Below the pieces are notes generated by a model, which was not told the origin of the DNA, did no database searches, and worked only from the letters and a program-made list of their open reading frames with translations. From Megamonas hypermegale (GTDB lineage Bacteria; Bacillota; Negativicutes; Selenomonadales; Selenomonadaceae): a DNA stretch of 64,000 bases. Positions 1 through 64,000 of this stretch are shown one piece after another; position 1 is the stretch's first letter, and each line of letters begins with the position of its first letter. A program made the position numbers and the translations under genes. The DNA lies in assembly GCA_002314325.1 (NCBI GenBank), contig DCFC01000032.1, positions 1 to 64,000 on the forward strand, read 5' to 3'.

Positions 1-48
1 GGACGTGCTATTCATCCCCCACTTATAGAAGTGGAGGACTTCTAGCAC
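1..48. repeat. Nested hairpin at window edge, possible element end
   Basis: An outer pair GTGCTA (5-10) and TAGCAC (43-48) encloses an inner stem CCCCCACTT / AAGTGGAGG. No coding frame accompanies it. Imperfect nested palindromes of this size occur at the ends of IS200/IS605-like elements, but the rest of any such element lies outside the window, so this is only a possibility. The following stretch to 165 is AT-rich and probably carries the promoter of the deoR-type gene; no clear -35/-10 pair was picked. Confidence 0.3.
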
Positions 49-165
49 ATTAGGTTAAAAATAATGTTCATAGAAAGACCTCTAATAGATAGTATTTTTA
101 TAATATTTAATCGAATTGACAAAATGCTTATATCTGCTTAAACTAAAAGCAGTGTGGTGATTTAT

Positions 166-942
166 ATGTATCAGGAAGAACGCTTATATCAAATACTGAA
201 TTTACTGCGTGAGCGAAAAAGCCTGTCAAAACAGGAAATTATGGAAAATTTTCAAATATCCCGCGATACGGCGCGCCGCGATATCATCTGTCTGGTAAAT
301 GAAGGTCTGGCGCTAAGAACGCATGGCGGCATAACACTGCCGACCATTCAGATAACGCCGGGGTACAAGGAACGCGCCGGTCTGCAGCTGGACAAGAAAA
401 ACCAGATTGGCAAAATGGCAGCCGCTTATATCAAGCGCGGCAGCGTCTGCTATCTGGATTCGTCGACGACGGTGCAGTATATCTGCAATTACATTAAGGA
501 AAAAACAACCATTTATAGTAATTCTATCGATATCATTGAACAAATGCAAGATAATAAAAATGCCGAGCTGCATATTCTGGGCGGCAAATGGAATACGGAA
601 GACCGATATATTTACGGCAGCGAGGCTTTGGCAATGCTTGACAATATTCATTTTGACATTGCTTTTCTGGGAACGACAAGTGTTACGGAGGACGGATTTT
701 ATACCTGCGGCAATGAAGATGCGGCGATAAAGCGCCTGGTGGCGAGAAAATCGTTATTTGTCTGCGTATTAGCTGACTCGGGCAAATTTTTGTTTCAGCC
801 GTCGTTCAAATTTGCTAAATTGAATGATGTGGATATAGTGCTGACGACGAAGATGCCGCACAAATCCATTATAACGGCTTTGGCTAAAGCGAACTGTTCT
901 TTAATCTGGAATTTCAATGAGGCGAAGGGAGACAAAGACTGA
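166..942 (+). CDS. DeoR/GlpR-family transcriptional regulator
   Basis: Transcription factor of the DeoR family, usually a repressor released by a phosphorylated sugar intermediate. The N-terminus has the typical EERLYQILNLL start and a winged helix-turn-helix with the family signature around ISRDTARRDI. The rest is the DeoR sensor domain of the phosphosugar-isomerase-like fold, with the LDSSTT segment near residue 105. The ATG at 166 is preferred over the upstream GTG at 154, because GGTGA lies 5 nt before it and the family normally starts at this point. It overlaps the next gene by one base (TGATG), so the two are translationally coupled. Likely target: its own operon, including the glycerate kinase gene. 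The inducer is unknown. Confidence 0.88.
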   Translation: MYQEERLYQILNLLRERKSLSKQEIMENFQISRDTARRDIICLVNEGLALRTHGGITLPTIQITPGYKERAGLQLDKKNQIGKMAAAYIKRGSVCYLDSSTTVQYICNYIKEKTTIYSNSIDIIEQMQDNKNAELHILGGKWNTEDRYIYGSEALAMLDNIHFDIAFLGTTSVTEDGFYTCGNEDAAIKRLVARKSLFVCVLADSGKFLFQPSFKFAKLNDVDIVLTTKMPHKSIITALAKANCSLIWNFNEAKGDKD

Positions 943-1739
943 TGGCGATAAAACTGATTGCACTGGATATGGATAATACGCTGCTCAACCGGCAAAAGCT
1001 TGTTTCGGACAAAAATGCCGAAGTTGTACAAAAAGCAATGCAAAAAGGCGTATACGTGACGATTGCTACAGGAAGGATGCCGGCTTCAGCCAGTTATTTT
1101 GCCAGAAATCTCGGCATGAACTGCCCTGTCGTATCGTGCAACGGCGGCGTGGTTAAGCCGCTTGACGGCGGAGAACCGATTTTTGAAGCGCATTTTCTGC
1201 CGGAAACGCTGCTGGAGCTGATGAATTTGTGCTACGAAAAGAATTGGTATATACGCTGGTATATAAATGATACGATTTACGTAAGATATAAAGATGAAAG
1301 AATGTTTCCGGCGTACAGGACGACGAAAGGGTTGAATATCGTGGAAGTCGGCGACAATTACGCAAAATATGCGGCAAATGTTACGCAGCTTGTCATCTGC
1401 GATATAAACGGTAAAATCCAGAGCATATATGATTATGTGGCGGAGCATTTTCAGGGAAAAATCGGTTTGCAGCAAAATACCGGTTTTACGATGGACGTTA
1501 CGCCGCCGGGTATAAATAAAGCGGTCGGGCTCAGCAAATTGGCGGATTATCTGGGGATAAAGCAGGCCGAGGTCATGGCGGCAGGCGACGGGGACAATGA
1601 TTTGGACATGATAAAATATGCCGGTGTCGGCGTTGCTATGGAAAATGCCATTGCTGATTTGAAAGAAGTTGCTTCGTTCATTACGAAAGATTGTGATGAT
1701 AATGGTATCGCCTACGCTATAGAAAAGCTTGTATTATAA
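942..1739 (+). CDS. Cof-type HAD-IIB hydrolase
   Basis: Haloacid dehalogenase superfamily phosphatase of the Cof/YidA type (265 aa), cytoplasmic. Motif I is DMDNTLL with the nucleophilic Asp at residue 9; the Thr of motif II lies in the IATGR segment; motif IV is GDGDNDLDM near the C-terminus. These enzymes dephosphorylate sugar phosphates or flavin-type phosphates and have broad specificity. It starts inside the stop codon of the DeoR gene and lies 27 nt before glycerate kinase, so the three form one operon. A clean-up role for phosphorylated sugar-acid intermediates is an inference from context. Confidence 0.88.
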   Translation: MAIKLIALDMDNTLLNRQKLVSDKNAEVVQKAMQKGVYVTIATGRMPASASYFARNLGMNCPVVSCNGGVVKPLDGGEPIFEAHFLPETLLELMNLCYEKNWYIRWYINDTIYVRYKDERMFPAYRTTKGLNIVEVGDNYAKYAANVTQLVICDINGKIQSIYDYVAEHFQGKIGLQQNTGFTMDVTPPGINKAVGLSKLADYLGIKQAEVMAAGDGDNDLDMIKYAGVGVAMENAIADLKEVASFITKDCDDNGIAYAIEKLVL

Positions 1740-1766
1740 AGGTAAAAAAAGAAGGGAGCGGATTTT

Positions 1767-2906
1767 ATGAAATTCGTATTTGCTCCAGATTCATTTAAGG
1801 GAACGTTGTCCTCGCAGGAAATAATTGATATATTGACGGAGAAGGCGCAGCAGCATTTTAAAGACGTACAGACGCAGGGCGTACTGATAGCCGACGGCGG
1901 AGAAGGCACGATTGCAGCTGTCGAACAGATGAAAGGCGGCAGCAGAAGATATTTGGAAGTTACCGGTCCGCTGGGAGAAAAAGTGAATGCGCATTATCTG
2001 AGATTGAACGAAAAACAGGTATTAATCGAAATGGCTACGGCTTCCGGCATAACGCTGATACCGTACCGCGAAGGCAATGCTCTATATACCACTTCTTACG
2101 GAACGGGCGAAATGATAAAAGATGCATTGGCTTCAGGTGCTGACGATATAATCATTTCCATCGGCGGAAGTGCGACAAATGACGGCGGCATGGGAATGCT
2201 GATGGCTTTGGGCGTCAGATTTCTCGATAAAGACGGCAAAGAACTGGAGCCTGTCGGCAAAAACCTGATGAATATCGCAAAAATTGATACGGCTTCGTTA
2301 AATAGGCGGGTAAAAACGGCAAACTTCACCGTCATGTGCGACGTTACTAATCCGCTTATCGGGCCAAACGGCGCAACGTACGTTTTTGGTCCGCAGAAAG
2401 GCGCAAACGCTAAGCAGCTGAAACTATTGGAAAGCGGTATGAAAAATTATGCTGCTAAAATTAAGGAAACGCTCGGCGCGGATGTAGCAAATCTGCCGGG
2501 CGGCGGAGCGGCCGGCGGCATGGGCGCAGCGCTGACGGCGTTTTGCGGTGCTTCTTTGCAATCGGGCATAAAGACAATTCTCGATTTAATTAATTTTGAA
2601 AACATCATTGCCGATGCGGATTTAATTATCACGGGCGAAGGCAGAATTGACGGGCAGTCGGCCGGCGGAAAGGTTCTGGACGGTATCGGCCGCTATGCGA
2701 AAAAGAGAAATATACCGGTCATTGCGCTGACCGGCGGCATGGGCGACAATGCTCATCTCGTTTATGGCTGCGGCATTGACAGTATTATGGTCACGGTCAA
2801 TGCGCCGATGAGTCTGGATACGGCGCTTACGCATGCCGAGCCTCTTTTGGCGGACTGCGCGGACAGAATGTTCCGATTTATAAAGATAGGTATGAATTTG
2901 CGCTGA
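1767..2906 (+). CDS. Glycerate kinase (GarK/GlxK family)
   Basis: ATP-dependent glycerate kinase, class I (379 aa, normal length), which phosphorylates D-glycerate, typically to 2-phosphoglycerate. The family N-terminus FAPDSFKGTLSSQE is present, with GGSATNDGGMGML near residue 135, a glycine-rich LPGGGAAGGMGAAL near 245 and ITGEGRIDGQSAGGK near 290. The start follows a GAAGGGAGCG ribosome site. It is the last gene of the deoR-HAD operon and is followed by a terminator. It would consume glycerate made by the tartronate semialdehyde reductase at 56.4 kb; that link across the window is an inference. Confidence 0.93.
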   Translation: MKFVFAPDSFKGTLSSQEIIDILTEKAQQHFKDVQTQGVLIADGGEGTIAAVEQMKGGSRRYLEVTGPLGEKVNAHYLRLNEKQVLIEMATASGITLIPYREGNALYTTSYGTGEMIKDALASGADDIIISIGGSATNDGGMGMLMALGVRFLDKDGKELEPVGKNLMNIAKIDTASLNRRVKTANFTVMCDVTNPLIGPNGATYVFGPQKGANAKQLKLLESGMKNYAAKIKETLGADVANLPGGGAAGGMGAALTAFCGASLQSGIKTILDLINFENIIADADLIITGEGRIDGQSAGGKVLDGIGRYAKKRNIPVIALTGGMGDNAHLVYGCGIDSIMVTVNAPMSLDTALTHAEPLLADCADRMFRFIKIGMNLR

Positions 2907-2946
2907 AAAAAGCGTTAATCCCTCGTTTGCGGATTAACGCTTTTTC
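2907..2946. terminator. Bidirectional rho-independent terminator
   Basis: Perfect stem AAAAAGCGTTAATCC / GGATTAACGCTTTTT around a 9-nt loop, with A and T tracts on either side. It lies between the convergent glycerate kinase gene and the regulator gene at 2954, and can serve both. Confidence 0.9.
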
Positions 2947-2953
2947 TATTATA

Positions 2954-4861
2954 TTATTTTTCCAGACCGTATTTTTTGATGTAGCGGTATAATGTTACGC
3001 GGCTTACGCTTAAAAGATTGGAGAGACGGCTTACATTGCCGCCGGCAGCCTTCCACGCCTTGAGGAATATTTCCTTATCCGTTTTCCATTTATTGTCCGG
3101 TTTGACATTACCCATGAGATTGATGTCGGTCGGCAGAATGTTTTTGCCGGTCGTGTTGAAGAAGGAGTATTCCAGTACGCTCTGAAGCTGTTTGATATTG
3201 CCCGGCCAATCGTAATTGCGCAGCAGTTCAATTGTTTCCGGCAGAAGTTTTTTCGTTTCCATCTGATGCTGGCGCGACAATTCCTCTACTACGTGAATGG
3301 CGAGTTTCGGAATGTCGTCCCGGCGCGAACGCAGCGACGGCACGCGGATTATGCTGCGGGAGATGATGTTGAACAGTTTTTCGTTGAACTGGCCTTTTTC
3401 CGTCAGGCGGCGTAGATTGCTGTCCGTTGCGGCGATGATGCGTACGTCAATGCTGCGTTCCAGACTTTCGCCGATACGGTGCGTTTTCTTTTCGGATAAT
3501 GCCTGTGCCAGCATTTTGGCGATATTGTTCGGCATTTTTTCAATTTCGTCGATGAATAGCGTACCTTTGCTGGCCAGTTCCAGTTTGCCCGGATGGCTTA
3601 CTTCCGGCTCCGTCATGGCGCCGAATAAATCCTGTTCCAGAAGCTCCGGCGTGAAATCGGCACAGTTTATGGAGATGAGCGGCCCTGCCATGCGCATGCT
3701 CGCCATATGGATGCCGTGGGCTAGACGCTGTTTGCCGACACCGGCTTCGCCCTGAATTAATATATGGTTTTTGTTGCGGGCAACGCGGTATGCACGTTCC
3801 TTCATCTGCACGAAAGTCTTGCTGTCGCCGACCATGGAGCTAAGGCTGTATTTTGCCGTATAGCCGGAAGCGTGCGCGACGAGCGTGCGCAAATCCTCAA
3901 TCGGCATGGATACGGTAACGACGCTCTGCACTTCTTCATCGTCTTCGGAGTTTTTCAGCGGCACGACCGTAGTGATGTCCTCATACGTTTTGTTGTTTGT
4001 AATCCAGGTTGTTTCGCGGTTGTAGCAGGAAATGCCCTGGAAGCCGTCATAAATCGGCGTATGTGTATAGTTCAAAACAACATCTTTCAGATGAGCCGTA
4101 ACATTGTTTTCATCAATAGCATTGATTACGGACAAACGTTCCTTGCCCATGCGGTTGGTGTAAACGATTTTGTCCTCCGGCATGATGTGGTAAACGGCGA
4201 ACGGCGCAGCGTCCAGGATGGCTTTCTGCGCTTTGATGTTCAGGGACTGTTTGATATTGAGTTCCAGTGCCGTTTTTAAAGTGAACAGCAGAGCCAAAAT
4301 AACGTCCTGCGAGAGTTTTTCATGCTGCATGGCAGTGAGCGAAACGATATAGGTGAGTTCGTCATTGACGATGACAGGCACGGAGCCGGAATTCATATCG
4401 TGCAGTTCTTCCAGCCATATTTCCGGGCCGAAAATCCAGAACGGCGTTTTCGTTTCCTTCACGATATTGCAGCTGAGGGTGCCGACATTTTCCACGCTTA
4501 GGGAGACGCCTTCCAGTTTGTCGATTAGACGGGAGGTTATATTGGCATATTTTTTCAGGACGACGCAGTCGGCGGTCATGAGTGTTAAGCATAAGTCGTA
4601 TTCATGAATAAAATCGATTATATTGTCGATAAAATGGTCTAAATAATTGATGGCATCGCTGTGTTTATTCTGCATTTGGGAAAGTTCCGCCGGTGAAAGA
4701 CGTGCACTGGATGGGATTTTCTTCGGATTTACCTGATATTCGTGGGATTTTTGCCAGGACTTAGCAATCCACGGATGGACATTCGGGTCGATAATTCCTT
4801 TCGCAGTAAATGTTTTGTAATAATTTATCAATTTTTCGCGATTGCGGTGTTCTCTAATCAT
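2954..4861 (-). CDS. AAA+ enhancer-binding-type regulator lacking GAFTGA
   Basis: Large regulator (635 aa from the preferred ATG at 4861; a TTG at 4879 is possible) built like AcoR/DhaR proteins. It has a GAF-like sensor (about 60-195), a PAS-like domain (about 210-320), an AAA+ domain (about 340-570) and a C-terminal Fis-type helix-turn-helix (about 600-635). Walker A is GEAGVGK near residue 372 and Walker B is TLFIDEIEK near 435. Where sigma-54 activators have GAFTGA after LFG, this protein reads LFGAMTEPEVSHPG, so the sigma-54 contact loop is missing. It may therefore act through sigma-70, as reported for E. coli DhaR. The likely target is nearby and unknown. Confidence 0.82.
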   Translation of the reverse strand: MIREHRNREKLINYYKTFTAKGIIDPNVHPWIAKSWQKSHEYQVNPKKIPSSARLSPAELSQMQNKHSDAINYLDHFIDNIIDFIHEYDLCLTLMTADCVVLKKYANITSRLIDKLEGVSLSVENVGTLSCNIVKETKTPFWIFGPEIWLEELHDMNSGSVPVIVNDELTYIVSLTAMQHEKLSQDVILALLFTLKTALELNIKQSLNIKAQKAILDAAPFAVYHIMPEDKIVYTNRMGKERLSVINAIDENNVTAHLKDVVLNYTHTPIYDGFQGISCYNRETTWITNNKTYEDITTVVPLKNSEDDEEVQSVVTVSMPIEDLRTLVAHASGYTAKYSLSSMVGDSKTFVQMKERAYRVARNKNHILIQGEAGVGKQRLAHGIHMASMRMAGPLISINCADFTPELLEQDLFGAMTEPEVSHPGKLELASKGTLFIDEIEKMPNNIAKMLAQALSEKKTHRIGESLERSIDVRIIAATDSNLRRLTEKGQFNEKLFNIISRSIIRVPSLRSRRDDIPKLAIHVVEELSRQHQMETKKLLPETIELLRNYDWPGNIKQLQSVLEYSFFNTTGKNILPTDINLMGNVKPDNKWKTDKEIFLKAWKAAGGNVSRLSNLLSVSRVTLYRYIKKYGLEK

Positions 4862-5003
4862 AGTGTAAAATAACCTCAATTCTATAAAATTTGTACAATA
4901 TTTCTCTGATTATATTATTTATATTAGCAAAAGTGTAATAAAGTATCAATCAGTTTAGTTGAAAATAATTACATATGTACAAAAATTTTGTTTCAGTGTT
5001 AAC

Positions 5004-5032
5004 TTGTAGCACCAATGTATATTTGCTATACT
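5004..5032 (+). promoter_or_regulatory. Sigma-70-type promoter with extended -10
   Basis: TTGTAG, a 17-nt spacer, then TATACT preceded by TGC (extended -10). It lies 34 nt before the ATG of the small membrane protein. A ribosome site AAGGATGGG follows. This is prediction by eye. Confidence 0.55.
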
Positions 5033-5065
5033 TTAGATATTATGAATTAAGGATGGGATTTTTTT

Positions 5066-5407
5066 ATGGCTAGAATGAGCAAACGTATCAGTAATAAAAT
5101 AAACAAGGCCAAACAGGAACAGCAGCCGAAGGAAACGAAGAAGAAATACGGCCGGGATATCTGGCTGATTGTCCTAATCGTTGTTAACTTCTTACTATTA
5201 ATAACAAGCTGGCAGAATTTATTATCGTCGCCGACAAACTTCGCGGCATATTTCCTCTTGGAAATCGTGCTGATTGTAATGTATATCAACAGACACGCCA
5301 ATATGTCGGAAAAAGTGGCAAAATGGATGTACAGGACGCAAATCGGTCTTATGGCCGTCATACTGGCATTGTTTATAATTACAGCCATCGGCTATTTTGT
5401 GAATTGA
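5066..5407 (+). CDS. Small three-helix membrane protein, unknown function
   Basis: Protein of 113 aa with a very basic N-terminal 30 residues (many Lys, Gln and Arg) and three predicted membrane helices: about 35-53 (IWLIVLIVVNFLLLI), 60-77 and 93-111. I do not recognise a family. It has its own promoter and a terminator directly behind it, so it is a single-gene unit between the GAFTGA-less regulator and the DUF362 gene. The basic head should face the cytoplasm under the positive-inside rule. Function cannot be assigned from sequence. Confidence 0.72.
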   Translation: MARMSKRISNKINKAKQEQQPKETKKKYGRDIWLIVLIVVNFLLLITSWQNLLSSPTNFAAYFLLEIVLIVMYINRHANMSEKVAKWMYRTQIGLMAVILALFIITAIGYFVN

Positions 5408-5422
5408 GTTATAAAATAAACA

Positions 5423-5458
5423 GCTCCGTACGGATAGAAATTCGTGCGGAGTTTTTTT
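5423..5458 (+). terminator. Rho-independent terminator
   Basis: Stem CTCCGTACGGA / TCGTGCGGAG with a short AT-rich loop, followed by seven T residues. It ends the small membrane protein unit. Confidence 0.88.
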
Positions 5459-5503
5459 ATTGACTTATAGTGCACTTAAAGGTGTATGATAGAAATATAC
5501 ATA

Positions 5504-5627
5504 TTGTGCTGGCAAAACATTGAGCCTGTACTCAGCAGTATAATAGTTTATATTCGTTGCCTGTTGGCACTTAACCTCACTAAATATAAACTACTATACT
5601 GCTTTAGGAAATCAACTAGCACAACAG
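5504..5627 (+). repeat. Palindromic MITE-like element, copy 1
   Basis: About 124 bp. Ends TTGTGCTGGC and ACTAGCACAACAG are imperfect inverted repeats. The inner arms AGCAGTATAATAGTTTATAT and ATATAAACTACTATACTGCT pair, enclosing a conserved loop with GGCACTTAACCTCACTAAA. It lies 34 nt upstream of the DUF362 start. No clear flanking duplication was seen for this copy. See the other copies at 17913, 20814, 28577, 31742, 51924 and 58156. Confidence 0.88.
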
Positions 5628-5661
5628 ATTATAAATGAAAATGATAAAGGAGGATTTTATC

Positions 5662-6657
5662 ATGAAACCTACAGCTAGAGTCGGCGGAGAACATTATATT
5701 CCGTACAGTGAACGCACAGGAGAAAAATCCGTCGTGTATTTTACGCGGGACCTTTCGGCGGAAGGGCTGAAAAAAATCTATGACCGGGTAAAAGAAAATA
5801 TGACGGGCAAAATCGGTATTAAACTGCATACGGGTGAACCGCACGGACCGAATATCATCCCGCGTCCGTGGGTGGAAAATCTGATTAAAACGGAGCTGCC
5901 GGAAGCTTCAATCGTTGAAACGAATACGTATTATGACGGCGGACGCTATACGACGGCGCAGCATCTGGAAACGCTGAAGACAAACGGCTGGACATTCTGC
6001 CCGGTGGATATCATGGATGACGGCGAACAGACGGTTGCATTTCCGATAAAAAACGGTAAATGGTTCACAGAAATGTATATGGGAAAAAACCTTGCCGACT
6101 ATAATTCGCTGTTCGTACTTACGCATTTTAAAGGCCATACGATGGGCGGCTTCGGCGGCTCGGCGAAAAATATCGGTATCGGCTGTGCCGACGGACGCAT
6201 TGGCAAAGCTATGATACACACGGTCGAAGGTTCTGCCGAACAGTGGAGTATCTCTAAAGAAGAATTTATGGAAAGAATGATGGAATCGGCAAAAGCCGTT
6301 GTCGACCATTTCGGTAAAAACATCACTTTCGTAAATGTTCTGCGCAACATGTCCGTATCCTGCGACTGCGAAGGAACGGCAGCTCAGCCGGTAGTTACGC
6401 CGAATATCGGGATTGTAGCCTCATTGGATATTCTGGCAGTCGACCAGGCTTCGGTGGACTTAGTCTATGCGCTGAAAGACGGCGACAGAAAGGCTTTAGT
6501 CAAACGTATTCAGTCGCGTCACGGTCTGCGTCAGCTCACTTATATGAAAGAGCTCGGCATGGGCAATGACCGATACCATTTAATCGACATAGATAACGAT
6601 GATAAGGAAATTACACTGCAGGAAGCAGTAAAAGACGTTATGCCGTTTAAAGCATAA
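5662..6657 (+). CDS. DUF362 domain-containing protein
   Basis: Protein of 331 aa matching the DUF362 pattern: VGIKLHTGEPHG-like segment near residue 50 (here GIKLHTGEPHGPN), VLTHFKGHTMGGFGGSAKN near 155 and CDCEG near 232. Family members usually carry ferredoxin domains; this one keeps only scattered cysteines and has no CxxCxxC cluster. Biochemical function of the family is not established. The ATG at 5662 is chosen over 5635 because AAGGAGG (5647-5653) precedes it by 8 nt. No signal peptide is visible, so it is cytoplasmic. Monocistronic: repeat copy 1 lies upstream and a terminator follows. Confidence 0.85.
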   Translation: MKPTARVGGEHYIPYSERTGEKSVVYFTRDLSAEGLKKIYDRVKENMTGKIGIKLHTGEPHGPNIIPRPWVENLIKTELPEASIVETNTYYDGGRYTTAQHLETLKTNGWTFCPVDIMDDGEQTVAFPIKNGKWFTEMYMGKNLADYNSLFVLTHFKGHTMGGFGGSAKNIGIGCADGRIGKAMIHTVEGSAEQWSISKEEFMERMMESAKAVVDHFGKNITFVNVLRNMSVSCDCEGTAAQPVVTPNIGIVASLDILAVDQASVDLVYALKDGDRKALVKRIQSRHGLRQLTYMKELGMGNDRYHLIDIDNDDKEITLQEAVKDVMPFKA

Positions 6658-6670
6658 AATATCATAAAAG

Positions 6671-6708
6671 AAAAAACCTTGTGCACGATTAAATGCACAA
6701 GGTTTTTT
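6671..6708. terminator. Bidirectional rho-independent terminator
   Basis: Perfect stem AAAAAACCTTGTGCA / TGCACAAGGTTTTTT with an 8-nt loop, between the convergent DUF362 and rubrerythrin genes. Confidence 0.92.
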
Positions 6709-6722
6709 CTTTTTAGGAGAAA

Positions 6723-7256
6723 TTAATAATTAGTTGCCTTGATTTCAAAGAATGCTTTCGGATGAGCGCATACTGGGCAGATTTCCGGAGCCTCTGTTCC
6801 TTCATATACATGACCGCAGTTGGAGCACATCCAAATCATTTTTTCATTGCGTTTGAATACTTTGTCTTCCTGAATGTTAGCCAGTAAGATATTGTAGCGT
6901 TCATCGTGTTCTTTTTCGATTTTGGCTACCATTTCAAACAGGTTGGCAATGCGGGTGAAGCCTTCTTCGCGCGCCACTTTGGCGAATTCCGGATACATGG
7001 AAGTCCATTCTTCATGTTCACCGGCAGCAGCGGCTTTTAAATTTTCTTCCGTAGTACCGATTTTATCTACGAGTTTGAACCAGATTTTAGCATGTTCTTT
7101 TTCGTTTCCGGCCGTTTCTTCAAAGATTTTGGCAATCTGTACATAGCCGTCTTTTTTTGCTTTGGAGGCAAAATAAGTGTATTTGTTGCGTGCCTGGGAT
7201 TCACCGGCAAAAGCTGCCCATAAATTCTGTTCTGTCTTACTTCCTTTTAATTCCAT
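6723..7256 (-). CDS. rbr: Rubrerythrin
   Basis: Non-haem iron peroxidase that reduces H2O2 in anaerobes using reduced rubredoxin or ferredoxin; cytoplasmic. The ferritin-like domain (about 1-135) carries the diiron ligands in GESQARNKY, ETAGNEKEHAK, AAGEHEEW and EKEHDERY. The C-terminal rubredoxin domain (about 140-177) has CSNCGHVYEG and CPVCAHP, i.e. two CxxC pairs. Length 177 aa is normal. The ATG at 7256 is preferred to an upstream frame start because AAAGGG lies 8 nt before it and the family starts with MELKGSKT. The AT-rich region upstream holds a palindrome TATTAATTAATA (7311-7322), a possible PerR-type site, which is an inference. Confidence 0.95.
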   Translation of the reverse strand: MELKGSKTEQNLWAAFAGESQARNKYTYFASKAKKDGYVQIAKIFEETAGNEKEHAKIWFKLVDKIGTTEENLKAAAAGEHEEWTSMYPEFAKVAREEGFTRIANLFEMVAKIEKEHDERYNILLANIQEDKVFKRNEKMIWMCSNCGHVYEGTEAPEICPVCAHPKAFFEIKATNY

Positions 7257-7402
7257 CAAAATCGCCCTTTCTATAAAAATATACACAAAATCCGAATAAA
7301 AAATAATTGTTATTAATTAATATTATATAGCATTTTATAAAATAGTCAAGCATTTTTCATATTTTTTTGCTATAAATTGTTTTGAAAGATATATTGTATA
7401 CA

Positions 7403-7433
7403 TTTACAATTTTACAGTTTTTTGTTATATAAT
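7403..7433 (+). promoter_or_regulatory. Probable promoter of the oxidoreductase operon
   Basis: TTTACA (7403-7408) followed after 17-19 nt by TATATA/TATAAT (7426-7433), about 100 nt before the TTG start of the ferredoxin subunit. The spacer is ambiguous and the site is read by eye. The rest of the 7257-7532 gap is AT-rich and contains no gene. Confidence 0.45.
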
Positions 7434-7532
7434 AGAATTCGTGATTAACAACAAAGATTGCATTTATTAGATTTTTGCTGTTAATATTTATGTTGATTTT
7501 TTGTATATATTTGTAAGTTTGGAAGTGAAGCT

Positions 7533-7730
7533 TTGAAAAGTGTTATTTACTTGAAAACTGAAAGATGCAAAGGCTGCGGTATATGCGTAGCTTTCTGTCC
7601 GAAAAAAGTTTTACAGTTAGACGTTTTAAATCATTGTCAGATAATTGATGCCGATGCGTGTATCGGCTGCGGTCAGTGTGAACTGCGCTGTCCTGATTAC
7701 GCTATTTTTGTAGATAAGGAGGAAGATTGA
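7533..7730 (+). CDS. 2-oxoacid:ferredoxin oxidoreductase delta subunit (2[4Fe-4S])
   Basis: Small ferredoxin subunit (65 aa) with two clusters, CKGCGICVAFCP (residues 12-23) and CIGCGQCELRCP (residues 47-58), that takes electrons from the catalytic subunits. It starts at TTG with a weak upstream GGAAGTGAAG and overlaps the alpha gene by one base (TGATG). The delta-alpha-beta-gamma order and separate small subunits are typical of Kor/Vor enzymes, as opposed to the single-chain pyruvate enzyme. Confidence 0.93.
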   Translation: MKSVIYLKTERCKGCGICVAFCPKKVLQLDVLNHCQIIDADACIGCGQCELRCPDYAIFVDKEED

Positions 7731-8872
7731 TGATTAAATTAATGCAGGGCAATGAAGCGTGCAGTTACGGCGCACTTGCCGCCGGTGTACGTTTTTTTGC
7801 CGGTTATCCGATTACTCCGTCAACGGAAATAGCAGAAACAATGGCGAAACTTCTGCCGAAAATGGGCGGCAAATTCATTCAGATGGAAGATGAAATAGCC
7901 AGCATGGGCGCCGTTTTGGGCGCATCGCTTGCCGGTGAAAAAGTTTTGACAGCGACATCAGGTCCGGGTTTTTCGCTCAAACAGGAATTAATCGGTTATG
8001 CCTGCGCTGCTGAAATTCCGGTCGTTATCGCCAATGTGCAGCGTGTCGGTCCGTCTACCGGTCAGCCGACTTCACCGGCGCAGGGAGATATCATGCAGGC
8101 GCGCTGGGGTACGCACGGCGACCATTCCATTATTGCACTTTCGCCGTGGAGTGTGAGGGAAACGTTCGATGTTACCGTTATGGCAGTAAATTATGCGGAA
8201 CGTTTCCGCACGCCGGTTATTTTGCTGATGGATGAAATTGTCGGTCATCTGCGCGAAAATATCGATGTGCCGGAAAAAGAAGATATCGCAGTTTTTCCGC
8301 GCCGTCAGCCGAAAACAGCTCCGTCGCCGGAGTATAGAGCATATGGGCCGGATACGGATTTAGTGCCGAATATTGCCGATTTCGGCAAAGGGTACCATAT
8401 TCACGTAACGGGTCTTATTCATGATGAAACGGGCTTCCCGTCCGGCAGTCCGCAGGTAACGCGCGAAGTTATCGACAGACTGCATAAGAAAATAGATATT
8501 GCCAGTGACGAAATCTGTCATTATGAAGCGTACAATATGGAAGACGCGCAGTATGCTATTGTAAGTTACGGCGGAACGGCGCGCACTGCGTATGAAGCGA
8601 TGCAGAGCGCCCGCGCCAAAGGCTATAAAGTGGGCATGGTGCGCCTTATAACCATTTGGCCGTTTGCCGATAAAGTAATTAATAAATTGGCGGATAAAGT
8701 AAAAGCCGTTTTAGTGCCGGAGCTCAATTACGGTCAGCTGGTGCATGAAGTAGAGCGTGCAAGCTGCGGCAAGTGTCAGGTGGAATTTCTCGGTAAATAC
8801 GATACGCAGATTTTCACGCCGGATGAAATTGAAACGGCGATTATTAAAATGTGTGAAGGGGGCAATAATTAA
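7730..8872 (+). CDS. 2-oxoacid:ferredoxin oxidoreductase alpha subunit (KorA/VorB)
   Basis: Catalytic alpha subunit (380 aa) of a CoA-dependent 2-oxoacid:ferredoxin oxidoreductase, which oxidatively decarboxylates 2-oxoglutarate or branched-chain 2-oxoacids to acyl-CoA and reduced ferredoxin. The sequence shows GNEACSYGALAAG and the family motif GYPITPSTEIAE near residue 25, and TSGPGFSLKQE near 80. Its start at ATG 7730 overlaps the delta stop, with AAGGAGGAAGAT in front. Substrate (2-oxoglutarate or 2-oxoisovalerate) cannot be decided from sequence alone. Confidence 0.93.
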   Translation: MIKLMQGNEACSYGALAAGVRFFAGYPITPSTEIAETMAKLLPKMGGKFIQMEDEIASMGAVLGASLAGEKVLTATSGPGFSLKQELIGYACAAEIPVVIANVQRVGPSTGQPTSPAQGDIMQARWGTHGDHSIIALSPWSVRETFDVTVMAVNYAERFRTPVILLMDEIVGHLRENIDVPEKEDIAVFPRRQPKTAPSPEYRAYGPDTDLVPNIADFGKGYHIHVTGLIHDETGFPSGSPQVTREVIDRLHKKIDIASDEICHYEAYNMEDAQYAIVSYGGTARTAYEAMQSARAKGYKVGMVRLITIWPFADKVINKLADKVKAVLVPELNYGQLVHEVERASCGKCQVEFLGKYDTQIFTPDEIETAIIKMCEGGNN

Positions 8873-9696
8873 TGAAAGAAAGAATTTATGAACAGTATTT
8901 CCGTCAAAACCGCCTTCCGCATTTATGGTGCCCGGGCTGCGGCAACGGAATTGTCATGAAAGCCATCGTAGAGGCTGTTGTCAAACAAAATCTCGACCCG
9001 GATAAAACGGTTATCGTATCCGGTATCGGCTGTTCCTCACGTGCTTCTGGTTATATGGATTTTGACACACTGCATACGGCACACGGCCGCGCTATTCCGT
9101 TCGCCACAGGAATTAAACTGGCAAGACCGGAGCTTAATGTCATCGTCATAACGGGCGACGGCGACTGCATGGCAATCGGCGGAAATCATTTTATTCACGG
9201 AGCAAGACGCAATGTCGATTTAACGGTTGTATTATTCAATAATAATATTTACGGCATGACGGGCGGACAGGCTTCGCCGACGACACCGCTCGACAAAAAA
9301 GCGACGACTGCACCGTACGGCTCGGTGGATAATCCGTTCGACCCGTGTTCTTTGGCAGCAGCAGCCGGTGCGACATATGTTGCCAGAAGTACGGCTTATC
9401 ACGTGCCGCATTTAATCAATATGATAGCAGGCGGCATTGAAAATAAAGGTTTCTCCCTTATAGAAGCAATCGTACAGTGCCCGACGGCATTCGGCCGCAA
9501 GAATAAAATGGCCGACCCGGCGCAGATGATGATGTGGATGCGCGATAATGGCGTGATGAAACCGGCATTTGATAAACTGGCAGAGGATAAAAAAGCGGGC
9601 AAATTCCCGATTGGACTGTTGCATCAGCACCAATCCATTGATTATGACAATGCGTATGATAAAGTCATTGAAATAGCTGGAGGTGCGGTAAAATGA
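8872..9696 (+). CDS. 2-oxoacid:ferredoxin oxidoreductase beta subunit, TPP-binding
   Basis: Thiamine diphosphate-binding beta subunit (274 aa). It has WCPGCGNGI near residue 19 (cysteines typical of the family), GIGCSSRASGYMDF near 50 and the TPP motif GDGDCMAIGGNHFIHGARRN near 98-117 with the following NN of FNNNIYGMTGG. It begins within the alpha stop (TAATG) and ends in a 4-nt ATGA overlap with gamma, so the subunits are tightly coupled and should be made in equal amounts. Confidence 0.94.
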   Translation: MKERIYEQYFRQNRLPHLWCPGCGNGIVMKAIVEAVVKQNLDPDKTVIVSGIGCSSRASGYMDFDTLHTAHGRAIPFATGIKLARPELNVIVITGDGDCMAIGGNHFIHGARRNVDLTVVLFNNNIYGMTGGQASPTTPLDKKATTAPYGSVDNPFDPCSLAAAAGATYVARSTAYHVPHLINMIAGGIENKGFSLIEAIVQCPTAFGRKNKMADPAQMMMWMRDNGVMKPAFDKLAEDKKAGKFPIGLLHQHQSIDYDNAYDKVIEIAGGAVK

Positions 9697-10217
9697 TGAA
9701 ACAGCTTCGATTATCCGGCTCCGGCGGCCAGGGTGTAATTACGGCGGCGATTATTTTTGCCGAAGCGGCAGTAAGTGAAGGCAAACAGGCGGTTCAGTCC
9801 CAGTCATACGGACCGGAAGCGCGCGGCGGTGCTTCCAAAGCGGAAGTAATCATCTCCGACAGCGCTATTTATCATCCGAAAGTTACGAAACCGGATATAG
9901 TGCTTGCCATGACGCAGAAAGCGGCTGATAAATATTTCAGTGATTTGGATAAGGACAACGGCTTGCTGATTGTCGATGAAGATTTAGTGCCGAATGTGCC
10001 GAATTTTCCGCATGTAATAAAAGTGCCGATTACAAAAATGGCTTCTGAAAAACTTGGTAAACTCCTGTTTGCCAATATCGTAGCACTCGGCATAATGGTA
10101 AAACTTTCCGGCATTGTTTCGCTGGATACGGTAAAACAGTCCGTAGCCAACCGCGTACCGCCGCATACGGTGGATAAAAACATGCAGGCTTTAGAACTCG
10201 GTTATAATGCTGTATAA
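9693..10217 (+). CDS. 2-oxoacid:ferredoxin oxidoreductase gamma subunit
   Basis: Gamma subunit (174 aa) of the same complex, with the characteristic SGSGGQGVITAA at the N-terminus and SYGPEARGGASKAEV near residue 40. This subunit completes the CoA-binding part. It is the last gene of the operon and a terminator follows. The complex supplies succinyl-CoA or branched-chain acyl-CoA, or runs in reverse to make 2-oxoacids for amino-acid synthesis, in an anaerobe lacking the lipoamide dehydrogenase complexes. Confidence 0.93.
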   Translation: MMKQLRLSGSGGQGVITAAIIFAEAAVSEGKQAVQSQSYGPEARGGASKAEVIISDSAIYHPKVTKPDIVLAMTQKAADKYFSDLDKDNGLLIVDEDLVPNVPNFPHVIKVPITKMASEKLGKLLFANIVALGIMVKLSGIVSLDTVKQSVANRVPPHTVDKNMQALELGYNAV

Positions 10218-10232
10218 ATTATGTAACAAAAA

Positions 10233-10264
10233 AACCTCGGGAAAAGTTATTTCTCGAGGTTTTA
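10233..10264 (+). terminator. Rho-independent terminator
   Basis: Stem AACCTCGGGAA / TTCTCGAGGTT with one mismatch and an 8-nt loop, preceded by an A tract and followed by TTTTAG. It closes the oxidoreductase operon. Confidence 0.82.
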
Positions 10265-10349
10265 GTATTTATTAGATGCTATAATAAAAAAGGCAAGTAT
10301 TTATATGATTTGCTGATTACCTGTCATTCACATGATGGGAGGTGATAGC

Positions 10350-10469
10350 ATGAGTATAAATGATTTATTCATTATGATACTTGATATAGTTGCTACCGAC
10401 AACATATCGGTTATCATTGCTTTTTGGGCTGTGCTTATCTGCTTCACTTTTGCATTTAAAGAGTGCTAA
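10350..10469 (+). CDS. 39-residue hydrophobic peptide, type I toxin-like
   Basis: Short frame of 39 aa beginning MSINDLFIMIL and ending FAFKEC, with one hydrophobic stretch (about residues 19-36) and few charges. A very strong ribosome site GGGAGGTGAT (10338-10347) lies just before the ATG. The layout (strong site, short polar head with two early hydrophobic residues, membrane helix, charged tail) resembles holin-like type I toxins such as TxpA/BsrG. A candidate promoter on the opposite strand downstream could make an antisense RNA. Membrane toxicity is an inference; it could also be an unrelated small membrane peptide. Confidence 0.5.
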   Translation: MSINDLFIMILDIVATDNISVIIAFWAVLICFTFAFKEC

Positions 10470-10608
10470 TCTTTAATGCTTTAATCAGCCGTTATGGCAG
10501 GAACTACACTTATACGCTACTACTGTGATTGATGGGTGGTCAGTCTTTGCATACGGAGAAAAAATCGTATAAATACTTGTCATTTTATTTATATTTGATT
10601 GTGTTTTT

Positions 10609-10637
10609 ATTTTATCATAATGAGATTTGCAATTCAA
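10609..10637 (-). promoter_or_regulatory. Candidate antisense promoter downstream of the small peptide
   Basis: Read on the minus strand: TTGAAT, a 17-nt spacer, TAAAAT. Transcription would run towards the 3' end of the 39-codon gene, as in type I toxin-antitoxin loci. Prediction by eye only. The stretch 10470-10642 has no gene. Confidence 0.35.
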
Positions 10638-10642
10638 TTTAA

Positions 10643-10891
10643 TTTTATAATATAAATCATATTGATGTTATACGTATAAATACATATTCTAATACTGTTA
10701 AGTTTGAACTGCCGAAAGATGCTATACTTTCATATGTAGATATTGATATGGTTTCCTATCGTAAAAAGTACGGCAGCAAAACAGTAAAGAAAAACTGCAC
10801 CATTCCGGCATGGCTGAATAATAAAGCGGAAGAATTGAATATAAATTTTTCTAAAACATTGCAGGAAGCGTTGATGAAAAAAATCAGCTAA
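10643..10891 (+). pseudogene. Remnant of HicB-family antitoxin gene (3' part)
   Basis: An open frame without a proper start codon ends at TAA 10889-10891. Its C-terminal 64 residues read like the tail of HicB antitoxins: FELPKDAILSYVDID, then SKTVKKNCTIPAWLNNKAEE, then INFSKTLQEAL. In intact HicB proteins this is the end of the partial-RNase-H fold and the DNA-binding tail. Upstream the frame is closed by TAA at 10640-10642, and no hicA toxin gene is next to it. The gene has therefore lost its 5' half and its partner. An internal ATG at 10748 would give only a short product. Confidence 0.7.
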
Positions 10892-10935
10892 AAATAAAGG
10901 CTATAACAGAAAATTTTGTTATAGCCTTTATTTTT
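10891..10935. terminator. Bidirectional terminator of the trp operon
   Basis: Stem AAAATAAAGGCTATAACA / TTGTTATAGCCTTTATTTTT with a 7-nt loop, lying immediately behind trpA (minus strand) and the hicB remnant (plus strand). Confidence 0.9.
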
Positions 10936-11710
10936 ATGCTTTTAAGATTGCTTCTTTCATGGATTTTACATAATCGTACAGATACGGTGCGGCGTCTTTG
11001 CCGTATTTGTCGACAATATGGATAATGGCACTGCCGACGATGGCGCCGTCGGATATTTTCGCCATATCGTGCGCCTGCTGCGGTGTGGAAATACCGAAGC
11101 CTACGGCTACAGGAATATTGGTGTACTGGCGGATGGTATCGACAATATCTTTTACGTTCGTTTTAATTTCACTGCGCATACCAGTAACGCCGAGCGAGGA
11201 TACGCAGTAGACAAATCCCTGCGCCTCACTGGCTATCATGCCGATGCGGTTTTCGGAGGTCGGGGCAATGAGTGAAACGACTTCCACATTGCAGTCATTA
11301 GCCTGAGAGAGGATTTCGTCTTTTTCTTCATATGGTAAATCCGGCACGATTACGCCGCAGATACCGCATTCTTTACATTTGGTGAAGAATTTTTCTTTGC
11401 CGTAGACAAAAATAGGATTTACGTATGTCATGATGACGAGCGGAATATCCACCTGTGCGCTCGCTTTTTTGGCCATATCGAATATTTTATCGGTAGTAGT
11501 ACCGGCATCGAGTGCTTTTTTGCTGGCTGCTTGAATGACCGTGCCTTCGGCTACAGGGTCGGAAAACGGTACGCCGATTTCGATTAGGTCGGCACCGGCT
11601 TTTGCCATTTCAACGATGAATTTTTCGGTGGTGTCTAAATCGGGGTCGCCTGCTATGATGAATGGAATAAATGCTTTATGGTTTTTGAATGCGTCTTTTA
11701 TTTTAATCAT
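10934..11710 (-). CDS. trpA: Tryptophan synthase alpha subunit
   Basis: Cleaves indole-3-glycerol phosphate to indole and glyceraldehyde 3-phosphate; indole is passed to TrpB. It is a TIM barrel of 258 aa with the family signature [15 protein letters not shown] (catalytic Glu near residue 43 and Asp near 54 in this reading), VPDLPYEE near 123 and GFGISTP near 205. It overlaps trpB by 8 nt and is the last gene of the operon, ending in the terminator. Cytoplasmic, alpha2beta2 complex. Confidence 0.97.
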
Positions 11711-12905
11711 GGATTTTCACTCCTCTATATCTTGCCATTGCGGCTACGTCTTTGTCGCCTCTGCCGGACAGGCAGATGATGATGATATCGTCTTTATTCA
11801 TTTGCGGTGCGATTTTCATTGCATGAGCCACGGCATGAGAGCTTTCAATCGCCGGGATGATGCCTTCCGTGCGTGACAGGTATTCAAAGGCGTTGACGGC
11901 TTCATCGTCGGTAATCGCTACGTATTGAGCCCGGCCGATATCATGCAGATAGGCGTGTTCAGGACCGATGCCCGGATAGTCGAGCCCGGCGGAGATGGAG
12001 TATACAGGAGCAATCTGGCCGTATTTGTCCTGGCAGAAATACGATTTCATGCCGTGGAAAATGCCTTCCGTGCCTTTGGCAATCGTTGCGGCGTGCTGGT
12101 CGGTGTCAATGCCTTTGCCTGCTGCTTCGCAGCCGATTAACTGCACGTCTTTGTCATTGATGAAATTGTAGAACATGCCCATGGCGTTGCTGCCGCCGCC
12201 GACGCATGCCATTACCACGTTTGGCAGTCTGCCTTCTTTTTCCAGTATCTGCGCGCGCGCTTCGCGGCTGATTACCGACTGGAAATCGCGGACGATTGTC
12301 GGGAACGGATGCGGTCCCATGACGGAACCGAGTACGTAATGCGTGTCGTCAATGCGGCGTGTCCATTCGCGCAGTGCTTCGTTTACGGCATCTTTAAGCG
12401 TTTGAGTGCCGCTCGTTACAGCGTGGACTTTCGCGCCGAGCAGTTCCATGCGGTAAACGTTGAGCGCTTGACGCTCTGTATCCTCCTTGCCCATGAAGAT
12501 TTCGCATTCCATGCCCATGAGAGCGGCCGCCGTAGCAGTGGCAACGCCGTGCTGACCTGCGCCCGTTTCGGCAATGACGCGTGTTTTGCCCATGCGTTTG
12601 GCGAGCAGTATCTGTCCCAAAACATTGTTCAGTTTATGTGAGCCGGTATGGTTCAAATCTTCGCGCTTTAAATAGATTTTCGCGCCGCCCAAATCTTTTG
12701 TCATTTTTTCCGCGTAATATAAAAGTGACGGTCTGCCGGTGTAGTTTATCTGCAAATCTTCCAGTTCACGGACGAAATCCGGGTCGTTTTTATATTTATT
12801 GTAGGCTTCTTCCAGTTCAATAACGGCGTTCATCAGTGTTTCCGGCATATACTGTCCGCCGTGAATGCCAAATCTGCCCTTTTTCTGTTTATTATCTATA
12901 GTCAT
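11703..12905 (-). CDS. trpB: Tryptophan synthase beta subunit
   Basis: PLP enzyme joining indole and serine to tryptophan (400 aa, normal length). The PLP lysine lies in HTGSHKLNN near residue 87; [12 protein letters not shown] near 110, the phosphate-binding [10 protein letters not shown] near 232 and [14 protein letters not shown] near 302 are all present. It starts 14 nt inside the end of trpCF and overlaps trpA, so translation is coupled. The sequence looks like the classical TrpB1 type. Confidence 0.98.
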
Positions 12906-14307
12906 GGTTATCCACCTTTCTGATTGTAAGCATTAACTGTTTTATCTTCCGTTTGTCTTTTATATAATCCGTTTCGGCGCCGCTGCTGATGTCGACACCG
13001 TACGGTCTGCATGTTCTTATGGCTCTGGCGATGTTTTGCGTGTTCAGGCCGCCTGCCAGGATAAACGGCCGCTTTATATTTTGGAGCAGCTGCCAGTTGA
13101 AAATTTCTCCCGTTCCGCCGTAGCTGTCTTTGCTGTACGTATCAAACAGGAGCATATCGGCGGAGCTGTCCTGCCATTTGTCTATATCGCCGCTGTTTTT
13201 GACACGGACGGCTTTCCATACTTTGGCTTTTGTCGTTTGTTTTATCCGCTGCACGGTTGCTTCATCTTCATTGCCGTGCAGCTGCACTACGTCGAGCGGA
13301 AGATTGCGTACGAGATTTTCGATTACAGCGCTTTGTTCGTCGACGAATACGCCGACTTTCTGTATCTGCGGGCTGAGTTTTTTTATGAGCTGTTCTGCTT
13401 TGGCCGGCGTTATATAGCGGCGGCTCATGCCGGCGAATACGAAACCGGCATAATCCGGCTGGACGGTGTTTAAAATGTCGATATCGGCAGGGCGCGTTAT
13501 GCCGCAGATTTTTACCTGCGTTTTTGCCGGATTGCCGTACAGACGGGCCAGCTCAAGCGTCTTGTCGGGAGCCCGCATGAATGTTTCGCCGATTAGAGCG
13601 GCCGAAACGTTATGGTCGCGCAGTTTTTGAATGTCCTGCGGTGTTTGCAGTCCGCTTTCCGATACGAAAATGATGTTTTCTGGTACGAGCGGGCGCAGTT
13701 TAAGGCTGTTTTCCACATTTACGGAAAAATCCTTGAGATTGCGGTTGTTTACGCCGATAATTCTGGCTTGGCAGCGCAGTGCCGTTTCGATTTCCGCCGC
13801 GTCGTGCGCTTCCACCAGGCAGGATAAGCCGAGACTGTCGGCTATCTGCATGAAATATTTTAATTCATTTTCGGATAAAATGGCGCAAATCAGCAAAACG
13901 GCGGAAGCGCCTAAAATTTTGGCTTCATAAATCTGATATTCGTCTACGGTGAAATCCTTGCACAGTACGGGAATATCTACGTTTTGAGCGATTTCCTGCA
14001 AATATTGGTCCGAACCGAGGAAAAAATCCGGTTCGGTCAGTACGGAAATGGCGCTTGCTCCGGCTGCTTCGTATTCTCTGGCAATATCGAGATAAGGAAA
14101 ATTTTCGGCGATTATGCCTTTAGACGGAGAGGCTTTTTTTACTTCACAGATGAAATTTATATCCTGTTGTTTGAGTGCCTGTTCAAACGGGAAATTTTTA
14201 TCTGTGGGCAGAGTGAGCGCTTCGCGCTTAACCATCTCCAGCGGTTTTTGCTGTTTTTGTCTTGCAAGGCGCGCTTTGGTGGCTGCCACTAATTTATCCA
14301 AAATCAT
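12892..14307 (-). CDS. trpCF: Fused indole-3-glycerol phosphate synthase / phosphoribosylanthranilate isomerase
   Basis: Bifunctional protein of 471 aa. The N-terminal TrpC domain (about 1-255) has [11 protein letters not shown] with catalytic Glu and Lys residues, [12 protein letters not shown] near 116 and [12 protein letters not shown] near 213. The C-terminal TrpF domain (about 262-460) starts [13 protein letters not shown], with [14 protein letters not shown] and [10 protein letters not shown]. Two adjacent steps of tryptophan synthesis are thus on one chain, as in enteric bacteria; many Firmicutes keep them separate. It lies directly after trpD (stop and next start meet at 14307/14308). 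Confidence 0.96.
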
Positions 14308-15321
14308 TTAAGCCACCTCATTGGAATATTTGATAAACTGTTCCATCTGACAGCGCGCTCTGCCGGAGTCGATGAGCTCACCGGCTAGTTTTATACCGTC
14401 GGCTATGGATAAATCCGGTTTGGCGAGATGCAGGCTCATGCCGGCGTTCAAGATGACAGCGTTGCGTTTTGCTCCCGTTTCACCGGATAGAATATTTCTC
14501 GTTATCTGAGCATTGGTGAATTTGTCGCCGCCGACCAGTTCGCCGGACTGGGCGTAATCCATGCCGTAGTCTTTCGGGTCGAGCGTATATACATTCAATT
14601 TGCCGTTGTTTATTTCACAGACGAGCGTTTTGTTGCAGGCGGTAATTTCGTCCAGTCCGTCATAGCCGAATACGACGGCGCCGCGTTTTACGCCGAGATT
14701 GGCCAGCACTTGAGCCAAAGGTTCAACGAGTTCTTCGGCATAAACGCCCATAAGCTGCATGGTGGCGCCGGCCGGATTGCCGAGCGGTCCTAAGATATTG
14801 AAGACAGTGCGGATGCCGAGTTCACGCCTTACAGGTGCGGCGTATTTCATGGAAGCGTGATAGAGCGGTGCAAACATGAAGCACATGCCGGTCTGGTTTA
14901 GCATTTTGACATTCTGCTGAGCGTTTAAATCGAGGTTCGTTCCCAACGCTTCCAGGCAGTCGGCTGCACCGCATTTACTCGATACGCTGCGGTTGCCGTG
15001 TTTTGCCACCTGTACTCCGGCTGAGGCTATGACGAAACCGGCCGTCGTGGAAATATTGAATGTATTGGCTTCATCACCGCCGGTGCCGACGATTTCAAAT
15101 ACGTCGCGGTCGTGCTTTACGACGGAGCATTTTTCGCGCATGGCCTGAGCAAAAGCGGTGATTTCATCAATCGTTTCGCCTTTTAAGCGCAGCGCTGTCA
15201 GAAAACCGCCGATTTGCGCATTCGTCGCCTTGCCTTCCATAATTTCGCACATAGCCTGTTTGGCCGTTGCCAAATCGAGATTTTTACCGTTTATAACATC
15301 GTAAATTGCTTCTTTAATCAT
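14308..15321 (-). CDS. trpD: Anthranilate phosphoribosyltransferase
   Basis: Transfers phosphoribose from PRPP to anthranilate. The PRPP-binding loop is GTGGDEANTFNIST near residue 80, followed by KHGNRSVSSKCGAAD near 106. GPLGNPAG appears near 176. Starting at ATG 15321 (337 aa) is preferred to the GTG at 15330, because GGCGGTGG lies just before it. It overlaps trpG by 8 nt. Confidence 0.97.
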   Translation of the reverse strand: MIKEAIYDVINGKNLDLATAKQAMCEIMEGKATNAQIGGFLTALRLKGETIDEITAFAQAMREKCSVVKHDRDVFEIVGTGGDEANTFNISTTAGFVIASAGVQVAKHGNRSVSSKCGAADCLEALGTNLDLNAQQNVKMLNQTGMCFMFAPLYHASMKYAAPVRRELGIRTVFNILGPLGNPAGATMQLMGVYAEELVEPLAQVLANLGVKRGAVVFGYDGLDEITACNKTLVCEINNGKLNVYTLDPKDYGMDYAQSGELVGGDKFTNAQITRNILSGETGAKRNAVILNAGMSLHLAKPDLSIADGIKLAGELIDSGRARCQMEQFIKYSNEVA

Positions 15322-15898
15322 TATTTCCACCGCCTATTGCTAAAAAATTTCTGATGATTGTGTCGCCCTGCGCCGTTAAGATTGATTCAGGGTGAAATTG
15401 CAGTCCGAAAATTGGATACGTTCTATGTTCAAGAGCCATAATTTCGCCGTCGTCGGTCTGAGCCGTTATTTTCAGTTCCTGCGGCATTGTTTCACGTGAA
15501 ACAGCCAGGGAATGGTATCTTGCCGCCGTGAATTTTTGCTCAAGTCCGTTAAACAGCGGCGATGGCTCGGTTATGGTTATCGTGCTTTGTTTGCCGTGCA
15601 TGATTTCTTTGGCATACGTTATTTTGCCGCCGAATGTTTCAGCGATTGCCTGATGACCGAGACAGACGCCGAGCAGCGGGATTTTATCTTTAAAATAATC
15701 GATTGCCGCTTCGCAAATTCCGGCGTCCTTCGGTCTTCCCGGTCCTGGAGAGATGATGATATGGCTGGGATTTAACCGTTCAATCTGCTGCACGTTCAGT
15801 TCGTCGTTGCGGATGACTTGTATATTCTGATTTATCGAACCGACTAACTGGTAGAGGTTGTAGGAAAAACTGTCGTAGTTATCAATCAGCAAAATCAT
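15314..15898 (-). CDS. trpG: Anthranilate synthase glutamine amidotransferase component
   Basis: Class I glutamine amidotransferase (194 aa) supplying ammonia to TrpE. The sequence has DNYDSFSYNL at the N-terminus, the oxyanion strand SPGPGRPKDAG near 51, the nucleophile elbow GVCLGHQAIAE with Cys near residue 79, and the catalytic His-Glu pair in FHPESI near 168. It overlaps trpE by 17 nt and trpD by 8 nt. In some bacteria such a subunit also serves PabB; no pab gene is present here. Confidence 0.96.
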   Translation of the reverse strand: MILLIDNYDSFSYNLYQLVGSINQNIQVIRNDELNVQQIERLNPSHIIISPGPGRPKDAGICEAAIDYFKDKIPLLGVCLGHQAIAETFGGKITYAKEIMHGKQSTITITEPSPLFNGLEQKFTAARYHSLAVSRETMPQELKITAQTDDGEIMALEHRTYPIFGLQFHPESILTAQGDTIIRNFLAIGGGNND

Positions 15899-17363
15899 AA
15901 TCGTTTACCTCCTGCGCTTTTTTGATGGCTTCAATCATGGACTGCGCCTTATTGACCGTTTCTTTGTATTCATTCTGTGGCACGGAGTCTTTCACGACAC
16001 CGCCGCCGGAACGGACGAACACCTTGCCGCCTTTGGCGACAGCCATGCGGATGCCGATGCAAACGTCCATGTTGCCGGAAAAATCGAGATAGCCGATAGC
16101 CCCGCCGTAAATGCCGCGCGGACTTTTTTCCAGTTCGTGCAGGATTTCCATAGCGCGTATTTTCGGCGCACCGGACAGTGTCCCGGCAGGAAGCGCCGCT
16201 TCCACAGCATCCAATGCGTCAAATTCCGGCCGTATTTTTCCTTCTACGGTGGAAGTTATGTGCATTACATGGGAAAATTTTTCGATTTTGTGAAAGCTTG
16301 TTACTTTAACTGAATTGAATTGGCTGATTTTGCCCAAGTCGTTTCGTCCCAAATCGACCAGCATATTGTGCTCGGCAAGCTCTTTTTCATCATGGATGAG
16401 CAGCTGCTCCAGTTTAGCGTCTTCTTCTGCTGTTTTGCCGCGCGGCAATGTTCCGGCAATCGGGAAGGTGCTCAGTGTGCTGTCTTGCAGCTTTATCAGT
16501 GTTTCCGGCGAAGCTCCCGTCAGTTCCATGTCTTTGCTGCTGAGATAGAACATATACGGCGAAGGATTGAGCGTGCGCAAAACGCGGTAGGCATTTAAAA
16601 GACTGCCGGTAAAATCGGCTTCTTTCCGATTGGAAGGTACAGCTTGGAAAATATCGCCTTCCTTGATGTAATTTTGCGTCCGGCGCACAAGCTGTTCATA
16701 TTCTTTCAGCGTGAATTCGGATTTGAATTCGGATAAAAGTCTGCCGCCGGGGATTTGCGCTTTCGTGCCCTTTGCCACCAAAGCAGCCAGTTCGTTTAAT
16801 TCGCGCTCAGCATTATTGTAGTTTTTGACCAAATCGTCCGTTCTGATGTTGACGATTAAAATAATTTTCTTTTTGTAATGGTCGAAGGCGATTACCTTGT
16901 CAAACAGCATTAAATCCACATCGTTGAAGGAAATATCCTCGCTGTCCGAAAAATCTAGCTTCGGCTCGCTGTAGCGGATATATTCGTAGGCAAAGTAGCC
17001 GACGAGACCGCCGGTGAACGTCGGCAGAAAATCGAATTTGGGACTTTTGTACTGATTGAGGATTTTGCGGATTTCCTGTGCCGGATTGTCCGTTTTAAAA
17101 GTGGTGGTTACAGCTCCTTTAATCGTCATCTGATGATTTTTACAGGAGATTTCCAGCGAAGGATTAAAGCCTAAAAAGGAATAGCGTCCCCATCTTTCAT
17201 TCGTTTCCGCGCTTTCCAGAAGATACGTTGTCGAACTGATATGTTTTAAAGCCAAAAGCACATTTATCGGCGTGCGCACATCGGAGAAGATTTCCTTGCA
17301 TACGGGAACGATATTGTATTTGTCGGTGAATTTCTGTAATTCATTTAAACTTGGTTTTAGCAT
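15882..17363 (-). CDS. trpE: Anthranilate synthase component I
   Basis: Converts chorismate to anthranilate, the committed step (493 aa). The N-terminal part carries the LLESAE element typical of the feedback tryptophan site (residues about 48-53). The chorismate-binding domain shows EGDIFQAVPS, IAGTLPRGKTAEED, HNMLVDLGRNDLG and TLSGAPKIRAMEI. First gene of trpEGD(CF)BA, preceded by a tryptophan T-box leader with terminator. Control is therefore expected at two levels: tRNA charging and product inhibition. Confidence 0.97.
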   Translation of the reverse strand: MLKPSLNELQKFTDKYNIVPVCKEIFSDVRTPINVLLALKHISSTTYLLESAETNERWGRYSFLGFNPSLEISCKNHQMTIKGAVTTTFKTDNPAQEIRKILNQYKSPKFDFLPTFTGGLVGYFAYEYIRYSEPKLDFSDSEDISFNDVDLMLFDKVIAFDHYKKKIILIVNIRTDDLVKNYNNAERELNELAALVAKGTKAQIPGGRLLSEFKSEFTLKEYEQLVRRTQNYIKEGDIFQAVPSNRKEADFTGSLLNAYRVLRTLNPSPYMFYLSSKDMELTGASPETLIKLQDSTLSTFPIAGTLPRGKTAEEDAKLEQLLIHDEKELAEHNMLVDLGRNDLGKISQFNSVKVTSFHKIEKFSHVMHITSTVEGKIRPEFDALDAVEAALPAGTLSGAPKIRAMEILHELEKSPRGIYGGAIGYLDFSGNMDVCIGIRMAVAKGGKVFVRSGGGVVKDSVPQNEYKETVNKAQSMIEAIKKAQEVNDYDFAD

Positions 17364-17386
17364 GAGTTTTCCTCCTTGCCGAAAAT

Positions 17387-17665
17387 AAAAATACCCGCCC
17401 TATGACTAAAATATAAGTCAAGGACGGGTATAAATATTTGTATAGCAGGAAGGATGCTATAATTATCTAACTCGCGGTACCACCTTGTTTGAGCTGAAAG
17501 CCCCTCTTTGCAGGATACTAACATATCCCTCACAGTTAACGCTTGTGTTGCGTTGCGGAATACTGGGATTTATAAAAAATCTTTTGACCGCACCCTCAGT
17601 GGTCCATTTAATATGCTGCGTACTATAGGCTCTCAGCTCCCCTACTCTCTGTAAGTGCATTTCAT
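17387..17665 (-). promoter_or_regulatory. Tryptophan T-box leader
   Basis: Minus-strand leader upstream of trpE. Reading 5' to 3' it begins with the stem I sequence AGAGAGTAGGGGAGCTGAGA, then contains AAATGGACCACTGAGGGTG, in which TGG is the expected tryptophan specifier codon. It then carries the T-box core AAGGTGGTACCGCGAG (plus-strand 17471-17486), which pairs with the uncharged tRNA acceptor end. A terminator stem follows (plus strand about 17389-17434: AATACCCG and CGGGTAT arms with a T run). Uncharged tRNA-Trp should favour antitermination and read-through into trpE. Confidence 0.93.
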
Positions 17666-17727
17666 ATTTTTATCTCCACCTCATAGGTTTCATAAGGCAA
17701 GTATTAAATTTTCGCATTTATTTTCTC

Positions 17728-17758
17728 ATATTATTACACAATAAGAAAAACTTGTCAA
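17728..17758 (-). promoter_or_regulatory. trp operon promoter
   Basis: On the minus strand TTGACA (17753-17758) is followed after 17-19 nt by AATAAT/TAATAT. It lies about 65-90 nt before the T-box stem I, a fitting place for the start of the leader transcript. Confidence 0.68.
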
Positions 17759-17912
17759 TATCTTTTTGTAAACTTTACAAAAGTAACTTGTCGTGTCAGT
17801 AAAATATCAGACCTGCATCATAAGCATAGTAGTTGATATTCGTTTGAAGTAAAGATAATAGATTAATTGAAATGGTTTTCCGCTATGTTGTATAATTTTA
17901 TGTATAACTTTA

Positions 17913-18040
17913 CTTGTTGTGCTAGTAAAACATCGAGCTTGTAATCAGCAGTATAATACTTTACATTCGTTCGATGTTAGCACTTAACCTCACTAAATGT
18001 AAAGTATTATACTGCTTTGGCAAACAAACTAGTACAACAG
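17913..18040 (+). repeat. Palindromic MITE-like element, copy 2, with 11-nt duplication
   Basis: Ends CTTGTTGTGCTAGT and ACTAGTACAACAG. Arms AGCAGTATAATACTTTACAT and ATGTAAAGTATTATACTGCT. The element is flanked by an exact direct repeat GTATAACTTTA at 17902-17912 and 18041-18051. Compared with copy 1, GTTTATA/TATAAAC has become CTTTACA/TGTAAAG, a change on both arms that keeps pairing. It lies just upstream of the next gene. A degenerate fragment like its left arm is seen around 17830-17856. Confidence 0.92.
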
Positions 18041-18069
18041 GTATAACTTTATATAATGGAGATAAAGAA

Positions 18070-19182
18070 ATGAATGAAGATAAATGGAAACAAACCATAG
18101 CTAAAAGGCGGCAGGCGCGCTATAGGGAGAACAGACTGGGCTGTCTGTTCATCGTAGTGGTGCTGATAGCTGCCTTAATCGGCGGTGCATATTATATTTA
18201 TCATGAACATACGCACAGTCCTGAATATACACTGGAAAAACTGCAGGAGGCTTTTGCCGACAGAGATGTGGAGAAAATTCATAGATACATTGATTTCAAA
18301 GCTGTAATTCCGCCGAATTACAAAGTGCTCACCAACGACATTTTTGCTAACGATACGATTTATACAGAGAAGGAACGGGATGTATATCAGACTTTTTACG
18401 CCATAATCGAGCCGATTATTACGGACGGGGTAATTCAGAGCGTGGATAAATACATTCAGACGGGCAACTGGCAGCGGTATAATTACAATTCCATGCTGAA
18501 AGGGCGGCAGCTCGGTATAGATTATGCTGAACTCATCAACCGTTCCCTGCTGTTCAACATTGCATTCAAAGAGGTAAAATCGATTGAAAATGTTGATGAT
18601 ACGCATGCTGTGGCTGTCTTAGCAGTTGCAGACAAGTATACGCAGACGGATTTTGATTTGCATATAACGATGACGAAAAATGATAGTGATGACTGGATAG
18701 TGACAAGGGTTGACAATTATCAGGAGTATCTTAATAATATATCCAAACTGTACCGCGAGGATATCAACAGCTATCTGGCGGCGACAAAAGCGGATTTGGA
18801 CAGAAGCAATGCCCGTTTCGGTCAGTTGAAAAGCGAGTTTACTGTATTGGCGGAAGGGTTGAAAAATAATCCGTCGGACAGTCAGAAAGCGTTGCTGAAA
18901 TCGTATATTGAAAATAAAATCATACCGGCGTATCAGGATTGGTACAATTATCTGCAGAATAACCATATACCGCTCGGTGCGCGTCATCTGCACGAGCTGC
19001 GGCTGGAAAGCGCTTCCTACAGCATTCAGGCATGGAAAAAATATGCTGACGGTATTTATAAAAATGACTACAAAGAACTGGGCGAAGCAGAACGCATTCA
19101 CAATAAAGCGATGGAAACGGAGCAGAAGGTAACGGATACGATAAACAATATGCCGGCGCTGTTCATGCCTACGGTTGACTGA
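18070..19182 (+). CDS. Single-pass membrane protein, DUF2939-like
   Basis: Protein of 370 aa with a basic cytoplasmic head (about 1-20), one membrane helix (about 22-42, LFIVVVLIAALIGGAYYI) and a large outer domain. Just outside the membrane it reads SPEYTLEKLQEAFADRDVEK, resembling DUF2939-type proteins, which also follow a membrane anchor with an alpha-helical segment of this kind. The remainder is charged and helical. Function is unknown. The start at 18070 is used because the longer frame from 17974 begins inside the repeat element and lacks a ribosome site, whereas GGAG precedes 18070. Single-gene unit with its own terminator. Confidence 0.72.
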   Translation: MNEDKWKQTIAKRRQARYRENRLGCLFIVVVLIAALIGGAYYIYHEHTHSPEYTLEKLQEAFADRDVEKIHRYIDFKAVIPPNYKVLTNDIFANDTIYTEKERDVYQTFYAIIEPIITDGVIQSVDKYIQTGNWQRYNYNSMLKGRQLGIDYAELINRSLLFNIAFKEVKSIENVDDTHAVAVLAVADKYTQTDFDLHITMTKNDSDDWIVTRVDNYQEYLNNISKLYREDINSYLAATKADLDRSNARFGQLKSEFTVLAEGLKNNPSDSQKALLKSYIENKIIPAYQDWYNYLQNNHIPLGARHLHELRLESASYSIQAWKKYADGIYKNDYKELGEAERIHNKAMETEQKVTDTINNMPALFMPTVD

Positions 19183-19193
19183 TTTTTTTCCGT

Positions 19194-19232
19194 AAAAAAA
19201 GCACTTTTCCCTTAAAAGAAAAGTGCTTTTGT
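19194..19232. terminator. Bidirectional rho-independent terminator
   Basis: Stem AAAAGCACTTTTC / GAAAAGTGCTTTT with flanking A and T runs, between the convergent membrane-protein and DUF4446 genes. Confidence 0.88.
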
Positions 19233-19724
19233 TTATTTGGCGATAGCTTCTTGTAAAACTTTATTTTCCTCTTCACTGAGCGGATATTTGGATACGCCGT
19301 TTTCCACTGGTTTTACGTAGGTGCAGGACTCCTGACGGCCGAAAATGGAGGAGAAAATAACGCCGTTATTGTGATGGTCGAGCATGGCAACAGCATAGCT
19401 CATGTCGCCGCCCATGTCATGAAAGGCGCTGAAACGGTATACTGCCACTTTTTGCAGCGATTTTTCAAATAGAGCCCGCATGGCAGCATAATCTTCGTCG
19501 ATTTGGTTGTTTTTTACGACGAGTTCATTCATCTGGGCGATATTGTCAGCGATGATGTTTTCCAAATCTTCACCGGTTGCGCCGTTGACCAGCATTTTAT
19601 AGCGTTTTTTGGCATGACTCAGTTTTACCAGCATGACAATGGATAAGATAATCAATAAGACCAGCAGGACGGTCATACCAATCAATATTGCAGCCAAATT
19701 ATCTTGCATAATCTGATTTAGCAT
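19233..19724 (-). CDS. DUF4446 family membrane-anchored protein
   Basis: Protein of 163 aa with an N-terminal membrane helix (about 12-33, ILIGMTVLLVLLIILSIVML), a coiled-coil-like stretch (about 45-85) and the family core VAVYRFSAFHDMGGDMSYA with ALLDxxNNGVIFSSI-like text (here AMLDHHNNGVIFSSI). DUF4446 genes are commonly found beside parB in Firmicutes, as here. Function of the family is unknown; a link with chromosome segregation or cell-envelope work is suggested only by that neighbourhood. AAAGGGGA gives a good ribosome site. Confidence 0.85.
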   Translation of the reverse strand: MLNQIMQDNLAAILIGMTVLLVLLIILSIVMLVKLSHAKKRYKMLVNGATGEDLENIIADNIAQMNELVVKNNQIDEDYAAMRALFEKSLQKVAVYRFSAFHDMGGDMSYAVAMLDHHNNGVIFSSIFGRQESCTYVKPVENGVSKYPLSEEENKVLQEAIAK

Positions 19725-19751
19725 AAAAAATCCCCTTTCTATGTATATGGC

Positions 19752-19783
19752 AAAAAAGACTGCTCCATGATAGGAAACAGTCT
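19752..19783 (-). terminator. Terminator behind parB
   Basis: On the minus strand a stem GACTG / CAGTC (with a TTCC/GGA inner pairing) is followed by TTTTTT. It lies between the end of parB and the start of the DUF4446 gene, so the two are at least partly separate units. Confidence 0.7.
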
Positions 19784-19840
19784 GTATTGAGCCAGCTCTA
19801 TTATATCATTCGGTATTTTTTTTGTAAAATGTTTTGTTGT

Positions 19841-20662
19841 TCATACATTGAAATCAATTACTCTGGGGGAGGAAGATTGTCGCTTTCTCAGTAATAAATC
19901 GATGAGTCTGTCCAAATCGGATTCACTGTAAAATTCTATTTCAATACGTGATTTTTTTCTGCCCTGTTTGATGCTGACATTCGTTCCGAGAATTTGTTTA
20001 AGCTGTTCGGCGGCATCTTTAAGGTAAATCTGTTCCGGCTCCGGCTGGGCGATTGTTTCCAGTGCAGCGCCGTCTTTCAGCAGATTTTTGACAAGCTGCT
20101 CGGCTTTGCGGGCGGAAAGTTCTTTTTTGATGATTAAATCGGCCGCTTTTTGCTGCAGCGTTTTATTTTCAATGGCAAGCAGCGGTTTTGCCTGTCCCAT
20201 GTTGAGCGTTCCGTCGGCGAGCATATTCTGAACGGCGGAGCTCAGATGCAAAAGGCGCATGAAATTGGCTATATGAGAGCGGCTTTTGCCGACTTTACGG
20301 GCGATTTCCTCCTGTGTCATGCAGAATTTGTCCGTTAAAGCTTTGTAGGCATGGGCTTCTTCTATAGCATTTAAATTGCTGCGCTGTAGATTTTCAATCA
20401 GGGCGATTTGAGCCGTCTTTCTGTCATCGTAATCTTTCAGGATTACCGGTACTTCTTTCAAACCAGCTATTTGAGCGGCACGCAGACGGCGTTCACCGGC
20501 GACGAGTTCAAATCTGTCCTGAGCGTTTATACGCACGATTAACGGTTCGATAATACCGTATTCTTTGATGGATTTTGCCAAAAGCGCCATTTCTTCAGCG
20601 GGAAACTCGCGTCTTGGCTGAAACGGATTGGGCAGAATTTCGTCTATCTGTAAATATTCCAT
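19841..20662 (-). CDS. parB: ParB/Spo0J/Noc family DNA-binding protein
   Basis: Chromosome-partition protein (273 aa from ATG 20662; GGA lies 9 nt before it, while the longer frame from 20689 lacks a good site). The N-terminal domain has LPNPFQPRREF and the CTP-binding GERRLRAAQIAGL motif near residue 70; IENLQRSNLNAIEEA follows, then the helix-turn-helix with TQEEIARKVGKSRSHIANFMR near 120-140. The C-terminal dimer domain is basic. No parA is adjacent: the upstream neighbour is a repeat element and the metH reactivation gene. It could be the Noc-like paralogue instead of the main Spo0J. Confidence 0.9.
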   Translation of the reverse strand: MEYLQIDEILPNPFQPRREFPAEEMALLAKSIKEYGIIEPLIVRINAQDRFELVAGERRLRAAQIAGLKEVPVILKDYDDRKTAQIALIENLQRSNLNAIEEAHAYKALTDKFCMTQEEIARKVGKSRSHIANFMRLLHLSSAVQNMLADGTLNMGQAKPLLAIENKTLQQKAADLIIKKELSARKAEQLVKNLLKDGAALETIAQPEPEQIYLKDAAEQLKQILGTNVSIKQGRKKSRIEIEFYSESDLDRLIDLLLRKRQSSSPRVIDFNV

Positions 20663-20813
20663 GAAATTATCCTTTCTTTGGTTATGCAACTAATACAACT
20701 AATATATTGTAGCGTAGGAACAGAAATAAAGGCAACAGAAAATAAATTTATTTTTTTCCAGTGTAAATATGTTCACTTTTATGATACAATTTTGCTTTAG
20801 ATACTATTTTAAA

Positions 20814-20943
20814 CCCTTTGTGCCAGCAAAACATTGAACCTGTAATCAGCAGTATAATACTTTATATATCTTCGATGTTGTCACTTAACCTCACTAAATA
20901 TAAAGTATTATACTGCTTTGAAAAATAAACTGGCACAATAAGT
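20814..20943 (+). repeat. Palindromic MITE-like element, copy 3, with 9-nt duplication
   Basis: Ends CCCTTTGTGCCAG and CTGGCACAATAAGT, arms AGCAGTATAATACTTTATAT and ATATAAAGTATTATACTGCT. Flanked by an exact direct repeat TATTTTAAA at 20805-20813 and 20944-20952. The outer arms read TGCCAG/CTGGCA, where copies 5 and 6 read TGCTAG/CTAGCA, again a paired change. It fills much of the parB-metH gap and ends 21 nt before the next start codon. Confidence 0.92.
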
Positions 20944-20964
20944 TATTTTAAAGGAAGATATATC

Positions 20965-21678
20965 ATGCCTAAATACAATACAGCATTGATGTCGATTGAC
21001 ATCAAAGAGACAAGACGGTATGCCGGACTGAATAAAGCGCCGGATTTTAATAAAAAAACGGTAAAGGAAGCGTGCCGCGAAATTTTATACGTTGCCGAGC
21101 CGCGCGGTTCATGGGAAGTATATGATTATGACGCGCAGAACGGTATAGTGCTTGCACCTGTGCCGTTCAAGCTGGAAGGCAAGAAAGTGACGCAGCATCT
21201 GTGCCGCGCGCAGAAAGTGATTATTATGGCGGTAACTATCGGTGAAGCGGTGGAAGAAGAGATAGCGCGCCGTTTCAAAGACGGCGAATATACTCTGGCC
21301 GTGCTCATGGATGCTGCTGCCACTACAGCGGTGGAACAGGTGGCGGATGGTATTGAGAAAGCCGTTGACCAAAAGTTTGCCGTGCAGGGCTTTGTGCGCC
21401 GCTGGCGCTTCAGTCCCGGTTACGGTGACTGGCCGATTGAATGTCAGACGCGCATGCTGGAGCTTTCGCAGGCGGACAAAATCGGTATGGGTGTTACGTC
21501 GTCGCTTATGCTCACGCCGCGCAAATCGGTTACAGCGATAATCGGTCTTGTACCGAAAACGGACGATGTGGCGGCGGAAAAGCAGTCGTGCAAATTCTGC
21601 CCGAAGCCGGACTGCAATTTCCGGACGAGACCGTTTGAACCGCTGGTGAATGATGAAATTTCAGATGAAGGGAAATAA
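20965..21678 (+). CDS. Methionine synthase reactivation (activation) domain protein
   Basis: Protein of 237 aa corresponding to the C-terminal AdoMet-binding activation domain of MetH, here on its own chain. It starts IDIKETRRYAGLNK, a form of the family entry motif, and contains VTIGEAVEEEI, an alanine-rich helix around DAAATTAVEQVAD and the conserved RFSPGYGDWPIECQ segment near residue 150. MTPRKSVTAIIGL and a cysteine-rich tail (CKFCPKPDCNFR) follow. It should reductively remethylate oxidised cob(II)alamin on MetH. The metH gene starts 5 nt downstream, so the pair is one operon. The ribosome site is AAAGGAAG. Confidence 0.9.
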   Translation: MPKYNTALMSIDIKETRRYAGLNKAPDFNKKTVKEACREILYVAEPRGSWEVYDYDAQNGIVLAPVPFKLEGKKVTQHLCRAQKVIIMAVTIGEAVEEEIARRFKDGEYTLAVLMDAAATTAVEQVADGIEKAVDQKFAVQGFVRRWRFSPGYGDWPIECQTRMLELSQADKIGMGVTSSLMLTPRKSVTAIIGLVPKTDDVAAEKQSCKFCPKPDCNFRTRPFEPLVNDEISDEGK

Positions 21679-21683
21679 TATTT

Positions 21684-24053
21684 ATGATACAGATTTTTGA
21701 CGGTGCTATCGGCACTATGCTGCAAAATGCAGGAATGAAACCGGGCGACTGTCCGGAACTTTTGAACGTAACCAATCCGAAACTGGTGCAGAAAGTACAT
21801 CGTGCTTATTTTGAAGCCGGTTCGGATATAATCGAAACGAATACGTTCGGTGCTTCGAAAATCAAATTGGCGGAATACGGTTTGTCCGACCGCATGGAGG
21901 AAATAAACAGAGCCGCCGTGCAGAATGTGAAAATAGCTTCCGGCGGCAAGGTGAAGGTTGCCGGAGCTATGGGGCCGACAGGCGGATTTATCCAACCGCT
22001 CGGCGAACTTGATTTTGACGATGTTTATCAGAACTATCTGGAACAAGCGAAGGTTTTGGCTGCTGCCGGAGCCGATTATATTCTGATTGAAACGTGCATT
22101 GAAATTCAGGAGATGCGTGCGGCGCTGCTGGCGGCTAAAGATGCCTGCAATCTGCCGGTAATCTGTCAGCTGTCATTCAGTGAGGACGGACGCACTGTAA
22201 CGGGAACGGACCCGCAGTCGGCAGCCGTTATTTTGTCGGCGATGGGAGCTGATGTTATCGGCGCGAACTGTTCGCTGGGACCGGAGCAGCTCGTGCCGAT
22301 AGTAAGAGAGCTGGCAGAAAACTGCAGTTGTCCTATCAGTATTCAGCCGAATGCCGGAATGCCGCATCTTGTAGACGGAAAGACGGTCTTTCCGATGATG
22401 CCGGAGGATTTCGGCAAATGGGCGCCGGAGCTGGTAAAAGCGGGCGCGACATTTATCGGCGGCTGCTGCGGCACGACACCGGAGCATATCAGAGCGATAA
22501 AAAAAGCGCTTGAAGGCGTAACAGAACCGGTACGTAAAGCACCGAGTGAAAATCTGGCGCTGGCCAGCCGTTCCAAAACGGTGTTTATTGGCAGGGATTT
22601 ACCGACACGCTTAATCGGTGAACGCATTAATCCGACAGGACGTAAGAAACTGGCGGCGGAAATTAAAAACGGTTCGTTTATTTCCGTGAAACGCGAAGCG
22701 ATTGAACAGACACAGGCGGGAGCGCAAATCCTCGATGTGAATATGGGCGTTGCCGGAATTGACCAGGCACAGGCTATGAAAAAGGCTGTTACGGAGATAT
22801 CGCAGCTTGTCAATACGCCGCTGGCTATCGATACGAGCGATGCAAAAGCACTGGAGGCAGGGCTTAAAGCTTATCCGGGACGGGCGCTTATCAATTCCGT
22901 CAGTGCTGAACCGGACAGGCTGAAATACTTTATTCCGCTGGCCAAACGATACGGTGCGGCTATTTTATGCTTGCCGCTATCGGATGAAGGTATTCCGAAA
23001 ACAGGAGCAGAGCGGCTGGAAGTAGCGCAGAAGATTATTGCGGAAGCGAAAAAATACGGTTTAAAAGACAGCGATTTTCTGCTTGATGCGCTTGTCATGA
23101 CCATTGCGGCCGATAAAGACGCTTGCAATGAAGTTTTGGAAACGCTGCGTCTGTACCGCGAGCACATAGGAGCGCCGGCGACGATGGGGCTCAGTAATAT
23201 TTCTTTCGGTTTGCCGAACCGTCCGCTTATAAACAGCACGTTCTTTGCAATGTGCCTGGCGGCAGGACTCGACGCACCGATTATGAACCCGTATGACGAC
23301 AGTATGCAAAATGCACTGTCGGCGGCAAGTGCGCTTTTGGGCAAAGACCCGAACGGCCGTGACTACAGTTTAACTCATTCCGGTCAGAATGTGCCGGTGG
23401 CTCAAGCGAAAACGGCTGTATCAAGCGGTGATATAATCGAAGATATAAAAAATGCCATTATCAGCGGCGAAAAAGAAGCGATTGCCGATATGGTCGAGCA
23501 GGCACTTAATGACGGTCACAAACCGAATGAAATAACGGATAAAGCACTCAGTGCGGCAATGAATGTTGTCGGCAAGGATTTCGGCGCGAAAAAGATATTT
23601 TTGCCGCAGGTAATGCTTTCGGCAGAAGCTATGCGCGAGGCTTTTCTGAAGATAAAAGAACGCATTCCGGCAGACAGCGTCAACGACAAAGGAAAAATCG
23701 TCATTGCGACGGTAAAAGGCGATATCCATGATTTAGGTAAAAATATCGTAGCGGCGCTTCTGGAAAATAACGGTTACCGTGTCATCGACCTGGGCAAGGA
23801 TGTGGATAAAGAGACTATAGTTGAGGCGGCAAGGGAAAACAACGCCGATATGATAGGATTGTGCTCACTGATGACAACAACTATCACGCAGATAGATGAA
23901 GTTATAGCAGAACTGAAAAAAAGCGGATTTAAAGCAAAGGTAATGATTGGCGGAGCTGTAGTAACGCGCGAATACGCCGATAAAGTCGGGGCCGATGCTT
24001 ATGCCGCCGACGGCGTGGAAGCTGTAGAACTGGCGAAAAAATTGATTGATTAG
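21684..24053 (+). CDS. metH: Cobalamin-dependent methionine synthase without activation domain
   Basis: MetH core of 789 aa. The homocysteine-binding domain (about 1-280) carries the zinc ligands in GANCS near residue 190 and GGCCGTTP near 260. A pterin (methyl-tetrahydrofolate) domain follows (about 300-560: GERINPTGRKK, DVNMGVAG). The B12-binding domain (about 590-789) has KGDIHDLGKNI, in which the His is the cobalt ligand of DxHxxG. The fourth domain of E. coli MetH is missing here and is supplied by the protein encoded just upstream. No cobalamin or SAM riboswitch is visible before the operon. Confidence 0.95.
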   Translation: MIQIFDGAIGTMLQNAGMKPGDCPELLNVTNPKLVQKVHRAYFEAGSDIIETNTFGASKIKLAEYGLSDRMEEINRAAVQNVKIASGGKVKVAGAMGPTGGFIQPLGELDFDDVYQNYLEQAKVLAAAGADYILIETCIEIQEMRAALLAAKDACNLPVICQLSFSEDGRTVTGTDPQSAAVILSAMGADVIGANCSLGPEQLVPIVRELAENCSCPISIQPNAGMPHLVDGKTVFPMMPEDFGKWAPELVKAGATFIGGCCGTTPEHIRAIKKALEGVTEPVRKAPSENLALASRSKTVFIGRDLPTRLIGERINPTGRKKLAAEIKNGSFISVKREAIEQTQAGAQILDVNMGVAGIDQAQAMKKAVTEISQLVNTPLAIDTSDAKALEAGLKAYPGRALINSVSAEPDRLKYFIPLAKRYGAAILCLPLSDEGIPKTGAERLEVAQKIIAEAKKYGLKDSDFLLDALVMTIAADKDACNEVLETLRLYREHIGAPATMGLSNISFGLPNRPLINSTFFAMCLAAGLDAPIMNPYDDSMQNALSAASALLGKDPNGRDYSLTHSGQNVPVAQAKTAVSSGDIIEDIKNAIISGEKEAIADMVEQALNDGHKPNEITDKALSAAMNVVGKDFGAKKIFLPQVMLSAEAMREAFLKIKERIPADSVNDKGKIVIATVKGDIHDLGKNIVAALLENNGYRVIDLGKDVDKETIVEAARENNADMIGLCSLMTTTITQIDEVIAELKKSGFKAKVMIGGAVVTREYADKVGADAYAADGVEAVELAKKLID

Positions 24054-24066
24054 TATTAATTAACAA

Positions 24067-24131
24067 GAAAACCCTATGAATTTTGACTGCATTAAAATTG
24101 ATGTAAAGTCAAAGTTTCATAGGGTTTTTTT
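24067..24131. terminator. Bidirectional terminator between metH and porin
   Basis: Long imperfect stem AAAACCCTATGAA / TTTCATAGGGTTTT with an inner TTTGACT/AAGTCAAA pairing, followed by a T run. Confidence 0.85.
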
Positions 24132-24162
24132 AGTTATCTGGTTATTTAAATAGGTGTGGTTA

Positions 24163-25416
24163 TTAAAATTTGAATTCTAATTTGCTGTAAATAGTGTCGG
24201 CATCTGTATCGGTTGAAATATCTTTACCGTTGAAATATTGTAATTCTCCGGTAATATTATTAGCAAATGTATATGCTGCACCGACAACAAGACCCTTTTG
24301 ATTAGTATCAACATCATCAAAAGCAGTTTCAATAGTAACATTATCGCCGAAACTGCGGTAACCGGCATACATTCCCCAGGACCCCGGGTCGTTTGCTTTA
24401 GCTTCTTTATAGCGAAGTTCCATAAAATAAGCATTTTTATATTTTTCAGCGTCAGTATTTTGGACGAATTCACCGACAAAATGCAGATTATCCATAAATT
24501 CATAATCGGTTCCGGCGTACCAGATATTGGCTTCATTACCTTTTACCGTGATTAATTTATTATCATCAAGTCCGTTTAAGTTGATATAACCGGCGTTTAA
24601 GGCCAGTTTATCGGTCGGTGTATAATCGAACTGTACGCCGTAATAATCAGCGGTGATATCCTTATTGGACGGGTCGTCTTTCTTGTCAGCATGGTCAACT
24701 TCACTGTAGCGTCCTAGATATATTTTTGTATTGAATATATCGCTGCCGAATTCGGATGTGATGCCGCTTATGGTATCATCGAATAGAACCCCCTGTGTAA
24801 CTTCTAGCGGTGTAAGACCTGCTGTTACAGTTGTGCCGAACAGTGGTCCCTGTACATAAGCACGTTCTATGGATACATCTCCGTTAGAAGCTTCTTCCGG
24901 TTGAAATACATATTTGATACGGGCATTGGCTGTCCAGCCAGAGTCTCCGATATAAGCTTTAGGTTCAGTCCTAAGTTCTATTTTATTAGAACGTTTGTCT
25001 TTACCTACATCATGGTTTTGCTGTTTATATTTGTATTTTAATTTTCCGCTCCATTTAATATTATCTGATTTTTTTTCGAGGTCGGAAACCCGGACGCCTA
25101 AATTACTTAATTCTTCACTAAATTCAGCTGCAAGTTTGTCGACTGTTGCCTTGTCGGCTTTATCCAAATCCGTTCTTGCCATTGCTTTAGCGACGATTTG
25201 CGCCATTTCAAAGCGTGTCATATTATGTTGGCCTCTGTACGTATTATCTGGGTAGCCGTCTATTACGCCGTCTTTTGCAAGTTGGCTGACGGCATCATAG
25301 GCCCAGCTGTCGGACGGAACATCGCTGAAAGGATTGGCGGCGGCAAATGCTATGCTGGTAGTTGCTGCTGTTGTTAATATCACTGGTATTGCCATAGAAA
25401 AAATTTTTTTATACAT
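24163..25416 (-). CDS. OmpM-like outer-membrane porin with SLH domain
   Basis: Protein of 417 aa with a signal peptide (cleavage after about AFA, residue 25), one SLH domain (about 27-85: NPFSDVPSDSWAYDAVSQLA, IDGYPDNTYRG, MTRFEMAQIVAKAM), a coiled-coil spacer (about 95-125) and a C-terminal beta-barrel of alternating strands ending in Phe (KLEFKF). This is the design of OmpM, which attaches the outer membrane of Negativicutes to cell-wall polyamine or polysaccharide and forms channels. It lies downstream of the two phytase genes on the same strand, separated by a hairpin. Good GGAG ribosome site. Confidence 0.93.
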   Translation of the reverse strand: MYKKIFSMAIPVILTTAATTSIAFAAANPFSDVPSDSWAYDAVSQLAKDGVIDGYPDNTYRGQHNMTRFEMAQIVAKAMARTDLDKADKATVDKLAAEFSEELSNLGVRVSDLEKKSDNIKWSGKLKYKYKQQNHDVGKDKRSNKIELRTEPKAYIGDSGWTANARIKYVFQPEEASNGDVSIERAYVQGPLFGTTVTAGLTPLEVTQGVLFDDTISGITSEFGSDIFNTKIYLGRYSEVDHADKKDDPSNKDITADYYGVQFDYTPTDKLALNAGYINLNGLDDNKLITVKGNEANIWYAGTDYEFMDNLHFVGEFVQNTDAEKYKNAYFMELRYKEAKANDPGSWGMYAGYRSFGDNVTIETAFDDVDTNQKGLVVGAAYTFANNITGELQYFNGKDISTDTDADTIYSKLEFKF

Positions 25417-25458
25417 GATAATTTCTCCGAGTTTGTATATTTGTTATAAATTTATTTT

Positions 25459-25505
25459 AAGTATTGCAGAGAAGATATTGTTAAATAAACTTTTCTGCAA
25501 TACTT
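25459..25505 (-). other. Intercistronic hairpin between phytase and porin genes
   Basis: Perfect 12-bp arms AAGTATTGCAGA and TCTGCAATACTT around a 23-nt AT-rich loop. On the minus strand it is followed by A-rich sequence, not a T run, so it is not a standard terminator in that direction. It may stabilise or separate the phytase and porin messages. Confidence 0.6.
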
Positions 25506-25511
25506 TTGTTG

Positions 25512-27437
25512 TTATTCATGCGTTTTTAACCAGTCAGACCAGGAGGTTTGGTAATTATTCTGGTGATTTTCCTGAACGTACTGATAGAATTTATTAATCA
25601 TCTGTGCCTTTTGATGATAATAATCAGCTTTCCATTCGCTGGATTTTGGTTTTTTTATAGTATAGGCAACATAATTGCCGCCGAGTAAATGCTGGCGATA
25701 CAATATATCTTTTAAAGATACATCAGGATTTTTCATCATATCATACATTGCCATATAAGCTGTAGTACGTCCCATACCGGCTTCGCAGTGGAAATGCAGC
25801 CATGATTTTTGCGGCATTTTCTTATAGAGATTGATGAACTGGTCAATATTTTCCGATGACGGCCATACATGGTCGGTGGCAGTGATACGCACATAATTTA
25901 AGCCGGCCCGTTCTACGAGTTCTTTTTCTGTCAATACGGATTTCACGTTTTCTTTTTGTGTGCTGACTGTTTCATCGGATTTAATGATACCTGTAATTAC
26001 CGTTTTATTTTTAGCATCATTTAATCGGTTATGTTCATCTTTGATAATTTGACTGGTTGTCTTGTCAATATTGGACCAATCACGGTGACCGTACCAGCTT
26101 ACAGCTTCACCATTATTAAAGAAACCGTGAGATTCCTGTCTTAAATCGATGATATAAATCGGGTTTACAGTCTGCGATTTTAGATTTTTGACAAGTTCTT
26201 GAAACTGATTGACGGAAAATTGAGCACTGCCGGAAACATTTAACGTATCTAATCCCTTTTTCGATGGAGTGTAATTTGCATCTAAATCATATTTCGGATT
26301 TACTGTTTTGAAATTAGAATTGGAGGTGCGGAAATTTCTTGGCAATTCGGTTTTGTTTTCGGCATCAATTCTCCAGATATAACCGGCATAATCCGGTGTA
26401 TATGTTTCATAACTGTGTTCTTTAGCCCATTGCGACCAGGATTTTTTCAAATCTGGGTTTGCTTTTACATAATCATAAAAATGTTTTACAAATTGATATC
26501 GTTCAATATAGGCTTTTCTGCCCCAGTTCTTTTTCTTATCTGGAATATCGCTTAAATCGACAATACCGATGAGTTTCTGACGCTGAATGATATCATCAAA
26601 ACTTACATTTTTAGCATTTTTTAAAATATCGTGCATTACCATGAAGATTGTCGTGCGGCCCATGCCGGCAAAGCAATGGTAATGCAGCCAAGCATCTTCT
26701 GGCAATTGCTTATAGAAGTCGAGGAATTTGTCAACATCGGCATCTTCAGGACGAAAATGGTCTGAAAGTGCCAATCTGAAATAATTAGCGCCATGTTCTT
26801 TAACCATTTCTTCTTCAGTACGTACTTTATTTACGTCCATTACTGTAGGAGTAAGCAGAACATTTTTATTATCATCAAAACGGTAAATCATAACAGGTGA
26901 GGAATTTTTTACCTGGTCTAATTGTTCTTTTTCCAGATTTTCAATTATTTCCTGGCTTCTGCCGTCATTGCCCCAATTGTGGTCGGCAAACCAGCTGACA
27001 GATGTTCCGTTTATATAACCGTGCGATTCGCCTCTAAGGTCGATATCGTAAAACTGGCTCGGTTTTACAGGAATTTTGTCTAAAATAGCTTCTAATTCTT
27101 TTTCGGAAAAAGTACTGCTGGCGGATACGTTCATTTTATCCATGCCGGCTCTGGAAGGAATTTTACCGTCTTTTGTTATACCGGTGAATTTATCGTTGCC
27201 TGTGCGAAAATTGCGTGGTAGTTGGTAAATATCCTGTCTATCTATTTTTAAAGCAAGAGCTGGTGCATTTTTTACGACATCTAAATTTTGTTGATTGGCT
27301 TTTGCGACAACGGGTACTGCCGGTGTCTGCACTTTTTCTGGTGCCTGTTCAGCAAAGCTGATACCGACAGTTTCCAATATTACGGTAAAAGAAACTGCTA
27401 AAGATAATAACATTTTCTTTTGGGCTAATTTTTTCAT
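25512..27437 (-). CDS. Secreted tandem-domain PTP-like phytase (myo-inositol phosphatase)
   Basis: Cysteine phosphatase of the PTP-like phytase family (PhyA of Selenomonas ruminantium; tandem forms are known from Mitsuokella), 641 aa from ATG 27437. A longer frame from 27470 lacks the AGGAAG site that precedes 27437. A signal peptide is followed by two complete catalytic repeats. Repeat 1 (about 60-330) has P-loop HCFAGMGRTT (Cys about 255) and general-acid loop SDHFRP (Asp about 226). Repeat 2 (about 355-641) has HCEAGMGRTT (Cys about 551) and TDHVWP (Asp about 522). Both catalytic Cys and Arg residues are intact, but the loops differ, so the domains may act on different phosphates. Substrate is inferred from family. 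Confidence 0.93.
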   Translation of the reverse strand: MKKLAQKKMLLSLAVSFTVILETVGISFAEQAPEKVQTPAVPVVAKANQQNLDVVKNAPALALKIDRQDIYQLPRNFRTGNDKFTGITKDGKIPSRAGMDKMNVSASSTFSEKELEAILDKIPVKPSQFYDIDLRGESHGYINGTSVSWFADHNWGNDGRSQEIIENLEKEQLDQVKNSSPVMIYRFDDNKNVLLTPTVMDVNKVRTEEEMVKEHGANYFRLALSDHFRPEDADVDKFLDFYKQLPEDAWLHYHCFAGMGRTTIFMVMHDILKNAKNVSFDDIIQRQKLIGIVDLSDIPDKKKNWGRKAYIERYQFVKHFYDYVKANPDLKKSWSQWAKEHSYETYTPDYAGYIWRIDAENKTELPRNFRTSNSNFKTVNPKYDLDANYTPSKKGLDTLNVSGSAQFSVNQFQELVKNLKSQTVNPIYIIDLRQESHGFFNNGEAVSWYGHRDWSNIDKTTSQIIKDEHNRLNDAKNKTVITGIIKSDETVSTQKENVKSVLTEKELVERAGLNYVRITATDHVWPSSENIDQFINLYKKMPQKSWLHFHCEAGMGRTTAYMAMYDMMKNPDVSLKDILYRQHLLGGNYVAYTIKKPKSSEWKADYYHQKAQMINKFYQYVQENHQNNYQTSWSDWLKTHE

Positions 27438-27477
27438 AGTAAAACTTCCTAACGTTTTTAGTTTAAGCAATTAAAAT

Positions 27478-28419
27478 TTAATCTTGATATCCTTGCTGTT
27501 GTGCCCATGCACTGTAAGACATTTTTAAATCCGGATTGGCTTTGACATAATCATAGAAATGTTTGGTGAATGCGGCACGTTTCGGGTAATTAGCTTTTTT
27601 GTACGGATCACTGGAAGAGGATTTACGGACATCTTCTCCACCGAGCAGTACTTGGCGGGACATAATTTCGTCATAGCTTAATTTGTCAGCATTGTTTAGC
27701 ATGTCAATCATACTCAAGAAAATTGTAGTACGGCCTACACCGGCTTCACAGTGAGCATGAATCCAGGCATTTTTCGGCAGGCTTTTATAGAAAGCTAAGA
27801 AATCATCAGCGTTTTGTGCTGTCGGTGCACTGTAATCAACAACAGGGATACGGTGGTATTTTACGCCCTGCGATTCGACAAATTCTTTTTCTGTCATAAC
27901 AGAATCAACTTTTTCATTGATAAATGCTTTTACGGACTTATCTTTGTTTTGTATAGCTATATCAATATTTTTGTTATTAAGAGCGTTATTGAGTAATTCA
28001 TGTTCGCGTTTATCAATCTGCGCTGCATTTAAACATTTATTGATGGTTTTATATCTGCTGTACCAACTTACAGCGTTGTCGTTGATATAACCGTGGGATT
28101 CATTGCGCAAATCTAAGATAACGACATCTTCTTTCGGCAGGTATTTCATCATTTCTTTGAATTCTTTTTTGGCAAAGAAACTGCTGCCGGATAATCTTAA
28201 CTTATCCAGACCTTCGCGGGATGGAACATTTTTATCGGCACTTTTATAAATGCTTTGTGCTGTACGGAAATTATCCGGCAGATATGACATGTTGGCCGGT
28301 CTGTCATATTTTAAAATTTGCACGCCTTCAGCTGGTTCGGCGGCTAAAGCTGTACTGCAACAGATTAAAGTTGCTAAAAAAGTCCCTAAGATTTTTTTGC
28401 TTAATAAATTGACTTTCAT
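27478..28419 (-). CDS. Secreted single-domain PTP-like phytase
   Basis: PTP-like inositol polyphosphate phosphatase (313 aa) with a signal peptide (hydrophobic core about 8-24, cleavage near ALAA). The P-loop HCEAGVGRTT carries the nucleophile Cys about 224 and matches the motif of the S. ruminantium enzyme; the general-acid loop is VVDYSAP with Asp about 195 in place of the DHVWP type. NESHGYIND and the AVSWY segment match the repeats of the neighbouring enzyme. Strong AGGAGG ribosome site. It is the first gene of the phytase pair, 40 nt before the tandem enzyme. Confidence 0.92.
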   Translation of the reverse strand: MKVNLLSKKILGTFLATLICCSTALAAEPAEGVQILKYDRPANMSYLPDNFRTAQSIYKSADKNVPSREGLDKLRLSGSSFFAKKEFKEMMKYLPKEDVVILDLRNESHGYINDNAVSWYSRYKTINKCLNAAQIDKREHELLNNALNNKNIDIAIQNKDKSVKAFINEKVDSVMTEKEFVESQGVKYHRIPVVDYSAPTAQNADDFLAFYKSLPKNAWIHAHCEAGVGRTTIFLSMIDMLNNADKLSYDEIMSRQVLLGGEDVRKSSSSDPYKKANYPKRAAFTKHFYDYVKANPDLKMSYSAWAQQQGYQD

Positions 28420-28576
28420 AATAATCCTCCTGAAGCTTAATAAAATATTGCATAAATCTAGATTTATTTATTAATTTTCAATATATTTGAATTATATCAA
28501 CTATCGGTTTTTATTATCTATAAATTATTGTTATATTATCGTTAAATATACTTAAATATCTTGTTATATTGTATAC

Positions 28577-28643
28577 CTGTTGTGCCAGTAAAAACATATA
28601 GTCTAGCAGTATAATACTGCTTAGAAAATCAAGTAGCGTAATA
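28577..28643 (+). repeat. Palindromic MITE-like element, copy 4, internally deleted
   Basis: Left end CTGTTGTGCCAGTAAAAACAT and inner AGCAGTATAATACTGCT are kept, but the loop with the TTAACCTCACTAAA core and most of the arms are gone. The right end AAGTAGCGTAATAA is degenerate. It lies upstream of the phytase pair. The rest of the 28420-28739 gap holds the phytase promoter region (AT-rich, no clear boxes chosen) and a terminator. Confidence 0.75.
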
Positions 28644-28684
28644 AATAAAAAGAAACTCATTCAAATTGATGAATGAGTTTTAAA
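28641..28684. terminator. Terminator of the metallophosphoesterase gene
   Basis: Stem AAACTCATTCA / TGAATGAGTTT with a 6-nt loop. On the minus strand it is followed by TTCTTTTTATTTATT, so it can end transcription coming from the gene at 28740-31655. Confidence 0.8.
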
Positions 28685-28739
28685 GAGAGAAGATTTTATG
28701 ATTGAAGCGACTTTTGTCACTTTGCACAACTTTGTTGTT

Positions 28740-31655
28740 TTAGCCGTGAATGATATCCGTGTATTCAGGATATTCACGCAGGCGCCCTACGGGCGCAAAA
28801 CCTACAGCGCCGGTGAAGATGCCTTTTTCCCATTCACTGCGTGTAGACCAGTTTATATCTGTGAAGTTTAATCCGTTAAAAGCAGATATCTGGTATTCTT
28901 TCAGTTCTGGAACAAAAGTGCCGTCGCTGCCTACATCTGCTGTCATTTCTGTAGTGAGGCGAATATATTGCGCTTTTGGCAGGCAGGATAAATCGATATA
29001 ATTGGTACCGTCTTTTACGGTTATTTTTTTTGCGCTTTTTACAGTAGAGCCGTCATCGGATACTTCAACAGTAGTCTTTATAGTTGCCCGCATTGGAATA
29101 ACGGCTCTTATTTTCAGTTGACGGAACTGCCAGTACTTTTTAGCCGTTTTGAATTCAGGATTGTAAATAGCTGGATGACGCCACTGTGTAACATGTGTTC
29201 CGATGGTAAGAATATCTCTAAAATCCAGCCATACGGCTAAATCTTTATCTTTTGGCCCCGGCTGTTCAGGATGATTGTGAATAAAAGCGTTTTCTACGCT
29301 GGTAATATTGTCGGTATAAAATCTTACCTGACTGATTTTAGCAGGCAGATGTGTAAAATATTTAGGACGATTTATTTCCGGAATAATATGACCGATATAA
29401 GAATAGCCGACGAATATCGGTTCGTTTTCCCATTGGCGTAACTGGCAATTGTCATCTATTCCGGCAATATGGGCAACGCATTTATCGTTGCAGTAAGAAT
29501 TGCCGCCTAATTTTTTATCAAATGACATAGTGTAATGTGTCCAGTTGCCGATATCGGCTTGACCGCCCTGCCAGGAATATTCCGTTATATCGTGGCAAGT
29601 GCCCCATTTTAATCCGCCGGCGCGTTCTACAACCATGCGCATTAGATATGTAGCACCCCAGCCGACAGATTTTCCTTTAACCATTAACGGATTATGTCCC
29701 ATTTCGCTTTTATGTGCCAGTCGTTCTATTTTTGCCCACACCATACCGCAGAAAGCATTTTTTACGATGAAATCTTTGCTAGGTGGGATTTCAATGTAAT
29801 CGCCGTAGGCTTCCAGGGAAACTTCAACTTTATCGGGAGATGATATTACTTTCGGCGTACCGTGCAGTAAAGCATAATGACCGTTGCCGGATTTATCATG
29901 AATCCGCGGTATGATACGGATGCCGCCTTCAATCTGAATTTGTTTAGGCAGCTGGTCGGCTATACTTATTTGATAACTGCCGGATTGTTCAAATTTATAA
30001 TTGAAATATAAACTCTTTTTTTCATGAGCGCGGAAAAATACATTTTTACTTTCAGCAATATGCTGATTTATATACAGCGGTACAGAAGTGAATATTTCTC
30101 TGTCCAGATTGTTGGTGGCTTCGATACTGGCGTTGAGGCAGTCGCCTTTATCTTCATCACTGACGAAAAGTTTCATATGTTCAAAAGATAATTGGTTCGG
30201 TTCGAAAACGAGAATATCTTGAACAACATCTTCAACGCGTATTTCATGTCTGCCGGGTTCAATAGCTTGATAGAAAAGGTGTACTTTTCGCTGTTCGTTT
30301 GCTTCCAACAATATTACATGAGAATTTTTCTTATTGCCGAAAAGATTTATAATATGTTCTTTTTTATTGTCAAAGAGTGATAATTTGGCTGCAGTCAGAT
30401 TGCTGCTCAGATTTTGAATTTGAGCGGATATTTCCACATTTCCGATGTTATCAAGGCGAGTTATTTCAATATCTTCGATTTTCAGCTTGCTTGAATTATG
30501 GTTTATTTTTATGGTATCCACCAATTCAGATGAGTTTTCGGTAAAACCGTATAAATTATAGCAAAGTTCATTATCATTGATTTCGAGTATACCATAGTTA
30601 TTATGCCCGATGGCCATAACTTCAGGGAAATCACCGAATAAGCGGCGTTCTTCTATTTTTGATATATCAGCTTCAGCATCTTGCAGGCTTCCTTGTGAAA
30701 TATAGATAGTTTCGGAGCCTACATCAGGATTTATAGAAACTGTTTTCGTATAATAATGTAAATGACCGCCGATAACTAAATTTACTTTGTTGCGTTCAGC
30801 AATCGGCACAATGTATTTATTGTTGAATTCATCCGTATACGGATGATGTAAAACCATAATGCGCCATTTTGCTTTTTTTGCTTTTGGCGTATTTAAATCA
30901 GCTTCAACCCATTTTAAAATATCGGAGATATATTTTTTTGTCTTATTATCAGCATTCAATCCGGAATTAACAGCATTCATTTCAAACAGTCCCCAAGGAT
31001 TACTGTTAACCATAACAAAGTGAGTATTCCCGTAATCAAAGGAATAAGTATAGCCATTGTCAAATGTATTTACCGTTTCAGCTTGAGGAGTGGCAAAAAA
31101 AGTTTCGTAGAAATTACCGTCATCGTGATTTCCCGGCACATAATATACAGGAACTTTTTTTAAGACTTCAGGAATTTTCTGAAACCAATTTTGTTCGTAT
31201 TGTTCACGCTGGTATCCTGTACCGAAGGAAATGTCGCCGCTGTGCAGGATTAAGTCGGGAGATGTTTTGTCTATCATAGCGGAAAATTGTTTTTCCGTAT
31301 GGAAAAGATGCGAATCGGAAACAGTTATCAAACGGATTTTAGCCGGTTTTTCCTGAAAGGTACGGAATTCACCTTGTGATAATAACTGTTCATTATCATA
31401 AATCCGATAAGTATAACAGCTTCCTGCTTGGAGGTTATTAAGTACGCATGTATATAAATAACAGCCGTTTTCGTATTCTCGGCAGGCCGGTTCACGTTTA
31501 TATGAGATATCGCCACAAATCACATCATTTGCTGTTGTATTGTTATTATACGTAAGTTTTAAATCATGCGGTTGTATCATTTCCCAAGCTATTGTAATTT
31601 GTGAAGTTGTAGGGGCCAATAAATATGGTCCATTGATAATTTTATTCATACTCAT
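28740..31655 (-). CDS. Metallophosphoesterase with FN3-like and LamG-like domains
   Basis: Protein of 971 aa. An N-terminal purple-acid-phosphatase-like beta domain (about 5-102) is followed by a calcineurin-type phosphoesterase (about 106-370). Its metal ligands are in TVSDSHLF (Asp about 114), HSGDIS, PGNHDDGN and LHHP, and in GGHLHYY. A long beta-rich linker and a concanavalin/LamG-like domain (about 590-790, GMVWAKIE, GNWTHYTMSFDKKLGG) lead to a C-terminal discoid-like beta region. No signal peptide is visible (it starts MSMNKIINGPYLLAP), odd for a LamG-bearing enzyme. It probably cleaves organic phosphate esters; the true substrate is unknown. Separate unit from the phytases. Confidence 0.82.
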   Translation of the reverse strand: MSMNKIINGPYLLAPTTSQITIAWEMIQPHDLKLTYNNNTTANDVICGDISYKREPACREYENGCYLYTCVLNNLQAGSCYTYRIYDNEQLLSQGEFRTFQEKPAKIRLITVSDSHLFHTEKQFSAMIDKTSPDLILHSGDISFGTGYQREQYEQNWFQKIPEVLKKVPVYYVPGNHDDGNFYETFFATPQAETVNTFDNGYTYSFDYGNTHFVMVNSNPWGLFEMNAVNSGLNADNKTKKYISDILKWVEADLNTPKAKKAKWRIMVLHHPYTDEFNNKYIVPIAERNKVNLVIGGHLHYYTKTVSINPDVGSETIYISQGSLQDAEADISKIEERRLFGDFPEVMAIGHNNYGILEINDNELCYNLYGFTENSSELVDTIKINHNSSKLKIEDIEITRLDNIGNVEISAQIQNLSSNLTAAKLSLFDNKKEHIINLFGNKKNSHVILLEANEQRKVHLFYQAIEPGRHEIRVEDVVQDILVFEPNQLSFEHMKLFVSDEDKGDCLNASIEATNNLDREIFTSVPLYINQHIAESKNVFFRAHEKKSLYFNYKFEQSGSYQISIADQLPKQIQIEGGIRIIPRIHDKSGNGHYALLHGTPKVISSPDKVEVSLEAYGDYIEIPPSKDFIVKNAFCGMVWAKIERLAHKSEMGHNPLMVKGKSVGWGATYLMRMVVERAGGLKWGTCHDITEYSWQGGQADIGNWTHYTMSFDKKLGGNSYCNDKCVAHIAGIDDNCQLRQWENEPIFVGYSYIGHIIPEINRPKYFTHLPAKISQVRFYTDNITSVENAFIHNHPEQPGPKDKDLAVWLDFRDILTIGTHVTQWRHPAIYNPEFKTAKKYWQFRQLKIRAVIPMRATIKTTVEVSDDGSTVKSAKKITVKDGTNYIDLSCLPKAQYIRLTTEMTADVGSDGTFVPELKEYQISAFNGLNFTDINWSTRSEWEKGIFTGAVGFAPVGRLREYPEYTDIIHG

Positions 31656-31698
31656 GATACATAAAACTCCTCTGCCAATTTACTAATTCTGATTTATT

Positions 31699-31942
31699 AT
31701 GCTGATTAATAGCAGTATAATACTTTTATATTTAACTAATTCGTTGTGCTAGTAAAATATCGAGCCTTTAAACCAGCAGTATAATAGTTTATATTCGTTT
31801 GATGTTGTCACTTAACCTCACTAAATACAAACTATTATACTGCTTTGAGAAATTAACTAGCACAAAAAGCTTAATTAAGATTAGATTATCTTAAATGAAT
31901 ATAGAGTATTGTACTGCTATGAACTTTGTATTTTATCAGCAT
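31699..31942 (+). repeat. Older palindromic element split by copy 5 (nested insertion)
   Basis: Outer arms ATGCTGATTAATAGCAGTAT (from 31700) with TACTTTTATATTTAA, and TTAAATGAATATAGAGTATT with GTACTGCTATGA and ATCAGCATA (to 31942), pair with each other and resemble the inner arms of the family. The complete copy 5 lies in the middle where the loop would be. This looks like a young copy inserted in a decayed one. The whole 31656-31999 gap is made of these repeats plus short AT-rich flanks. Confidence 0.65.
31742..31867 (+). repeat. Palindromic MITE-like element, copy 5
   Basis: Ends CGTTGTGCTAGT and ACTAGCACAAAAAG, arms AGCAGTATAATAGTTTATAT and ACAAACTATTATACTGCT, loop with CACTTAACCTCACTAAA. 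Flanking repeats are imperfect (TTAACTAATT and TTAATTAAG). Confidence 0.9.
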
Positions 31943-31999
31943 AGTAAATTAATTTTATATTGTAGTTATTTTTATTTTAGCGCAAGACTTCTTTCTGTG

Positions 32000-32716
32000 C
32001 TATTTATTATGATGATTTGCTAAAAAGTTTTCTAATCGTTCCAGTGAACTGTTTATTATTTGCTCTTCTGGAAAATTGTATTCTTCTAAAAGCTTCAAAG
32101 CATAATCGAATTTGCCGACGACTGGATGGTAATGTGCATCAGAGCCGACGCTCAGTAATGTACCGTATTTTTTAGCGGCCAAAATAATTTCCCGGCATAT
32201 CGGTTCACTGCCTGGTCTGGCGGCTGGAGAACTGTTGTTTATTTCTAAAGCTTTGTTGTTAGCTTTAGCCAATCGGGCTAATTTATCAATATCTACAGGG
32301 TAAATTGGGTTATCAGGATGTCCTATGATATCTATATACGGATTTTGCAGGGTTTTTTCCATCATTTGGGTTATTTGTTCTTTAGTAGCATTTGGTGCCA
32401 AACATTCTTTATGACAGCTGACAATGACAATATCAAGTTTTTTGAGCTGTTCATCCGTAAAATCCAATGTAGCGTCTAAGTCCATAAAATTAGCTTCTGC
32501 GCCGCGAAAAACTTTTATACCGTACATTTGAGTCGGTATATCTCTATACGTATTGAAATAAGCATAATTTACACTGCCGGGATAACCGGGTCCGTGTTCT
32601 GTCAGCCCAATGCCGTTAAGACCTTTGTCGGCAGCAGCTTTTATATCTTCCGTTACTGTACTGAAAGCATGGCGGCAAAGCAATGTGTGTGTATGAGTAT
32701 CTACTGTAATTTTCAT
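32000..32716 (-). CDS. PHP-domain phosphatase (YcdX-like)
   Basis: Metal-dependent PHP-family phosphatase of 238 aa. The metal ligands are visible in order: DTHTHT near residue 6, LTEHG near 38, GAEANF near 71, SCHKE near 99, GHPDNP near 131 and GSDAHYH near 189. The relatives YcdX and histidinol-phosphatase-like proteins hydrolyse small phosphate esters in the cytoplasm. It follows the organophosphate-type transporter by 16 nt on the same strand, so the pair probably takes up and dephosphorylates one substrate. It is not likely to be HisK, because no histidine genes are nearby. Confidence 0.87.
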   Translation of the reverse strand: MKITVDTHTHTLLCRHAFSTVTEDIKAAADKGLNGIGLTEHGPGYPGSVNYAYFNTYRDIPTQMYGIKVFRGAEANFMDLDATLDFTDEQLKKLDIVIVSCHKECLAPNATKEQITQMMEKTLQNPYIDIIGHPDNPIYPVDIDKLARLAKANNKALEINNSSPAARPGSEPICREIILAAKKYGTLLSVGSDAHYHPVVGKFDYALKLLEEYNFPEEQIINSSLERLENFLANHHNK

Positions 32717-32732
32717 ATGTTCACCTTATTGG

Positions 32733-34076
32733 TTAGTCTTCGTCGTGTTTTACTCTTTTTGCCCAGAGTGTAGGAACGATTAATATTGTCATAATAGCAA
32801 CGGAAGCAATCCAGAAAGTAGTGATTGTACCGAAATGATAAGTTGTTACGCCGTTTACGACAACTTTGGCGGAATCCATCAGAAAGCCGTTTACTAAGTC
32901 CTGTGCAGCACTGCCGCCGTAAGCAAGAAGACCGATTACACCCATAGCGGCACCGGTGGCTTTACGAGGGCAAAGGTCAACAGCTAAAAGTCCGCCGACG
33001 AAACATAAGATAACGCCGAGACCAAAGCCGAAAATGGATACGAATAAAGCGGTAAGATAATAAGAGTTGGCAGGAACATAGCAGATGCCGACAAGGCCAA
33101 TGAGCATCATTACGCCGAATACGATAGTTGTTACAGAATGACGGGATTTGAAAATTTTATCAGAAATAAAACCGGATAAGAAGGAACCGACACCGCCTAA
33201 AATCGGAGAAAGGGCCATAATGGAACCGGCTGTTATAAGGTCAAAACCTTTAGCTTCCTGAAGGAAAATAACGCCCCAGCTGCTGATGGAATAACGGGAA
33301 ATACCAAGGCAGATAGCAGCTGCTGCTAAAAGCCATACATAAGGATTTTTGATTACCATTAATTGAGCTTCTTTAGTGGAAACTTTCTGTTCAGCTTTTT
33401 CTTGGCTGGTTTCGCCTTCAAATTCGTTGGCGCTAGGCAGGCCATATGTTTCAGGACGGTCTTTCATAAAGCGATACATAATGAAGGCTAAGACGATGCA
33501 GGCAACACCCGGCATAAAGAAGGCTGCATGCCAGCCGAAAGCCAGGATAATCATAGCAGTACCGAGATACGTGGCCGCTTCACCTACATAGTGAGCAATA
33601 CTGAATACACCATAGTACGTAGCCAGCTGGCTTTTAGAAAACCATTGAGAAAGTGAGGTGATACATGGTGCTGAACCCATTGACTGGAAAACACCGTTTA
33701 CAAACCATAAAGCTACGAAAATATACCAGGCATCAGAAAAACCTAAAATAACATTGACAACGGCTGCGCCGAGAAGTCCCAGCGGCACAATCTTTTTAAT
33801 ATTGCAGTAATCAGCGATAAAACCGTTGGCGCATTTACCTACGGCGATAGCAATCATCATAGCAAAGCCCATTTCGCCGAGCTGAGTGGCGCTAAAACCA
33901 GCGTCAAGCATAGGTTTTTTGGCTACGCCTAAAGTCATGCGCATAACATAATACATACCATAGCCTAATATCATGGTGGTTACTAATTGAAGACGGTAAG
34001 TATGATACATCTTTTTTACTACATTGGAGTCTTGAATTCTTGGTTTATTGACTCCCGTTAAAAACCATTTTAGCAT
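32733..34076 (-). CDS. MFS transporter, organophosphate:phosphate antiporter (OPA) type
   Basis: Twelve-helix major facilitator protein of 447 aa. The first helix region reads GYGMYYVMRMTLGVAKKPML, like the GYxxFYxxRxxxxxAKP of GlpT/UhpT, and the central loop has MKDRPETYGLPS, a known OPA-family end of the first half. OPA carriers exchange phosphate for sugar phosphates or glycerol 3-phosphate at the inner membrane. Ribosome site AAGGAG. It is co-transcribed with the PHP phosphatase and diverges from an AraC regulator, with paired palindromes between them. The exact substrate cannot be told. Confidence 0.85.
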   Translation of the reverse strand: MLKWFLTGVNKPRIQDSNVVKKMYHTYRLQLVTTMILGYGMYYVMRMTLGVAKKPMLDAGFSATQLGEMGFAMMIAIAVGKCANGFIADYCNIKKIVPLGLLGAAVVNVILGFSDAWYIFVALWFVNGVFQSMGSAPCITSLSQWFSKSQLATYYGVFSIAHYVGEAATYLGTAMIILAFGWHAAFFMPGVACIVLAFIMYRFMKDRPETYGLPSANEFEGETSQEKAEQKVSTKEAQLMVIKNPYVWLLAAAAICLGISRYSISSWGVIFLQEAKGFDLITAGSIMALSPILGGVGSFLSGFISDKIFKSRHSVTTIVFGVMMLIGLVGICYVPANSYYLTALFVSIFGFGLGVILCFVGGLLAVDLCPRKATGAAMGVIGLLAYGGSAAQDLVNGFLMDSAKVVVNGVTTYHFGTITTFWIASVAIMTILIVPTLWAKRVKHDED

Positions 34077-34111
34077 ATTAACACACGCTCCTTGTTTTAT
34101 ATTTTTTTGAT

Positions 34112-34317
34112 AAATTACATGTAATTTGTAAAAAAGTATAGATTTTTTTTATTTTATTTGCTACTATAATAGTGTCATAAATTTATGAAGCATCATCCTT
34201 CTGAAATATATTATAGTCAGTTCTAAATTAGTATATCTCTGAAATCTTGTTCTTTTAGTAAGTTTATAGGTGTTTTTACTTCGAAATATTGCTTTTTATT
34301 CTATTACTTGTAATTTT
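34112..34317. promoter_or_regulatory. Two related palindromes between the transporter and araC genes
   Basis: AAATTACATGTAATTT (34112-34127) is a perfect 16-nt palindrome close to the transporter start. ATTACTTGTAATTTT (34303-34317) is a near copy close to the AraC start. Both share ATTAC-N-TGTAAT. Their placing at the two ends of a divergent intergenic region suggests operator sites, perhaps for the AraC protein. The remainder of the gap is AT-rich without a gene. Confidence 0.5.
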
Positions 34318-34349
34318 CAGAGATTTTATGATGAAGGAGGATAGCTTTT

Positions 34350-35207
34350 ATGCTGCAATATGATTTTAATGAATCATACACTGATATTTTTGAATTAAAT
34401 TTTGCCCCCTGTTTGTCTTATTTACAAAAAATAACCAGTTTTTCTGAAGAACTGGCAGAATTTCATCGTCATCAGAATGTCGGAGAAATTTTATTTGTAG
34501 AGCATGGCATAAATCACTGTACTATTGATAATAACTCATATCGTTTGAAAAAAGGCGACTTAGTTTTGATTAACAGTGATGTTTTGCACAATACCTTAGA
34601 AGATGATAATAATACGGTAGCTTATATAATAGGTATAAAAAATTTGCAAATAAAAAACATGGAAAAAAATAAATTGGTTGATGCGGAACAAATGCCTGTA
34701 ATTTCTACATTAAAGACTTTTCCTAAAATAGCCTATTGCTTTTCTTTATTTGAGGAGCTTACTTTATTGAATGCAAAACGGAATATAAATACAAGCAGTA
34801 GTAACAATTATATTTTATGTGCATTATTGGCAATTATATATAATATAAATCAAAAAGAAAAAGCATCGCATCAAAAAGATGATTATAATTTAGGTGTGTA
34901 TATTAAGGAATATATTGATGAACATTATCTTGATGAAATTAATTTAAAAAGTATGGCGCAAAATTTGCATATCAGTGAGTATTATCTTTCACATACATTT
35001 AAAAAATATATAGGATATTCACCTATGCAGTATGTTATTCAGCAAAGAATTAAGGAAGCACAGAATTTACTGCTCAGTACAGATTTAACGATTACAGAGA
35101 TTGCTTTTCATTGCGGATATAATAATTCCAATTATTTTCAATCGGTATTCAATAATATTGTAGGAATGCCTCCGGGAAAATATCGAAAATCATGGAAGGG
35201 AATATAA
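34350..35207 (+). CDS. AraC-family transcriptional regulator (cupin sensor)
   Basis: Protein of 285 aa with an N-terminal cupin-like ligand domain (about 25-140, FHRHQNVGEILFVEHG) and a C-terminal AraC double helix-turn-helix (about 180-285). The first helix pair is LKSMAQNLHISEYYLSHTF; the second matches the family signature with IAFHCGYNNSNYF and PGKYRK. Probable activator of the divergent transporter-phosphatase operon in response to a sugar or sugar phosphate. Strong AAGGAGG ribosome site. Its DNA is clearly richer in A+T than the trp region. Confidence 0.92.
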   Translation: MLQYDFNESYTDIFELNFAPCLSYLQKITSFSEELAEFHRHQNVGEILFVEHGINHCTIDNNSYRLKKGDLVLINSDVLHNTLEDDNNTVAYIIGIKNLQIKNMEKNKLVDAEQMPVISTLKTFPKIAYCFSLFEELTLLNAKRNINTSSSNNYILCALLAIIYNINQKEKASHQKDDYNLGVYIKEYIDEHYLDEINLKSMAQNLHISEYYLSHTFKKYIGYSPMQYVIQQRIKEAQNLLLSTDLTITEIAFHCGYNNSNYFQSVFNNIVGMPPGKYRKSWKGI

Positions 35208-35239
35208 AAGCGATATGTAAAGACATATCGCTTATTTTT
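35206..35239. terminator. Bidirectional terminator
   Basis: Stem AAAAGCGATATGT / ACATATCGCTTATTTTT with a 4-nt loop, between the convergent araC-type and lysR-type genes. Confidence 0.88.
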
Positions 35240-36101
35240 GTGCAAAAAATTTTTGGATAAACTCCATAAAGCGGCGTGAAGCCAGGGACATGGTGTTTTT
35301 ATTCTGCCAGGCAAGTGCCACGGGGCGTGTCGGTTTTTCTCGGATGGGGCGTATTTGCAGACCTTTTTCCAAACCGTTCAGGACAAGACCGTACATGGCG
35401 GAAACGCCCAGTCCTTGGCGAACCATAGCTAAAATGGAATAATCATCATATACTTCGTATTCAATCTGCGGTGATAGATGTAGTTTCTGAAAAGCGTTCA
35501 TGATTACGCTGTAGTCACCTTCATCAAGTAGGATAAACGGTTCTTTGGCCAGTTGCGCCAGTGAAATCATTTCGTTTTGCGCAAGGGGATGGTTGGGCGG
35601 CAGTACGGCGAGCATTTCATCCTCATACAGTACTTCGACATCAATTCCGCTGACGGCGTTGCTGTTTACAAAACCGAAATCGACACTGTTTGTCTGAACC
35701 CATTTTTGAATACTCGTATATTCGCCCTGTTTGAGAATAAAGTTGACATTGGGATAGATTTTTTTGAACTGCTTCATTAATTGCGGCAGTATGTTGCGGC
35801 TTACGCTGGTAAATGTCCCTAGGCGGATAATACTGTTTTCCAGCCCCGTGATTTCCTTATGTTTTTGTTCCAGTGCACATTCCGCGCTGTAGATAGCTTC
35901 CAGATACGGCAGAAATTCCTTTCCGTCGGAAGTTAAGGTGATGCCGTCTTTTTTGCGGTCAATTAAGATGACGCCGAGTTCTTTTTCCAGCGATTTTATG
36001 GTCTGACTTACGGCGCTTTGTGAATAGCCGATTTTGCGGGCGACTTTACTGAAACTGGCCAATTCGATAACTTTGCAGAAAATCCCGTAGCGTGATATCA
36101 T
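35232..36101 (-). CDS. LysR-family transcriptional regulator
   Basis: Protein of 289 aa. The N-terminal winged helix-turn-helix (about 1-60) has FSKVARKIGYSQSAVSQTIK and LEKELGVILIDRKK. The C-terminal periplasmic-binding-like effector domain runs from about 88 to 289. It is divergent from azlC, with about 110 nt between; an ATAACTTATGAACTCATTAT stretch there (36118-36137) is a plausible binding site. Likely controls the amino-acid exporter azlCD. Confidence 0.93.
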   Translation of the reverse strand: MISRYGIFCKVIELASFSKVARKIGYSQSAVSQTIKSLEKELGVILIDRKKDGITLTSDGKEFLPYLEAIYSAECALEQKHKEITGLENSIIRLGTFTSVSRNILPQLMKQFKKIYPNVNFILKQGEYTSIQKWVQTNSVDFGFVNSNAVSGIDVEVLYEDEMLAVLPPNHPLAQNEMISLAQLAKEPFILLDEGDYSVIMNAFQKLHLSPQIEYEVYDDYSILAMVRQGLGVSAMYGLVLNGLEKGLQIRPIREKPTRPVALAWQNKNTMSLASRRFMEFIQKFFAQK

Positions 36102-36212
36102 CTAATTCCCCCATTAGTATAACTTATGAACTCATTATAAATATTCGTTTTATTTATGTAAATGGTATTGCTATAATATTATTGAAAAAATAGAAAGAAA
36201 GGAAATACTGTC

Positions 36213-36968
36213 ATGGAAAAAGCGAATTTAAATGGTTTCATCTGTCAGAATTCATCCGTAAACAGGCAGGTTTTTAAAGACGGTATGCGTGATGGTATAC
36301 CGATTGCTCTGGGGTATCTGGCCGTTTCGTTTTCGCTGGGAATTGCGGCTAAAAATGCCGGTCTGTCGGCTTTTCAGGGATTTTTGGCCAGTCTGTTGAC
36401 GAATGCTTCTGCCGGAGAATATGCCGGATTTACGGTAATTGCCACAATGGCTACATATTTGGAAATGTTTCTTGTTATTTTAATTGCCAATTCACGTTAT
36501 TTAATCATGAGCTGTGCACTGAGCCAGCGTATGCATCCTGATACGCCGTGGTATCACCGCCTATTAATTGGTTTTGATATTACGGACGAGTTGTTTGCGA
36601 TAACGATTGCGCGGCCGGGATATCTCAATCCGTTTTATACTTACGGTGCAATGCTCGTTACGATACCGTGCTGGTCAGTCGGTACGGCACTGGGGATTAT
36701 CGCGGGCAATCTGCTGTCCGTGAGTCTGGTCAGCGCTTTCAGCGTGGCGCTGTACGGCATGTTTCTGGCGGTAATCATTCCGCCAGCGCGTAAGAATAAG
36801 ATTATCGGTTTGTTCGTACTGCTCAGTTTCGTTGCAAGCTATATTGCAAATTATGTGCCGTATATTTCGGAGCTGTCCGATGCCACGCGGATAATACTGC
36901 TTACGATTATTCTGGCTTCACTGGCCGCTGTTTTATTTCCGGTAAATCAGGAGGAGCAAAATGACTAA
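36213..36968 (+). CDS. azlC: AzlC-family branched-chain amino acid exporter, large subunit
   Basis: Inner-membrane protein of 251 aa with several hydrophobic helices. After a short polar head comes FKDGMRDGIPIALGYLAVSF, the typical AzlC start, then GLSAFQGFLASLLTNASAGE and RYLIMSCALSQRM near residue 90-115. AzlC and AzlD together export branched-chain amino acids (or resist their analogues). The next gene starts 8 nt before its stop. A TATAAT at 36171-36176 and AAAGGAAA give promoter and ribosome site. Confidence 0.9.
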   Translation: MEKANLNGFICQNSSVNRQVFKDGMRDGIPIALGYLAVSFSLGIAAKNAGLSAFQGFLASLLTNASAGEYAGFTVIATMATYLEMFLVILIANSRYLIMSCALSQRMHPDTPWYHRLLIGFDITDELFAITIARPGYLNPFYTYGAMLVTIPCWSVGTALGIIAGNLLSVSLVSAFSVALYGMFLAVIIPPARKNKIIGLFVLLSFVASYIANYVPYISELSDATRIILLTIILASLAAVLFPVNQEEQND

Positions 36969-37272
36969 CAGTGAAATTTACATTTATATACTGATAATGG
37001 CGGGCGTGAGCATGATGATACGCATTGTGCCGCTTACGTTAATTCAAAAACAGATAAAAAGCCGGTTTATCCAGTCGTTTTTGTATTATGTACCATATAT
37101 TACGCTGGCTGTCATGACTTTCCCGGCGATTGTCAATGCGACGCAAAGCCCTCTTTCCGGTACGCTGGCGCTTTTTGTAGGCATTGTAGCGGCGTGGTTT
37201 GGCGCGAGTCTGTTTCAGGTTGCTGTATCGTGCTGCTGCAGCGTGTTTATTCTGGAATTGTTCATACTGTAA
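36961..37272 (+). CDS. azlD: AzlD-family branched-chain amino acid exporter, small subunit
   Basis: Membrane protein of 103 aa with three to four helices, the usual length of AzlD. It begins with a polar residue run and YIYILIMAGVSMMIRIVPLT, followed by YVPYITLAVMTFPAIV near residue 45. It overlaps azlC by 8 nt, so the partners are translated together. Confidence 0.87.
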   Translation: MTNSEIYIYILIMAGVSMMIRIVPLTLIQKQIKSRFIQSFLYYVPYITLAVMTFPAIVNATQSPLSGTLALFVGIVAAWFGASLFQVAVSCCCSVFILELFIL

Positions 37273-37277
37273 AAAAG

Positions 37278-37320
37278 AAGCTGTAACAAATGGAGTGAAC
37301 TCTTTTGTTACAGCTTTATT
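37278..37320. terminator. Terminator after azlD, near-identical to one at 44945
   Basis: Stem AAGCTGTAACAAA / TTTGTTACAGCTT with the loop TGGAGTGAACTCT, then TATTT. The stem and loop are repeated almost exactly at 44945-44982. It can act in both directions. Confidence 0.88.
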
Positions 37321-37362
37321 TAGGATTATTTTATTTAAGAGCACAGAGCTCTTAGAGGATTT

Positions 37363-38763
37363 TTATAAACCGATTTTTCTTAATGGTTTACCGTCCATAA
37401 GATTTTTTTCAATAGTTTCCAGCGATATGCCTTTTGTTTCTGGAATTAAACGGATTGTGATTATAATAAATAAGATGTTTAATGCGGCGTATAACCAGAA
37501 AGTACCGGCAGCACCTAACGTATTAACCAAAGTTAAAAATGTTGCGCCTAAGATAGTGCTGCTTATCCAGCAGGTAGCAGTGGAGCAGGCAATGCCGAAT
37601 TCCCTGCTTTTTAAGGGCTGTATTTCTGCACAGAGTGTCCAGCATACAGGAGCGGCGCTCATGGCATAACCTATGATGCAGATAAATATGATAGCAACGG
37701 CAGTAGCAGGTACCCAGGCATAAGATAAGTTGTTAACTATGCAGTACATGCAGATACCTATTATAATCATGCTTAAAGCTACAATACTGAACCCTATTTT
37801 TAAGATGTATTTACGACCCCATTTATCTACAAAACGCATAGCTATAATGGTAGCAAATAAGTTTACAGCACCGCACAAAACGGTAAATATCATCTGGTCC
37901 AGAGATGAAGAAAATCCAGCTAGACCAAAAACGGTAGGAGCATAATAAAATATAATATTCATACCAGTAAACTGCTGCATGAGCATTATGAGCATTCCTA
38001 AAAATACGGCGCGACGGACATTCTTATTGGATTTAAAGAGACTCCAACCGGCCTGTTTTATAGTTAAAGCGCCCCGTATTTCATTTAATTCATTTGTTAC
38101 TTCGTTGGCTGTTTCGCGCAGATTGTATAAAATTTGTTCAGCTTGTTGAAAATCACCTTTAGCGGCAAGCCAGCGAGGACTTTCCGGCAGACGCAGAACT
38201 AAAGCGATAAGAATAAATGCGGGAATACTTACAATTCCTAACATGGTGCGCCAGTCGGCATCAAAGCTGAAATACGTGTCTGACAGATAGGCAAGCAATA
38301 TGCCGAATGTACACATAAGCTGATACATAGCGATTAATCGGCCGCGTGTTTTCTTTTCGGACATTTCAGCTAAATATAAAGGACCGGTATACGAGGTTAT
38401 GCCGATAGAAAAACCTAAAATTAATCGACATAGAATTAATATATTGACATTTGGTGAAAAAGCGCAGCCTAATGAACCGATACAGAATAATACAGCTCCC
38501 CAGAACAGAGATTTTTTACGGCCGAGCAGTACGGAAATTTTATTTGTGGCTATTGCACCAATGGCGGCTCCGAGCATCATAGCACTTACAACCCATTCCT
38601 GAAGATTACTGTCGAGCTGTAAGTCCTGGGCTACGAAAGGCAGTGCTCCGCCCATGACGCCGCAGTCCAAACCGAACAGTAAACCTGCCATTGCACCGGC
38701 AATTGCCACATATTTTTTGTGTGATTGGACAACGTCTTGATTGATTTTTAAATTGTTTTCCAT
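37363..38763 (-). CDS. Sugar:H+ symporter, GalP/AraE type
   Basis: Sugar porter family MFS protein of 466 aa with twelve helices. Motifs match E. coli GalP closely: AGLLFGLDCGVMGGALPF in helix 1, QEWVVSAMMLGAAIGA, LGRKKSLFWGAVLF, YTGPLYLAEMSEKKTRG, LPESPRWLAAKGDF, VMQQFTGMN-like text (LMQQFTGMNIIFYYAPTVF), RWGRK-like DKWGRKYIL and the C-terminal PETKGISLETIEKNLMDG. The substrate is most likely galactose or a related hexose or pentose; the aldose epimerase at 43.9 kb fits this. Divided from the DUF5107 gene by a terminator, so separately transcribed. Confidence 0.9.
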   Translation of the reverse strand: MENNLKINQDVVQSHKKYVAIAGAMAGLLFGLDCGVMGGALPFVAQDLQLDSNLQEWVVSAMMLGAAIGAIATNKISVLLGRKKSLFWGAVLFCIGSLGCAFSPNVNILILCRLILGFSIGITSYTGPLYLAEMSEKKTRGRLIAMYQLMCTFGILLAYLSDTYFSFDADWRTMLGIVSIPAFILIALVLRLPESPRWLAAKGDFQQAEQILYNLRETANEVTNELNEIRGALTIKQAGWSLFKSNKNVRRAVFLGMLIMLMQQFTGMNIIFYYAPTVFGLAGFSSSLDQMIFTVLCGAVNLFATIIAMRFVDKWGRKYILKIGFSIVALSMIIIGICMYCIVNNLSYAWVPATAVAIIFICIIGYAMSAAPVCWTLCAEIQPLKSREFGIACSTATCWISSTILGATFLTLVNTLGAAGTFWLYAALNILFIIITIRLIPETKGISLETIEKNLMDGKPLRKIGL

Positions 38764-38835
38764 ATAAATTCCTCTTCTCTTATCATTTATTCATATAGAA
38801 ATAATAAATACTACAGCAAAAACAAGATATTTATT

Positions 38836-38870
38836 TTCGGTGCGGGAGAATTGCTCCTGCACCGATTTAT
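38836..38870 (-). terminator. Terminator after the DUF5107-TPR gene
   Basis: On the minus strand CGGTGCAGGAG / CTCCCGCACCG around a 6-nt loop, followed by AAAATAAAT; on the plus strand it is followed by ATTTATT. It lies in the short gap before the sugar symporter gene. Confidence 0.72.
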
Positions 38871-38877
38871 TAATTTG

Positions 38878-41800
38878 TCAGCAGAATTTTAAGTGAGCCA
38901 GTGCACCCTGATAATCATCTTGTTTGGAAAGAATATCCTGTAAGAGGCGGTTTGCTTCTGTAGTTTTCTTTATACCGATACTGCCGAGAGCGCGCAGATA
39001 ATTGCAGTATTGTGTATTGCGTAGTTTGATATCATCCTGGAATACTTCAATTTCTGGCAGGGATACAGCAAAGAAATCATATTCCACATTGTCAAACAAA
39101 TGTTTTTCACCGAAAATAATTAATTGATGATAAGATTTTAAAGCACCTGCCATATTGCCTAATTTTTCGTTAGCCAAGCCTTGATAGAAGATATAATCAG
39201 ACGGTTGGTCATTGTAATAGAGTACACTGCTAGGTTGAGTATCGCCTAATGTTGCCAGCTGCCAGTATTCTTTGGCTTTATCAATTTCATTTAACATATC
39301 ATAAGCAATGCCGAGATAATAATATGCTTCATTATCTTTTACATTCGGTAATTTGCCTTCACCAAGATTTTTCGGATAACTTAATGTTGCCAATAAATTA
39401 TCAATAGCTTTCTGTGGCTTATTGTCTTTTAAATCCTGAATTGCCAGCTGGATTAAAGCGTAACGGTATTGAGTACTTACTTTGCCTTCACCGCCTTCCC
39501 ACGGATGGAAACGATGTGTTTTTAGAGCGGCAAGGGCTTCTGTGTAATGGCCTGTGCAATTCAGCAGTGTTATATAGCGCAGATACAAATCATCACGTTG
39601 TTTGGTAATTTCTAAATGCTGCTGCATTATGGAAAGACGTTGTTCTTTGCTGATATGGGCTTTAGCAGCTAGCTGATCAAATTCCAACCATAAGCGCGGA
39701 TAGCTGCTGTCGAGGTTGCAGGCTTTTTGCATCATTTCTAAAGCTTTAGCAGTATCATGCTGTTTATTATAGTAAGCTATGGCCAGATTTCTGTAAGCTA
39801 CTGCTAAGTCAGATTTTATTTCGATAGATTTTTCCCAATGGAAAACGGCTTCCCGATATTGTTTTTTATCATAGAGCAGATTGCCTAAATAATAATGGGC
39901 CATAGGCATATTGTGAGAAGAGCGGATGGCGTTCTGCAAAATGGTGATTTCTTCCAAACGGTTAGGGAAACAGTAGTCAGGGCAGAGTGTTTCCGCTTTT
40001 TCATAATATTTATCAGCTTTTGTTGTTTGGCCGATTTTATTGTATATATATCCTTGATAATAGGAACATAATGGATTTTTATCTGGACAGTGTTTTAAAA
40101 TAGTAAGCGCATCGTCGAATAAACCTGCTTTCATGTAATCAAGTGATAATTCAAGGTAATTATGAGCAAATTGACGCATTTTTTCTTTCCATGCAGTAAA
40201 ATCATTTATGTTTAAAGCCTGTTCATACAAACAACCCATGTATAATGGGTCGATATCCATACTTTCCTGCAGTAATTTTGTGTTGTCAATATTCAATAAT
40301 CGCTGCAGAGCCAGTTTTAAGGTACGGGCTTTCATATCGTGCCAGTTTCTAATCAGAGATTTATTTATAAAATCCAAAGCTTCGTTATAATTACCTTTTC
40401 TTGCGGCAAGACAAGCCAGCCAGTAAAAACCGGTATTTTGCATTTCAGCACTCCAGGTTGCTTTATAAAAAGCATCAAATGCTTTATCATCCTGCTCGGT
40501 AGCTTCGAGAGCAAGACCTAAATTAAAATAACATTCACCGTAATAAGGATTTGGATTTTTCCATGTTTGTTTTTCTATGGCCGTTTCGAAATATTTGATG
40601 CTGTCTTTAATACGTCCGCGTTTGAAAAGCAGTAGGCCGTAAGCATTGTTCAGACGAATATCCTTACTGTCGCGGCGCAGTCCTTCTTCATAGTAATCAG
40701 CCGGTTCAAACGTTGCATGGCGATACTGTTCTAAATGAGTGCCGGCAAGATATAAATCTTCCAGTGATTTCATTTCCTGCGGTTTTTTCATGTACTCAGC
40801 CGGTTGAGGAATTGGCTTTAATTCTGATTTGTATACGTTGTAATTAACAAGTGTTCTGCCATTATGTTTTACAAATACTTTGCAGTCAGTTAAATCGTCT
40901 TGTGCTGTAAACTCAGCCATAAAACATGTTTTTGGCGACAAATCGGCTGTAGTCTTGTAGATAGTTGTATCTTTGGCTATGACTTGGATGTCTGTATCAG
41001 TGTAAGTACCTGTAGCATAGACTTTTAAAGTAAATTTATTTTGATTGTCTTTTGTAATGCTGAGCATAGCATCTTTTGTAGCGTTGCCTACTCTGCCAAC
41101 TTGTTTATACGGCATGAAATACTGTACGAATGTTTTTTCTTCATGTGGTTTGAGCCAAGTAAAATCAGGTTGATTGTCGGTATAAACACCGGTCATAAGT
41201 TCGATGTATGGACCGTCTTCATCTGTTAAGTTATTATCCCATGTTTTGCCGAAATCACTGTTGCCCCAAGTCCACTGTTTTTTACCGGGAGAGATATGGT
41301 GGTCAGCAACATGAAGTAAACCAGCCTGTAGTTTTTCATCATAATTACCGATGAAATTGAAATTGGAATGGGCTGCCATATAAGAAGTAGGAACTTTAAT
41401 ATTTTTGTAGCGGGAAATATCTACTCCGGCAGAATAATCTGCTTTATAATATTCGCCAGTGGCAATTGGAAATGTAGATACAGCTCTTTTTCCATGGTCC
41501 ATGACGGCATTTACATCTGGAGGAAAGACAGAATAGGTATTATCATTCACTGGGACAGCAGGATTTGCCCACCATAAAAATGTTTGCGGTGTATCCGTAT
41601 GATTGTACAGTTGACCTTTAATTTCAATATATGCTTTATCTGGATATAAAGAAATTTGTGCCATACCTTTAGTGCCGTACATTTTATCAATTTCGCTTAC
41701 ATAAACACTACAGGAACCGTCTGGATTTTCACTGATGTTATAATCAACTGGTGAATAAGTGGATGGACGGTGATGTTGCGGCCAGTTAAATTCAATACCG

Positions 41801-42147
41801 CCGGAAATCCACGGACCAGTAAGACCGACTAAAGCCGGTTTTATCACATGATTGTAATAAACAAAATCATAGCCGTTTGTTTTATCATAAGCACGCTGAA
41901 TGCGTCCGCCGAGTTCTGGCAGTACCATAACTTTTAAATATTCATTTTCTAAAAATATCGCTTTATAGGATACATTTTCTTTTATATCGGAAATTTTTTC
42001 GGTAACAGGCAGAGGATACACTTTTCCTGTACTGCCTTGATATGCTCTTTTTTCAATAAATAATGGATTTTTTTCTGGATTATATACTTTGTATGTAGGA
42101 ATGATTAAATCTTCCTGCCATACCTTAACTTTATCAATAGTTGCCAA
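38878..42147 (-). CDS. DUF5107 / tetratricopeptide-repeat protein
   Basis: Large protein of 1089 aa without a signal peptide. The N-terminal part (about 35-345) is a DUF5107 domain with a galactose-mutarotase-like beta-sandwich. It includes LENEYLKVMVLPELGGRIQR near residue 65, GGIEFNWPQHHRP near 115 and QWTWGNSDFGKTWDNNLT near 290. From about 495 to the end there are many TPR-type helix pairs (for example AYGLLLFKRGRIKDSIKYFE, NLAIAYYNKQHDTAKALEMM). Such proteins sit in sugar-use clusters; an enzyme acting on a carbohydrate is likely, but the reaction is not known to me. Divergent from an AraC regulator, probably its controller. Confidence 0.85.
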   Translation of the reverse strand: MATIDKVKVWQEDLIIPTYKVYNPEKNPLFIEKRAYQGSTGKVYPLPVTEKISDIKENVSYKAIFLENEYLKVMVLPELGGRIQRAYDKTNGYDFVYYNHVIKPALVGLTGPWISGGIEFNWPQHHRPSTYSPVDYNISENPDGSCSVYVSEIDKMYGTKGMAQISLYPDKAYIEIKGQLYNHTDTPQTFLWWANPAVPVNDNTYSVFPPDVNAVMDHGKRAVSTFPIATGEYYKADYSAGVDISRYKNIKVPTSYMAAHSNFNFIGNYDEKLQAGLLHVADHHISPGKKQWTWGNSDFGKTWDNNLTDEDGPYIELMTGVYTDNQPDFTWLKPHEEKTFVQYFMPYKQVGRVGNATKDAMLSITKDNQNKFTLKVYATGTYTDTDIQVIAKDTTIYKTTADLSPKTCFMAEFTAQDDLTDCKVFVKHNGRTLVNYNVYKSELKPIPQPAEYMKKPQEMKSLEDLYLAGTHLEQYRHATFEPADYYEEGLRRDSKDIRLNNAYGLLLFKRGRIKDSIKYFETAIEKQTWKNPNPYYGECYFNLGLALEATEQDDKAFDAFYKATWSAEMQNTGFYWLACLAARKGNYNEALDFINKSLIRNWHDMKARTLKLALQRLLNIDNTKLLQESMDIDPLYMGCLYEQALNINDFTAWKEKMRQFAHNYLELSLDYMKAGLFDDALTILKHCPDKNPLCSYYQGYIYNKIGQTTKADKYYEKAETLCPDYCFPNRLEEITILQNAIRSSHNMPMAHYYLGNLLYDKKQYREAVFHWEKSIEIKSDLAVAYRNLAIAYYNKQHDTAKALEMMQKACNLDSSYPRLWLEFDQLAAKAHISKEQRLSIMQQHLEITKQRDDLYLRYITLLNCTGHYTEALAALKTHRFHPWEGGEGKVSTQYRYALIQLAIQDLKDNKPQKAIDNLLATLSYPKNLGEGKLPNVKDNEAYYYLGIAYDMLNEIDKAKEYWQLATLGDTQPSSVLYYNDQPSDYIFYQGLANEKLGNMAGALKSYHQLIIFGEKHLFDNVEYDFFAVSLPEIEVFQDDIKLRNTQYCNYLRALGSIGIKKTTEANRLLQDILSKQDDYQGALAHLKFC

Positions 42148-42271
42148 ATTAATCTACTCCTTTTGGTTTTTCTTAATCTCTATTAAGATTTTATAATAGA
42201 ATAAAAATAAATAAAATATCTAATCTAATATAAAGATGGACAATATTCCAAATATGTGGTAAGTTTTTTAT

Positions 42272-43150
42272 ATGGAACAGATAATTGATAATAAAAAGAG
42301 AGATGGCTTTAAAGGTGAACGTTTGATAGTTTTGCCTATTGAAGTCTTTCAGGATTATGTAAACCATCCGCAGGTAAAGAGAATGTATTTGACAGATATT
42401 GGATATTTCCCTAAAGCTGAGCACCATTATCGAGAACGAAAAGAAGGAGTTGACCAATATATTTTTTTCTATTGTACAGAGGGTAAAGGCGTAATATCTG
42501 TAGATAATAAAGAATACATTTTACAGAAAAATGAAGCTTTTTGCATTCCGAGAAACAAGGGACATTTTTATTATGCTTGCGATGAAAACCCGTGGAGTAT
42601 TTTGTGGGTGCATATTAAAGGCGAAGATACGAAGTATTTTCCTTTGGATGAATGCCGTATTATACATTTTTCAACAGAAGCATCTATTAACCGCATGTTT
42701 TTTCTGTTTGATTTGTTATTTAGGGTATTGGATGTATCGTATTATAGTTTGGGCAATTTTATTTATATTTCTCAGGTATTAAATTTGATTATGGGAGAAA
42801 CGTATTGCCGTGAAAAGCCAAAGAGTGTATCTAGTGAAAATCGCCAAGTAACATATATTGTTCGTTTTATGTATAAGAATTTAGATAAAAATTTGACGTT
42901 GAAACAGATATTGGATGAGTTTAAATGCTCAAAAAGCCATTTAAATGATATATTTCAAAAGGCAACGCAACATTCACCGATGGATTTTTATATTAATTTA
43001 AAGGTGCAGGAAGCATGTAAACTGCTTCGTTCTACAGATTTATTGATATATGAAGTGGCTGAAAGACTCGGATATAAGGACCAGTATTATTTTTCGCGTA
43101 CTTTCAAAAAAATAACAGGCATGTCACCGTCCGATTATAGAAATAAATAG
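42272..43150 (+). CDS. AraC-family transcriptional regulator
   Basis: Protein of 292 aa: N-terminal cupin-like sensor (about 60-130, with YIFFYCTEGKGVISVDNKE and PWSILWVHIKGED) and C-terminal AraC DNA-binding domain (about 195-290). The recognition helices lie in LTLKQILDEFKCSKSHLNDI and the signature VAERLGYKDQYYFSRTFKK. It is divergent from the DUF5107-TPR gene and precedes a HAD phosphatase and an epimerase gene, so it probably controls a carbohydrate unit. No good Shine-Dalgarno is visible (AAGTTTTTTAT before the ATG). Confidence 0.9.
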   Translation: MEQIIDNKKRDGFKGERLIVLPIEVFQDYVNHPQVKRMYLTDIGYFPKAEHHYRERKEGVDQYIFFYCTEGKGVISVDNKEYILQKNEAFCIPRNKGHFYYACDENPWSILWVHIKGEDTKYFPLDECRIIHFSTEASINRMFFLFDLLFRVLDVSYYSLGNFIYISQVLNLIMGETYCREKPKSVSSENRQVTYIVRFMYKNLDKNLTLKQILDEFKCSKSHLNDIFQKATQHSPMDFYINLKVQEACKLLRSTDLLIYEVAERLGYKDQYYFSRTFKKITGMSPSDYRNK

Positions 43151-43236
43151 TCCATTAAATAGGAAAATGATACATTCATTTTTAATATAAAACAGAGATA
43201 TCATAGAATAAAATAATTTTAATGAGAAGTGATTTT

Positions 43237-43881
43237 ATGATAAAAGCTGTTTTATTTGATTTTGACGGAACCATTGGTGATACATTACCGTTAGTGGTGA
43301 AGGCAATACAACAGGCTACAGAACCTTTTTTGCGGCGGACTTTATCGTACGATGAAATAGCTGAAACGTTTGGTCCGTCCGAAGAGGGAAGTATTTTAAA
43401 GTTGGTGCCGAAGCATTATGATGAAGCATGTAAATTGTTTTACCAGTATTATATTGCGGAACATGAGATGTGTGCTACTCCGTATAAAGGTATTATTGAA
43501 CTGATAGAAATGTTAAAGAAATATAATGTTTTAGTCGGTTTAGTAACAGGAAAAAGCAGAAAAACAACGGATATTTCATTGAAAAAATACAATATGACAG
43601 ATATTTTTGATATTGTTAAGACGGGATCATTGCAAAAATCTGTAAAGGATGAATGTATAAAGCAGATTTTACAGAAATGTTCATTACAGTCGCAGGAGCT
43701 GATTTATATAGGTGATATGCCGAGTGATATTGACAGCGCCCGAAAAATAGATGTAAAAATTGTTTCCGTACTGTATGCCACTCTACAAAATGAGGTTGCT
43801 ATAAAAGCAAAAAAGCCTGATAAAATATGTTATTCAGTAGAAGAATTAACAGATTATTTGAAAATACAAATAAAGAAGTAG
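43237..43881 (+). CDS. HAD-family phosphatase (phosphoglycolate phosphatase/beta-PGM type)
   Basis: Protein of 214 aa from ATG 43237, preceded by GAGAAGTGAT; the longer frame from 43222 adds five residues containing that site. Motif I DFDGTIGDTLP carries the two catalytic aspartates, an alpha-helical cap follows, motif II is VTGKS near residue 105, and motif III/IV is YIGDMPSDIDSA near 160. Subfamily I HAD enzymes act on small sugar phosphates or phosphoglycolate. The epimerase gene follows 12 nt later. Confidence 0.86.
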   Translation: MIKAVLFDFDGTIGDTLPLVVKAIQQATEPFLRRTLSYDEIAETFGPSEEGSILKLVPKHYDEACKLFYQYYIAEHEMCATPYKGIIELIEMLKKYNVLVGLVTGKSRKTTDISLKKYNMTDIFDIVKTGSLQKSVKDECIKQILQKCSLQSQELIYIGDMPSDIDSARKIDVKIVSVLYATLQNEVAIKAKKPDKICYSVEELTDYLKIQIKK

Positions 43882-43892
43882 AGGTATATAGT

Positions 43893-44939
43893 ATGATTTC
43901 ACGCAGTTTATTTGGCAAAACATCAAATGGAGAGAATGTTTATCTGTATGAATTAAACAATTCATATTTAAGATTAAAAGCTTCTGCATATGGAGCAGCG
44001 ATTGTAGCTTTAATAGTCAAAGATAGAAAAAATAATGATTGCGATGTTGTTTTGGGTTATGATAATGTAATATCATATGAGCAGCAGAATTCGTATATTG
44101 GCTGTATTGTGGGTAGATGCTGTAACCGTATTAAAAATGCTGAATTTGTTTTGATGGGTAAAAAATATATTTTATCAAGAAATGAAGGACATAATCATTT
44201 ACATGGCGGTTTTTCCGGTTTCAATAAAAAACTATGGCAAGCGAATATACTTGATGATAATTCATTAAAATTGACATATATCAGCGCAGATAAGGAAGAA
44301 GGATATCCTGGTCGATTGGTTGTTTCAGTAATATATACGATAAGAAAAAATAAATTGTTTATTGATTATGAAGCAAAATCGACAAAAGATACAATTTGCA
44401 ACTTAACCAATCATACGTATTTTAATCTTAATGGTTATAATGAAGGTAATATGTTGGATAACGAAATCCAAATATTTGCGGATGAGTTTAGTGAAGATGG
44501 TAAAGATTTTTTACCTACGGGAAGAATTTTGCCAGTAATGAATACGCCAATGGATTTAAGAAAAAAACAATTTATAGGAAAAAATATTGCCAGTGAATAT
44601 TATCAGATAAAAAATGCAAATGGCTACAATGTAAATTACATTATAAAAAAACGTAAAAACAGTCATATTGTTCATTTTGCTACGGCATATTCAGTTAAGT
44701 CGGGAATAATATTGAAAGCGTATACAGATATGCCTTGCTGTGAATTTTATACAAGCAGTTATCTTGATGGAAATGCTGTAGGAAAAGATAATGTGCCAAT
44801 AAGAAATTACAGCGGTTTTTGCTTGGAACCGCAATTTGCACCGAATGCTGTTAATATGCCGATGTTTATAAAACCGATATTGAAAAGAAATAAGAACTAC
44901 AAATCTCGTACTATTTATGAATTGATAGTTAAAAAATAA
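43893..44939 (+). CDS. galM: Aldose 1-epimerase (galactose mutarotase)
   Basis: Interconverts alpha and beta anomers of galactose and other aldoses. Catalytic residues of the family are in place in 348 aa: His in GHNHLHGGFSGFNK (about 92), His in LTNHTYFNLNG (about 173) and Glu in CLEPQFAPNAVN (about 307). An Asp in the conserved strand near 230 (EIQIFADEF) is also present. The ATG at 43893 follows AGAGGT; the upstream 22 residues of the longer frame overlap the HAD gene and are not expected. Very A+T-rich compared with the neighbouring pfk gene. Confidence 0.92.
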   Translation: MISRSLFGKTSNGENVYLYELNNSYLRLKASAYGAAIVALIVKDRKNNDCDVVLGYDNVISYEQQNSYIGCIVGRCCNRIKNAEFVLMGKKYILSRNEGHNHLHGGFSGFNKKLWQANILDDNSLKLTYISADKEEGYPGRLVVSVIYTIRKNKLFIDYEAKSTKDTICNLTNHTYFNLNGYNEGNMLDNEIQIFADEFSEDGKDFLPTGRILPVMNTPMDLRKKQFIGKNIASEYYQIKNANGYNVNYIIKKRKNSHIVHFATAYSVKSGIILKAYTDMPCCEFYTSSYLDGNAVGKDNVPIRNYSGFCLEPQFAPNAVNMPMFIKPILKRNKNYKSRTIYELIVKK

Positions 44940-44944
44940 AAAAT

Positions 44945-44987
44945 AAGCTGTAACAATGGAGTGAACTCTTTTGTTACAGCTTTATTT
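44945..44987. terminator. Terminator shared by galM and pfk, copy of the one at 37278
   Basis: Stem AAGCTGTAACAA / TTGTTACAGCTT with loop TGGAGTGAACTCTT, then TATTTTAT. Only the loop-closing A differs from the azlD terminator. Confidence 0.88.
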
Positions 44988-45010
44988 TATGAAAGTAACT
45001 ATTAAATTAA

Positions 45011-45976
45011 TTAATAGGAGATGATTTCTGCCAGGTGTTTTAAATCTTCCGGATAAACTTTTTTGTTTGTTACGGCATCGCGCAGGTCAATGCTTACAAC
45101 TTTGCCGTCTTTCAGTCCGAATACAACGCCGTACAGGCCGGATATAGCGGCAAGGGCAGCCTGTTCACCGAGAATGCTTGCATATACACGGTCGTTAGCC
45201 GTCGGCGAACCGCCTCTTTGCACGAGACCCAAAGTCGTAAGGCGAGTGGAAACGCCTGTTTTTTCCTGCATTTCCTTAGCGAGCGACTGCATGTCGGCTA
45301 CACCTTCGGAAGCTAAAATCACTAGATACGTCTTGCCTTCGTCATGAAGCTGTTTAGCTCTGGCAATGACTTTTTCCTGGTCGTATTCTTCATCAGGAAC
45401 GATTACCAGGTTTCCGCCGCCTGCAACAGCTGTGTATGTAGCAAGCCAGCCGTATTTATTGCCCATTACTTCCAAAATGAAAATACGATGATGTGCTGCT
45501 GCCGTATCTCTTATCTGATTGATTGCGTGTAAAATCGTATTAGCGGCCGTATCGCAGCCGATGGCATAATCCGTGCCCCAGATATCATTTTCGATTGTTG
45601 CTGGAATGCCGATTACAGGGAAGCCGGTTTCTCTGGCAAATTCTTCCGCGCCGCGCAAGCTGCCGTCGCCGCCGATGACAACGAGTGCATCAATATTGTG
45701 CTTTTTGAGATTTTCGTAAGCCAGCTGACGGCCTTCCGGTGTGTACCAGCGTTTGCAGAAGCTTGTTCCGAGGAATGTGCCGCCGCGCTGAATGGTATCA
45801 GCTACCGATACGGAAGTCATTTCCTGCATATTATCATCAACAAGACCGCGGTAACCGTCGAAAACGCCCCAAATGCGGGAACCATTGCTGATCACAGTAC
45901 GAACAACGGCTCTGATGGCGGCGTTCATGCCCGGTGCGTCTGTGCCGCTTGTTAATACAGCTATATTTTTTACCAT
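45011..45976 (-). CDS. 6-phosphofructokinase family protein with altered active-site residues
   Basis: Protein of 321 aa from ATG 45976 (AGGAGGG in front). The fold and most motifs are those of ATP-dependent PfkA: IAVLTSGTDAPGMNAAIR at the N-terminus, GGTFLGTS near 65, GGDGSLRGAEE near 102 and LGLVQRGGSPTANDR near 245. Gly in GGDGS points to the ATP type. Three active-site positions differ from E. coli PfkA: SGGDAPG is SGTDAPG (Thr 12); the LPGTIDND loop is IPATIEND, so the catalytic base Asp is Glu (about 129) and the preceding Gly is Ala; and MGRYCG is MGNKYG. It may be a paralogue with changed activity or substrate. Single-gene unit. Confidence 0.85.
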   Translation of the reverse strand: MVKNIAVLTSGTDAPGMNAAIRAVVRTVISNGSRIWGVFDGYRGLVDDNMQEMTSVSVADTIQRGGTFLGTSFCKRWYTPEGRQLAYENLKKHNIDALVVIGGDGSLRGAEEFARETGFPVIGIPATIENDIWGTDYAIGCDTAANTILHAINQIRDTAAAHHRIFILEVMGNKYGWLATYTAVAGGGNLVIVPDEEYDQEKVIARAKQLHDEGKTYLVILASEGVADMQSLAKEMQEKTGVSTRLTTLGLVQRGGSPTANDRVYASILGEQAALAAISGLYGVVFGLKDGKVVSIDLRDAVTNKKVYPEDLKHLAEIISY

Positions 45977-46094
45977 AAATAAAACCCTCCTAAAACCTTT
46001 CACAAAAGTATCTACATATTGCAAATCTACAGAAGTTCTATCTATAATTATTTCGCTAACCGATATTTAAAATCCTTTTAAAATTTCTGTAATC

Positions 46095-46123
46095 TTGACA
46101 CTAAACTTGTGAAATGATAAATT
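46095..46123 (+). promoter_or_regulatory. Promoter upstream of the ZTP riboswitch
   Basis: Consensus TTGACA (46095-46100), a 17-nt spacer and TAAATT (46118-46123). Predicted start about 46130, a few bases before the aptamer. Confidence 0.75.
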
Positions 46124-46133
46124 TTATGTAGAA

Positions 46134-46200
46134 ACTGTGTAACTGACGGAAGTGGAGTTAACCACATGAAGCACAGTATATTAAAGCCGACCGTCTGGGC
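46134..46200 (+). ncRNA. ZTP (pfl) riboswitch
   Basis: The aptamer pattern of the ZTP/pfl class is present in order. P1 is ACTGTG (46134-46139) with CACAGT (46172-46177). Then come AACTGACGGAAG and the P2 stem GTGG/CCAC (46152-46155 and 46162-46165), followed by ATGAAG. The 3' half is GCCGACCGTCTGGGC (46186-46200). ACGG at 46146-46149 can pair with CCGT at 46191-46194 as the expected pseudoknot. It senses ZTP/ZMP, signs of low 10-formyl-tetrahydrofolate. The next gene, AICAR transformylase, uses ZMP and that folate, an exact functional fit. No intrinsic terminator is seen, so control may be of translation at the GGAGG 20 nt downstream. Confidence 0.9.
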
Positions 46201-46233
46201 AAAATAAATTTTAATCTATTGGAGGAAATCGTA

Positions 46234-47409
46234 ATGAATTCTATGGAATTAAAGTACGGATGCAACCCTAATCAGAAACCGGCGCGCGTGTATATGAAGG
46301 ATGGACAGGATTTGCCGTTCACCGTTTTAAACGGCAGAGCAGGTTATATCAATCTTCTGGATGCCTTTAACAGCTGGCAGCTGGTGCGCGAACTGCGCGA
46401 AGCTACAGGTCTTCCTGCGGCAGCTTCTTTTAAACACGTAAGCCCAGCGGGTGCTGCTGTTGCTGTGCCGCTGTCGGATACACTGAAAAAGATGTATTTT
46501 GTGGAAGGTATTGAACTCACACCGATGGCTACGGCTTATATCCGCGCTCGTGGTGCTGACCGCATGTCTTCTTACGGCGATTTTGCGGCTCTGTCCGATG
46601 AATGTGACGCTGCTACAGCAAGATTTCTGGCGCGTGAAGTTTCCGACGGCGTTATCGCTCCTTCCTACAGTGAGGAAGCTCTGGAAATATTGAAAACGAA
46701 ACGCAAAGGCAATTACCTTGTAATTCAGATGAACCCTGATTATAAAGCTCCGGAACTGGAAACGAAGGAAGTATTCGGCGTAACGTTTGAACAGAAACGC
46801 AATGACGTTAAAATTACGGAAGAACTGTTTAAAAACATTCCGACTAAGAATAAAAACATTCCTGAAGCGGCAAAGCGCGATTTACTCATTTCATTGATTA
46901 CGCTTAAATATACGCAGTCCAATTCCGTATGCTACGCTAAAGACGGTCAGGCTATCGGCATCGGCGCCGGTCAGCAGTCCCGCGTGCACTGCACTCGTCT
47001 TGCCGGCAATAAAGCTGATATCTGGCATTTGCGCCAGGCTCCGCAGGTTTTAAATCTGCCGTTTAAGCCGGATGTTCGCCGTCCGGACCGCGATAATGCT
47101 ATTGATGTGTATATTTCCGATGAATATATGGACCTGCTCGGCGGTGACGAATGGAAACGTGTATTTACGGAAAAACCGCCTGTATTTACAAAAGAAGAAA
47201 AACAGGCTTGGCTGGCACAGGTAAAAGGTGTATCCTTAGGCTCCGACGCATTCTTCCCGTTCGGCGACAATATCGAACGTGCGCATAAATCCGGCGTGGA
47301 ATTCGTAGCGCAAAGCGGCGGTTCCATCCGCGATGATAATGTTATTGCAACGTGCGATAAATACAATATGGCAATGGCATTTGTAGGTATCCGTTTGTTC
47401 CACCATTGA
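46234..47409 (+). CDS. AICAR transformylase (stand-alone, no IMP cyclohydrolase domain)
   Basis: Transfers a formyl group from 10-formyl-THF to AICAR (ZMP), the ninth step of purine synthesis. The 391-residue chain matches only the AICAR transformylase part of PurH: LKYGCNPNQKPARVY at the start, ASFKHVSPAGAAVA near residue 68 (the KH pair is catalytic), TQSNSVCYAKDGQAIGIGAG near 230 and SDAFFPFGDNI near 340. The MGS-type cyclohydrolase domain is absent and must be encoded elsewhere. The ATG at 46234 follows GGAGG; the TTG at 46219 would put that site inside the gene. Controlled by the riboswitch just upstream. Confidence 0.93.
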   Translation: MNSMELKYGCNPNQKPARVYMKDGQDLPFTVLNGRAGYINLLDAFNSWQLVRELREATGLPAAASFKHVSPAGAAVAVPLSDTLKKMYFVEGIELTPMATAYIRARGADRMSSYGDFAALSDECDAATARFLAREVSDGVIAPSYSEEALEILKTKRKGNYLVIQMNPDYKAPELETKEVFGVTFEQKRNDVKITEELFKNIPTKNKNIPEAAKRDLLISLITLKYTQSNSVCYAKDGQAIGIGAGQQSRVHCTRLAGNKADIWHLRQAPQVLNLPFKPDVRRPDRDNAIDVYISDEYMDLLGGDEWKRVFTEKPPVFTKEEKQAWLAQVKGVSLGSDAFFPFGDNIERAHKSGVEFVAQSGGSIRDDNVIATCDKYNMAMAFVGIRLFHH

Positions 47410-47416
47410 TAAATAG

Positions 47417-47460
47417 AAAAAGACTGTTACATGCGATTTTTCATGTAACAGTCTTTTTTT
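47417..47460 (+). terminator. Rho-independent terminator
   Basis: Perfect stem AAAAAGACTGTTACATG / CATGTAACAGTCTTTTT with an 8-nt loop and a long T run. It ends the AICAR transformylase unit. Confidence 0.93.
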
Positions 47461-47474
47461 ATTTTGGATAGAGT

Positions 47475-48036
47475 GTGCTGTTCAGCGCAATATATGATAA
47501 AGAGAAGTATTTCCTAATTTATTCTTATATTGCGCCGGGCAATTTTTCTTTGCTGGCACAAAGAAAAGTTGCCGAAAATTCACCTTACGGCATAAGATAG
47601 CTCTAAATGCTAAAGTACCAAGAGCTATCTTAAAAGTGCCTTGGTTCGTGCACTGCTAAGATATTTTCACTTTAAAAATAAAATTTATTAGCTGTAACGT
47701 TCAAAAACTCACTTACGCTCAAACATTTGAACTAAAAACACATCTAATAAATTTTATTTTTAATAGCTGGAGCTACCGTGAAAATCTCCAACGCAGACAA
47801 AAATTCAGCATGATTGGCAAATTGCAGTGTCAACAGCTCAGTTTTTAGTTCTTGCTGAATATCTGAAGGCACGAGCCAAATTCCGAATGTTTCGAGCCGT
47901 TGTACCGACTATGTTCATAGAAGAGCTGCGAAGGCTCGCCCAGTGCAACGTTAGCGAAACGTTAAAGAGCATTTCTTTTTGGGTACTTTTTCTTTGGGCA
48001 ACAAAGAAAAAGTATCTGGTGCAATTACATTGCACC
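47475..48036. other. Gene-free region built of consecutive hairpins
   Basis: About 560 bp without a credible gene. In order: GCGCAATATA/TATATTGCGC (47485-47535); GGCAATTTTTCTTTG/CAAAGAAAAGTTGCC (47538-47572); AAGATAGCTCT/AGAGCTATCTT (47594-47632); a perfect 20-bp stem TTAAAAATAAAATTTATTAG with its complement (47672-47762), which encloses GTTCAAA/TTTGAAC; ATTCAGCA/TGCTGAAT (47803-47860); AACGTT/AACGTT (47948-47964); TACTTTTTCTTTG/CAAAGAAAAAGTA (47984-48014); and GGTGCAA/TTGCACC (48018-48036). The second and the next-to-last stems share the TTTTCTTTG..CAAAGAAAA design and bracket the rest. The last hairpin overlaps the end of thiD and may act in its termination. It could be a structured RNA or a non-autonomous element. 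Confidence 0.6.
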
Positions 48037-48813
48037 AAATTGATAAATATGATTTAATGGTCCGCTGCCTTTGCCGAGGTTTAGATTGGCTTTTAAAGCT
48101 CCTGTGATATAGTTTTTGGCATTTTGAATGCTCGCTGCCAGGTCGTATCCAGCGGCTAGGTTGGAGGCGATGGCGGAGGACAGCGTGCAGCCGGTGCCGT
48201 GCGTATTCGGGTTGTTTATGCGTTCGCCTTTGAACCAATGGATATCGCCTTTATCCCATAATAAATCGTCAGCCGTATCGGTCAGATGACCGCCTTTAAT
48301 TAAAATAGCCGTCGGAATTTTTTTTGCAATCGTTTCCGCCGCTTTTATGCAGTCAGCCTGATTTTTTATCGGAAAGCCGCAGAGAACTTCTGCTTCCGGC
48401 AGGTTCGGCGTGATTAAAGTCGCAATCGGCAGCAGTTTTTCGATTAAAGTGGCGGCTGCATCTTCTTCCATTAGGCGGCTGCCCGCTGTGGAAACCATGA
48501 CAGGGTCGGCTACGATATTTTTGGCTTTATATTCGATGAGTTTATCAGCAATCATTGTTATGATGTCTTTATTTGCCACCATGCCGATTTTTACGGCATC
48601 AGGGTAGATGTCCTGAAAAATGCAGTCGAGCTGCAGTCCGACAAAGTCAGCTCCGGCATCTAAAATACCGTAAACACCTGTGGTGTTTTGAGCAGTCAAG
48701 GCGGTAATGGCGCTCATGGCATACATTTTATGCGCCGTGATTGTCTTTATATCCGCCTGAATACCGGCTCCGCCGCTGCAATCCGAACCGGCTATGGTTA
48801 AAACTTTTTTCAT
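48025..48813 (-). CDS. thiD: Hydroxymethylpyrimidine/phosphomethylpyrimidine kinase
   Basis: Thiamine-pathway kinase (262 aa) phosphorylating HMP and HMP-P. Ribokinase-like fold with the family start VLTIAGSDCSGGAGIQADIK, DPVMVSTAGSRL near residue 105, LITPNLPEAEVL near 137, and the anion-hole/catalytic motif NTHGTGCTLSSAIASNLA near 208 with its Asp/Cys region. A lone thiD without other thi genes in the window; it may serve thiamine salvage. No TPP riboswitch was seen before it. Confidence 0.95.
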   Translation of the reverse strand: MKKVLTIAGSDCSGGAGIQADIKTITAHKMYAMSAITALTAQNTTGVYGILDAGADFVGLQLDCIFQDIYPDAVKIGMVANKDIITMIADKLIEYKAKNIVADPVMVSTAGSRLMEEDAAATLIEKLLPIATLITPNLPEAEVLCGFPIKNQADCIKAAETIAKKIPTAILIKGGHLTDTADDLLWDKGDIHWFKGERINNPNTHGTGCTLSSAIASNLAAGYDLAASIQNAKNYITGALKANLNLGKGSGPLNHIYQFGAM

Positions 48814-48901
48814 ATGAATACCTCATTTCTGTGTAGTTGATTATTTCCTCTGATTGACAATTAAGTTCATTTTACAACATAAAATTTTTCTCTGCAAAAT
48901 T

Positions 48902-48954
48902 TTTCAGTTTCATTTCAGAAAGGTGGATTAATATTTCAGTAAAGTGAAATATTA
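48902..48954 (+). promoter_or_regulatory. arnT-1 promoter with response-regulator-like direct repeats
   Basis: TTTCAG at 48902-48907 and again at 48913-48918 (11-nt period), then 10 nt to TAATAT at 48929-48934, the presumed -10. This is the layout of PhoB/PmrA-type activated promoters, in which half-sites replace the -35. The -10 runs into a perfect inverted repeat TAATATTTCA / TGAAATATTA (48929-48954), which ends beside the AGGAGG ribosome site. Exactly the same spacing is seen before the second arnT gene. Confidence 0.6.
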
Positions 48955-48966
48955 GGAGGAATACCT

Positions 48967-50643
48967 ATGGATAAGGGTGTAAATCTCACCGCTGGAAAAA
49001 AATATATTGCAGATGGATTTACTATAACTAAACCCGTTGTTTGTGCTGTTTTAGCTGTAATATGCGTATTATACATCTGGCATCTCGGTTTTTATCCGCT
49101 GATAAATCCCGATGAAGGCAGATATGCGGAAATTCCGCGGGAAATGCTGGCGAGCGGCAATTTCATCACACCGCATCTAAACGGCGTGGAATATTTTGAA
49201 AAACCGGCTCTGCAATACTGGATTACGGCTGTTTTCATGCTGATTTTCGGACAGAATGAATTTGCCGCGCGGCTGTTTCCGGCACTGTGCGCTTTGGGCG
49301 GGATTTTTTGTACATATTATCTGGGCTGGAAAATGTTTGACCGCAGGACGGGCTTTTTGGCTATGACGGTCGTAGCGACTTCATTTTTGTATTTTGTAAT
49401 CGGCTCATTGAATATACTGGACATGGCTGTGTCGTTTTTTATAACATTGTGCATGACAGCTTTTTACCGGTTCGGTGTTACGGGCAAAAAATATTTTCTG
49501 TACGTATTTTATGCTTCCATGGCGTTGGGTTTACTGACGAAAGGACTTATAGCTATTGTACTGACGGTGGGCATTATTGCCGTATACGCTTTATGTACGA
49601 AGCAGCTTCGTCTGCTGTTTAAATTGTTTTCGCCTGTCGGCATCGGTATTTTCCTGCTGATAAGCGTGCCGTGGTTTTATCTCGTATGCAGGGATAATCC
49701 TGATTTTTTCTATTTCTTTTTCATTCATGAACATTTTCTGCGCTATCTGACGACGGTGCATGACCGTTATCAGCCGTTTTATTTTTTTGCGCCGTGCCTT
49801 ATTTTAGGTCTGTTTCCTTGGGTTGGGTTTTTATTTACTTCACTGCCGGGAAGAAAAATGTGGCAAAGGTTTAAAAACAGTACCAAATGCAGTGAATATA
49901 TTTATCTGCTCGTCTGGTTCGGCATAATATTCGTGTTCTTTTCGCTGTCGGACTCCAAGCTTGTGCCGTATATTGTACCGTGCTTTCCGCCGCTGGCTGT
50001 TTTGATTGCAACAAGGCTGACGAGCGCGTCTGATTTTAAACGGCCGCTTATTATCAATGCAGTTATGGCTTTTCTGCTGGTAACGGCTCTGGCTGTTACG
50101 GCATGGCGGAATGATTTCGTATCTGTACGGGAATTTATTTTATTCGGCTGTCCGTTAATTATTATTCTCGTTTTTTCCAATATATTTAATTTAATTTTAT
50201 GGTTTAAACATAAAAATGCAAGTCAGGTTATATGTATGTCCATTGCGGCAGGGATTTTATTCTGTTTTTCGCTTCAGCCGATAATCACGGAAGTAGCGGA
50301 GCACCGCAGCGGCAAGGAAATGGCACAGACTGTCAATCTTTGGAAAAATCCCGATACGTTCATTATCGGTTATCAGGAATACGTACAGGATTTGCCGTTT
50401 TATACAAAGTCGCGCGTAGCTTTGTACGACTGCTATGATGAATTGAAATTCGGCTCTGAGCATGAGAGCGGACGCGGCTGGTTTTGGGATAAAGAAACTT
50501 TGCTGAATACATGGAACAGCAGGGACAATATTATTTTGGTCGTGCCGCAGAAAAAGAGGGAAGACTGTTTTAAGACAATGAATTTGGATTTGACGAAATT
50601 ACGTCATCGGGAATTTGAACGGTATATAGTAATCATGAAATGA
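48967..50643 (+). CDS. ArnT-like lipid A / undecaprenyl-linked sugar glycosyltransferase, paralogue 1
   Basis: GT83-type inner-membrane glycosyltransferase of 558 aa. About twelve hydrophobic helices are visible, with the first periplasmic loop NPDEGRYAEIPREMLASG (about 37-54) holding the acidic residues of this family and HLNGVEYFEKPALQYW close behind. A soluble periplasmic C-terminus follows (about 430-558). ArnT moves 4-amino-4-deoxy-L-arabinose from undecaprenyl phosphate to lipid A, lowering affinity for cationic peptides. This copy lies 9.5 kb from the main arn cluster but has the same promoter design; a different donor sugar or acceptor is possible. Confidence 0.88.
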   Translation: MDKGVNLTAGKKYIADGFTITKPVVCAVLAVICVLYIWHLGFYPLINPDEGRYAEIPREMLASGNFITPHLNGVEYFEKPALQYWITAVFMLIFGQNEFAARLFPALCALGGIFCTYYLGWKMFDRRTGFLAMTVVATSFLYFVIGSLNILDMAVSFFITLCMTAFYRFGVTGKKYFLYVFYASMALGLLTKGLIAIVLTVGIIAVYALCTKQLRLLFKLFSPVGIGIFLLISVPWFYLVCRDNPDFFYFFFIHEHFLRYLTTVHDRYQPFYFFAPCLILGLFPWVGFLFTSLPGRKMWQRFKNSTKCSEYIYLLVWFGIIFVFFSLSDSKLVPYIVPCFPPLAVLIATRLTSASDFKRPLIINAVMAFLLVTALAVTAWRNDFVSVREFILFGCPLIIILVFSNIFNLILWFKHKNASQVICMSIAAGILFCFSLQPIITEVAEHRSGKEMAQTVNLWKNPDTFIIGYQEYVQDLPFYTKSRVALYDCYDELKFGSEHESGRGWFWDKETLLNTWNSRDNIILVVPQKKREDCFKTMNLDLTKLRHREFERYIVIMK

Positions 50644-50644
50644 A

Positions 50645-50689
50645 AAAAAGGCTTTTTGCAGAAAAATACAGCTGCAAAAAGCCTTTTTT
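50645..50689. terminator. Bidirectional rho-independent terminator
   Basis: Stem AAAAAAAGGCTTTTTGC / GCAAAAAGCCTTTTTT with an extra CAG/CTG pair around the loop, between convergent arnT-1 and tonB-like genes. Confidence 0.92.
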
Positions 50690-51473
50690 AATTTTGTTCT
50701 TGAGTGTCTGTAACAGCTCCGTCATGCGTGAATTTGAATTTCTGCTGATACGGCATTTTGACGATATTGCCGTCTTTGTCTTTCGGCGGAATGATTTCAA
50801 ATTTTTGCAGTGCTTCCAGTGCCGCATAATCCAAATCTTCAGCTTCTTCCGGTGATAAGTCCGGATAGGAGTCGCTGCTTGAGTATTTAAAATCGGCCTG
50901 AATGATTTTGCCGTTATCGTCCATGATGTATTCTACGATGACGAAAATTTCCTCGCCTTCCGGGACAATATCATGGTCATACACCGGTTCGGCGGATTTC
51001 TTTATGGTCGGATTGTATGATTTTAAATCCTCCAGATTATTCATATCCAGTTGAATTTGTTTGATGAAATCGTACTGCGATTCGTCAATTTTGCCCAGCG
51101 GGATATGAAGGTCGCTTAGTTTGCGGTATTTGGGTTTATGTTCCTGTTGGGGCGCAGGAGCAGGCTGCACCTGCGGTTTTTCCGCTTCTTCCAGCGGCTT
51201 GGTTTCCGGCGCAGCTTCGATATTTTCCTGGGCGACGGTAACTTCCGACTGAGCCGGTACTTCCAGCGGTATTTCTATATCTTCATTATTTTCGTCCGGC
51301 ACCTGCACATCCACATAGGTTATATCGCTTTCATTGTACTTCATGTCTTGCGTGGATTGGCTGTTCAGCGATTGCGTCATATTATTCATGACATAGCCGC
51401 CGAGAGCGAAGAAGCCGACATGAGCGGCTAGGGAAACGGCAAGGCCTATTTTAAGATAATTTTTTGTCTGCAT
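50688..51473 (-). CDS. TonB-like energy transducer
   Basis: Protein of 261 aa in TonB order: short cytoplasmic head, one membrane helix (about 8-28, IGLAVSLAAHVGFFALGGYV, with the His expected of TonB), a Glu/Pro-rich periplasmic spacer (about 65-115, PAPAPQQEHKPK), then a C-terminal alpha/beta domain (about 165-255, FVIVEYIMDDNGKI). It would link ExbBD proton-motive force to outer-membrane receptors, in keeping with a diderm cell. No exbB, exbD or receptor gene is in the window. Confidence 0.82.
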   Translation of the reverse strand: MQTKNYLKIGLAVSLAAHVGFFALGGYVMNNMTQSLNSQSTQDMKYNESDITYVDVQVPDENNEDIEIPLEVPAQSEVTVAQENIEAAPETKPLEEAEKPQVQPAPAPQQEHKPKYRKLSDLHIPLGKIDESQYDFIKQIQLDMNNLEDLKSYNPTIKKSAEPVYDHDIVPEGEEIFVIVEYIMDDNGKIIQADFKYSSSDSYPDLSPEEAEDLDYAALEALQKFEIIPPKDKDGNIVKMPYQQKFKFTHDGAVTDTQEQN

Positions 51474-51518
51474 AGTAATCCTTCTTAATGTTTAAGCTGT
51501 TACTATTGTATCACAAAA

Positions 51519-51884
51519 TTAGGAACGGTATAACAGAAATACGCCGATACAGATGATGGCAATGCCGCCGACTTTGGATAAGGTCATGGACTCGCCGAAA
51601 TAGAAATAACCGACAATGGCGGCGATGATATAACCGATGCTCAAAAATGGATAGGCGTAGCTTACTTCCACGCGGGATAAGACCATCAGCCAGACGAGAA
51701 AGCTGATGACGTAGAACATCAAGCCTGTCCAGACGTACAGATTGGTGCTGACTTTTAAAATCATCGTGAGTATGGCATTTATATCGACCTGCACAGTGCC
51801 TATCTGCGACATACCTTTTTTCAGTACAAGCTGAGCACCGGCGTTTAAAAGGACGCCAATCAGTATCAGTAATAAATTTGTCAA
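51519..51884 (-). CDS. Small multidrug-resistance/ArnE-like membrane protein
   Basis: Four-helix membrane protein of 121 aa from the SMR/EmrE superfamily. It begins with a hydrophobic run LLLILIGVLLNAGAQLVLKKG and shows SRVEVSYAYPFLSIGYIIAA near residue 70 and YFGESMTLSKVGGIAII near 93, features typical of ArnE/ArnF-type flippase subunits. In context (two arnT genes in the window) it may help flip undecaprenyl-phosphate-aminoarabinose, though a simple exporter is possible. It starts at TTG 51884 behind GAGGTG; an ATG 5 nt upstream is in a frame that closes at once. Confidence 0.78.
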   Translation of the reverse strand: MTNLLLILIGVLLNAGAQLVLKKGMSQIGTVQVDINAILTMILKVSTNLYVWTGLMFYVISFLVWLMVLSRVEVSYAYPFLSIGYIIAAIVGYFYFGESMTLSKVGGIAIICIGVFLLYRS

Positions 51885-51923
51885 AACATTTCACCTCAAA
51901 AAATTTTTATTATGTGTTATTAT

Positions 51924-52051
51924 CCGTTGTGCTAGTAAAACATTGAGCCTGTAGCCAGCAGTATAATAGTTTATATTTGTTCGATGTTGGCACTTAACCT
52001 CACTAAATATAAACTATTATACTGCTTTGAGAAATCAACTAGCACAACAAG
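51924..52051 (+). repeat. Palindromic MITE-like element, copy 6
   Basis: Ends CCGTTGTGCTAGT and ACTAGCACAACAAG, arms AGCAGTATAATAGTTTATAT and ATATAAACTATTATACTGCT, loop with GGCACTTAACCTCACTAAA. Flanked by TATTAT on both sides (51918-51923 and 52052-52057). It lies between the SMR gene and the transketolase operon; 52058-52216 is AT-rich with nothing else recognised. Confidence 0.92.
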
Positions 52052-52216
52052 TATTATACTAATACGGTATTATGAAAATAACATAAAACAATTATAATCG
52101 TTGTGATTTCAAATAGCTACTGCGGATTTTGTTTATGATGAAATTCAACGTTCATTAATGATAATTATACTAAAATAAATTTTTAAAAAATTAATAAAAA
52201 AATAGCAAAAAAGATA

Positions 52217-52302
52217 TTTACAAATTGAAAAACATATGGTATATTTAAGTCATAGGTTATGGGATATGTGATATACCATAGATGATAAATGATATGTGAT
52301 AT
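52217..52302 (+). promoter_or_regulatory. Promoter and operator region of the transketolase operon
   Basis: Promoter: TTTACA (52217-52222), 17-nt spacer, TATATT (52240-52245). Overlapping and following it are ATGGTATAT (52235-52243) and its exact complement ATATACCAT (52271-52279). An exact direct repeat GATATGTGATAT occurs at 52263-52274 and 52291-52302. TGGT/ACCA half-sites suit FadR-type GntR repressors, one of which is encoded at the end of the cluster. Confidence 0.6.
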
Positions 52303-52323
52303 TAAAAATAAGAAGGTGCGATT

Positions 52324-53157
52324 ATGAAAAATACGTCTGTTAGTGAATTGAAACAAATTGCGATTGAACTCAGAAAAACAGCTATCACTATGATTTATGA
52401 AGCACAGTCAGGTCATCCGGGCGGAGCTTTGTCGGCGGCTGATATCGTAACGGCTTTATATTTTAAAGAAATGAATATCGACCCGCAAAATCCGAAATGG
52501 GAAGACCGCGACCGCTTTGTTTTATCTAAAGGTCATGTTTGCCCGATACTGTATGCGGCGCTGGGTAAACTGGGATATTTCCCAAAAGAATACCTTCACA
52601 AATTAAGACAGGAAGGCTCTATCCTCCAAGGACATCCTGACATGAAAAAATGTCCGGGTATCGATATCTCCACCGGTTCTTTGGGACAAGGTTTATCCTG
52701 TGCAGTAGGCATGGCTATTGCCGGCAAACGTGACCAGAAAGATTATCGCGTATTCGCTATGCTCGGCGACGGTGAATGCGACGAAGGTCAGATTTGGGAA
52801 GCTGTAATGACCGGTTATAAATATAAATTGGACAATTTAATTGTTTTTGTAGATAACAATGGACTTCAGCTGGACGGAACATGCGATGAAGTAATGCCGA
52901 ATATTGATTTGGGCAAACGTTTTGAAGCATTTGGTTATGAAGTTTTTTACATCGATGGACACAATATGGAAGAAATCGTAGCTACACTCGATAAAATCAG
53001 AGCTTCGCACAACAATCTGCCGAAAGCCATTATCGCCAACACGGTAAAAGGCAAAGGCGTGTCCTTCATGGAAAATCAGCTCGGTTGGCACGGTGTTGCG
53101 CCGAACGATGAACAGTACAAACAGGCAATGGAAGAACTCGAAGGAGGTTTAAAATAA
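52324..53157 (+). CDS. Transketolase, N-terminal subunit
   Basis: First half of a split transketolase (277 aa), holding the TPP pyrophosphate domain: SGHPGGALSAADIVTALY near residue 28, GHPDMKKCPGIDISTGSLGQ near 100, and the TPP/Mg motif GDGECDEGQIWEA to VDNNGLQLDG (about 148-180). It overlaps the second subunit gene by one base (TAATG). Paired subunits like these occur in specialised ketose-phosphate pathways (for example apulose 4-phosphate or sulfo-sugar routes) as well as in general pentose metabolism. In this operon a specialised role is likely. Confidence 0.92.
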   Translation: MKNTSVSELKQIAIELRKTAITMIYEAQSGHPGGALSAADIVTALYFKEMNIDPQNPKWEDRDRFVLSKGHVCPILYAALGKLGYFPKEYLHKLRQEGSILQGHPDMKKCPGIDISTGSLGQGLSCAVGMAIAGKRDQKDYRVFAMLGDGECDEGQIWEAVMTGYKYKLDNLIVFVDNNGLQLDGTCDEVMPNIDLGKRFEAFGYEVFYIDGHNMEEIVATLDKIRASHNNLPKAIIANTVKGKGVSFMENQLGWHGVAPNDEQYKQAMEELEGGLK

Positions 53158-54095
53158 TGGATACTACGAAAAAAATTGCAACGAGAAACGGTTTCGGTGA
53201 AGAAATTGTTACACTTGGTAAAAATAACGATAAAATTTATGTTATCGACAATGATATAGGTAAATCCTGCAAAACGGGCGCATTCATGAAAGAACTGCCG
53301 AACCAGTACCTGAACGTAGGTATTGCAGAACAGAACGGCGCCGGCGTAGCAGCAGGTCTGGCTACATGCGGTAAAATTCCATTCGTTGTAACGTATGCTG
53401 TTTTCGGTTCCCTGCGTATGTGCGAACAAATCCGTCAGGAAATCTGCTATCCGAACCTCAACGTAAAGTTCGCCTGCTCGCACGGCGGCGTTACTCCGGC
53501 AAATGACGGTGCCAGCCATCAGGCGATTGAAGATATGGGCGTGCTTCGTACTCTTCCGAATATGACGGTTATCATGCCGGCTGATTATTATTCCGCGAAA
53601 AAACTCGTAGCGGCAGCTGCTGAAATGTACGGTCCTGTATTTTTAAGATTTACGCGCGACAATATTCCTGTTATTTATGATGAAAATACGGAATTTGAAA
53701 TCGGTAAAGCTGTAAAACTTTCCGAAGGCAAAGATGTGGCTATCATCGCTAACGGCGATACGGTCCGTCTCGGTATCGAAGCTAAGGAAGCATTGGAAAA
53801 AGAAGGTATTTCCGTTCGTCTGCTCGATATGCACACGATTAAACCGCTCGATAAAGAAGCTGTTGTTGCCTGCGTAAATGATATCGGCAAAATCATCACA
53901 GTGGAAGACCATAACATCATCAACGGTCTCGGCAGTGCCGTATGCGAAGTCGCAGCTGAAATGGGCAAGGGCAAAGTTCACCGTATCGGTATCCAGGACC
54001 AGTTCGGTCAGTCCGCACCGTATGAAAGACTGCTCGCTATGAACGGCATCACGGTGGAAAATATCATCGAACAGGCGAAAGCCATTCAGAAATAA
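53157..54095 (+). CDS. Transketolase, C-terminal subunit
   Basis: Second half (312 aa) with the pyrimidine-binding domain: YLNVGIAEQNGAGVAAGLA near residue 50 contains the catalytic Glu, and CSHGGVTPANDGASHQAIED near 103 follows. The C-terminal transketolase domain (about 185-312) is complete. Together with the N-terminal subunit it transfers two-carbon ketol groups between sugar phosphates. The SDR gene starts 46 nt later with its own AAAGGAG site. Confidence 0.92.
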   Translation: MDTTKKIATRNGFGEEIVTLGKNNDKIYVIDNDIGKSCKTGAFMKELPNQYLNVGIAEQNGAGVAAGLATCGKIPFVVTYAVFGSLRMCEQIRQEICYPNLNVKFACSHGGVTPANDGASHQAIEDMGVLRTLPNMTVIMPADYYSAKKLVAAAAEMYGPVFLRFTRDNIPVIYDENTEFEIGKAVKLSEGKDVAIIANGDTVRLGIEAKEALEKEGISVRLLDMHTIKPLDKEAVVACVNDIGKIITVEDHNIINGLGSAVCEVAAEMGKGKVHRIGIQDQFGQSAPYERLLAMNGITVENIIEQAKAIQK

Positions 54096-54141
54096 GAAAC
54101 GCTAAATTTATATAAAAAAATTAAACAAAGGAGTCTTTAAT

Positions 54142-54900
54142 ATGTTAGATTTTACAGATCAGGTCGTTATCGTAACAGGCAGCGGTTCGCCAAAAGGTAT
54201 GGGCCGCGTTATTGCTAAAACATTTGCAGATAGAGGTGCAAAACTCGTTATCGTTGATATCAACGAAGCCGGTGTAAATGAAACGGTGGATATTCTCAAA
54301 CAGGCAGGTCATGAAGCTATCGGTCTTAAAGTGGACATCACTTCCAAAGAATCCGTTGACGCTATGGTTCAGACTGTTTTAGACAAATATGGACGCATCG
54401 ACGTACTTGTAAACAATGCGGGTATTTCGCAGAAAGTTACAGTTGAAGATATGACTCTGGATGATATGAAACGCATTTTCAGCGTAAATATGTTCGGTTT
54501 GTTCTTATGTACTCAGGCGGTGCTTAAACCGATGAAAGCGCAGAAATACGGCCGTATCGTTAATCTGTCCTCCGTATCCGGCAAACGCGGCGGCGGTATT
54601 TTCGGCGGTGCTCACTATTCCGCTTCCAAAGCAGGCGTACTCGGTTTCTCCAAAAACCTGGCGCGTGAAGTAGCAGCTGACGGCATTACTGTAAACAGCG
54701 TATGTCCTGGTCTCATCAATACGGAAATCTGGAAATCCCTGCCGAAGGAACAGGCTGATAAAGTCATTGCCGATATTCCGGCAGGCCGTCCGGGTGAACC
54801 GCAGGAAGTTGCCAATACCATCTGCTTCTTAGGTTCGAAAGAAGCTTCTTATATTACCGGTGAAGATATCGATATCAACGGCGGTTCCCATATGGACTAA
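54142..54900 (+). CDS. Short-chain dehydrogenase/reductase
   Basis: Classical SDR of 252 aa: the nucleotide-binding TGSGSPKGMGR (residues 12-22), VDINEAG (Asp 38 suggests NAD), NNAG near 92, the catalytic Ser in NLSSVSG near 143 and YSASK near 157. The C-terminus DINGGSHMD is typical. It probably oxidises or reduces a polyol or sugar acid that feeds the transketolase. The substrate cannot be named from sequence. A terminator follows. Confidence 0.9.
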   Translation: MLDFTDQVVIVTGSGSPKGMGRVIAKTFADRGAKLVIVDINEAGVNETVDILKQAGHEAIGLKVDITSKESVDAMVQTVLDKYGRIDVLVNNAGISQKVTVEDMTLDDMKRIFSVNMFGLFLCTQAVLKPMKAQKYGRIVNLSSVSGKRGGGIFGGAHYSASKAGVLGFSKNLAREVAADGITVNSVCPGLINTEIWKSLPKEQADKVIADIPAGRPGEPQEVANTICFLGSKEASYITGEDIDINGGSHMD

Positions 54901-54950
54901 AAAAACAGATTATCTTGCTATTTTCTTTAATAATATACCCCCATCTTAGA

Positions 54951-54982
54951 GCAGCAGGATACAACCTATCCTGCTGTTTTTG
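54951..54982 (+). terminator. Rho-independent terminator
   Basis: Stem CAGCAGGAT / ATCCTGCTG with a 7-nt loop and TTTTTG. It lies between the SDR and the transporter gene; it may be partial, so that the transporter and reductase are expressed less than the enzymes before it. Confidence 0.82.
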
Positions 54983-55025
54983 TTTGTAAGTTTATATGTT
55001 CGGATTATTTTAGGAGGTAATTTTT

Positions 55026-56327
55026 ATGGCTCGTTCTATAGCGGAAATTGAACACAGTACTGTCAGAAAAGTTTCAAAACGCTTAATTCCGTTTCTATTC
55101 CTTTGTTTCGCAATTTCAATTTTGGACAGACTCAATATCTCGTTTGCAGCATTGCAGATGAATGAAACGCTTAATTTTTCCAATGAAGTTTACGGTCTCG
55201 GTGCAGGTATTTTCTTTATCGGTTATTTTCTGTTGGAAGTACCGGGCGGTGCTTTGATGACGAAGTTCGGCGCGAGAAAATGGATTTCCCGCATCATGAT
55301 TTCCTGGGGTATCATCTCCGGTCTTACGGCATTCGTTACGACTCCGGCGCAGTTTTATGCTGTTCGCTTTGCACTCGGTGTAGCGGAAGCCTCCTTCTTC
55401 CCGTGCATGGCGTGGTATCTCAGCCAGTGGTATCAGACGAAACATCATGCCAGAGCACTCGCCGGTTTCATGGCGGCAATCCCGGCGGCATCAGCGCTCG
55501 GTTCGCCGATTTCCGGTTATCTGCTCACTTTGGATTTATGGGGCTTTCACGGCTGGCAGAACCTGTTTATTTTAGAAGCAATTCCGTCCGTCATCTTAGG
55601 TGTTATTACGTATTTCTATCTCACGGATAAAATTGATGATGCCAAATGGCTGGAAGCTGATGAAAAAGATTGGCTCAAAAAAGTTCTGGCCAGAGAAGAA
55701 GCGATTAAACGTAAAAAGAAATCCATCACTTTCATGCAGGCTTTAAAAGAACGCGATGTATTAATTCTGGCATGCGCATATTTCTGCTGGATGGCAGGTT
55801 ACTACGGTGTAATCATGTTCTTGCCTACATTAATTCACAGCCTGTCCAGCTCTATGGGAACAAGCATGCTCGGCTGGCTTATCGGTTTCATGTATTTACT
55901 GGCGGCTATCACTATGGTTTCTGTCGGCAGAAGTTCGGATAAAAGACAGGAACGCCGCTTCCATGTGGCAACTTCTCTCATTGTTTCGGCTATCGGTCTC
56001 GTTATTTCCGTATACGTGGCGGAAATTAATACGATACTTGCTATCGTTATTTACACTATCAGCTTGTGCGGTGCATACGGCGCATACACTCCGTTCTGGG
56101 CAATTCCTCCATCCTATTTATCGGGCAGCGCTGTAGCAGCAGGTATCGCGCTTATAAACAGTGTCGGCAATCTGGGCGGTTTCTTCGGTCCGTACATCTT
56201 AGGCGCTCTGTCTTCTTCGACCGGTTCGTATACAACGGGTATCTTTGCATTGGCCGGATTTATGATTTTAAGCAGTTTAATTGTAATATTTGTCATTAAG
56301 CAGACAGGTAAAGTTGTTAATTCGTGA
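55026..56327 (+). CDS. MFS transporter, anion:cation symporter (sugar acid) family
   Basis: Twelve-helix carrier (433 aa) of the ACS family, which takes up hexuronates, galactonate, glucarate, tartrate or similar acids with protons. It starts with a basic head and RLIPFLFLCFAISILDRLNI, as in ExuT/GudP relatives, and has GAGIFFIGYFLLEVPGGALM near residue 60 and the LGVAEASFFPCMAWYLSQWY segment near 120. Placed between the SDR and tartronate semialdehyde reductase genes, it should import the operon's substrate. AGGAGG ribosome site. Confidence 0.9.
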   Translation: MARSIAEIEHSTVRKVSKRLIPFLFLCFAISILDRLNISFAALQMNETLNFSNEVYGLGAGIFFIGYFLLEVPGGALMTKFGARKWISRIMISWGIISGLTAFVTTPAQFYAVRFALGVAEASFFPCMAWYLSQWYQTKHHARALAGFMAAIPAASALGSPISGYLLTLDLWGFHGWQNLFILEAIPSVILGVITYFYLTDKIDDAKWLEADEKDWLKKVLAREEAIKRKKKSITFMQALKERDVLILACAYFCWMAGYYGVIMFLPTLIHSLSSSMGTSMLGWLIGFMYLLAAITMVSVGRSSDKRQERRFHVATSLIVSAIGLVISVYVAEINTILAIVIYTISLCGAYGAYTPFWAIPPSYLSGSAVAAGIALINSVGNLGGFFGPYILGALSSSTGSYTTGIFALAGFMILSSLIVIFVIKQTGKVVNS

Positions 56328-56367
56328 TAATTTTTGCATTAAAATTTAAAATGCGGGAGGCTTTAAC

Positions 56368-57255
56368 ATGAAGATCGGATTTATCGGACTAGGAATTATG
56401 GGCAAACCAATGAGCAGAAATCTGCTGAAGGCAGGTTTTGAGCTCATAGTATATGATATAGATGAAACAGCTGTAAAAATTATCGAAAAAGCCGGTGCCA
56501 AGCCGGCTTCCTCCCCGAAAGAAGTCGCGCAAAACAGCGATGTTATAATAACGATGCTTCCCAAAGCTTCGATCGGAAAATCCGTGCTTGAAGATGAAAA
56601 CGGTATTTTGGCCGGTATAAAAGAAAATTCTGTAGTTATTGACATGAGTTCCGTTTCGCCGGTAGCGTCAAAAGAGTTTGCGCAGCTGATGGAAGCGAAA
56701 AAATGTAAGTTCCTCGATGCTCCTGTAAGCGGCGGAGAAATAGGTGCGGTAAATGCTACAATGGCAATCATGATTGGCGGAGATGAGGCCGTTGTGGAAA
56801 GAGTCCGTCCTATTTTGGAAGCTTTGGGAAAATCTATTACAGTAGTTGGTCCTAACGGCAGCGGTTCCGTTGCCAAACTTGCCAATCAGATTATGGTGAA
56901 TTTGAATATAGCGGCGGTGGCGGAAGCGCTGGTGCTGGCAACAAAAGCGGGAGCCGACCCGAAAAAAGTGTTTGAAGCGGTGCGCGGCGGCTTTGCGGGC
57001 AGTGCGGTTTTGGAAGAAAAAGCCCCGATGATGTATTCGCGCAATTTTAAAGCGGGCGGGCCGATTTACATCAATCTGAAAGATATTACCAATGTTGTGG
57101 CTACGGCTGATGAACTTGATGTTCCGCTTATCTTGACACCGCAGCTCAAAGAAATAATGATTTCGCTGAAAGCAACGGGTCATAATAATGACGACCACAG
57201 CAGTATTGTTCAATTTTATGAAAAAATTGCCGGTGTAACGGTAAAAGCAAAATAA
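56368..57255 (+). CDS. 2-hydroxy-3-oxopropionate (tartronate semialdehyde) reductase family protein
   Basis: Beta-hydroxyacid dehydrogenase of 295 aa, best fitting GarR/GlxR, which reduce tartronate semialdehyde to D-glycerate. It has the Rossmann start GFIGLGIMGKPMSRNLLKAG, the substrate loop DAPVSGGEIGA near residue 119, and GSGSVAKLANQI with the catalytic Lys near 171. 3-hydroxyisobutyrate dehydrogenase activity is the main alternative. Its product would be used by the glycerate kinase at 1.8 kb. Last gene of the cluster. Confidence 0.9.
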   Translation: MKIGFIGLGIMGKPMSRNLLKAGFELIVYDIDETAVKIIEKAGAKPASSPKEVAQNSDVIITMLPKASIGKSVLEDENGILAGIKENSVVIDMSSVSPVASKEFAQLMEAKKCKFLDAPVSGGEIGAVNATMAIMIGGDEAVVERVRPILEALGKSITVVGPNGSGSVAKLANQIMVNLNIAAVAEALVLATKAGADPKKVFEAVRGGFAGSAVLEEKAPMMYSRNFKAGGPIYINLKDITNVVATADELDVPLILTPQLKEIMISLKATGHNNDDHSSIVQFYEKIAGVTVKAK

Positions 57256-57257
57256 AT

Positions 57258-57352
57258 AAAAAAAGGAATTGTCGTAAATGGCAATTCCTTTTTTATTTTA
57301 GATGATTTTATGTGCATTTTTCTCTAAATCTAGAGAAGAATGCACATAAAAT
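57258..57352. terminator. Terminator pair between convergent garR-like and fadR-like genes
   Basis: First hairpin: AAAAAAAGGAATTG / CAATTCCTTTTTTATTT (57258-57298), a bidirectional terminator. Second: ATTTTATGTGCATT with AATGCACATAAAAT (57305-57352) enclosing TCTCTA/TAGAGA, an almost perfect long stem without a clear T run, which may protect the 3' end of the minus-strand message. Confidence 0.82.
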
Positions 57353-57369
57353 ATAATGGAAATGAAAAA

Positions 57370-58065
57370 TCATTCTTTGGCAAAAGAATCAATGAGTGTA
57401 GCTTCAACCGTATCATATACGCGGAGAATATCGCGCTGTTCAATCAAGTCGACGATAGCATAATGATTTTTGAGGCATAAATCAATGCCGCCTTCTTTTT
57501 GCAGTACTTTTTTTATTGACGGTTCAAACATTAAAACGAGCGTTTCGAGGATTGAGGTTATCAATTTATTATGTACGCATTTGGCAATGGCGAGATGAAA
57601 CTGCATATCGAGTTTTATCAGATTTTCGACGGAACCCTGTTCCGATTTGGCTACGCGGTTTGTTTCATCGACTAAATCGCGGATGGTTTTGATTTCTTCT
57701 GGCGAAGCCTTCTGTATGGCCATGATGACAACGATGGATTCTACCATCACGCGCAGCTCGAAAACATCGGTCGTATTTTTCGGGTCGAGTATCAAGCGGA
57801 AAATGAGCGGATTGAATACTTCGTGCGAGATAGTATCCTGCAAAAACGTTCCCTGACCGCGTTTCGTTTTTACTACGCCCATAGCGTTTAAGACGCGGAT
57901 AGCTTCGCGCAGAGAATTTCTGCCGACGCCGAGCTGTTCGCACAGCTCCGCTTCAGACGGAAGCTTGTCGCCGGGCTTGAAATCGCCTTCGATAATAGCC
58001 TGCGAGAGCTGTGTAATAATTTCATTTACTAAGGTATCCGAATTACCTATTTTAGCTAATCCCAT
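57370..58065 (-). CDS. FadR/GntR-family transcriptional regulator (FCD domain)
   Basis: Repressor of 231 aa from ATG 58065 (GGTGAAATT in front; the longer frame from 58140 has no ribosome site). The N-terminal winged helix has the GntR signature GDKLPSEAELCEQLGVGRNS and SLREAIRVLNAMGVV. The C-terminal FCD helical domain (about 85-225) has the metal/ligand Asp-His pattern (LDMQFHLAIAKC near 143). It is convergent with the operon it most likely controls; TGGT/ACCA sites occur in that operon's promoter. Confidence 0.92.
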   Translation of the reverse strand: MGLAKIGNSDTLVNEIITQLSQAIIEGDFKPGDKLPSEAELCEQLGVGRNSLREAIRVLNAMGVVKTKRGQGTFLQDTISHEVFNPLIFRLILDPKNTTDVFELRVMVESIVVIMAIQKASPEEIKTIRDLVDETNRVAKSEQGSVENLIKLDMQFHLAIAKCVHNKLITSILETLVLMFEPSIKKVLQKEGGIDLCLKNHYAIVDLIEQRDILRVYDTVEATLIDSFAKE

Positions 58066-58155
58066 AATTTCACCAACTAACAAATTATTTATTTTACATA
58101 GTGAACAGATGTCATGCCGTTTGATTTTGCTTAAGCACAATATCTATTATATATA

Positions 58156-58284
58156 CCCACTGTGCCAGTTAAATTCCTAAAGCAGTATAATACTTTATAT
58201 TTAGTGAGGTTAAGTGACAACAGGCAGCGAATATAAAGTATTACACTGCTTGTTATAGGCTTAATGTTTTACTCGCACAACAAG
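58156..58284 (-). repeat. Palindromic MITE-like element, copy 7, reversed, with 11-nt duplication
   Basis: In opposite orientation to the other copies: the loop reads TTTAGTGAGGTTAAGTGAC, the complement of the family loop. Arms AGCAGTATAATACTTTATAT and ATATAAAGTATTACACTGCT. Flanked by an exact direct repeat TATTATATATA at 58145-58155 and 58285-58295. A further short family-like piece (GAAGCAGTATAAT) lies at 58429-58441. Confidence 0.92.
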
Positions 58285-58370
58285 TATTATATATATTATA
58301 ATACGCTTTACTGTGATTTATAATATTATTTTAAGCTAAACAGCAAATAAATTCTATATGTATGATGATT

Positions 58371-58408
58371 TTTCAGGAATTTTTCAGTTAAAAAAGATAA
58401 TATTTCAG
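58371..58408 (+). promoter_or_regulatory. arnT-2 operon promoter with response-regulator-like direct repeats
   Basis: TTTCAG at 58371-58376 and 58382-58387 (11-nt period), 10 nt, then TAATAT at 58398-58403 continuing as TTCAGT. The order and all spacings equal those before the first arnT gene at 48902-48939. The predicted leader of about 118 nt is AT-rich; a second possible -10 TATAAT lies at 58480-58485. Confidence 0.6.
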
Positions 58409-58527
58409 TTACTTAGTTGATTTGTCGAAGCAGTATAATAAATGATATTTCTTAATTGTAGACGGCAGAATAAAATAGTATAATTATAGCGTTTGTTGTT
58501 TTATTTTGCTGATAAAGGAGGATTTTT

Positions 58528-60177
58528 TTGCGAGATTTTATTTTGCGCAATAAGGGTTTCGTCATCGGCTTATTCATTTTAGCCGTTTTCTATCTGTATC
58601 TGGCTCATCTGGGAGCGTATCATCTCATGGACCCGGATGAGGGAAGATATCATGAAATTCCGCGTGAAATGCTCATGACGGGAGATTTCATCACGCCGCA
58701 TTTAAACGGAGTGGAGTATTTTGAAAAACCGGTGTTGCAATACTGGGCGACAGCCGCCATAATGAAAATTTTCGGCGTAACGGAATTTGCGGGGCGCATT
58801 TTTCCGGCTCTGTCCGCTATCGGCTGTGTGGGGCTGACGTTTGCACTCGGCTCGATGATGTTTTCACGCCGTACGGGATTTTTGGCTGCTGCCGTTCTGG
58901 CGACTTCATGCTTAAATCTTATCGTTGCTTCCATTAATATTCTGGATATGGCGCTCACGTTTTTTATGACGGGCTGTATGGTGTCTTTTTATGCGTTTGA
59001 AAAAACGGCGAAGAAGAAGTATCTGCTGCTGTTTTACATAGCTATGGGTCTGGGCGTATTGACGAAAGGCCTTGTCGCTATAATTCTGCCGCTGGGAATT
59101 TTATTCTGGTATGCGATGCTGACACGGCGGCCGCGTCTGTTCTTACAGCTGTTTTATCTGCCGGGGATACTGGCTTTTCTGATTGTCACCGTGCCGTGGT
59201 TTTATCTTGTCTGCCAGGCTAATCCCGATTTTTTCTATTTCTTTTTCGTGCGGGAGCATTTTCTGCGTTTTACAACGAAGATGCACGACCGGTTCCAGCC
59301 GTGGTGGTTTTTCATTCCGTTCGTATTTATCGGTATGCTGCCGTGGACGGGCTTTCTGTTTTCGCTGTTCAGCAAGAAGGGAATTATCCGCAAGAGTGTA
59401 TCTGAGCGAAGCCGTTTTGATATAATTTATCTGCTCGTATGGTTTTTCGTCATTTTCGTTTTCTACTCAATTTCCGATTCCAAACTTGTACCGTACATCA
59501 TGCCGTGCTGGATGCCGATGGCAGTTTTGATTGCGGCTTCCATTGAACGGTTTGAACAGGAAAATTCATGGCTGTGCCACAGTTTTTTGATAAACTGCGT
59601 ACTGTGCCTTGCTTTCGTCTTTGCGCTCGTCGGCTATGTGTTCATGTCCAATTATCTGACGATTGACGAATTCATTGCTGAAGGCGGTATGTTGACGGCG
59701 GCATTGTTTATCGGTACACTGACAGCTATTATCGTATGGCGCAAAACGAGGGATTTTTGCGCTGCGGCTGCTATGCTGTGCATAATGGGCTTTTTCTTCG
59801 GGCTCGGTCTGCATGACGTGCAAAAGCAGATACACAACAATCAGTCGGCTTATTATGTGAGTCAGCGGATAAATGAATTAAATCCGAAAGACAGTCTGAT
59901 TGTAAATTACGGCGAGTTTTATCACGGCACGGTCTACTACACAGACCAGCGCGTGGCTCTGGCTGACTTTAAGGGCGAGCTGGAATTCGGCCTGTCGCAT
60001 CCGTCCGGCGAAGGCTGGTACTATACGGGCGAAGAGCTCAATGATTTGTGGAACGGTCCAAAGCGTATTATAATTGTAGTTAAAGACCGTTATAAAGATA
60101 AATGTCTTAGTATATTAACTACTCCAGCGAAACAGACAATCACTGAAGGAGCGTATACTGTACTGATTAATAAATAG
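58528..60177 (+). CDS. arnT: ArnT-like 4-amino-4-deoxy-L-arabinose transferase, paralogue 2
   Basis: GT83 inner-membrane glycosyltransferase of 549 aa, close in sequence to the protein at 48967: both share DEGRY-EIPREML, HLNGVEYFEKP-LQYW and DSKLVPYI. The periplasmic loop DPDEGRYHEIPREMLMTG (about 31-48) carries the acidic residues of the active site. About a dozen membrane helices are followed by a soluble C-terminus. As first gene of arnT-B-C-A it should attach L-Ara4N to lipid A. It starts at TTG with AAGGAGG 7 nt before it. Confidence 0.92.
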   Translation: MRDFILRNKGFVIGLFILAVFYLYLAHLGAYHLMDPDEGRYHEIPREMLMTGDFITPHLNGVEYFEKPVLQYWATAAIMKIFGVTEFAGRIFPALSAIGCVGLTFALGSMMFSRRTGFLAAAVLATSCLNLIVASINILDMALTFFMTGCMVSFYAFEKTAKKKYLLLFYIAMGLGVLTKGLVAIILPLGILFWYAMLTRRPRLFLQLFYLPGILAFLIVTVPWFYLVCQANPDFFYFFFVREHFLRFTTKMHDRFQPWWFFIPFVFIGMLPWTGFLFSLFSKKGIIRKSVSERSRFDIIYLLVWFFVIFVFYSISDSKLVPYIMPCWMPMAVLIAASIERFEQENSWLCHSFLINCVLCLAFVFALVGYVFMSNYLTIDEFIAEGGMLTAALFIGTLTAIIVWRKTRDFCAAAAMLCIMGFFFGLGLHDVQKQIHNNQSAYYVSQRINELNPKDSLIVNYGEFYHGTVYYTDQRVALADFKGELEFGLSHPSGEGWYYTGEELNDLWNGPKRIIIVVKDRYKDKCLSILTTPAKQTITEGAYTVLINK

Positions 60178-60195
60178 AATTTGGAGGAGTATATA

Positions 60196-61362
60196 ATGCG
60201 TAAAGAATTTTTACCTTTTGCCAAACCGCTGGTAAGCGAAACGGCGATTGCTGATGTTGCCGACTCCATTCGCAAGGGCTGGATGGCAATGGGACCGAAA
60301 ACAGTTGATTTTGAAAATAAATTTGCTTCGTATACGGGAGCGAAATTCGCCGTGTCTGTAAATTCGGCGACGGCAGGACTGCATTTAGCCGTTATGGCGC
60401 TGATAAAGCCGGGCGATGAAGTAATCACGACAGCAATGACGTTTGCCAGCACGGTAAATGCTATAATCTACGCAGGCGGCAAACCGGTATTGGTGGATAT
60501 CGACCCGCATACGTTCAATATAGATATAAATGCTGTGGAAAAAGCGATTACCCCGCAGACGAAAGCGATTATCCCGGTTCATTTTGCCGGCCGTCCGTGC
60601 GATATGGATGCACTGGAAGCGCTGGCTGCCAAATACAATCTCGGCATTATCGAAGATGCGGCGCATGCGCTCGGTGCTGAGTATAAAGGCAGAAAAATCG
60701 GTGCCGGACGCGGTAAAAATCATATTGCCGTATTCAGCTTCCATCCGACAAAAAATATCACGACGGGTGAGGGCGGCATGGTATGCACAGATGACGAAGA
60801 TGCAGCGGAAATCATGTCCATGCAGCGTCAGAATGGCATGAGCAAAGGTGCATGGAACCGCTATCAGGCAAACGGCAAAGCGCATTACGACATCTTCAAG
60901 CCGGGTCTTAAATATCAGATGATGGATATTCAGGCTGCTATCGGACGCGACCAGCTCACTCATCTGGAGGATTTCAACAATCGCCGTCGTGAAATCGTGG
61001 CGCGTTATCAGAAAGAACTGGCCGATGTGAAAGGCTTAATTTTGCCGCCGGAAATTGAAGCGGGCAATGTTCATTCATGGCATATCTATACGCCGCTTAT
61101 TGATATTGATACGCTCGGCTTCAGCCGTGATGAATTCATGGCGCAGATGAGCGCGCGCAATATCGGTACGGCATACCATTATCAGGCGCTGCATCTGTTT
61201 ACCTGCTACGGCGAAATTACAGGGCTTAAAGCAGGCGACCTGCCGAATGCCGAATACGTATCGGAACGCATTGTTTCTCTGCCTCTGTTCCCGGCTATGA
61301 CGGATGAAGACGTGACGGACGTAATCGAAGCGATAAAAGAAATCTGTGGAACGAAAGGCTGA
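60196..61362 (+). CDS. arnB: UDP-4-amino-4-deoxy-L-arabinose aminotransferase
   Basis: DegT/DnrJ/EryC1-type PLP aminotransferase (388 aa from ATG 60196; GGAGGAGT 60183-60190 is the ribosome site). It uses glutamate to aminate UDP-4-keto-pentose, giving UDP-L-Ara4N. It has FLPFAKPLVSETAI at the start, AVSVNSATAGLHLAVMALI near residue 50, EDAAHALGAEYKG near 155 and the PLP lysine in FSFHPTKNITTGEGGM near 185. The closely packed operon supports the ArnB assignment over other sugar aminotransferases. Confidence 0.94.
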   Translation: MRKEFLPFAKPLVSETAIADVADSIRKGWMAMGPKTVDFENKFASYTGAKFAVSVNSATAGLHLAVMALIKPGDEVITTAMTFASTVNAIIYAGGKPVLVDIDPHTFNIDINAVEKAITPQTKAIIPVHFAGRPCDMDALEALAAKYNLGIIEDAAHALGAEYKGRKIGAGRGKNHIAVFSFHPTKNITTGEGGMVCTDDEDAAEIMSMQRQNGMSKGAWNRYQANGKAHYDIFKPGLKYQMMDIQAAIGRDQLTHLEDFNNRRREIVARYQKELADVKGLILPPEIEAGNVHSWHIYTPLIDIDTLGFSRDEFMAQMSARNIGTAYHYQALHLFTCYGEITGLKAGDLPNAEYVSERIVSLPLFPAMTDEDVTDVIEAIKEICGTKG

Positions 61363-61372
61363 TTGGAGAAAA

Positions 61373-62317
61373 ATGGCTAGTCCTGAAATTTCAATTGTAA
61401 TTCCCGTATATAATGAGGAAGAATCGCTGCCGCAGCTGTTCAAGGAATTATATCCCGTGATGGAGAATTTGCACCGCAGTTTTGAAATAATTTTCATCAA
61501 TGACGGCAGCCGCGACAAATCGTTTGCCATGCTGTACGATTTTCAGCAGAAGCATGAAAAAACGGTGCGTGTCATTGATTTAAACGGTAATTTCGGTCAG
61601 CATATGGCGATAACTTCCGGTTTTGCCAATGTGCGCGGTCAGTACGTCATTACGCTCGACGCGGATTTGCAGAACCCGCCGGAGGAAATTCCGAAGATAA
61701 TCGCGAAAATGGACGAAGGATATGATGTCATTGGCACGTGCCGCCAGAACCGCCATGACCCGCTGTTTCGCAAGGTGGCTTCCCGTCTGGTCAATAAGGC
61801 AACCAACCGTATCAGCGGGCTGAAAATCAATGATTACGGTTGTATGCTGCGCGGCTACAGCCGCCGTATTGTGGATATAATCGTGCAGAGCAGAGAGAGC
61901 ACGACATTCATTCCGGCGCTTGGACAGAAATTTGCCGTAAATCCGATTGAAATTCCCGTAAGCCACCGCGAACGTGAATTCGGCGAGTCGAAATACAGCT
62001 TTTTCCGTCTGCTCCGCTTGAATTTTGACCTCATGACGAGTTTTTCGATTGCACCGCTGCAAATGGTGACAATGAGCGGCATGGCGATATCAATTTTGAG
62101 TTTCATCTTTTTCATCTATATGATGCTGCGCCGCATTATTGTCGGTTCAGAAGCCGACGGTGTATTTACTTTGCTTGCCGTGAACTTCTTCCTGTTCGGC
62201 ATCACGATTATGGCGCTGGGCGTCATCGGCGAATATACGGGGCGCATATATAAACAGATACAGCAGCGGCCGCATTATATAATCCGCCATATTTATGAGG
62301 AGAAAGAAAATGAATAG
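61373..62317 (+). CDS. arnC: Undecaprenyl-phosphate 4-deoxy-4-formamido-L-arabinose transferase
   Basis: GT2 glycosyltransferase (314 aa). The catalytic domain faces the cytoplasm: ISIVIPVYNEEESLPQLF at the start, FINDGSRDKS near residue 42 and TLDADLQNPPEEI near 92, with DxD-type acids. Two C-terminal membrane helices follow (about 230-255 and 268-290). It loads the formylated sugar onto undecaprenyl phosphate. The ATG at 61373 follows GGAGAAAA; the frame from 61346 overlaps arnB. It overlaps the next gene by 8 nt. Confidence 0.94.
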   Translation: MASPEISIVIPVYNEEESLPQLFKELYPVMENLHRSFEIIFINDGSRDKSFAMLYDFQQKHEKTVRVIDLNGNFGQHMAITSGFANVRGQYVITLDADLQNPPEEIPKIIAKMDEGYDVIGTCRQNRHDPLFRKVASRLVNKATNRISGLKINDYGCMLRGYSRRIVDIIVQSRESTTFIPALGQKFAVNPIEIPVSHREREFGESKYSFFRLLRLNFDLMTSFSIAPLQMVTMSGMAISILSFIFFIYMMLRRIIVGSEADGVFTLLAVNFFLFGITIMALGVIGEYTGRIYKQIQQRPHYIIRHIYEEKENE

Positions 62318-63230
62318 ACCGCGCATAGTTGTATTTGCCTACAGCGAGCCGGGTTATACGTGCCTGAAGGAGCTGATTGCGCAGAAAGCGAATATCGTCG
62401 CCGTGTATACGCATCAGGATGACCCGGAAGAGGAAATATGGTTTCACTCCGTGTACGATTTGGCGAAGGAAAATAATATTCCTGTATTTCGACCGAAAAA
62501 AATCGACGCGGATACAGCCGAATATATAAAAAATCTGCGGCCGGAGCTTATATTTTCGTTTTATTTCCGCCGCCTGATACCGAATGATATAATTTTAATG
62601 CCGCGGCTCGGTTCATATAATCTGCACGGCGCACTGCTACCGAAGTACCGCGGGCAGACCTGCGTAAACTGGGCTGTAGTGAACGGTGAAAAACGCACCG
62701 GCGCAACGCTGCACCTAATGACGGAAAAGGCCGATGAAGGCGATATCGTCGACCAGCGCGGTTTTGACATCGCCTTTACAGATACGGCAATCGACGTATT
62801 CAAAAAAGTAAGCGTTATGGCGGCGCAGATTGTACGCGATAATCTGGCGGCGTTGGAAACGGGAATGGCAAAACTCACGCCGCAGGATAACAGTAAGGCG
62901 ACGAAATTCGGCAGACGCAGACCAAAAGACGGACTGCTCGATTTTAATAAAGACGCAGTGAGTCTGTACAATCTCATTCGCGGCGTAACGCATCCGTTCC
63001 CCGGCGCATTTACTTTTGTCGGTGCCCGCAAGCTTTTCGTCTGGTGGGCAAAGCCGGTGGAAGGTGAAGGTAAACCGGGCGAAATCGTTTCAGCGCAGCC
63101 GCTTTGCGTCGGGACGAAAAACGGTCTGTTGCAGCTTGAACGGCTGCAGTGGGAAAACGAAGCGGAAATGAATGGTGACCGTTTTGCGGCCGAACTGCCA
63201 ATCGGCACGAAATTTAGTACGAATGATTAA
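62310..63230 (+). CDS. UDP-4-amino-4-deoxy-L-arabinose formyltransferase (ArnA N-terminal half as a separate protein)
   Basis: Formyltransferase of 306 aa from ATG 62310 (GAGGAGAAAG in front). Residues of the 10-formyl-THF active site are present: NLHGALLPKYRG (Asn and His near 105) and KADEGDIVDQ (Asp near 143). The C-terminal OB-like region (about 205-306) is complete. In E. coli this activity and the UDP-glucuronate decarboxylase form one ArnA chain; here the second activity is encoded by the next gene 27 nt downstream. Confidence 0.93.
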   Translation: MNRPRIVVFAYSEPGYTCLKELIAQKANIVAVYTHQDDPEEEIWFHSVYDLAKENNIPVFRPKKIDADTAEYIKNLRPELIFSFYFRRLIPNDIILMPRLGSYNLHGALLPKYRGQTCVNWAVVNGEKRTGATLHLMTEKADEGDIVDQRGFDIAFTDTAIDVFKKVSVMAAQIVRDNLAALETGMAKLTPQDNSKATKFGRRRPKDGLLDFNKDAVSLYNLIRGVTHPFPGAFTFVGARKLFVWWAKPVEGEGKPGEIVSAQPLCVGTKNGLLQLERLQWENEAEMNGDRFAAELPIGTKFSTND

Positions 63231-63257
63231 ATTAATGGAAAGAAGAGGCTTTAACAG

Positions 63258-64000
63258 ATGAAGATTTTTGTTACCGGAGTCAACGGTTTTATCGGTTCGC
63301 ATTTTCTGGAAATGGCTCTTGCTAAAACTGACTGGGAAATTCAGGGCTTTGATTTGAGCGACAGCAATATAAAACAGTTTCTTGCCAATCCGCGTTTTCA
63401 GATGAAGACGGGCGATATTTTTAAAGAAGAAGATTGGCTGTATCAGCAGATTAAACAGTGCGACGTGCTGCTGCCGCTTATCGGCATTGCCCGTCCTGCC
63501 TATTATATAGAAAAACCGTTCTGGACTTTTGAACTGGATTTTGAACAGAATTTGAAACTGGTGAAAAAATGCGCTGAATATGGTAAACGCGTTATTTTCC
63601 CGTCCACTTCGGAAGTTTACGGTATACCGGATCCGAACAACAATATCATGGACGAAGACAAGAGCAATCTGACGCTCGGTCCTATTTCACAGAGCCGCTG
63701 GATATACAGCTGCAGTAAGCAGATGATGGACAGAGTCATTTTCGCACTCGGTCAGGAACGCGGGCTGAAATTTTCGCTGTTCCGTCCGTTCAACTGGGTC
63801 GGTCCGCGTCTTGACAGTTTCAAAGAGGCGGCTGAGCACAAAGGACGCACGATTACGCAGTTTATCTATGATGTATTGTATACAGGTAAAATCACGCTCG
63901 TAAACGGCGGTATGCAGCGCCGCAGCTTCACGTGGGTCGGCGACGGTGTGGAAGCGCTTATCGCCATCATCAATAATAAGGATAATCAGGCGGAAGGTCA
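63258..64000 (+). CDS. UDP-glucuronate decarboxylase (ArnA C-terminal half), cut by window end
   Basis: The first 247 residues are inside the window and the frame is still open at 64000. It begins MKIFVTGVNGFIGSH, the NAD-binding glycine motif. Then come DVLLPLIGIARPAYY, FPSTSEVYG (catalytic Ser/Thr), the YxxxK motif in IYSCSKQMMD, and FRPFNWVGPRLDS. This series matches the ArnA dehydrogenase domain, which oxidises and decarboxylates UDP-glucuronate to UDP-4-keto-pentose. Ribosome site AAGAGG. Together with the formyltransferase it replaces the fused ArnA. Confidence 0.92.
   Translation, partial: MKIFVTGVNGFIGSHFLEMALAKTDWEIQGFDLSDSNIKQFLANPRFQMKTGDIFKEEDWLYQQIKQCDVLLPLIGIARPAYYIEKPFWTFELDFEQNLKLVKKCAEYGKRVIFPSTSEVYGIPDPNNNIMDEDKSNLTLGPISQSRWIYSCSKQMMDRVIFALGQERGLKFSLFRPFNWVGPRLDSFKEAAEHKGRTITQFIYDVLYTGKITLVNGGMQRRSFTWVGDGVEALIAIINNKDNQAEG

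Follow-up and report, generated by a model that had tools for sequence, protein, structure and literature searches.

Introduction

ERIC, RUP and NEMIS/Correia are palindromic, gene-free intergenic MITEs of 100-150 bp, as is the element described here. They carry TA duplications and other ends, whereas the present element has duplications of 8-9 bp and ends of the IS982 type.

IS982-derived MITEs are already known. According to the passages of PMC9769881 that deal with them, MITECca01 and MITECca02 of Cardinium cOegib are derived from ISCca4, a member of the IS982 family. Like these, the present element is short, gene-free and non-autonomous, with the ends of an IS982 element, and it has many mostly intergenic copies, a lineage-specific spread and a related variant. 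It is smaller (131 bp against about 240 bp in those passages). MITECca keeps some parental subterminal sequence, whereas the hairpin found here has no detected relation to IS982; the parent of MITECca lies in the same genome, whereas here matching insertion sequences (ISs) were seen only in relatives.

In its part on the IS982 family, PMC7335449 gives the end consensus 5'-AC(N)6T(N)5TT, an AC start in 57 of 69 elements, and direct repeats that, when present, measure 2-10 bp. Compared with that account, the present element resembles IS982 ISs in its AC ends, in its fit to the end consensus (the left end is off at one position) and in its 8-9 bp duplications. It differs from them in lacking a transposase gene and in being 131 bp long rather than 845-1282 bp. 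A literature search combining MITEs with Selenomonas or Negativicutes yielded nothing relevant among the matches listed, and the element may therefore be undescribed in Selenomonas and the Negativicutes.

In this study, we analysed a stretch of DNA of 64 kb, referred to as the window, for which an initial annotation had reported seven intergenic copies of a probable MITE, the last of them reversed.

Results

Copies of the element in the window

Repeat search and alignment confirmed the element at all seven reported places, with the last copy on the minus strand. All seven are intergenic. They lie in a chromosomal segment of a Selenomonas-like bacterium related to the Selenomonadaceae, and the genes of this segment are ordinary chromosomal ones such as ParB, a MetH-like methionine synthase, a transketolase half and ArnT-like proteins (the scan covered 25 of 89 listed ORFs). 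The copies had been described as about 125 bp long. The element is indeed short, but the six full copies measure 131-132 bp each, and the copy reported at 28577 is an internally deleted form of 72 bp (Table 1). The list of seven holds, but it did not include further remnants, which occupy the last rows of Table 1.

Table 1. Copies, target-site duplications (TSDs) and remnants of the element in the 64-kb window.
Feature	Position	Strand	State
Full MITE copy	5499..5629	+	ends AC...AT; no TSD
Full MITE copy	17912..18042	+	ends AC...GT; TSD ATAACTTT
TSD ATAACTTT of the 17912 copy	left 17904..17911, right 18043-18050		
Full MITE copy	20813..20943	+	ends AC...GT; TSD TATTTTAA
TSD TATTTTAA of the 20813 copy	left 20805..20812, right 20944-20951		
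Deleted copy, 72 bp	28575..28646	+	loop missing; left end and palindrome around AGCAGTATAATACTGCT present, right end degenerate
Full MITE copy	31739..31870	+	end dinucleotides decayed, AT...GC
Full MITE copy	51922..52052	+	ends AT...GT; no TSD
Full MITE copy	58155..58285	-	ends AC...GT; TSD ATTATATAT
TSD ATTATATAT of the 58155 copy	left 58146..58154, right 58286-58294		
Decayed left half of a further copy, beside the 17912 copy	17786..17850	+	score 28; shuffle maximum 24 (n=300)
Right-end fragment of a further copy	58414..58450	-	score 27; shuffle maximum 21.5 (n=300)
Older diverged element (about 31697-31943), interrupted by the 31739 copy	left arm 31697..31738, right arm 31871-31943		

The joined arms of the older element scored 39 against the MITE, with a shuffle maximum of 27 (n=300). 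Its outer ends are TTATGCTGAT and its inner stem, AGCAGTATAATAC, is of the same kind as that of the MITE; it may belong to a separate MITE lineage with ends suited to a different transposase. The six full copies are 80-91% identical to one another, which indicates that the family is not a very recent burst. The remnants and the nested insertion suggest several rounds of activity.

A covariance model was built from the six full window copies and two copies from a related genome, G045. The six full copies scored 139.9-152.0 bits, a match by construction since they belong to the training set. The window was scanned with filters off, giving 37 rows to E 10, six of which were the reverse strand of full copies; the short copy at 28575 was found at E 7e-4. 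A match at 6642-6733 (27.8 bits, E 9e-4, near the score of the short copy) was not counted as a copy: by eye it looks like a terminator hairpin with TTGTGC in it.

Terminal repeats, hairpin and loop

As the initial annotation had stated, terminal inverted repeats are present at both ends; they read about ACTTGTTGTGCTAGT(A/T) and are decayed to varying degree. Inside these outer repeats, the consensus has an inner stem of 21 bp and a loop that contains CACTTAACCTCACTAAAT. Inner arms and a conserved loop had been ascribed to every copy: the 18-nt loop is exact in all six full copies (chance expectation, 0.09 matches at up to 3 mismatches), but it is absent from the short copy. When one copy was folded with RNA parameters, the z score was -4.62, and none of 200 shuffles folded equally well. 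Eight sequences were compared over 39 predicted pairs: four pairs had both partners altered in one or more sequences, and one stem position is C-G in four of the eight and G-C in three.

The element has no gene of its own, in agreement with the initial annotation. The only listed ORF of at least 100 aa that starts within a copy is 17974-19182; the colinear gene of G045 aligns from the later ATG at 18070. The MITE had no Rfam match at gathering scores; the sole match in the window was a ZMP/ZTP riboswitch elsewhere (46129-46207, plus strand, 59.8 bits), directly upstream of a gene for a 396-aa protein with an AICARFT/IMPCHase domain. Two ideas about the hairpin were rejected. The loop has what we take to be a likeness to the T3 phage promoter; one base is absent and nothing was found in support. 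The TATAAT of the stem was considered as a promoter supply and has, by eye, no well-spaced -35 box.

Target-site duplications

Three exact flanking repeats had been reported with lengths of 11, 9 and 11 nt. All three exist, but with the ends set at 5'-AC...GT-3' they are ATAACTTT (8 bp), TATTTTAA (8 bp) and ATTATATAT (9 bp); the earlier lengths were too long because they included letters of the element's own ends. Thus three of the seven window copies have an exact TSD and four do not. The flanks of the 31739 copy, TTAACTA and TTAATTA, agree by eye at 6 of 7 letters.

The window copies with a TSD are exactly the three in which the outermost AC and GT are intact at both ends. When the two G045 copies were included, a TSD was present in 3/3 copies with intact AC and GT and in 0/6 with a damaged end (four in the window, two in G045); the chance of such a split is 1/84 by hand calculation. 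At a spacing of 131 bp, away from the listed copies, exact 8-mer pairs occurred at 7 and 9-mer pairs at 1 of 62,376 window positions. This corresponds to about 1e-4 or less per site, so that three duplications among the seven window copies lie far above chance. A second null at 130 bp gave 4 (8-mer) and 6 (9-mer) of 63,800 and was partly contaminated, four of the six nine-mer matches being at listed copies.

Empty sites in relatives

The window MetH is 65-69% identical to that of nine named Selenomonadaceae loci, including Selenomonas, Anaerovibrio and Megamonas. Two further Selenomonadaceae genomes, G045 and G044, were closer (91% and 84%). In G045, the nearest relative compared, one stretch is largely colinear with the window in blocks of 68-83% DNA identity, with the main breaks at window 26.4-35.2 and 37.3-44.9 kb.

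At the four directly comparable sites, those of the 17912, 20813, 51922 and 58155 copies, the element is absent from G045, and hence it is not always present in relatives; the outcome that the initial annotation had named as refuting its reading did not occur. The 20813 site is a clean empty site, at which the G045 sequence runs through with a single TATTTTAA; the element is likewise absent there from G044. The other three sites are element-free, with flanks drifted or altered and junctions that are not clean. Around the 5499 site, G045 lacks a longer stretch that includes the DUF362 gene, and the 28575 and 31739 copies have no counterpart region in G045. With the covariance model, full copies were also lacking from eight loci of 20 kb each (160 kb), taken in or near the colinear parts of G045 and G044, and from five IS-bearing loci; these 13 loci amount to 181,322 bases and gave four partial matches, up to E 1.

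Other differences were seen along the same alignment. The 26.4-35.2 kb region, which has no counterpart at this place in G045, is lower in G+C and holds a metallophosphatase gene as well as, at its edge, genes with PTP-like phytase domains. Opposite window 54096-54142, G045 has an extra hairpin, CAGTAGTGTAATATTTTGTATT..., between two genes (locus L048, about 1088-1214); the window has none at this place, which makes it a reciprocal case of an extra palindrome. The window also contains two ArnT-like paralogues, at 48967-50643 and 58528-60177, with 72-75% DNA likeness over repeated stretches.

Distribution outside the window

In blastn searches with one copy, none of nine genomes of named relatives matched, one of 189 family genomes matched, and there was no match in plasmids or phages. 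With the covariance model at E 0.001, one of 189 family genomes and one of 380 class genomes matched, always G045. Because searches of this size score few candidates in each genome, they miss weak copies. Exact-pattern scans for the loop or an arm gave no match in genome contigs or viral contigs; either these sets do not include the host, or its copies depart from the pattern. No MITE was found in G044 with the covariance model (best E 0.73, with 150 candidates scored out of 694).

G045 holds two copies of its own elsewhere, of 132 and 124 bp, together with diverged relatives. Nine weak model matches were compared with shuffles. Two loci of G045, L090 and L091, were clearly above, scoring 41 and 41.5 where the maximum of 200 shuffles was 26.5; L094, L097 and L098, also of G045, were barely above; and L089, L056 and L092 of G045 and L088 of G044 were not above, L056 nevertheless showing TIR-like ends by eye. 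L090 looks related to the older window element at 31697-31943 (TATGCTAATT). At about 1489-1626, L090 contains a diverged hairpin element flanked by the direct repeat TATATGTAATAATT (starts 1489 and 1613), and this repeat exceeds an IS982 duplication in length.

IS982 elements with matching ends

G044 contains a 966-bp element encoding a 294-residue transposase of the IS982 family (NF033520, 246 bits, cut-off 130), with ends ACGTATTGTGCTAGTT and ACTCATTGTGCTAGTT. Two near-identical intact copies are present, along with a third, decayed relative that ends in ACCTGTTGTGTTAGTT and ATCCGTTGTGCTAGTT. In all, three transposases from relatives were assigned to IS982 by NF033520 (246-255 bits, cut-off 130), and their elements are 966, 1034 and 1029 bp long. 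Eleven of the 189 family genomes encode relatives of the G044 transposase. Of 19 transposase matches, 15 were inspected for ends: seven had a recognisable pair, one a single end and seven none. Two of the seven elements with end pairs are flanked by exact duplications, of 7 bp and 6 bp; neither intact G044 copy is.

Six of these seven elements were compared with the MITE, one damaged pair being omitted. Over the first 16 letters, each IS end agreed at 13-15 positions with whichever MITE end fitted better (12-15 when both MITE ends are counted), and the best match, between the 3' end of the G075 element and the MITE right end, was 19/20. Elements with MITE-like ends were found in genomes G044, G075, G082 and G083. 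Matches of at least 13 of 16 occurred 10 times in 110,985 positions (one strand of the window plus the relatives' loci), the true MITE and IS ends included. The MITE right end, ACTTGTTGTGCTAGTT, fits the consensus AC(N)6T(N)5TT in full; the left end has TA, not TT, at consensus positions 15-16, and the end AC is mutated in several copies. The MITE duplications fall within the published IS982 range. The initial annotation had looked to an IS with the same ends and duplications of 9-11 bp: such ends are those of the IS982 elements in relatives, but the duplications of the MITE are 8-9 bp.

Allowing one mismatch, the end motif matched 22 times in G045 (14 for the reversed control) and 22 times in G044 (16), a mild enrichment of the motif by itself in both genomes; some of the G044 matches coincide with independently found DDE transposases. 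Among plasmids, 1028 records encode a transposase relative, all below 60% identity. One IS982 element on a Lactiplantibacillus plasmid, the only plasmid record inspected for ends, has ACCCGTTGTGCTAGTT at both ends.

No IS982 transposase was found in the window by tblastn with four IS982 proteins (best E 0.24, chance level). Together with the matching-end ISs of relatives, this fits the earlier proposal that the transposase is encoded elsewhere. In G045, which has two MITE copies, neither a DDE_Tnp_1 gene nor a relative of the G044 transposase was found. We also considered whether the MITE interior arose from an IS982 element by internal deletion, and found no support for it: when three MITE interiors were compared with six IS982 elements, no similarity was found, every score being lower than the best of 60 shuffles. 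This outcome lowers the case for derivation from IS982, not that for mobilisation by IS982.

Discussion

The initial view of a non-autonomous MITE agrees with TSDs in three of seven copies, a clean empty site, three further element-free sites and the lack of a gene. We consider it highly probable that the element is an IS982-type MITE, moved by a transposase of the IS982 family. The repeats, their ends, the duplications, the empty site and the IS982 elements with matching ends in relatives are direct observations; from them we infer that an IS982 element present now or formerly in this host did the moving. Several results count against this reading: four of the seven window copies have no TSD, the window has no IS982 transposase, the left MITE end departs from the consensus, the end motif by itself is only mildly enriched, and of the two relatives G045 showed MITE copies but no such transposase, and G044 intact IS982 copies, themselves without duplications, but no MITE.

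A transposase of another family, for example of the IS4, IS256 or ISAs1 type, could have moved the MITE, its likeness to IS982 ends being a matter of chance. Duplications of 8-9 bp are not exclusive to IS982 (PMC7335449, where it treats IS4, gives 4-13 bp), and no driver was seen in the 64 kb searched. However, the 16-nt ends match IS982 ends at 13-15 positions in several Selenomonadaceae genomes, they also resemble the ends of the Lactiplantibacillus plasmid element, and matches of this quality are as rare as the 110,985-position count indicates, all of which makes such a coincidence quite unlikely. Still less likely, and in our judgement very improbable, is an origin without transposition, in which a hairpin with a regulatory or structural role (REP-like, terminator-like or an mRNA 5' leader) was kept for its function and spread by recombination. 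The strong fold, the conserved loop, the stem position changed on both sides in three of eight sequences and the three copies placed 21-32 nt upstream of start codons, in gene direction, would suit a functional hairpin. Exact duplications, an empty site, a nested insertion and transposon-type ends argue against it as the origin, as does the lack of an Rfam match at gathering scores, and the empty site with its single copy of the duplication largely refutes it.

For the IS982-type MITE, the following mechanism can be proposed. Each copy would keep just the ends of about 16 bp (about AC-YYGTTGTGCTAGTT) that an IS982-family transposase recognises, and these would enclose an unrelated AT-rich interior able to fold into a hairpin whose stem measures 21 bp and whose loop is conserved. 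A full IS982 element at another genomic locus, with ends like ACYTGTTGTGCTAGT, would supply the transposase in trans; this enzyme would bind the MITE at its two ends and join it to an AT-rich intergenic target, and insertion would leave the 8-9 bp duplications. Speculatively, the interior hairpin might help the two ends to meet, or might simply have been captured.

A secondary function of the hairpin may exist. The copies upstream of genes lie 32 nt from the ATG (5662) of the DUF362 gene (5499 copy), 27 nt from the probable ATG at 18070 (17912 copy) and 21 nt from the ATG at 20965 (20813 copy); judged by these positions, an effect on expression of the downstream gene is plausible. Although we regard this as unlikely, the inner hairpin and loop might even be a functional module carried in this genus by several MITE lineages whose ends differ; it could, for instance, serve in the 5' leader as an RNA element that acts on the gene behind it.

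The family adds a well-documented bacterial MITE for which a mobilising family can be named and a clean empty site is at hand. It also offers a decay series, from copies with intact ends and TSDs, through copies with damaged ends and none, to nested and fragmentary copies. Copies near start codons could alter the expression of ordinary metabolic genes, and, if the module reading were true, transposition would distribute a regulatory hairpin to gene starts.
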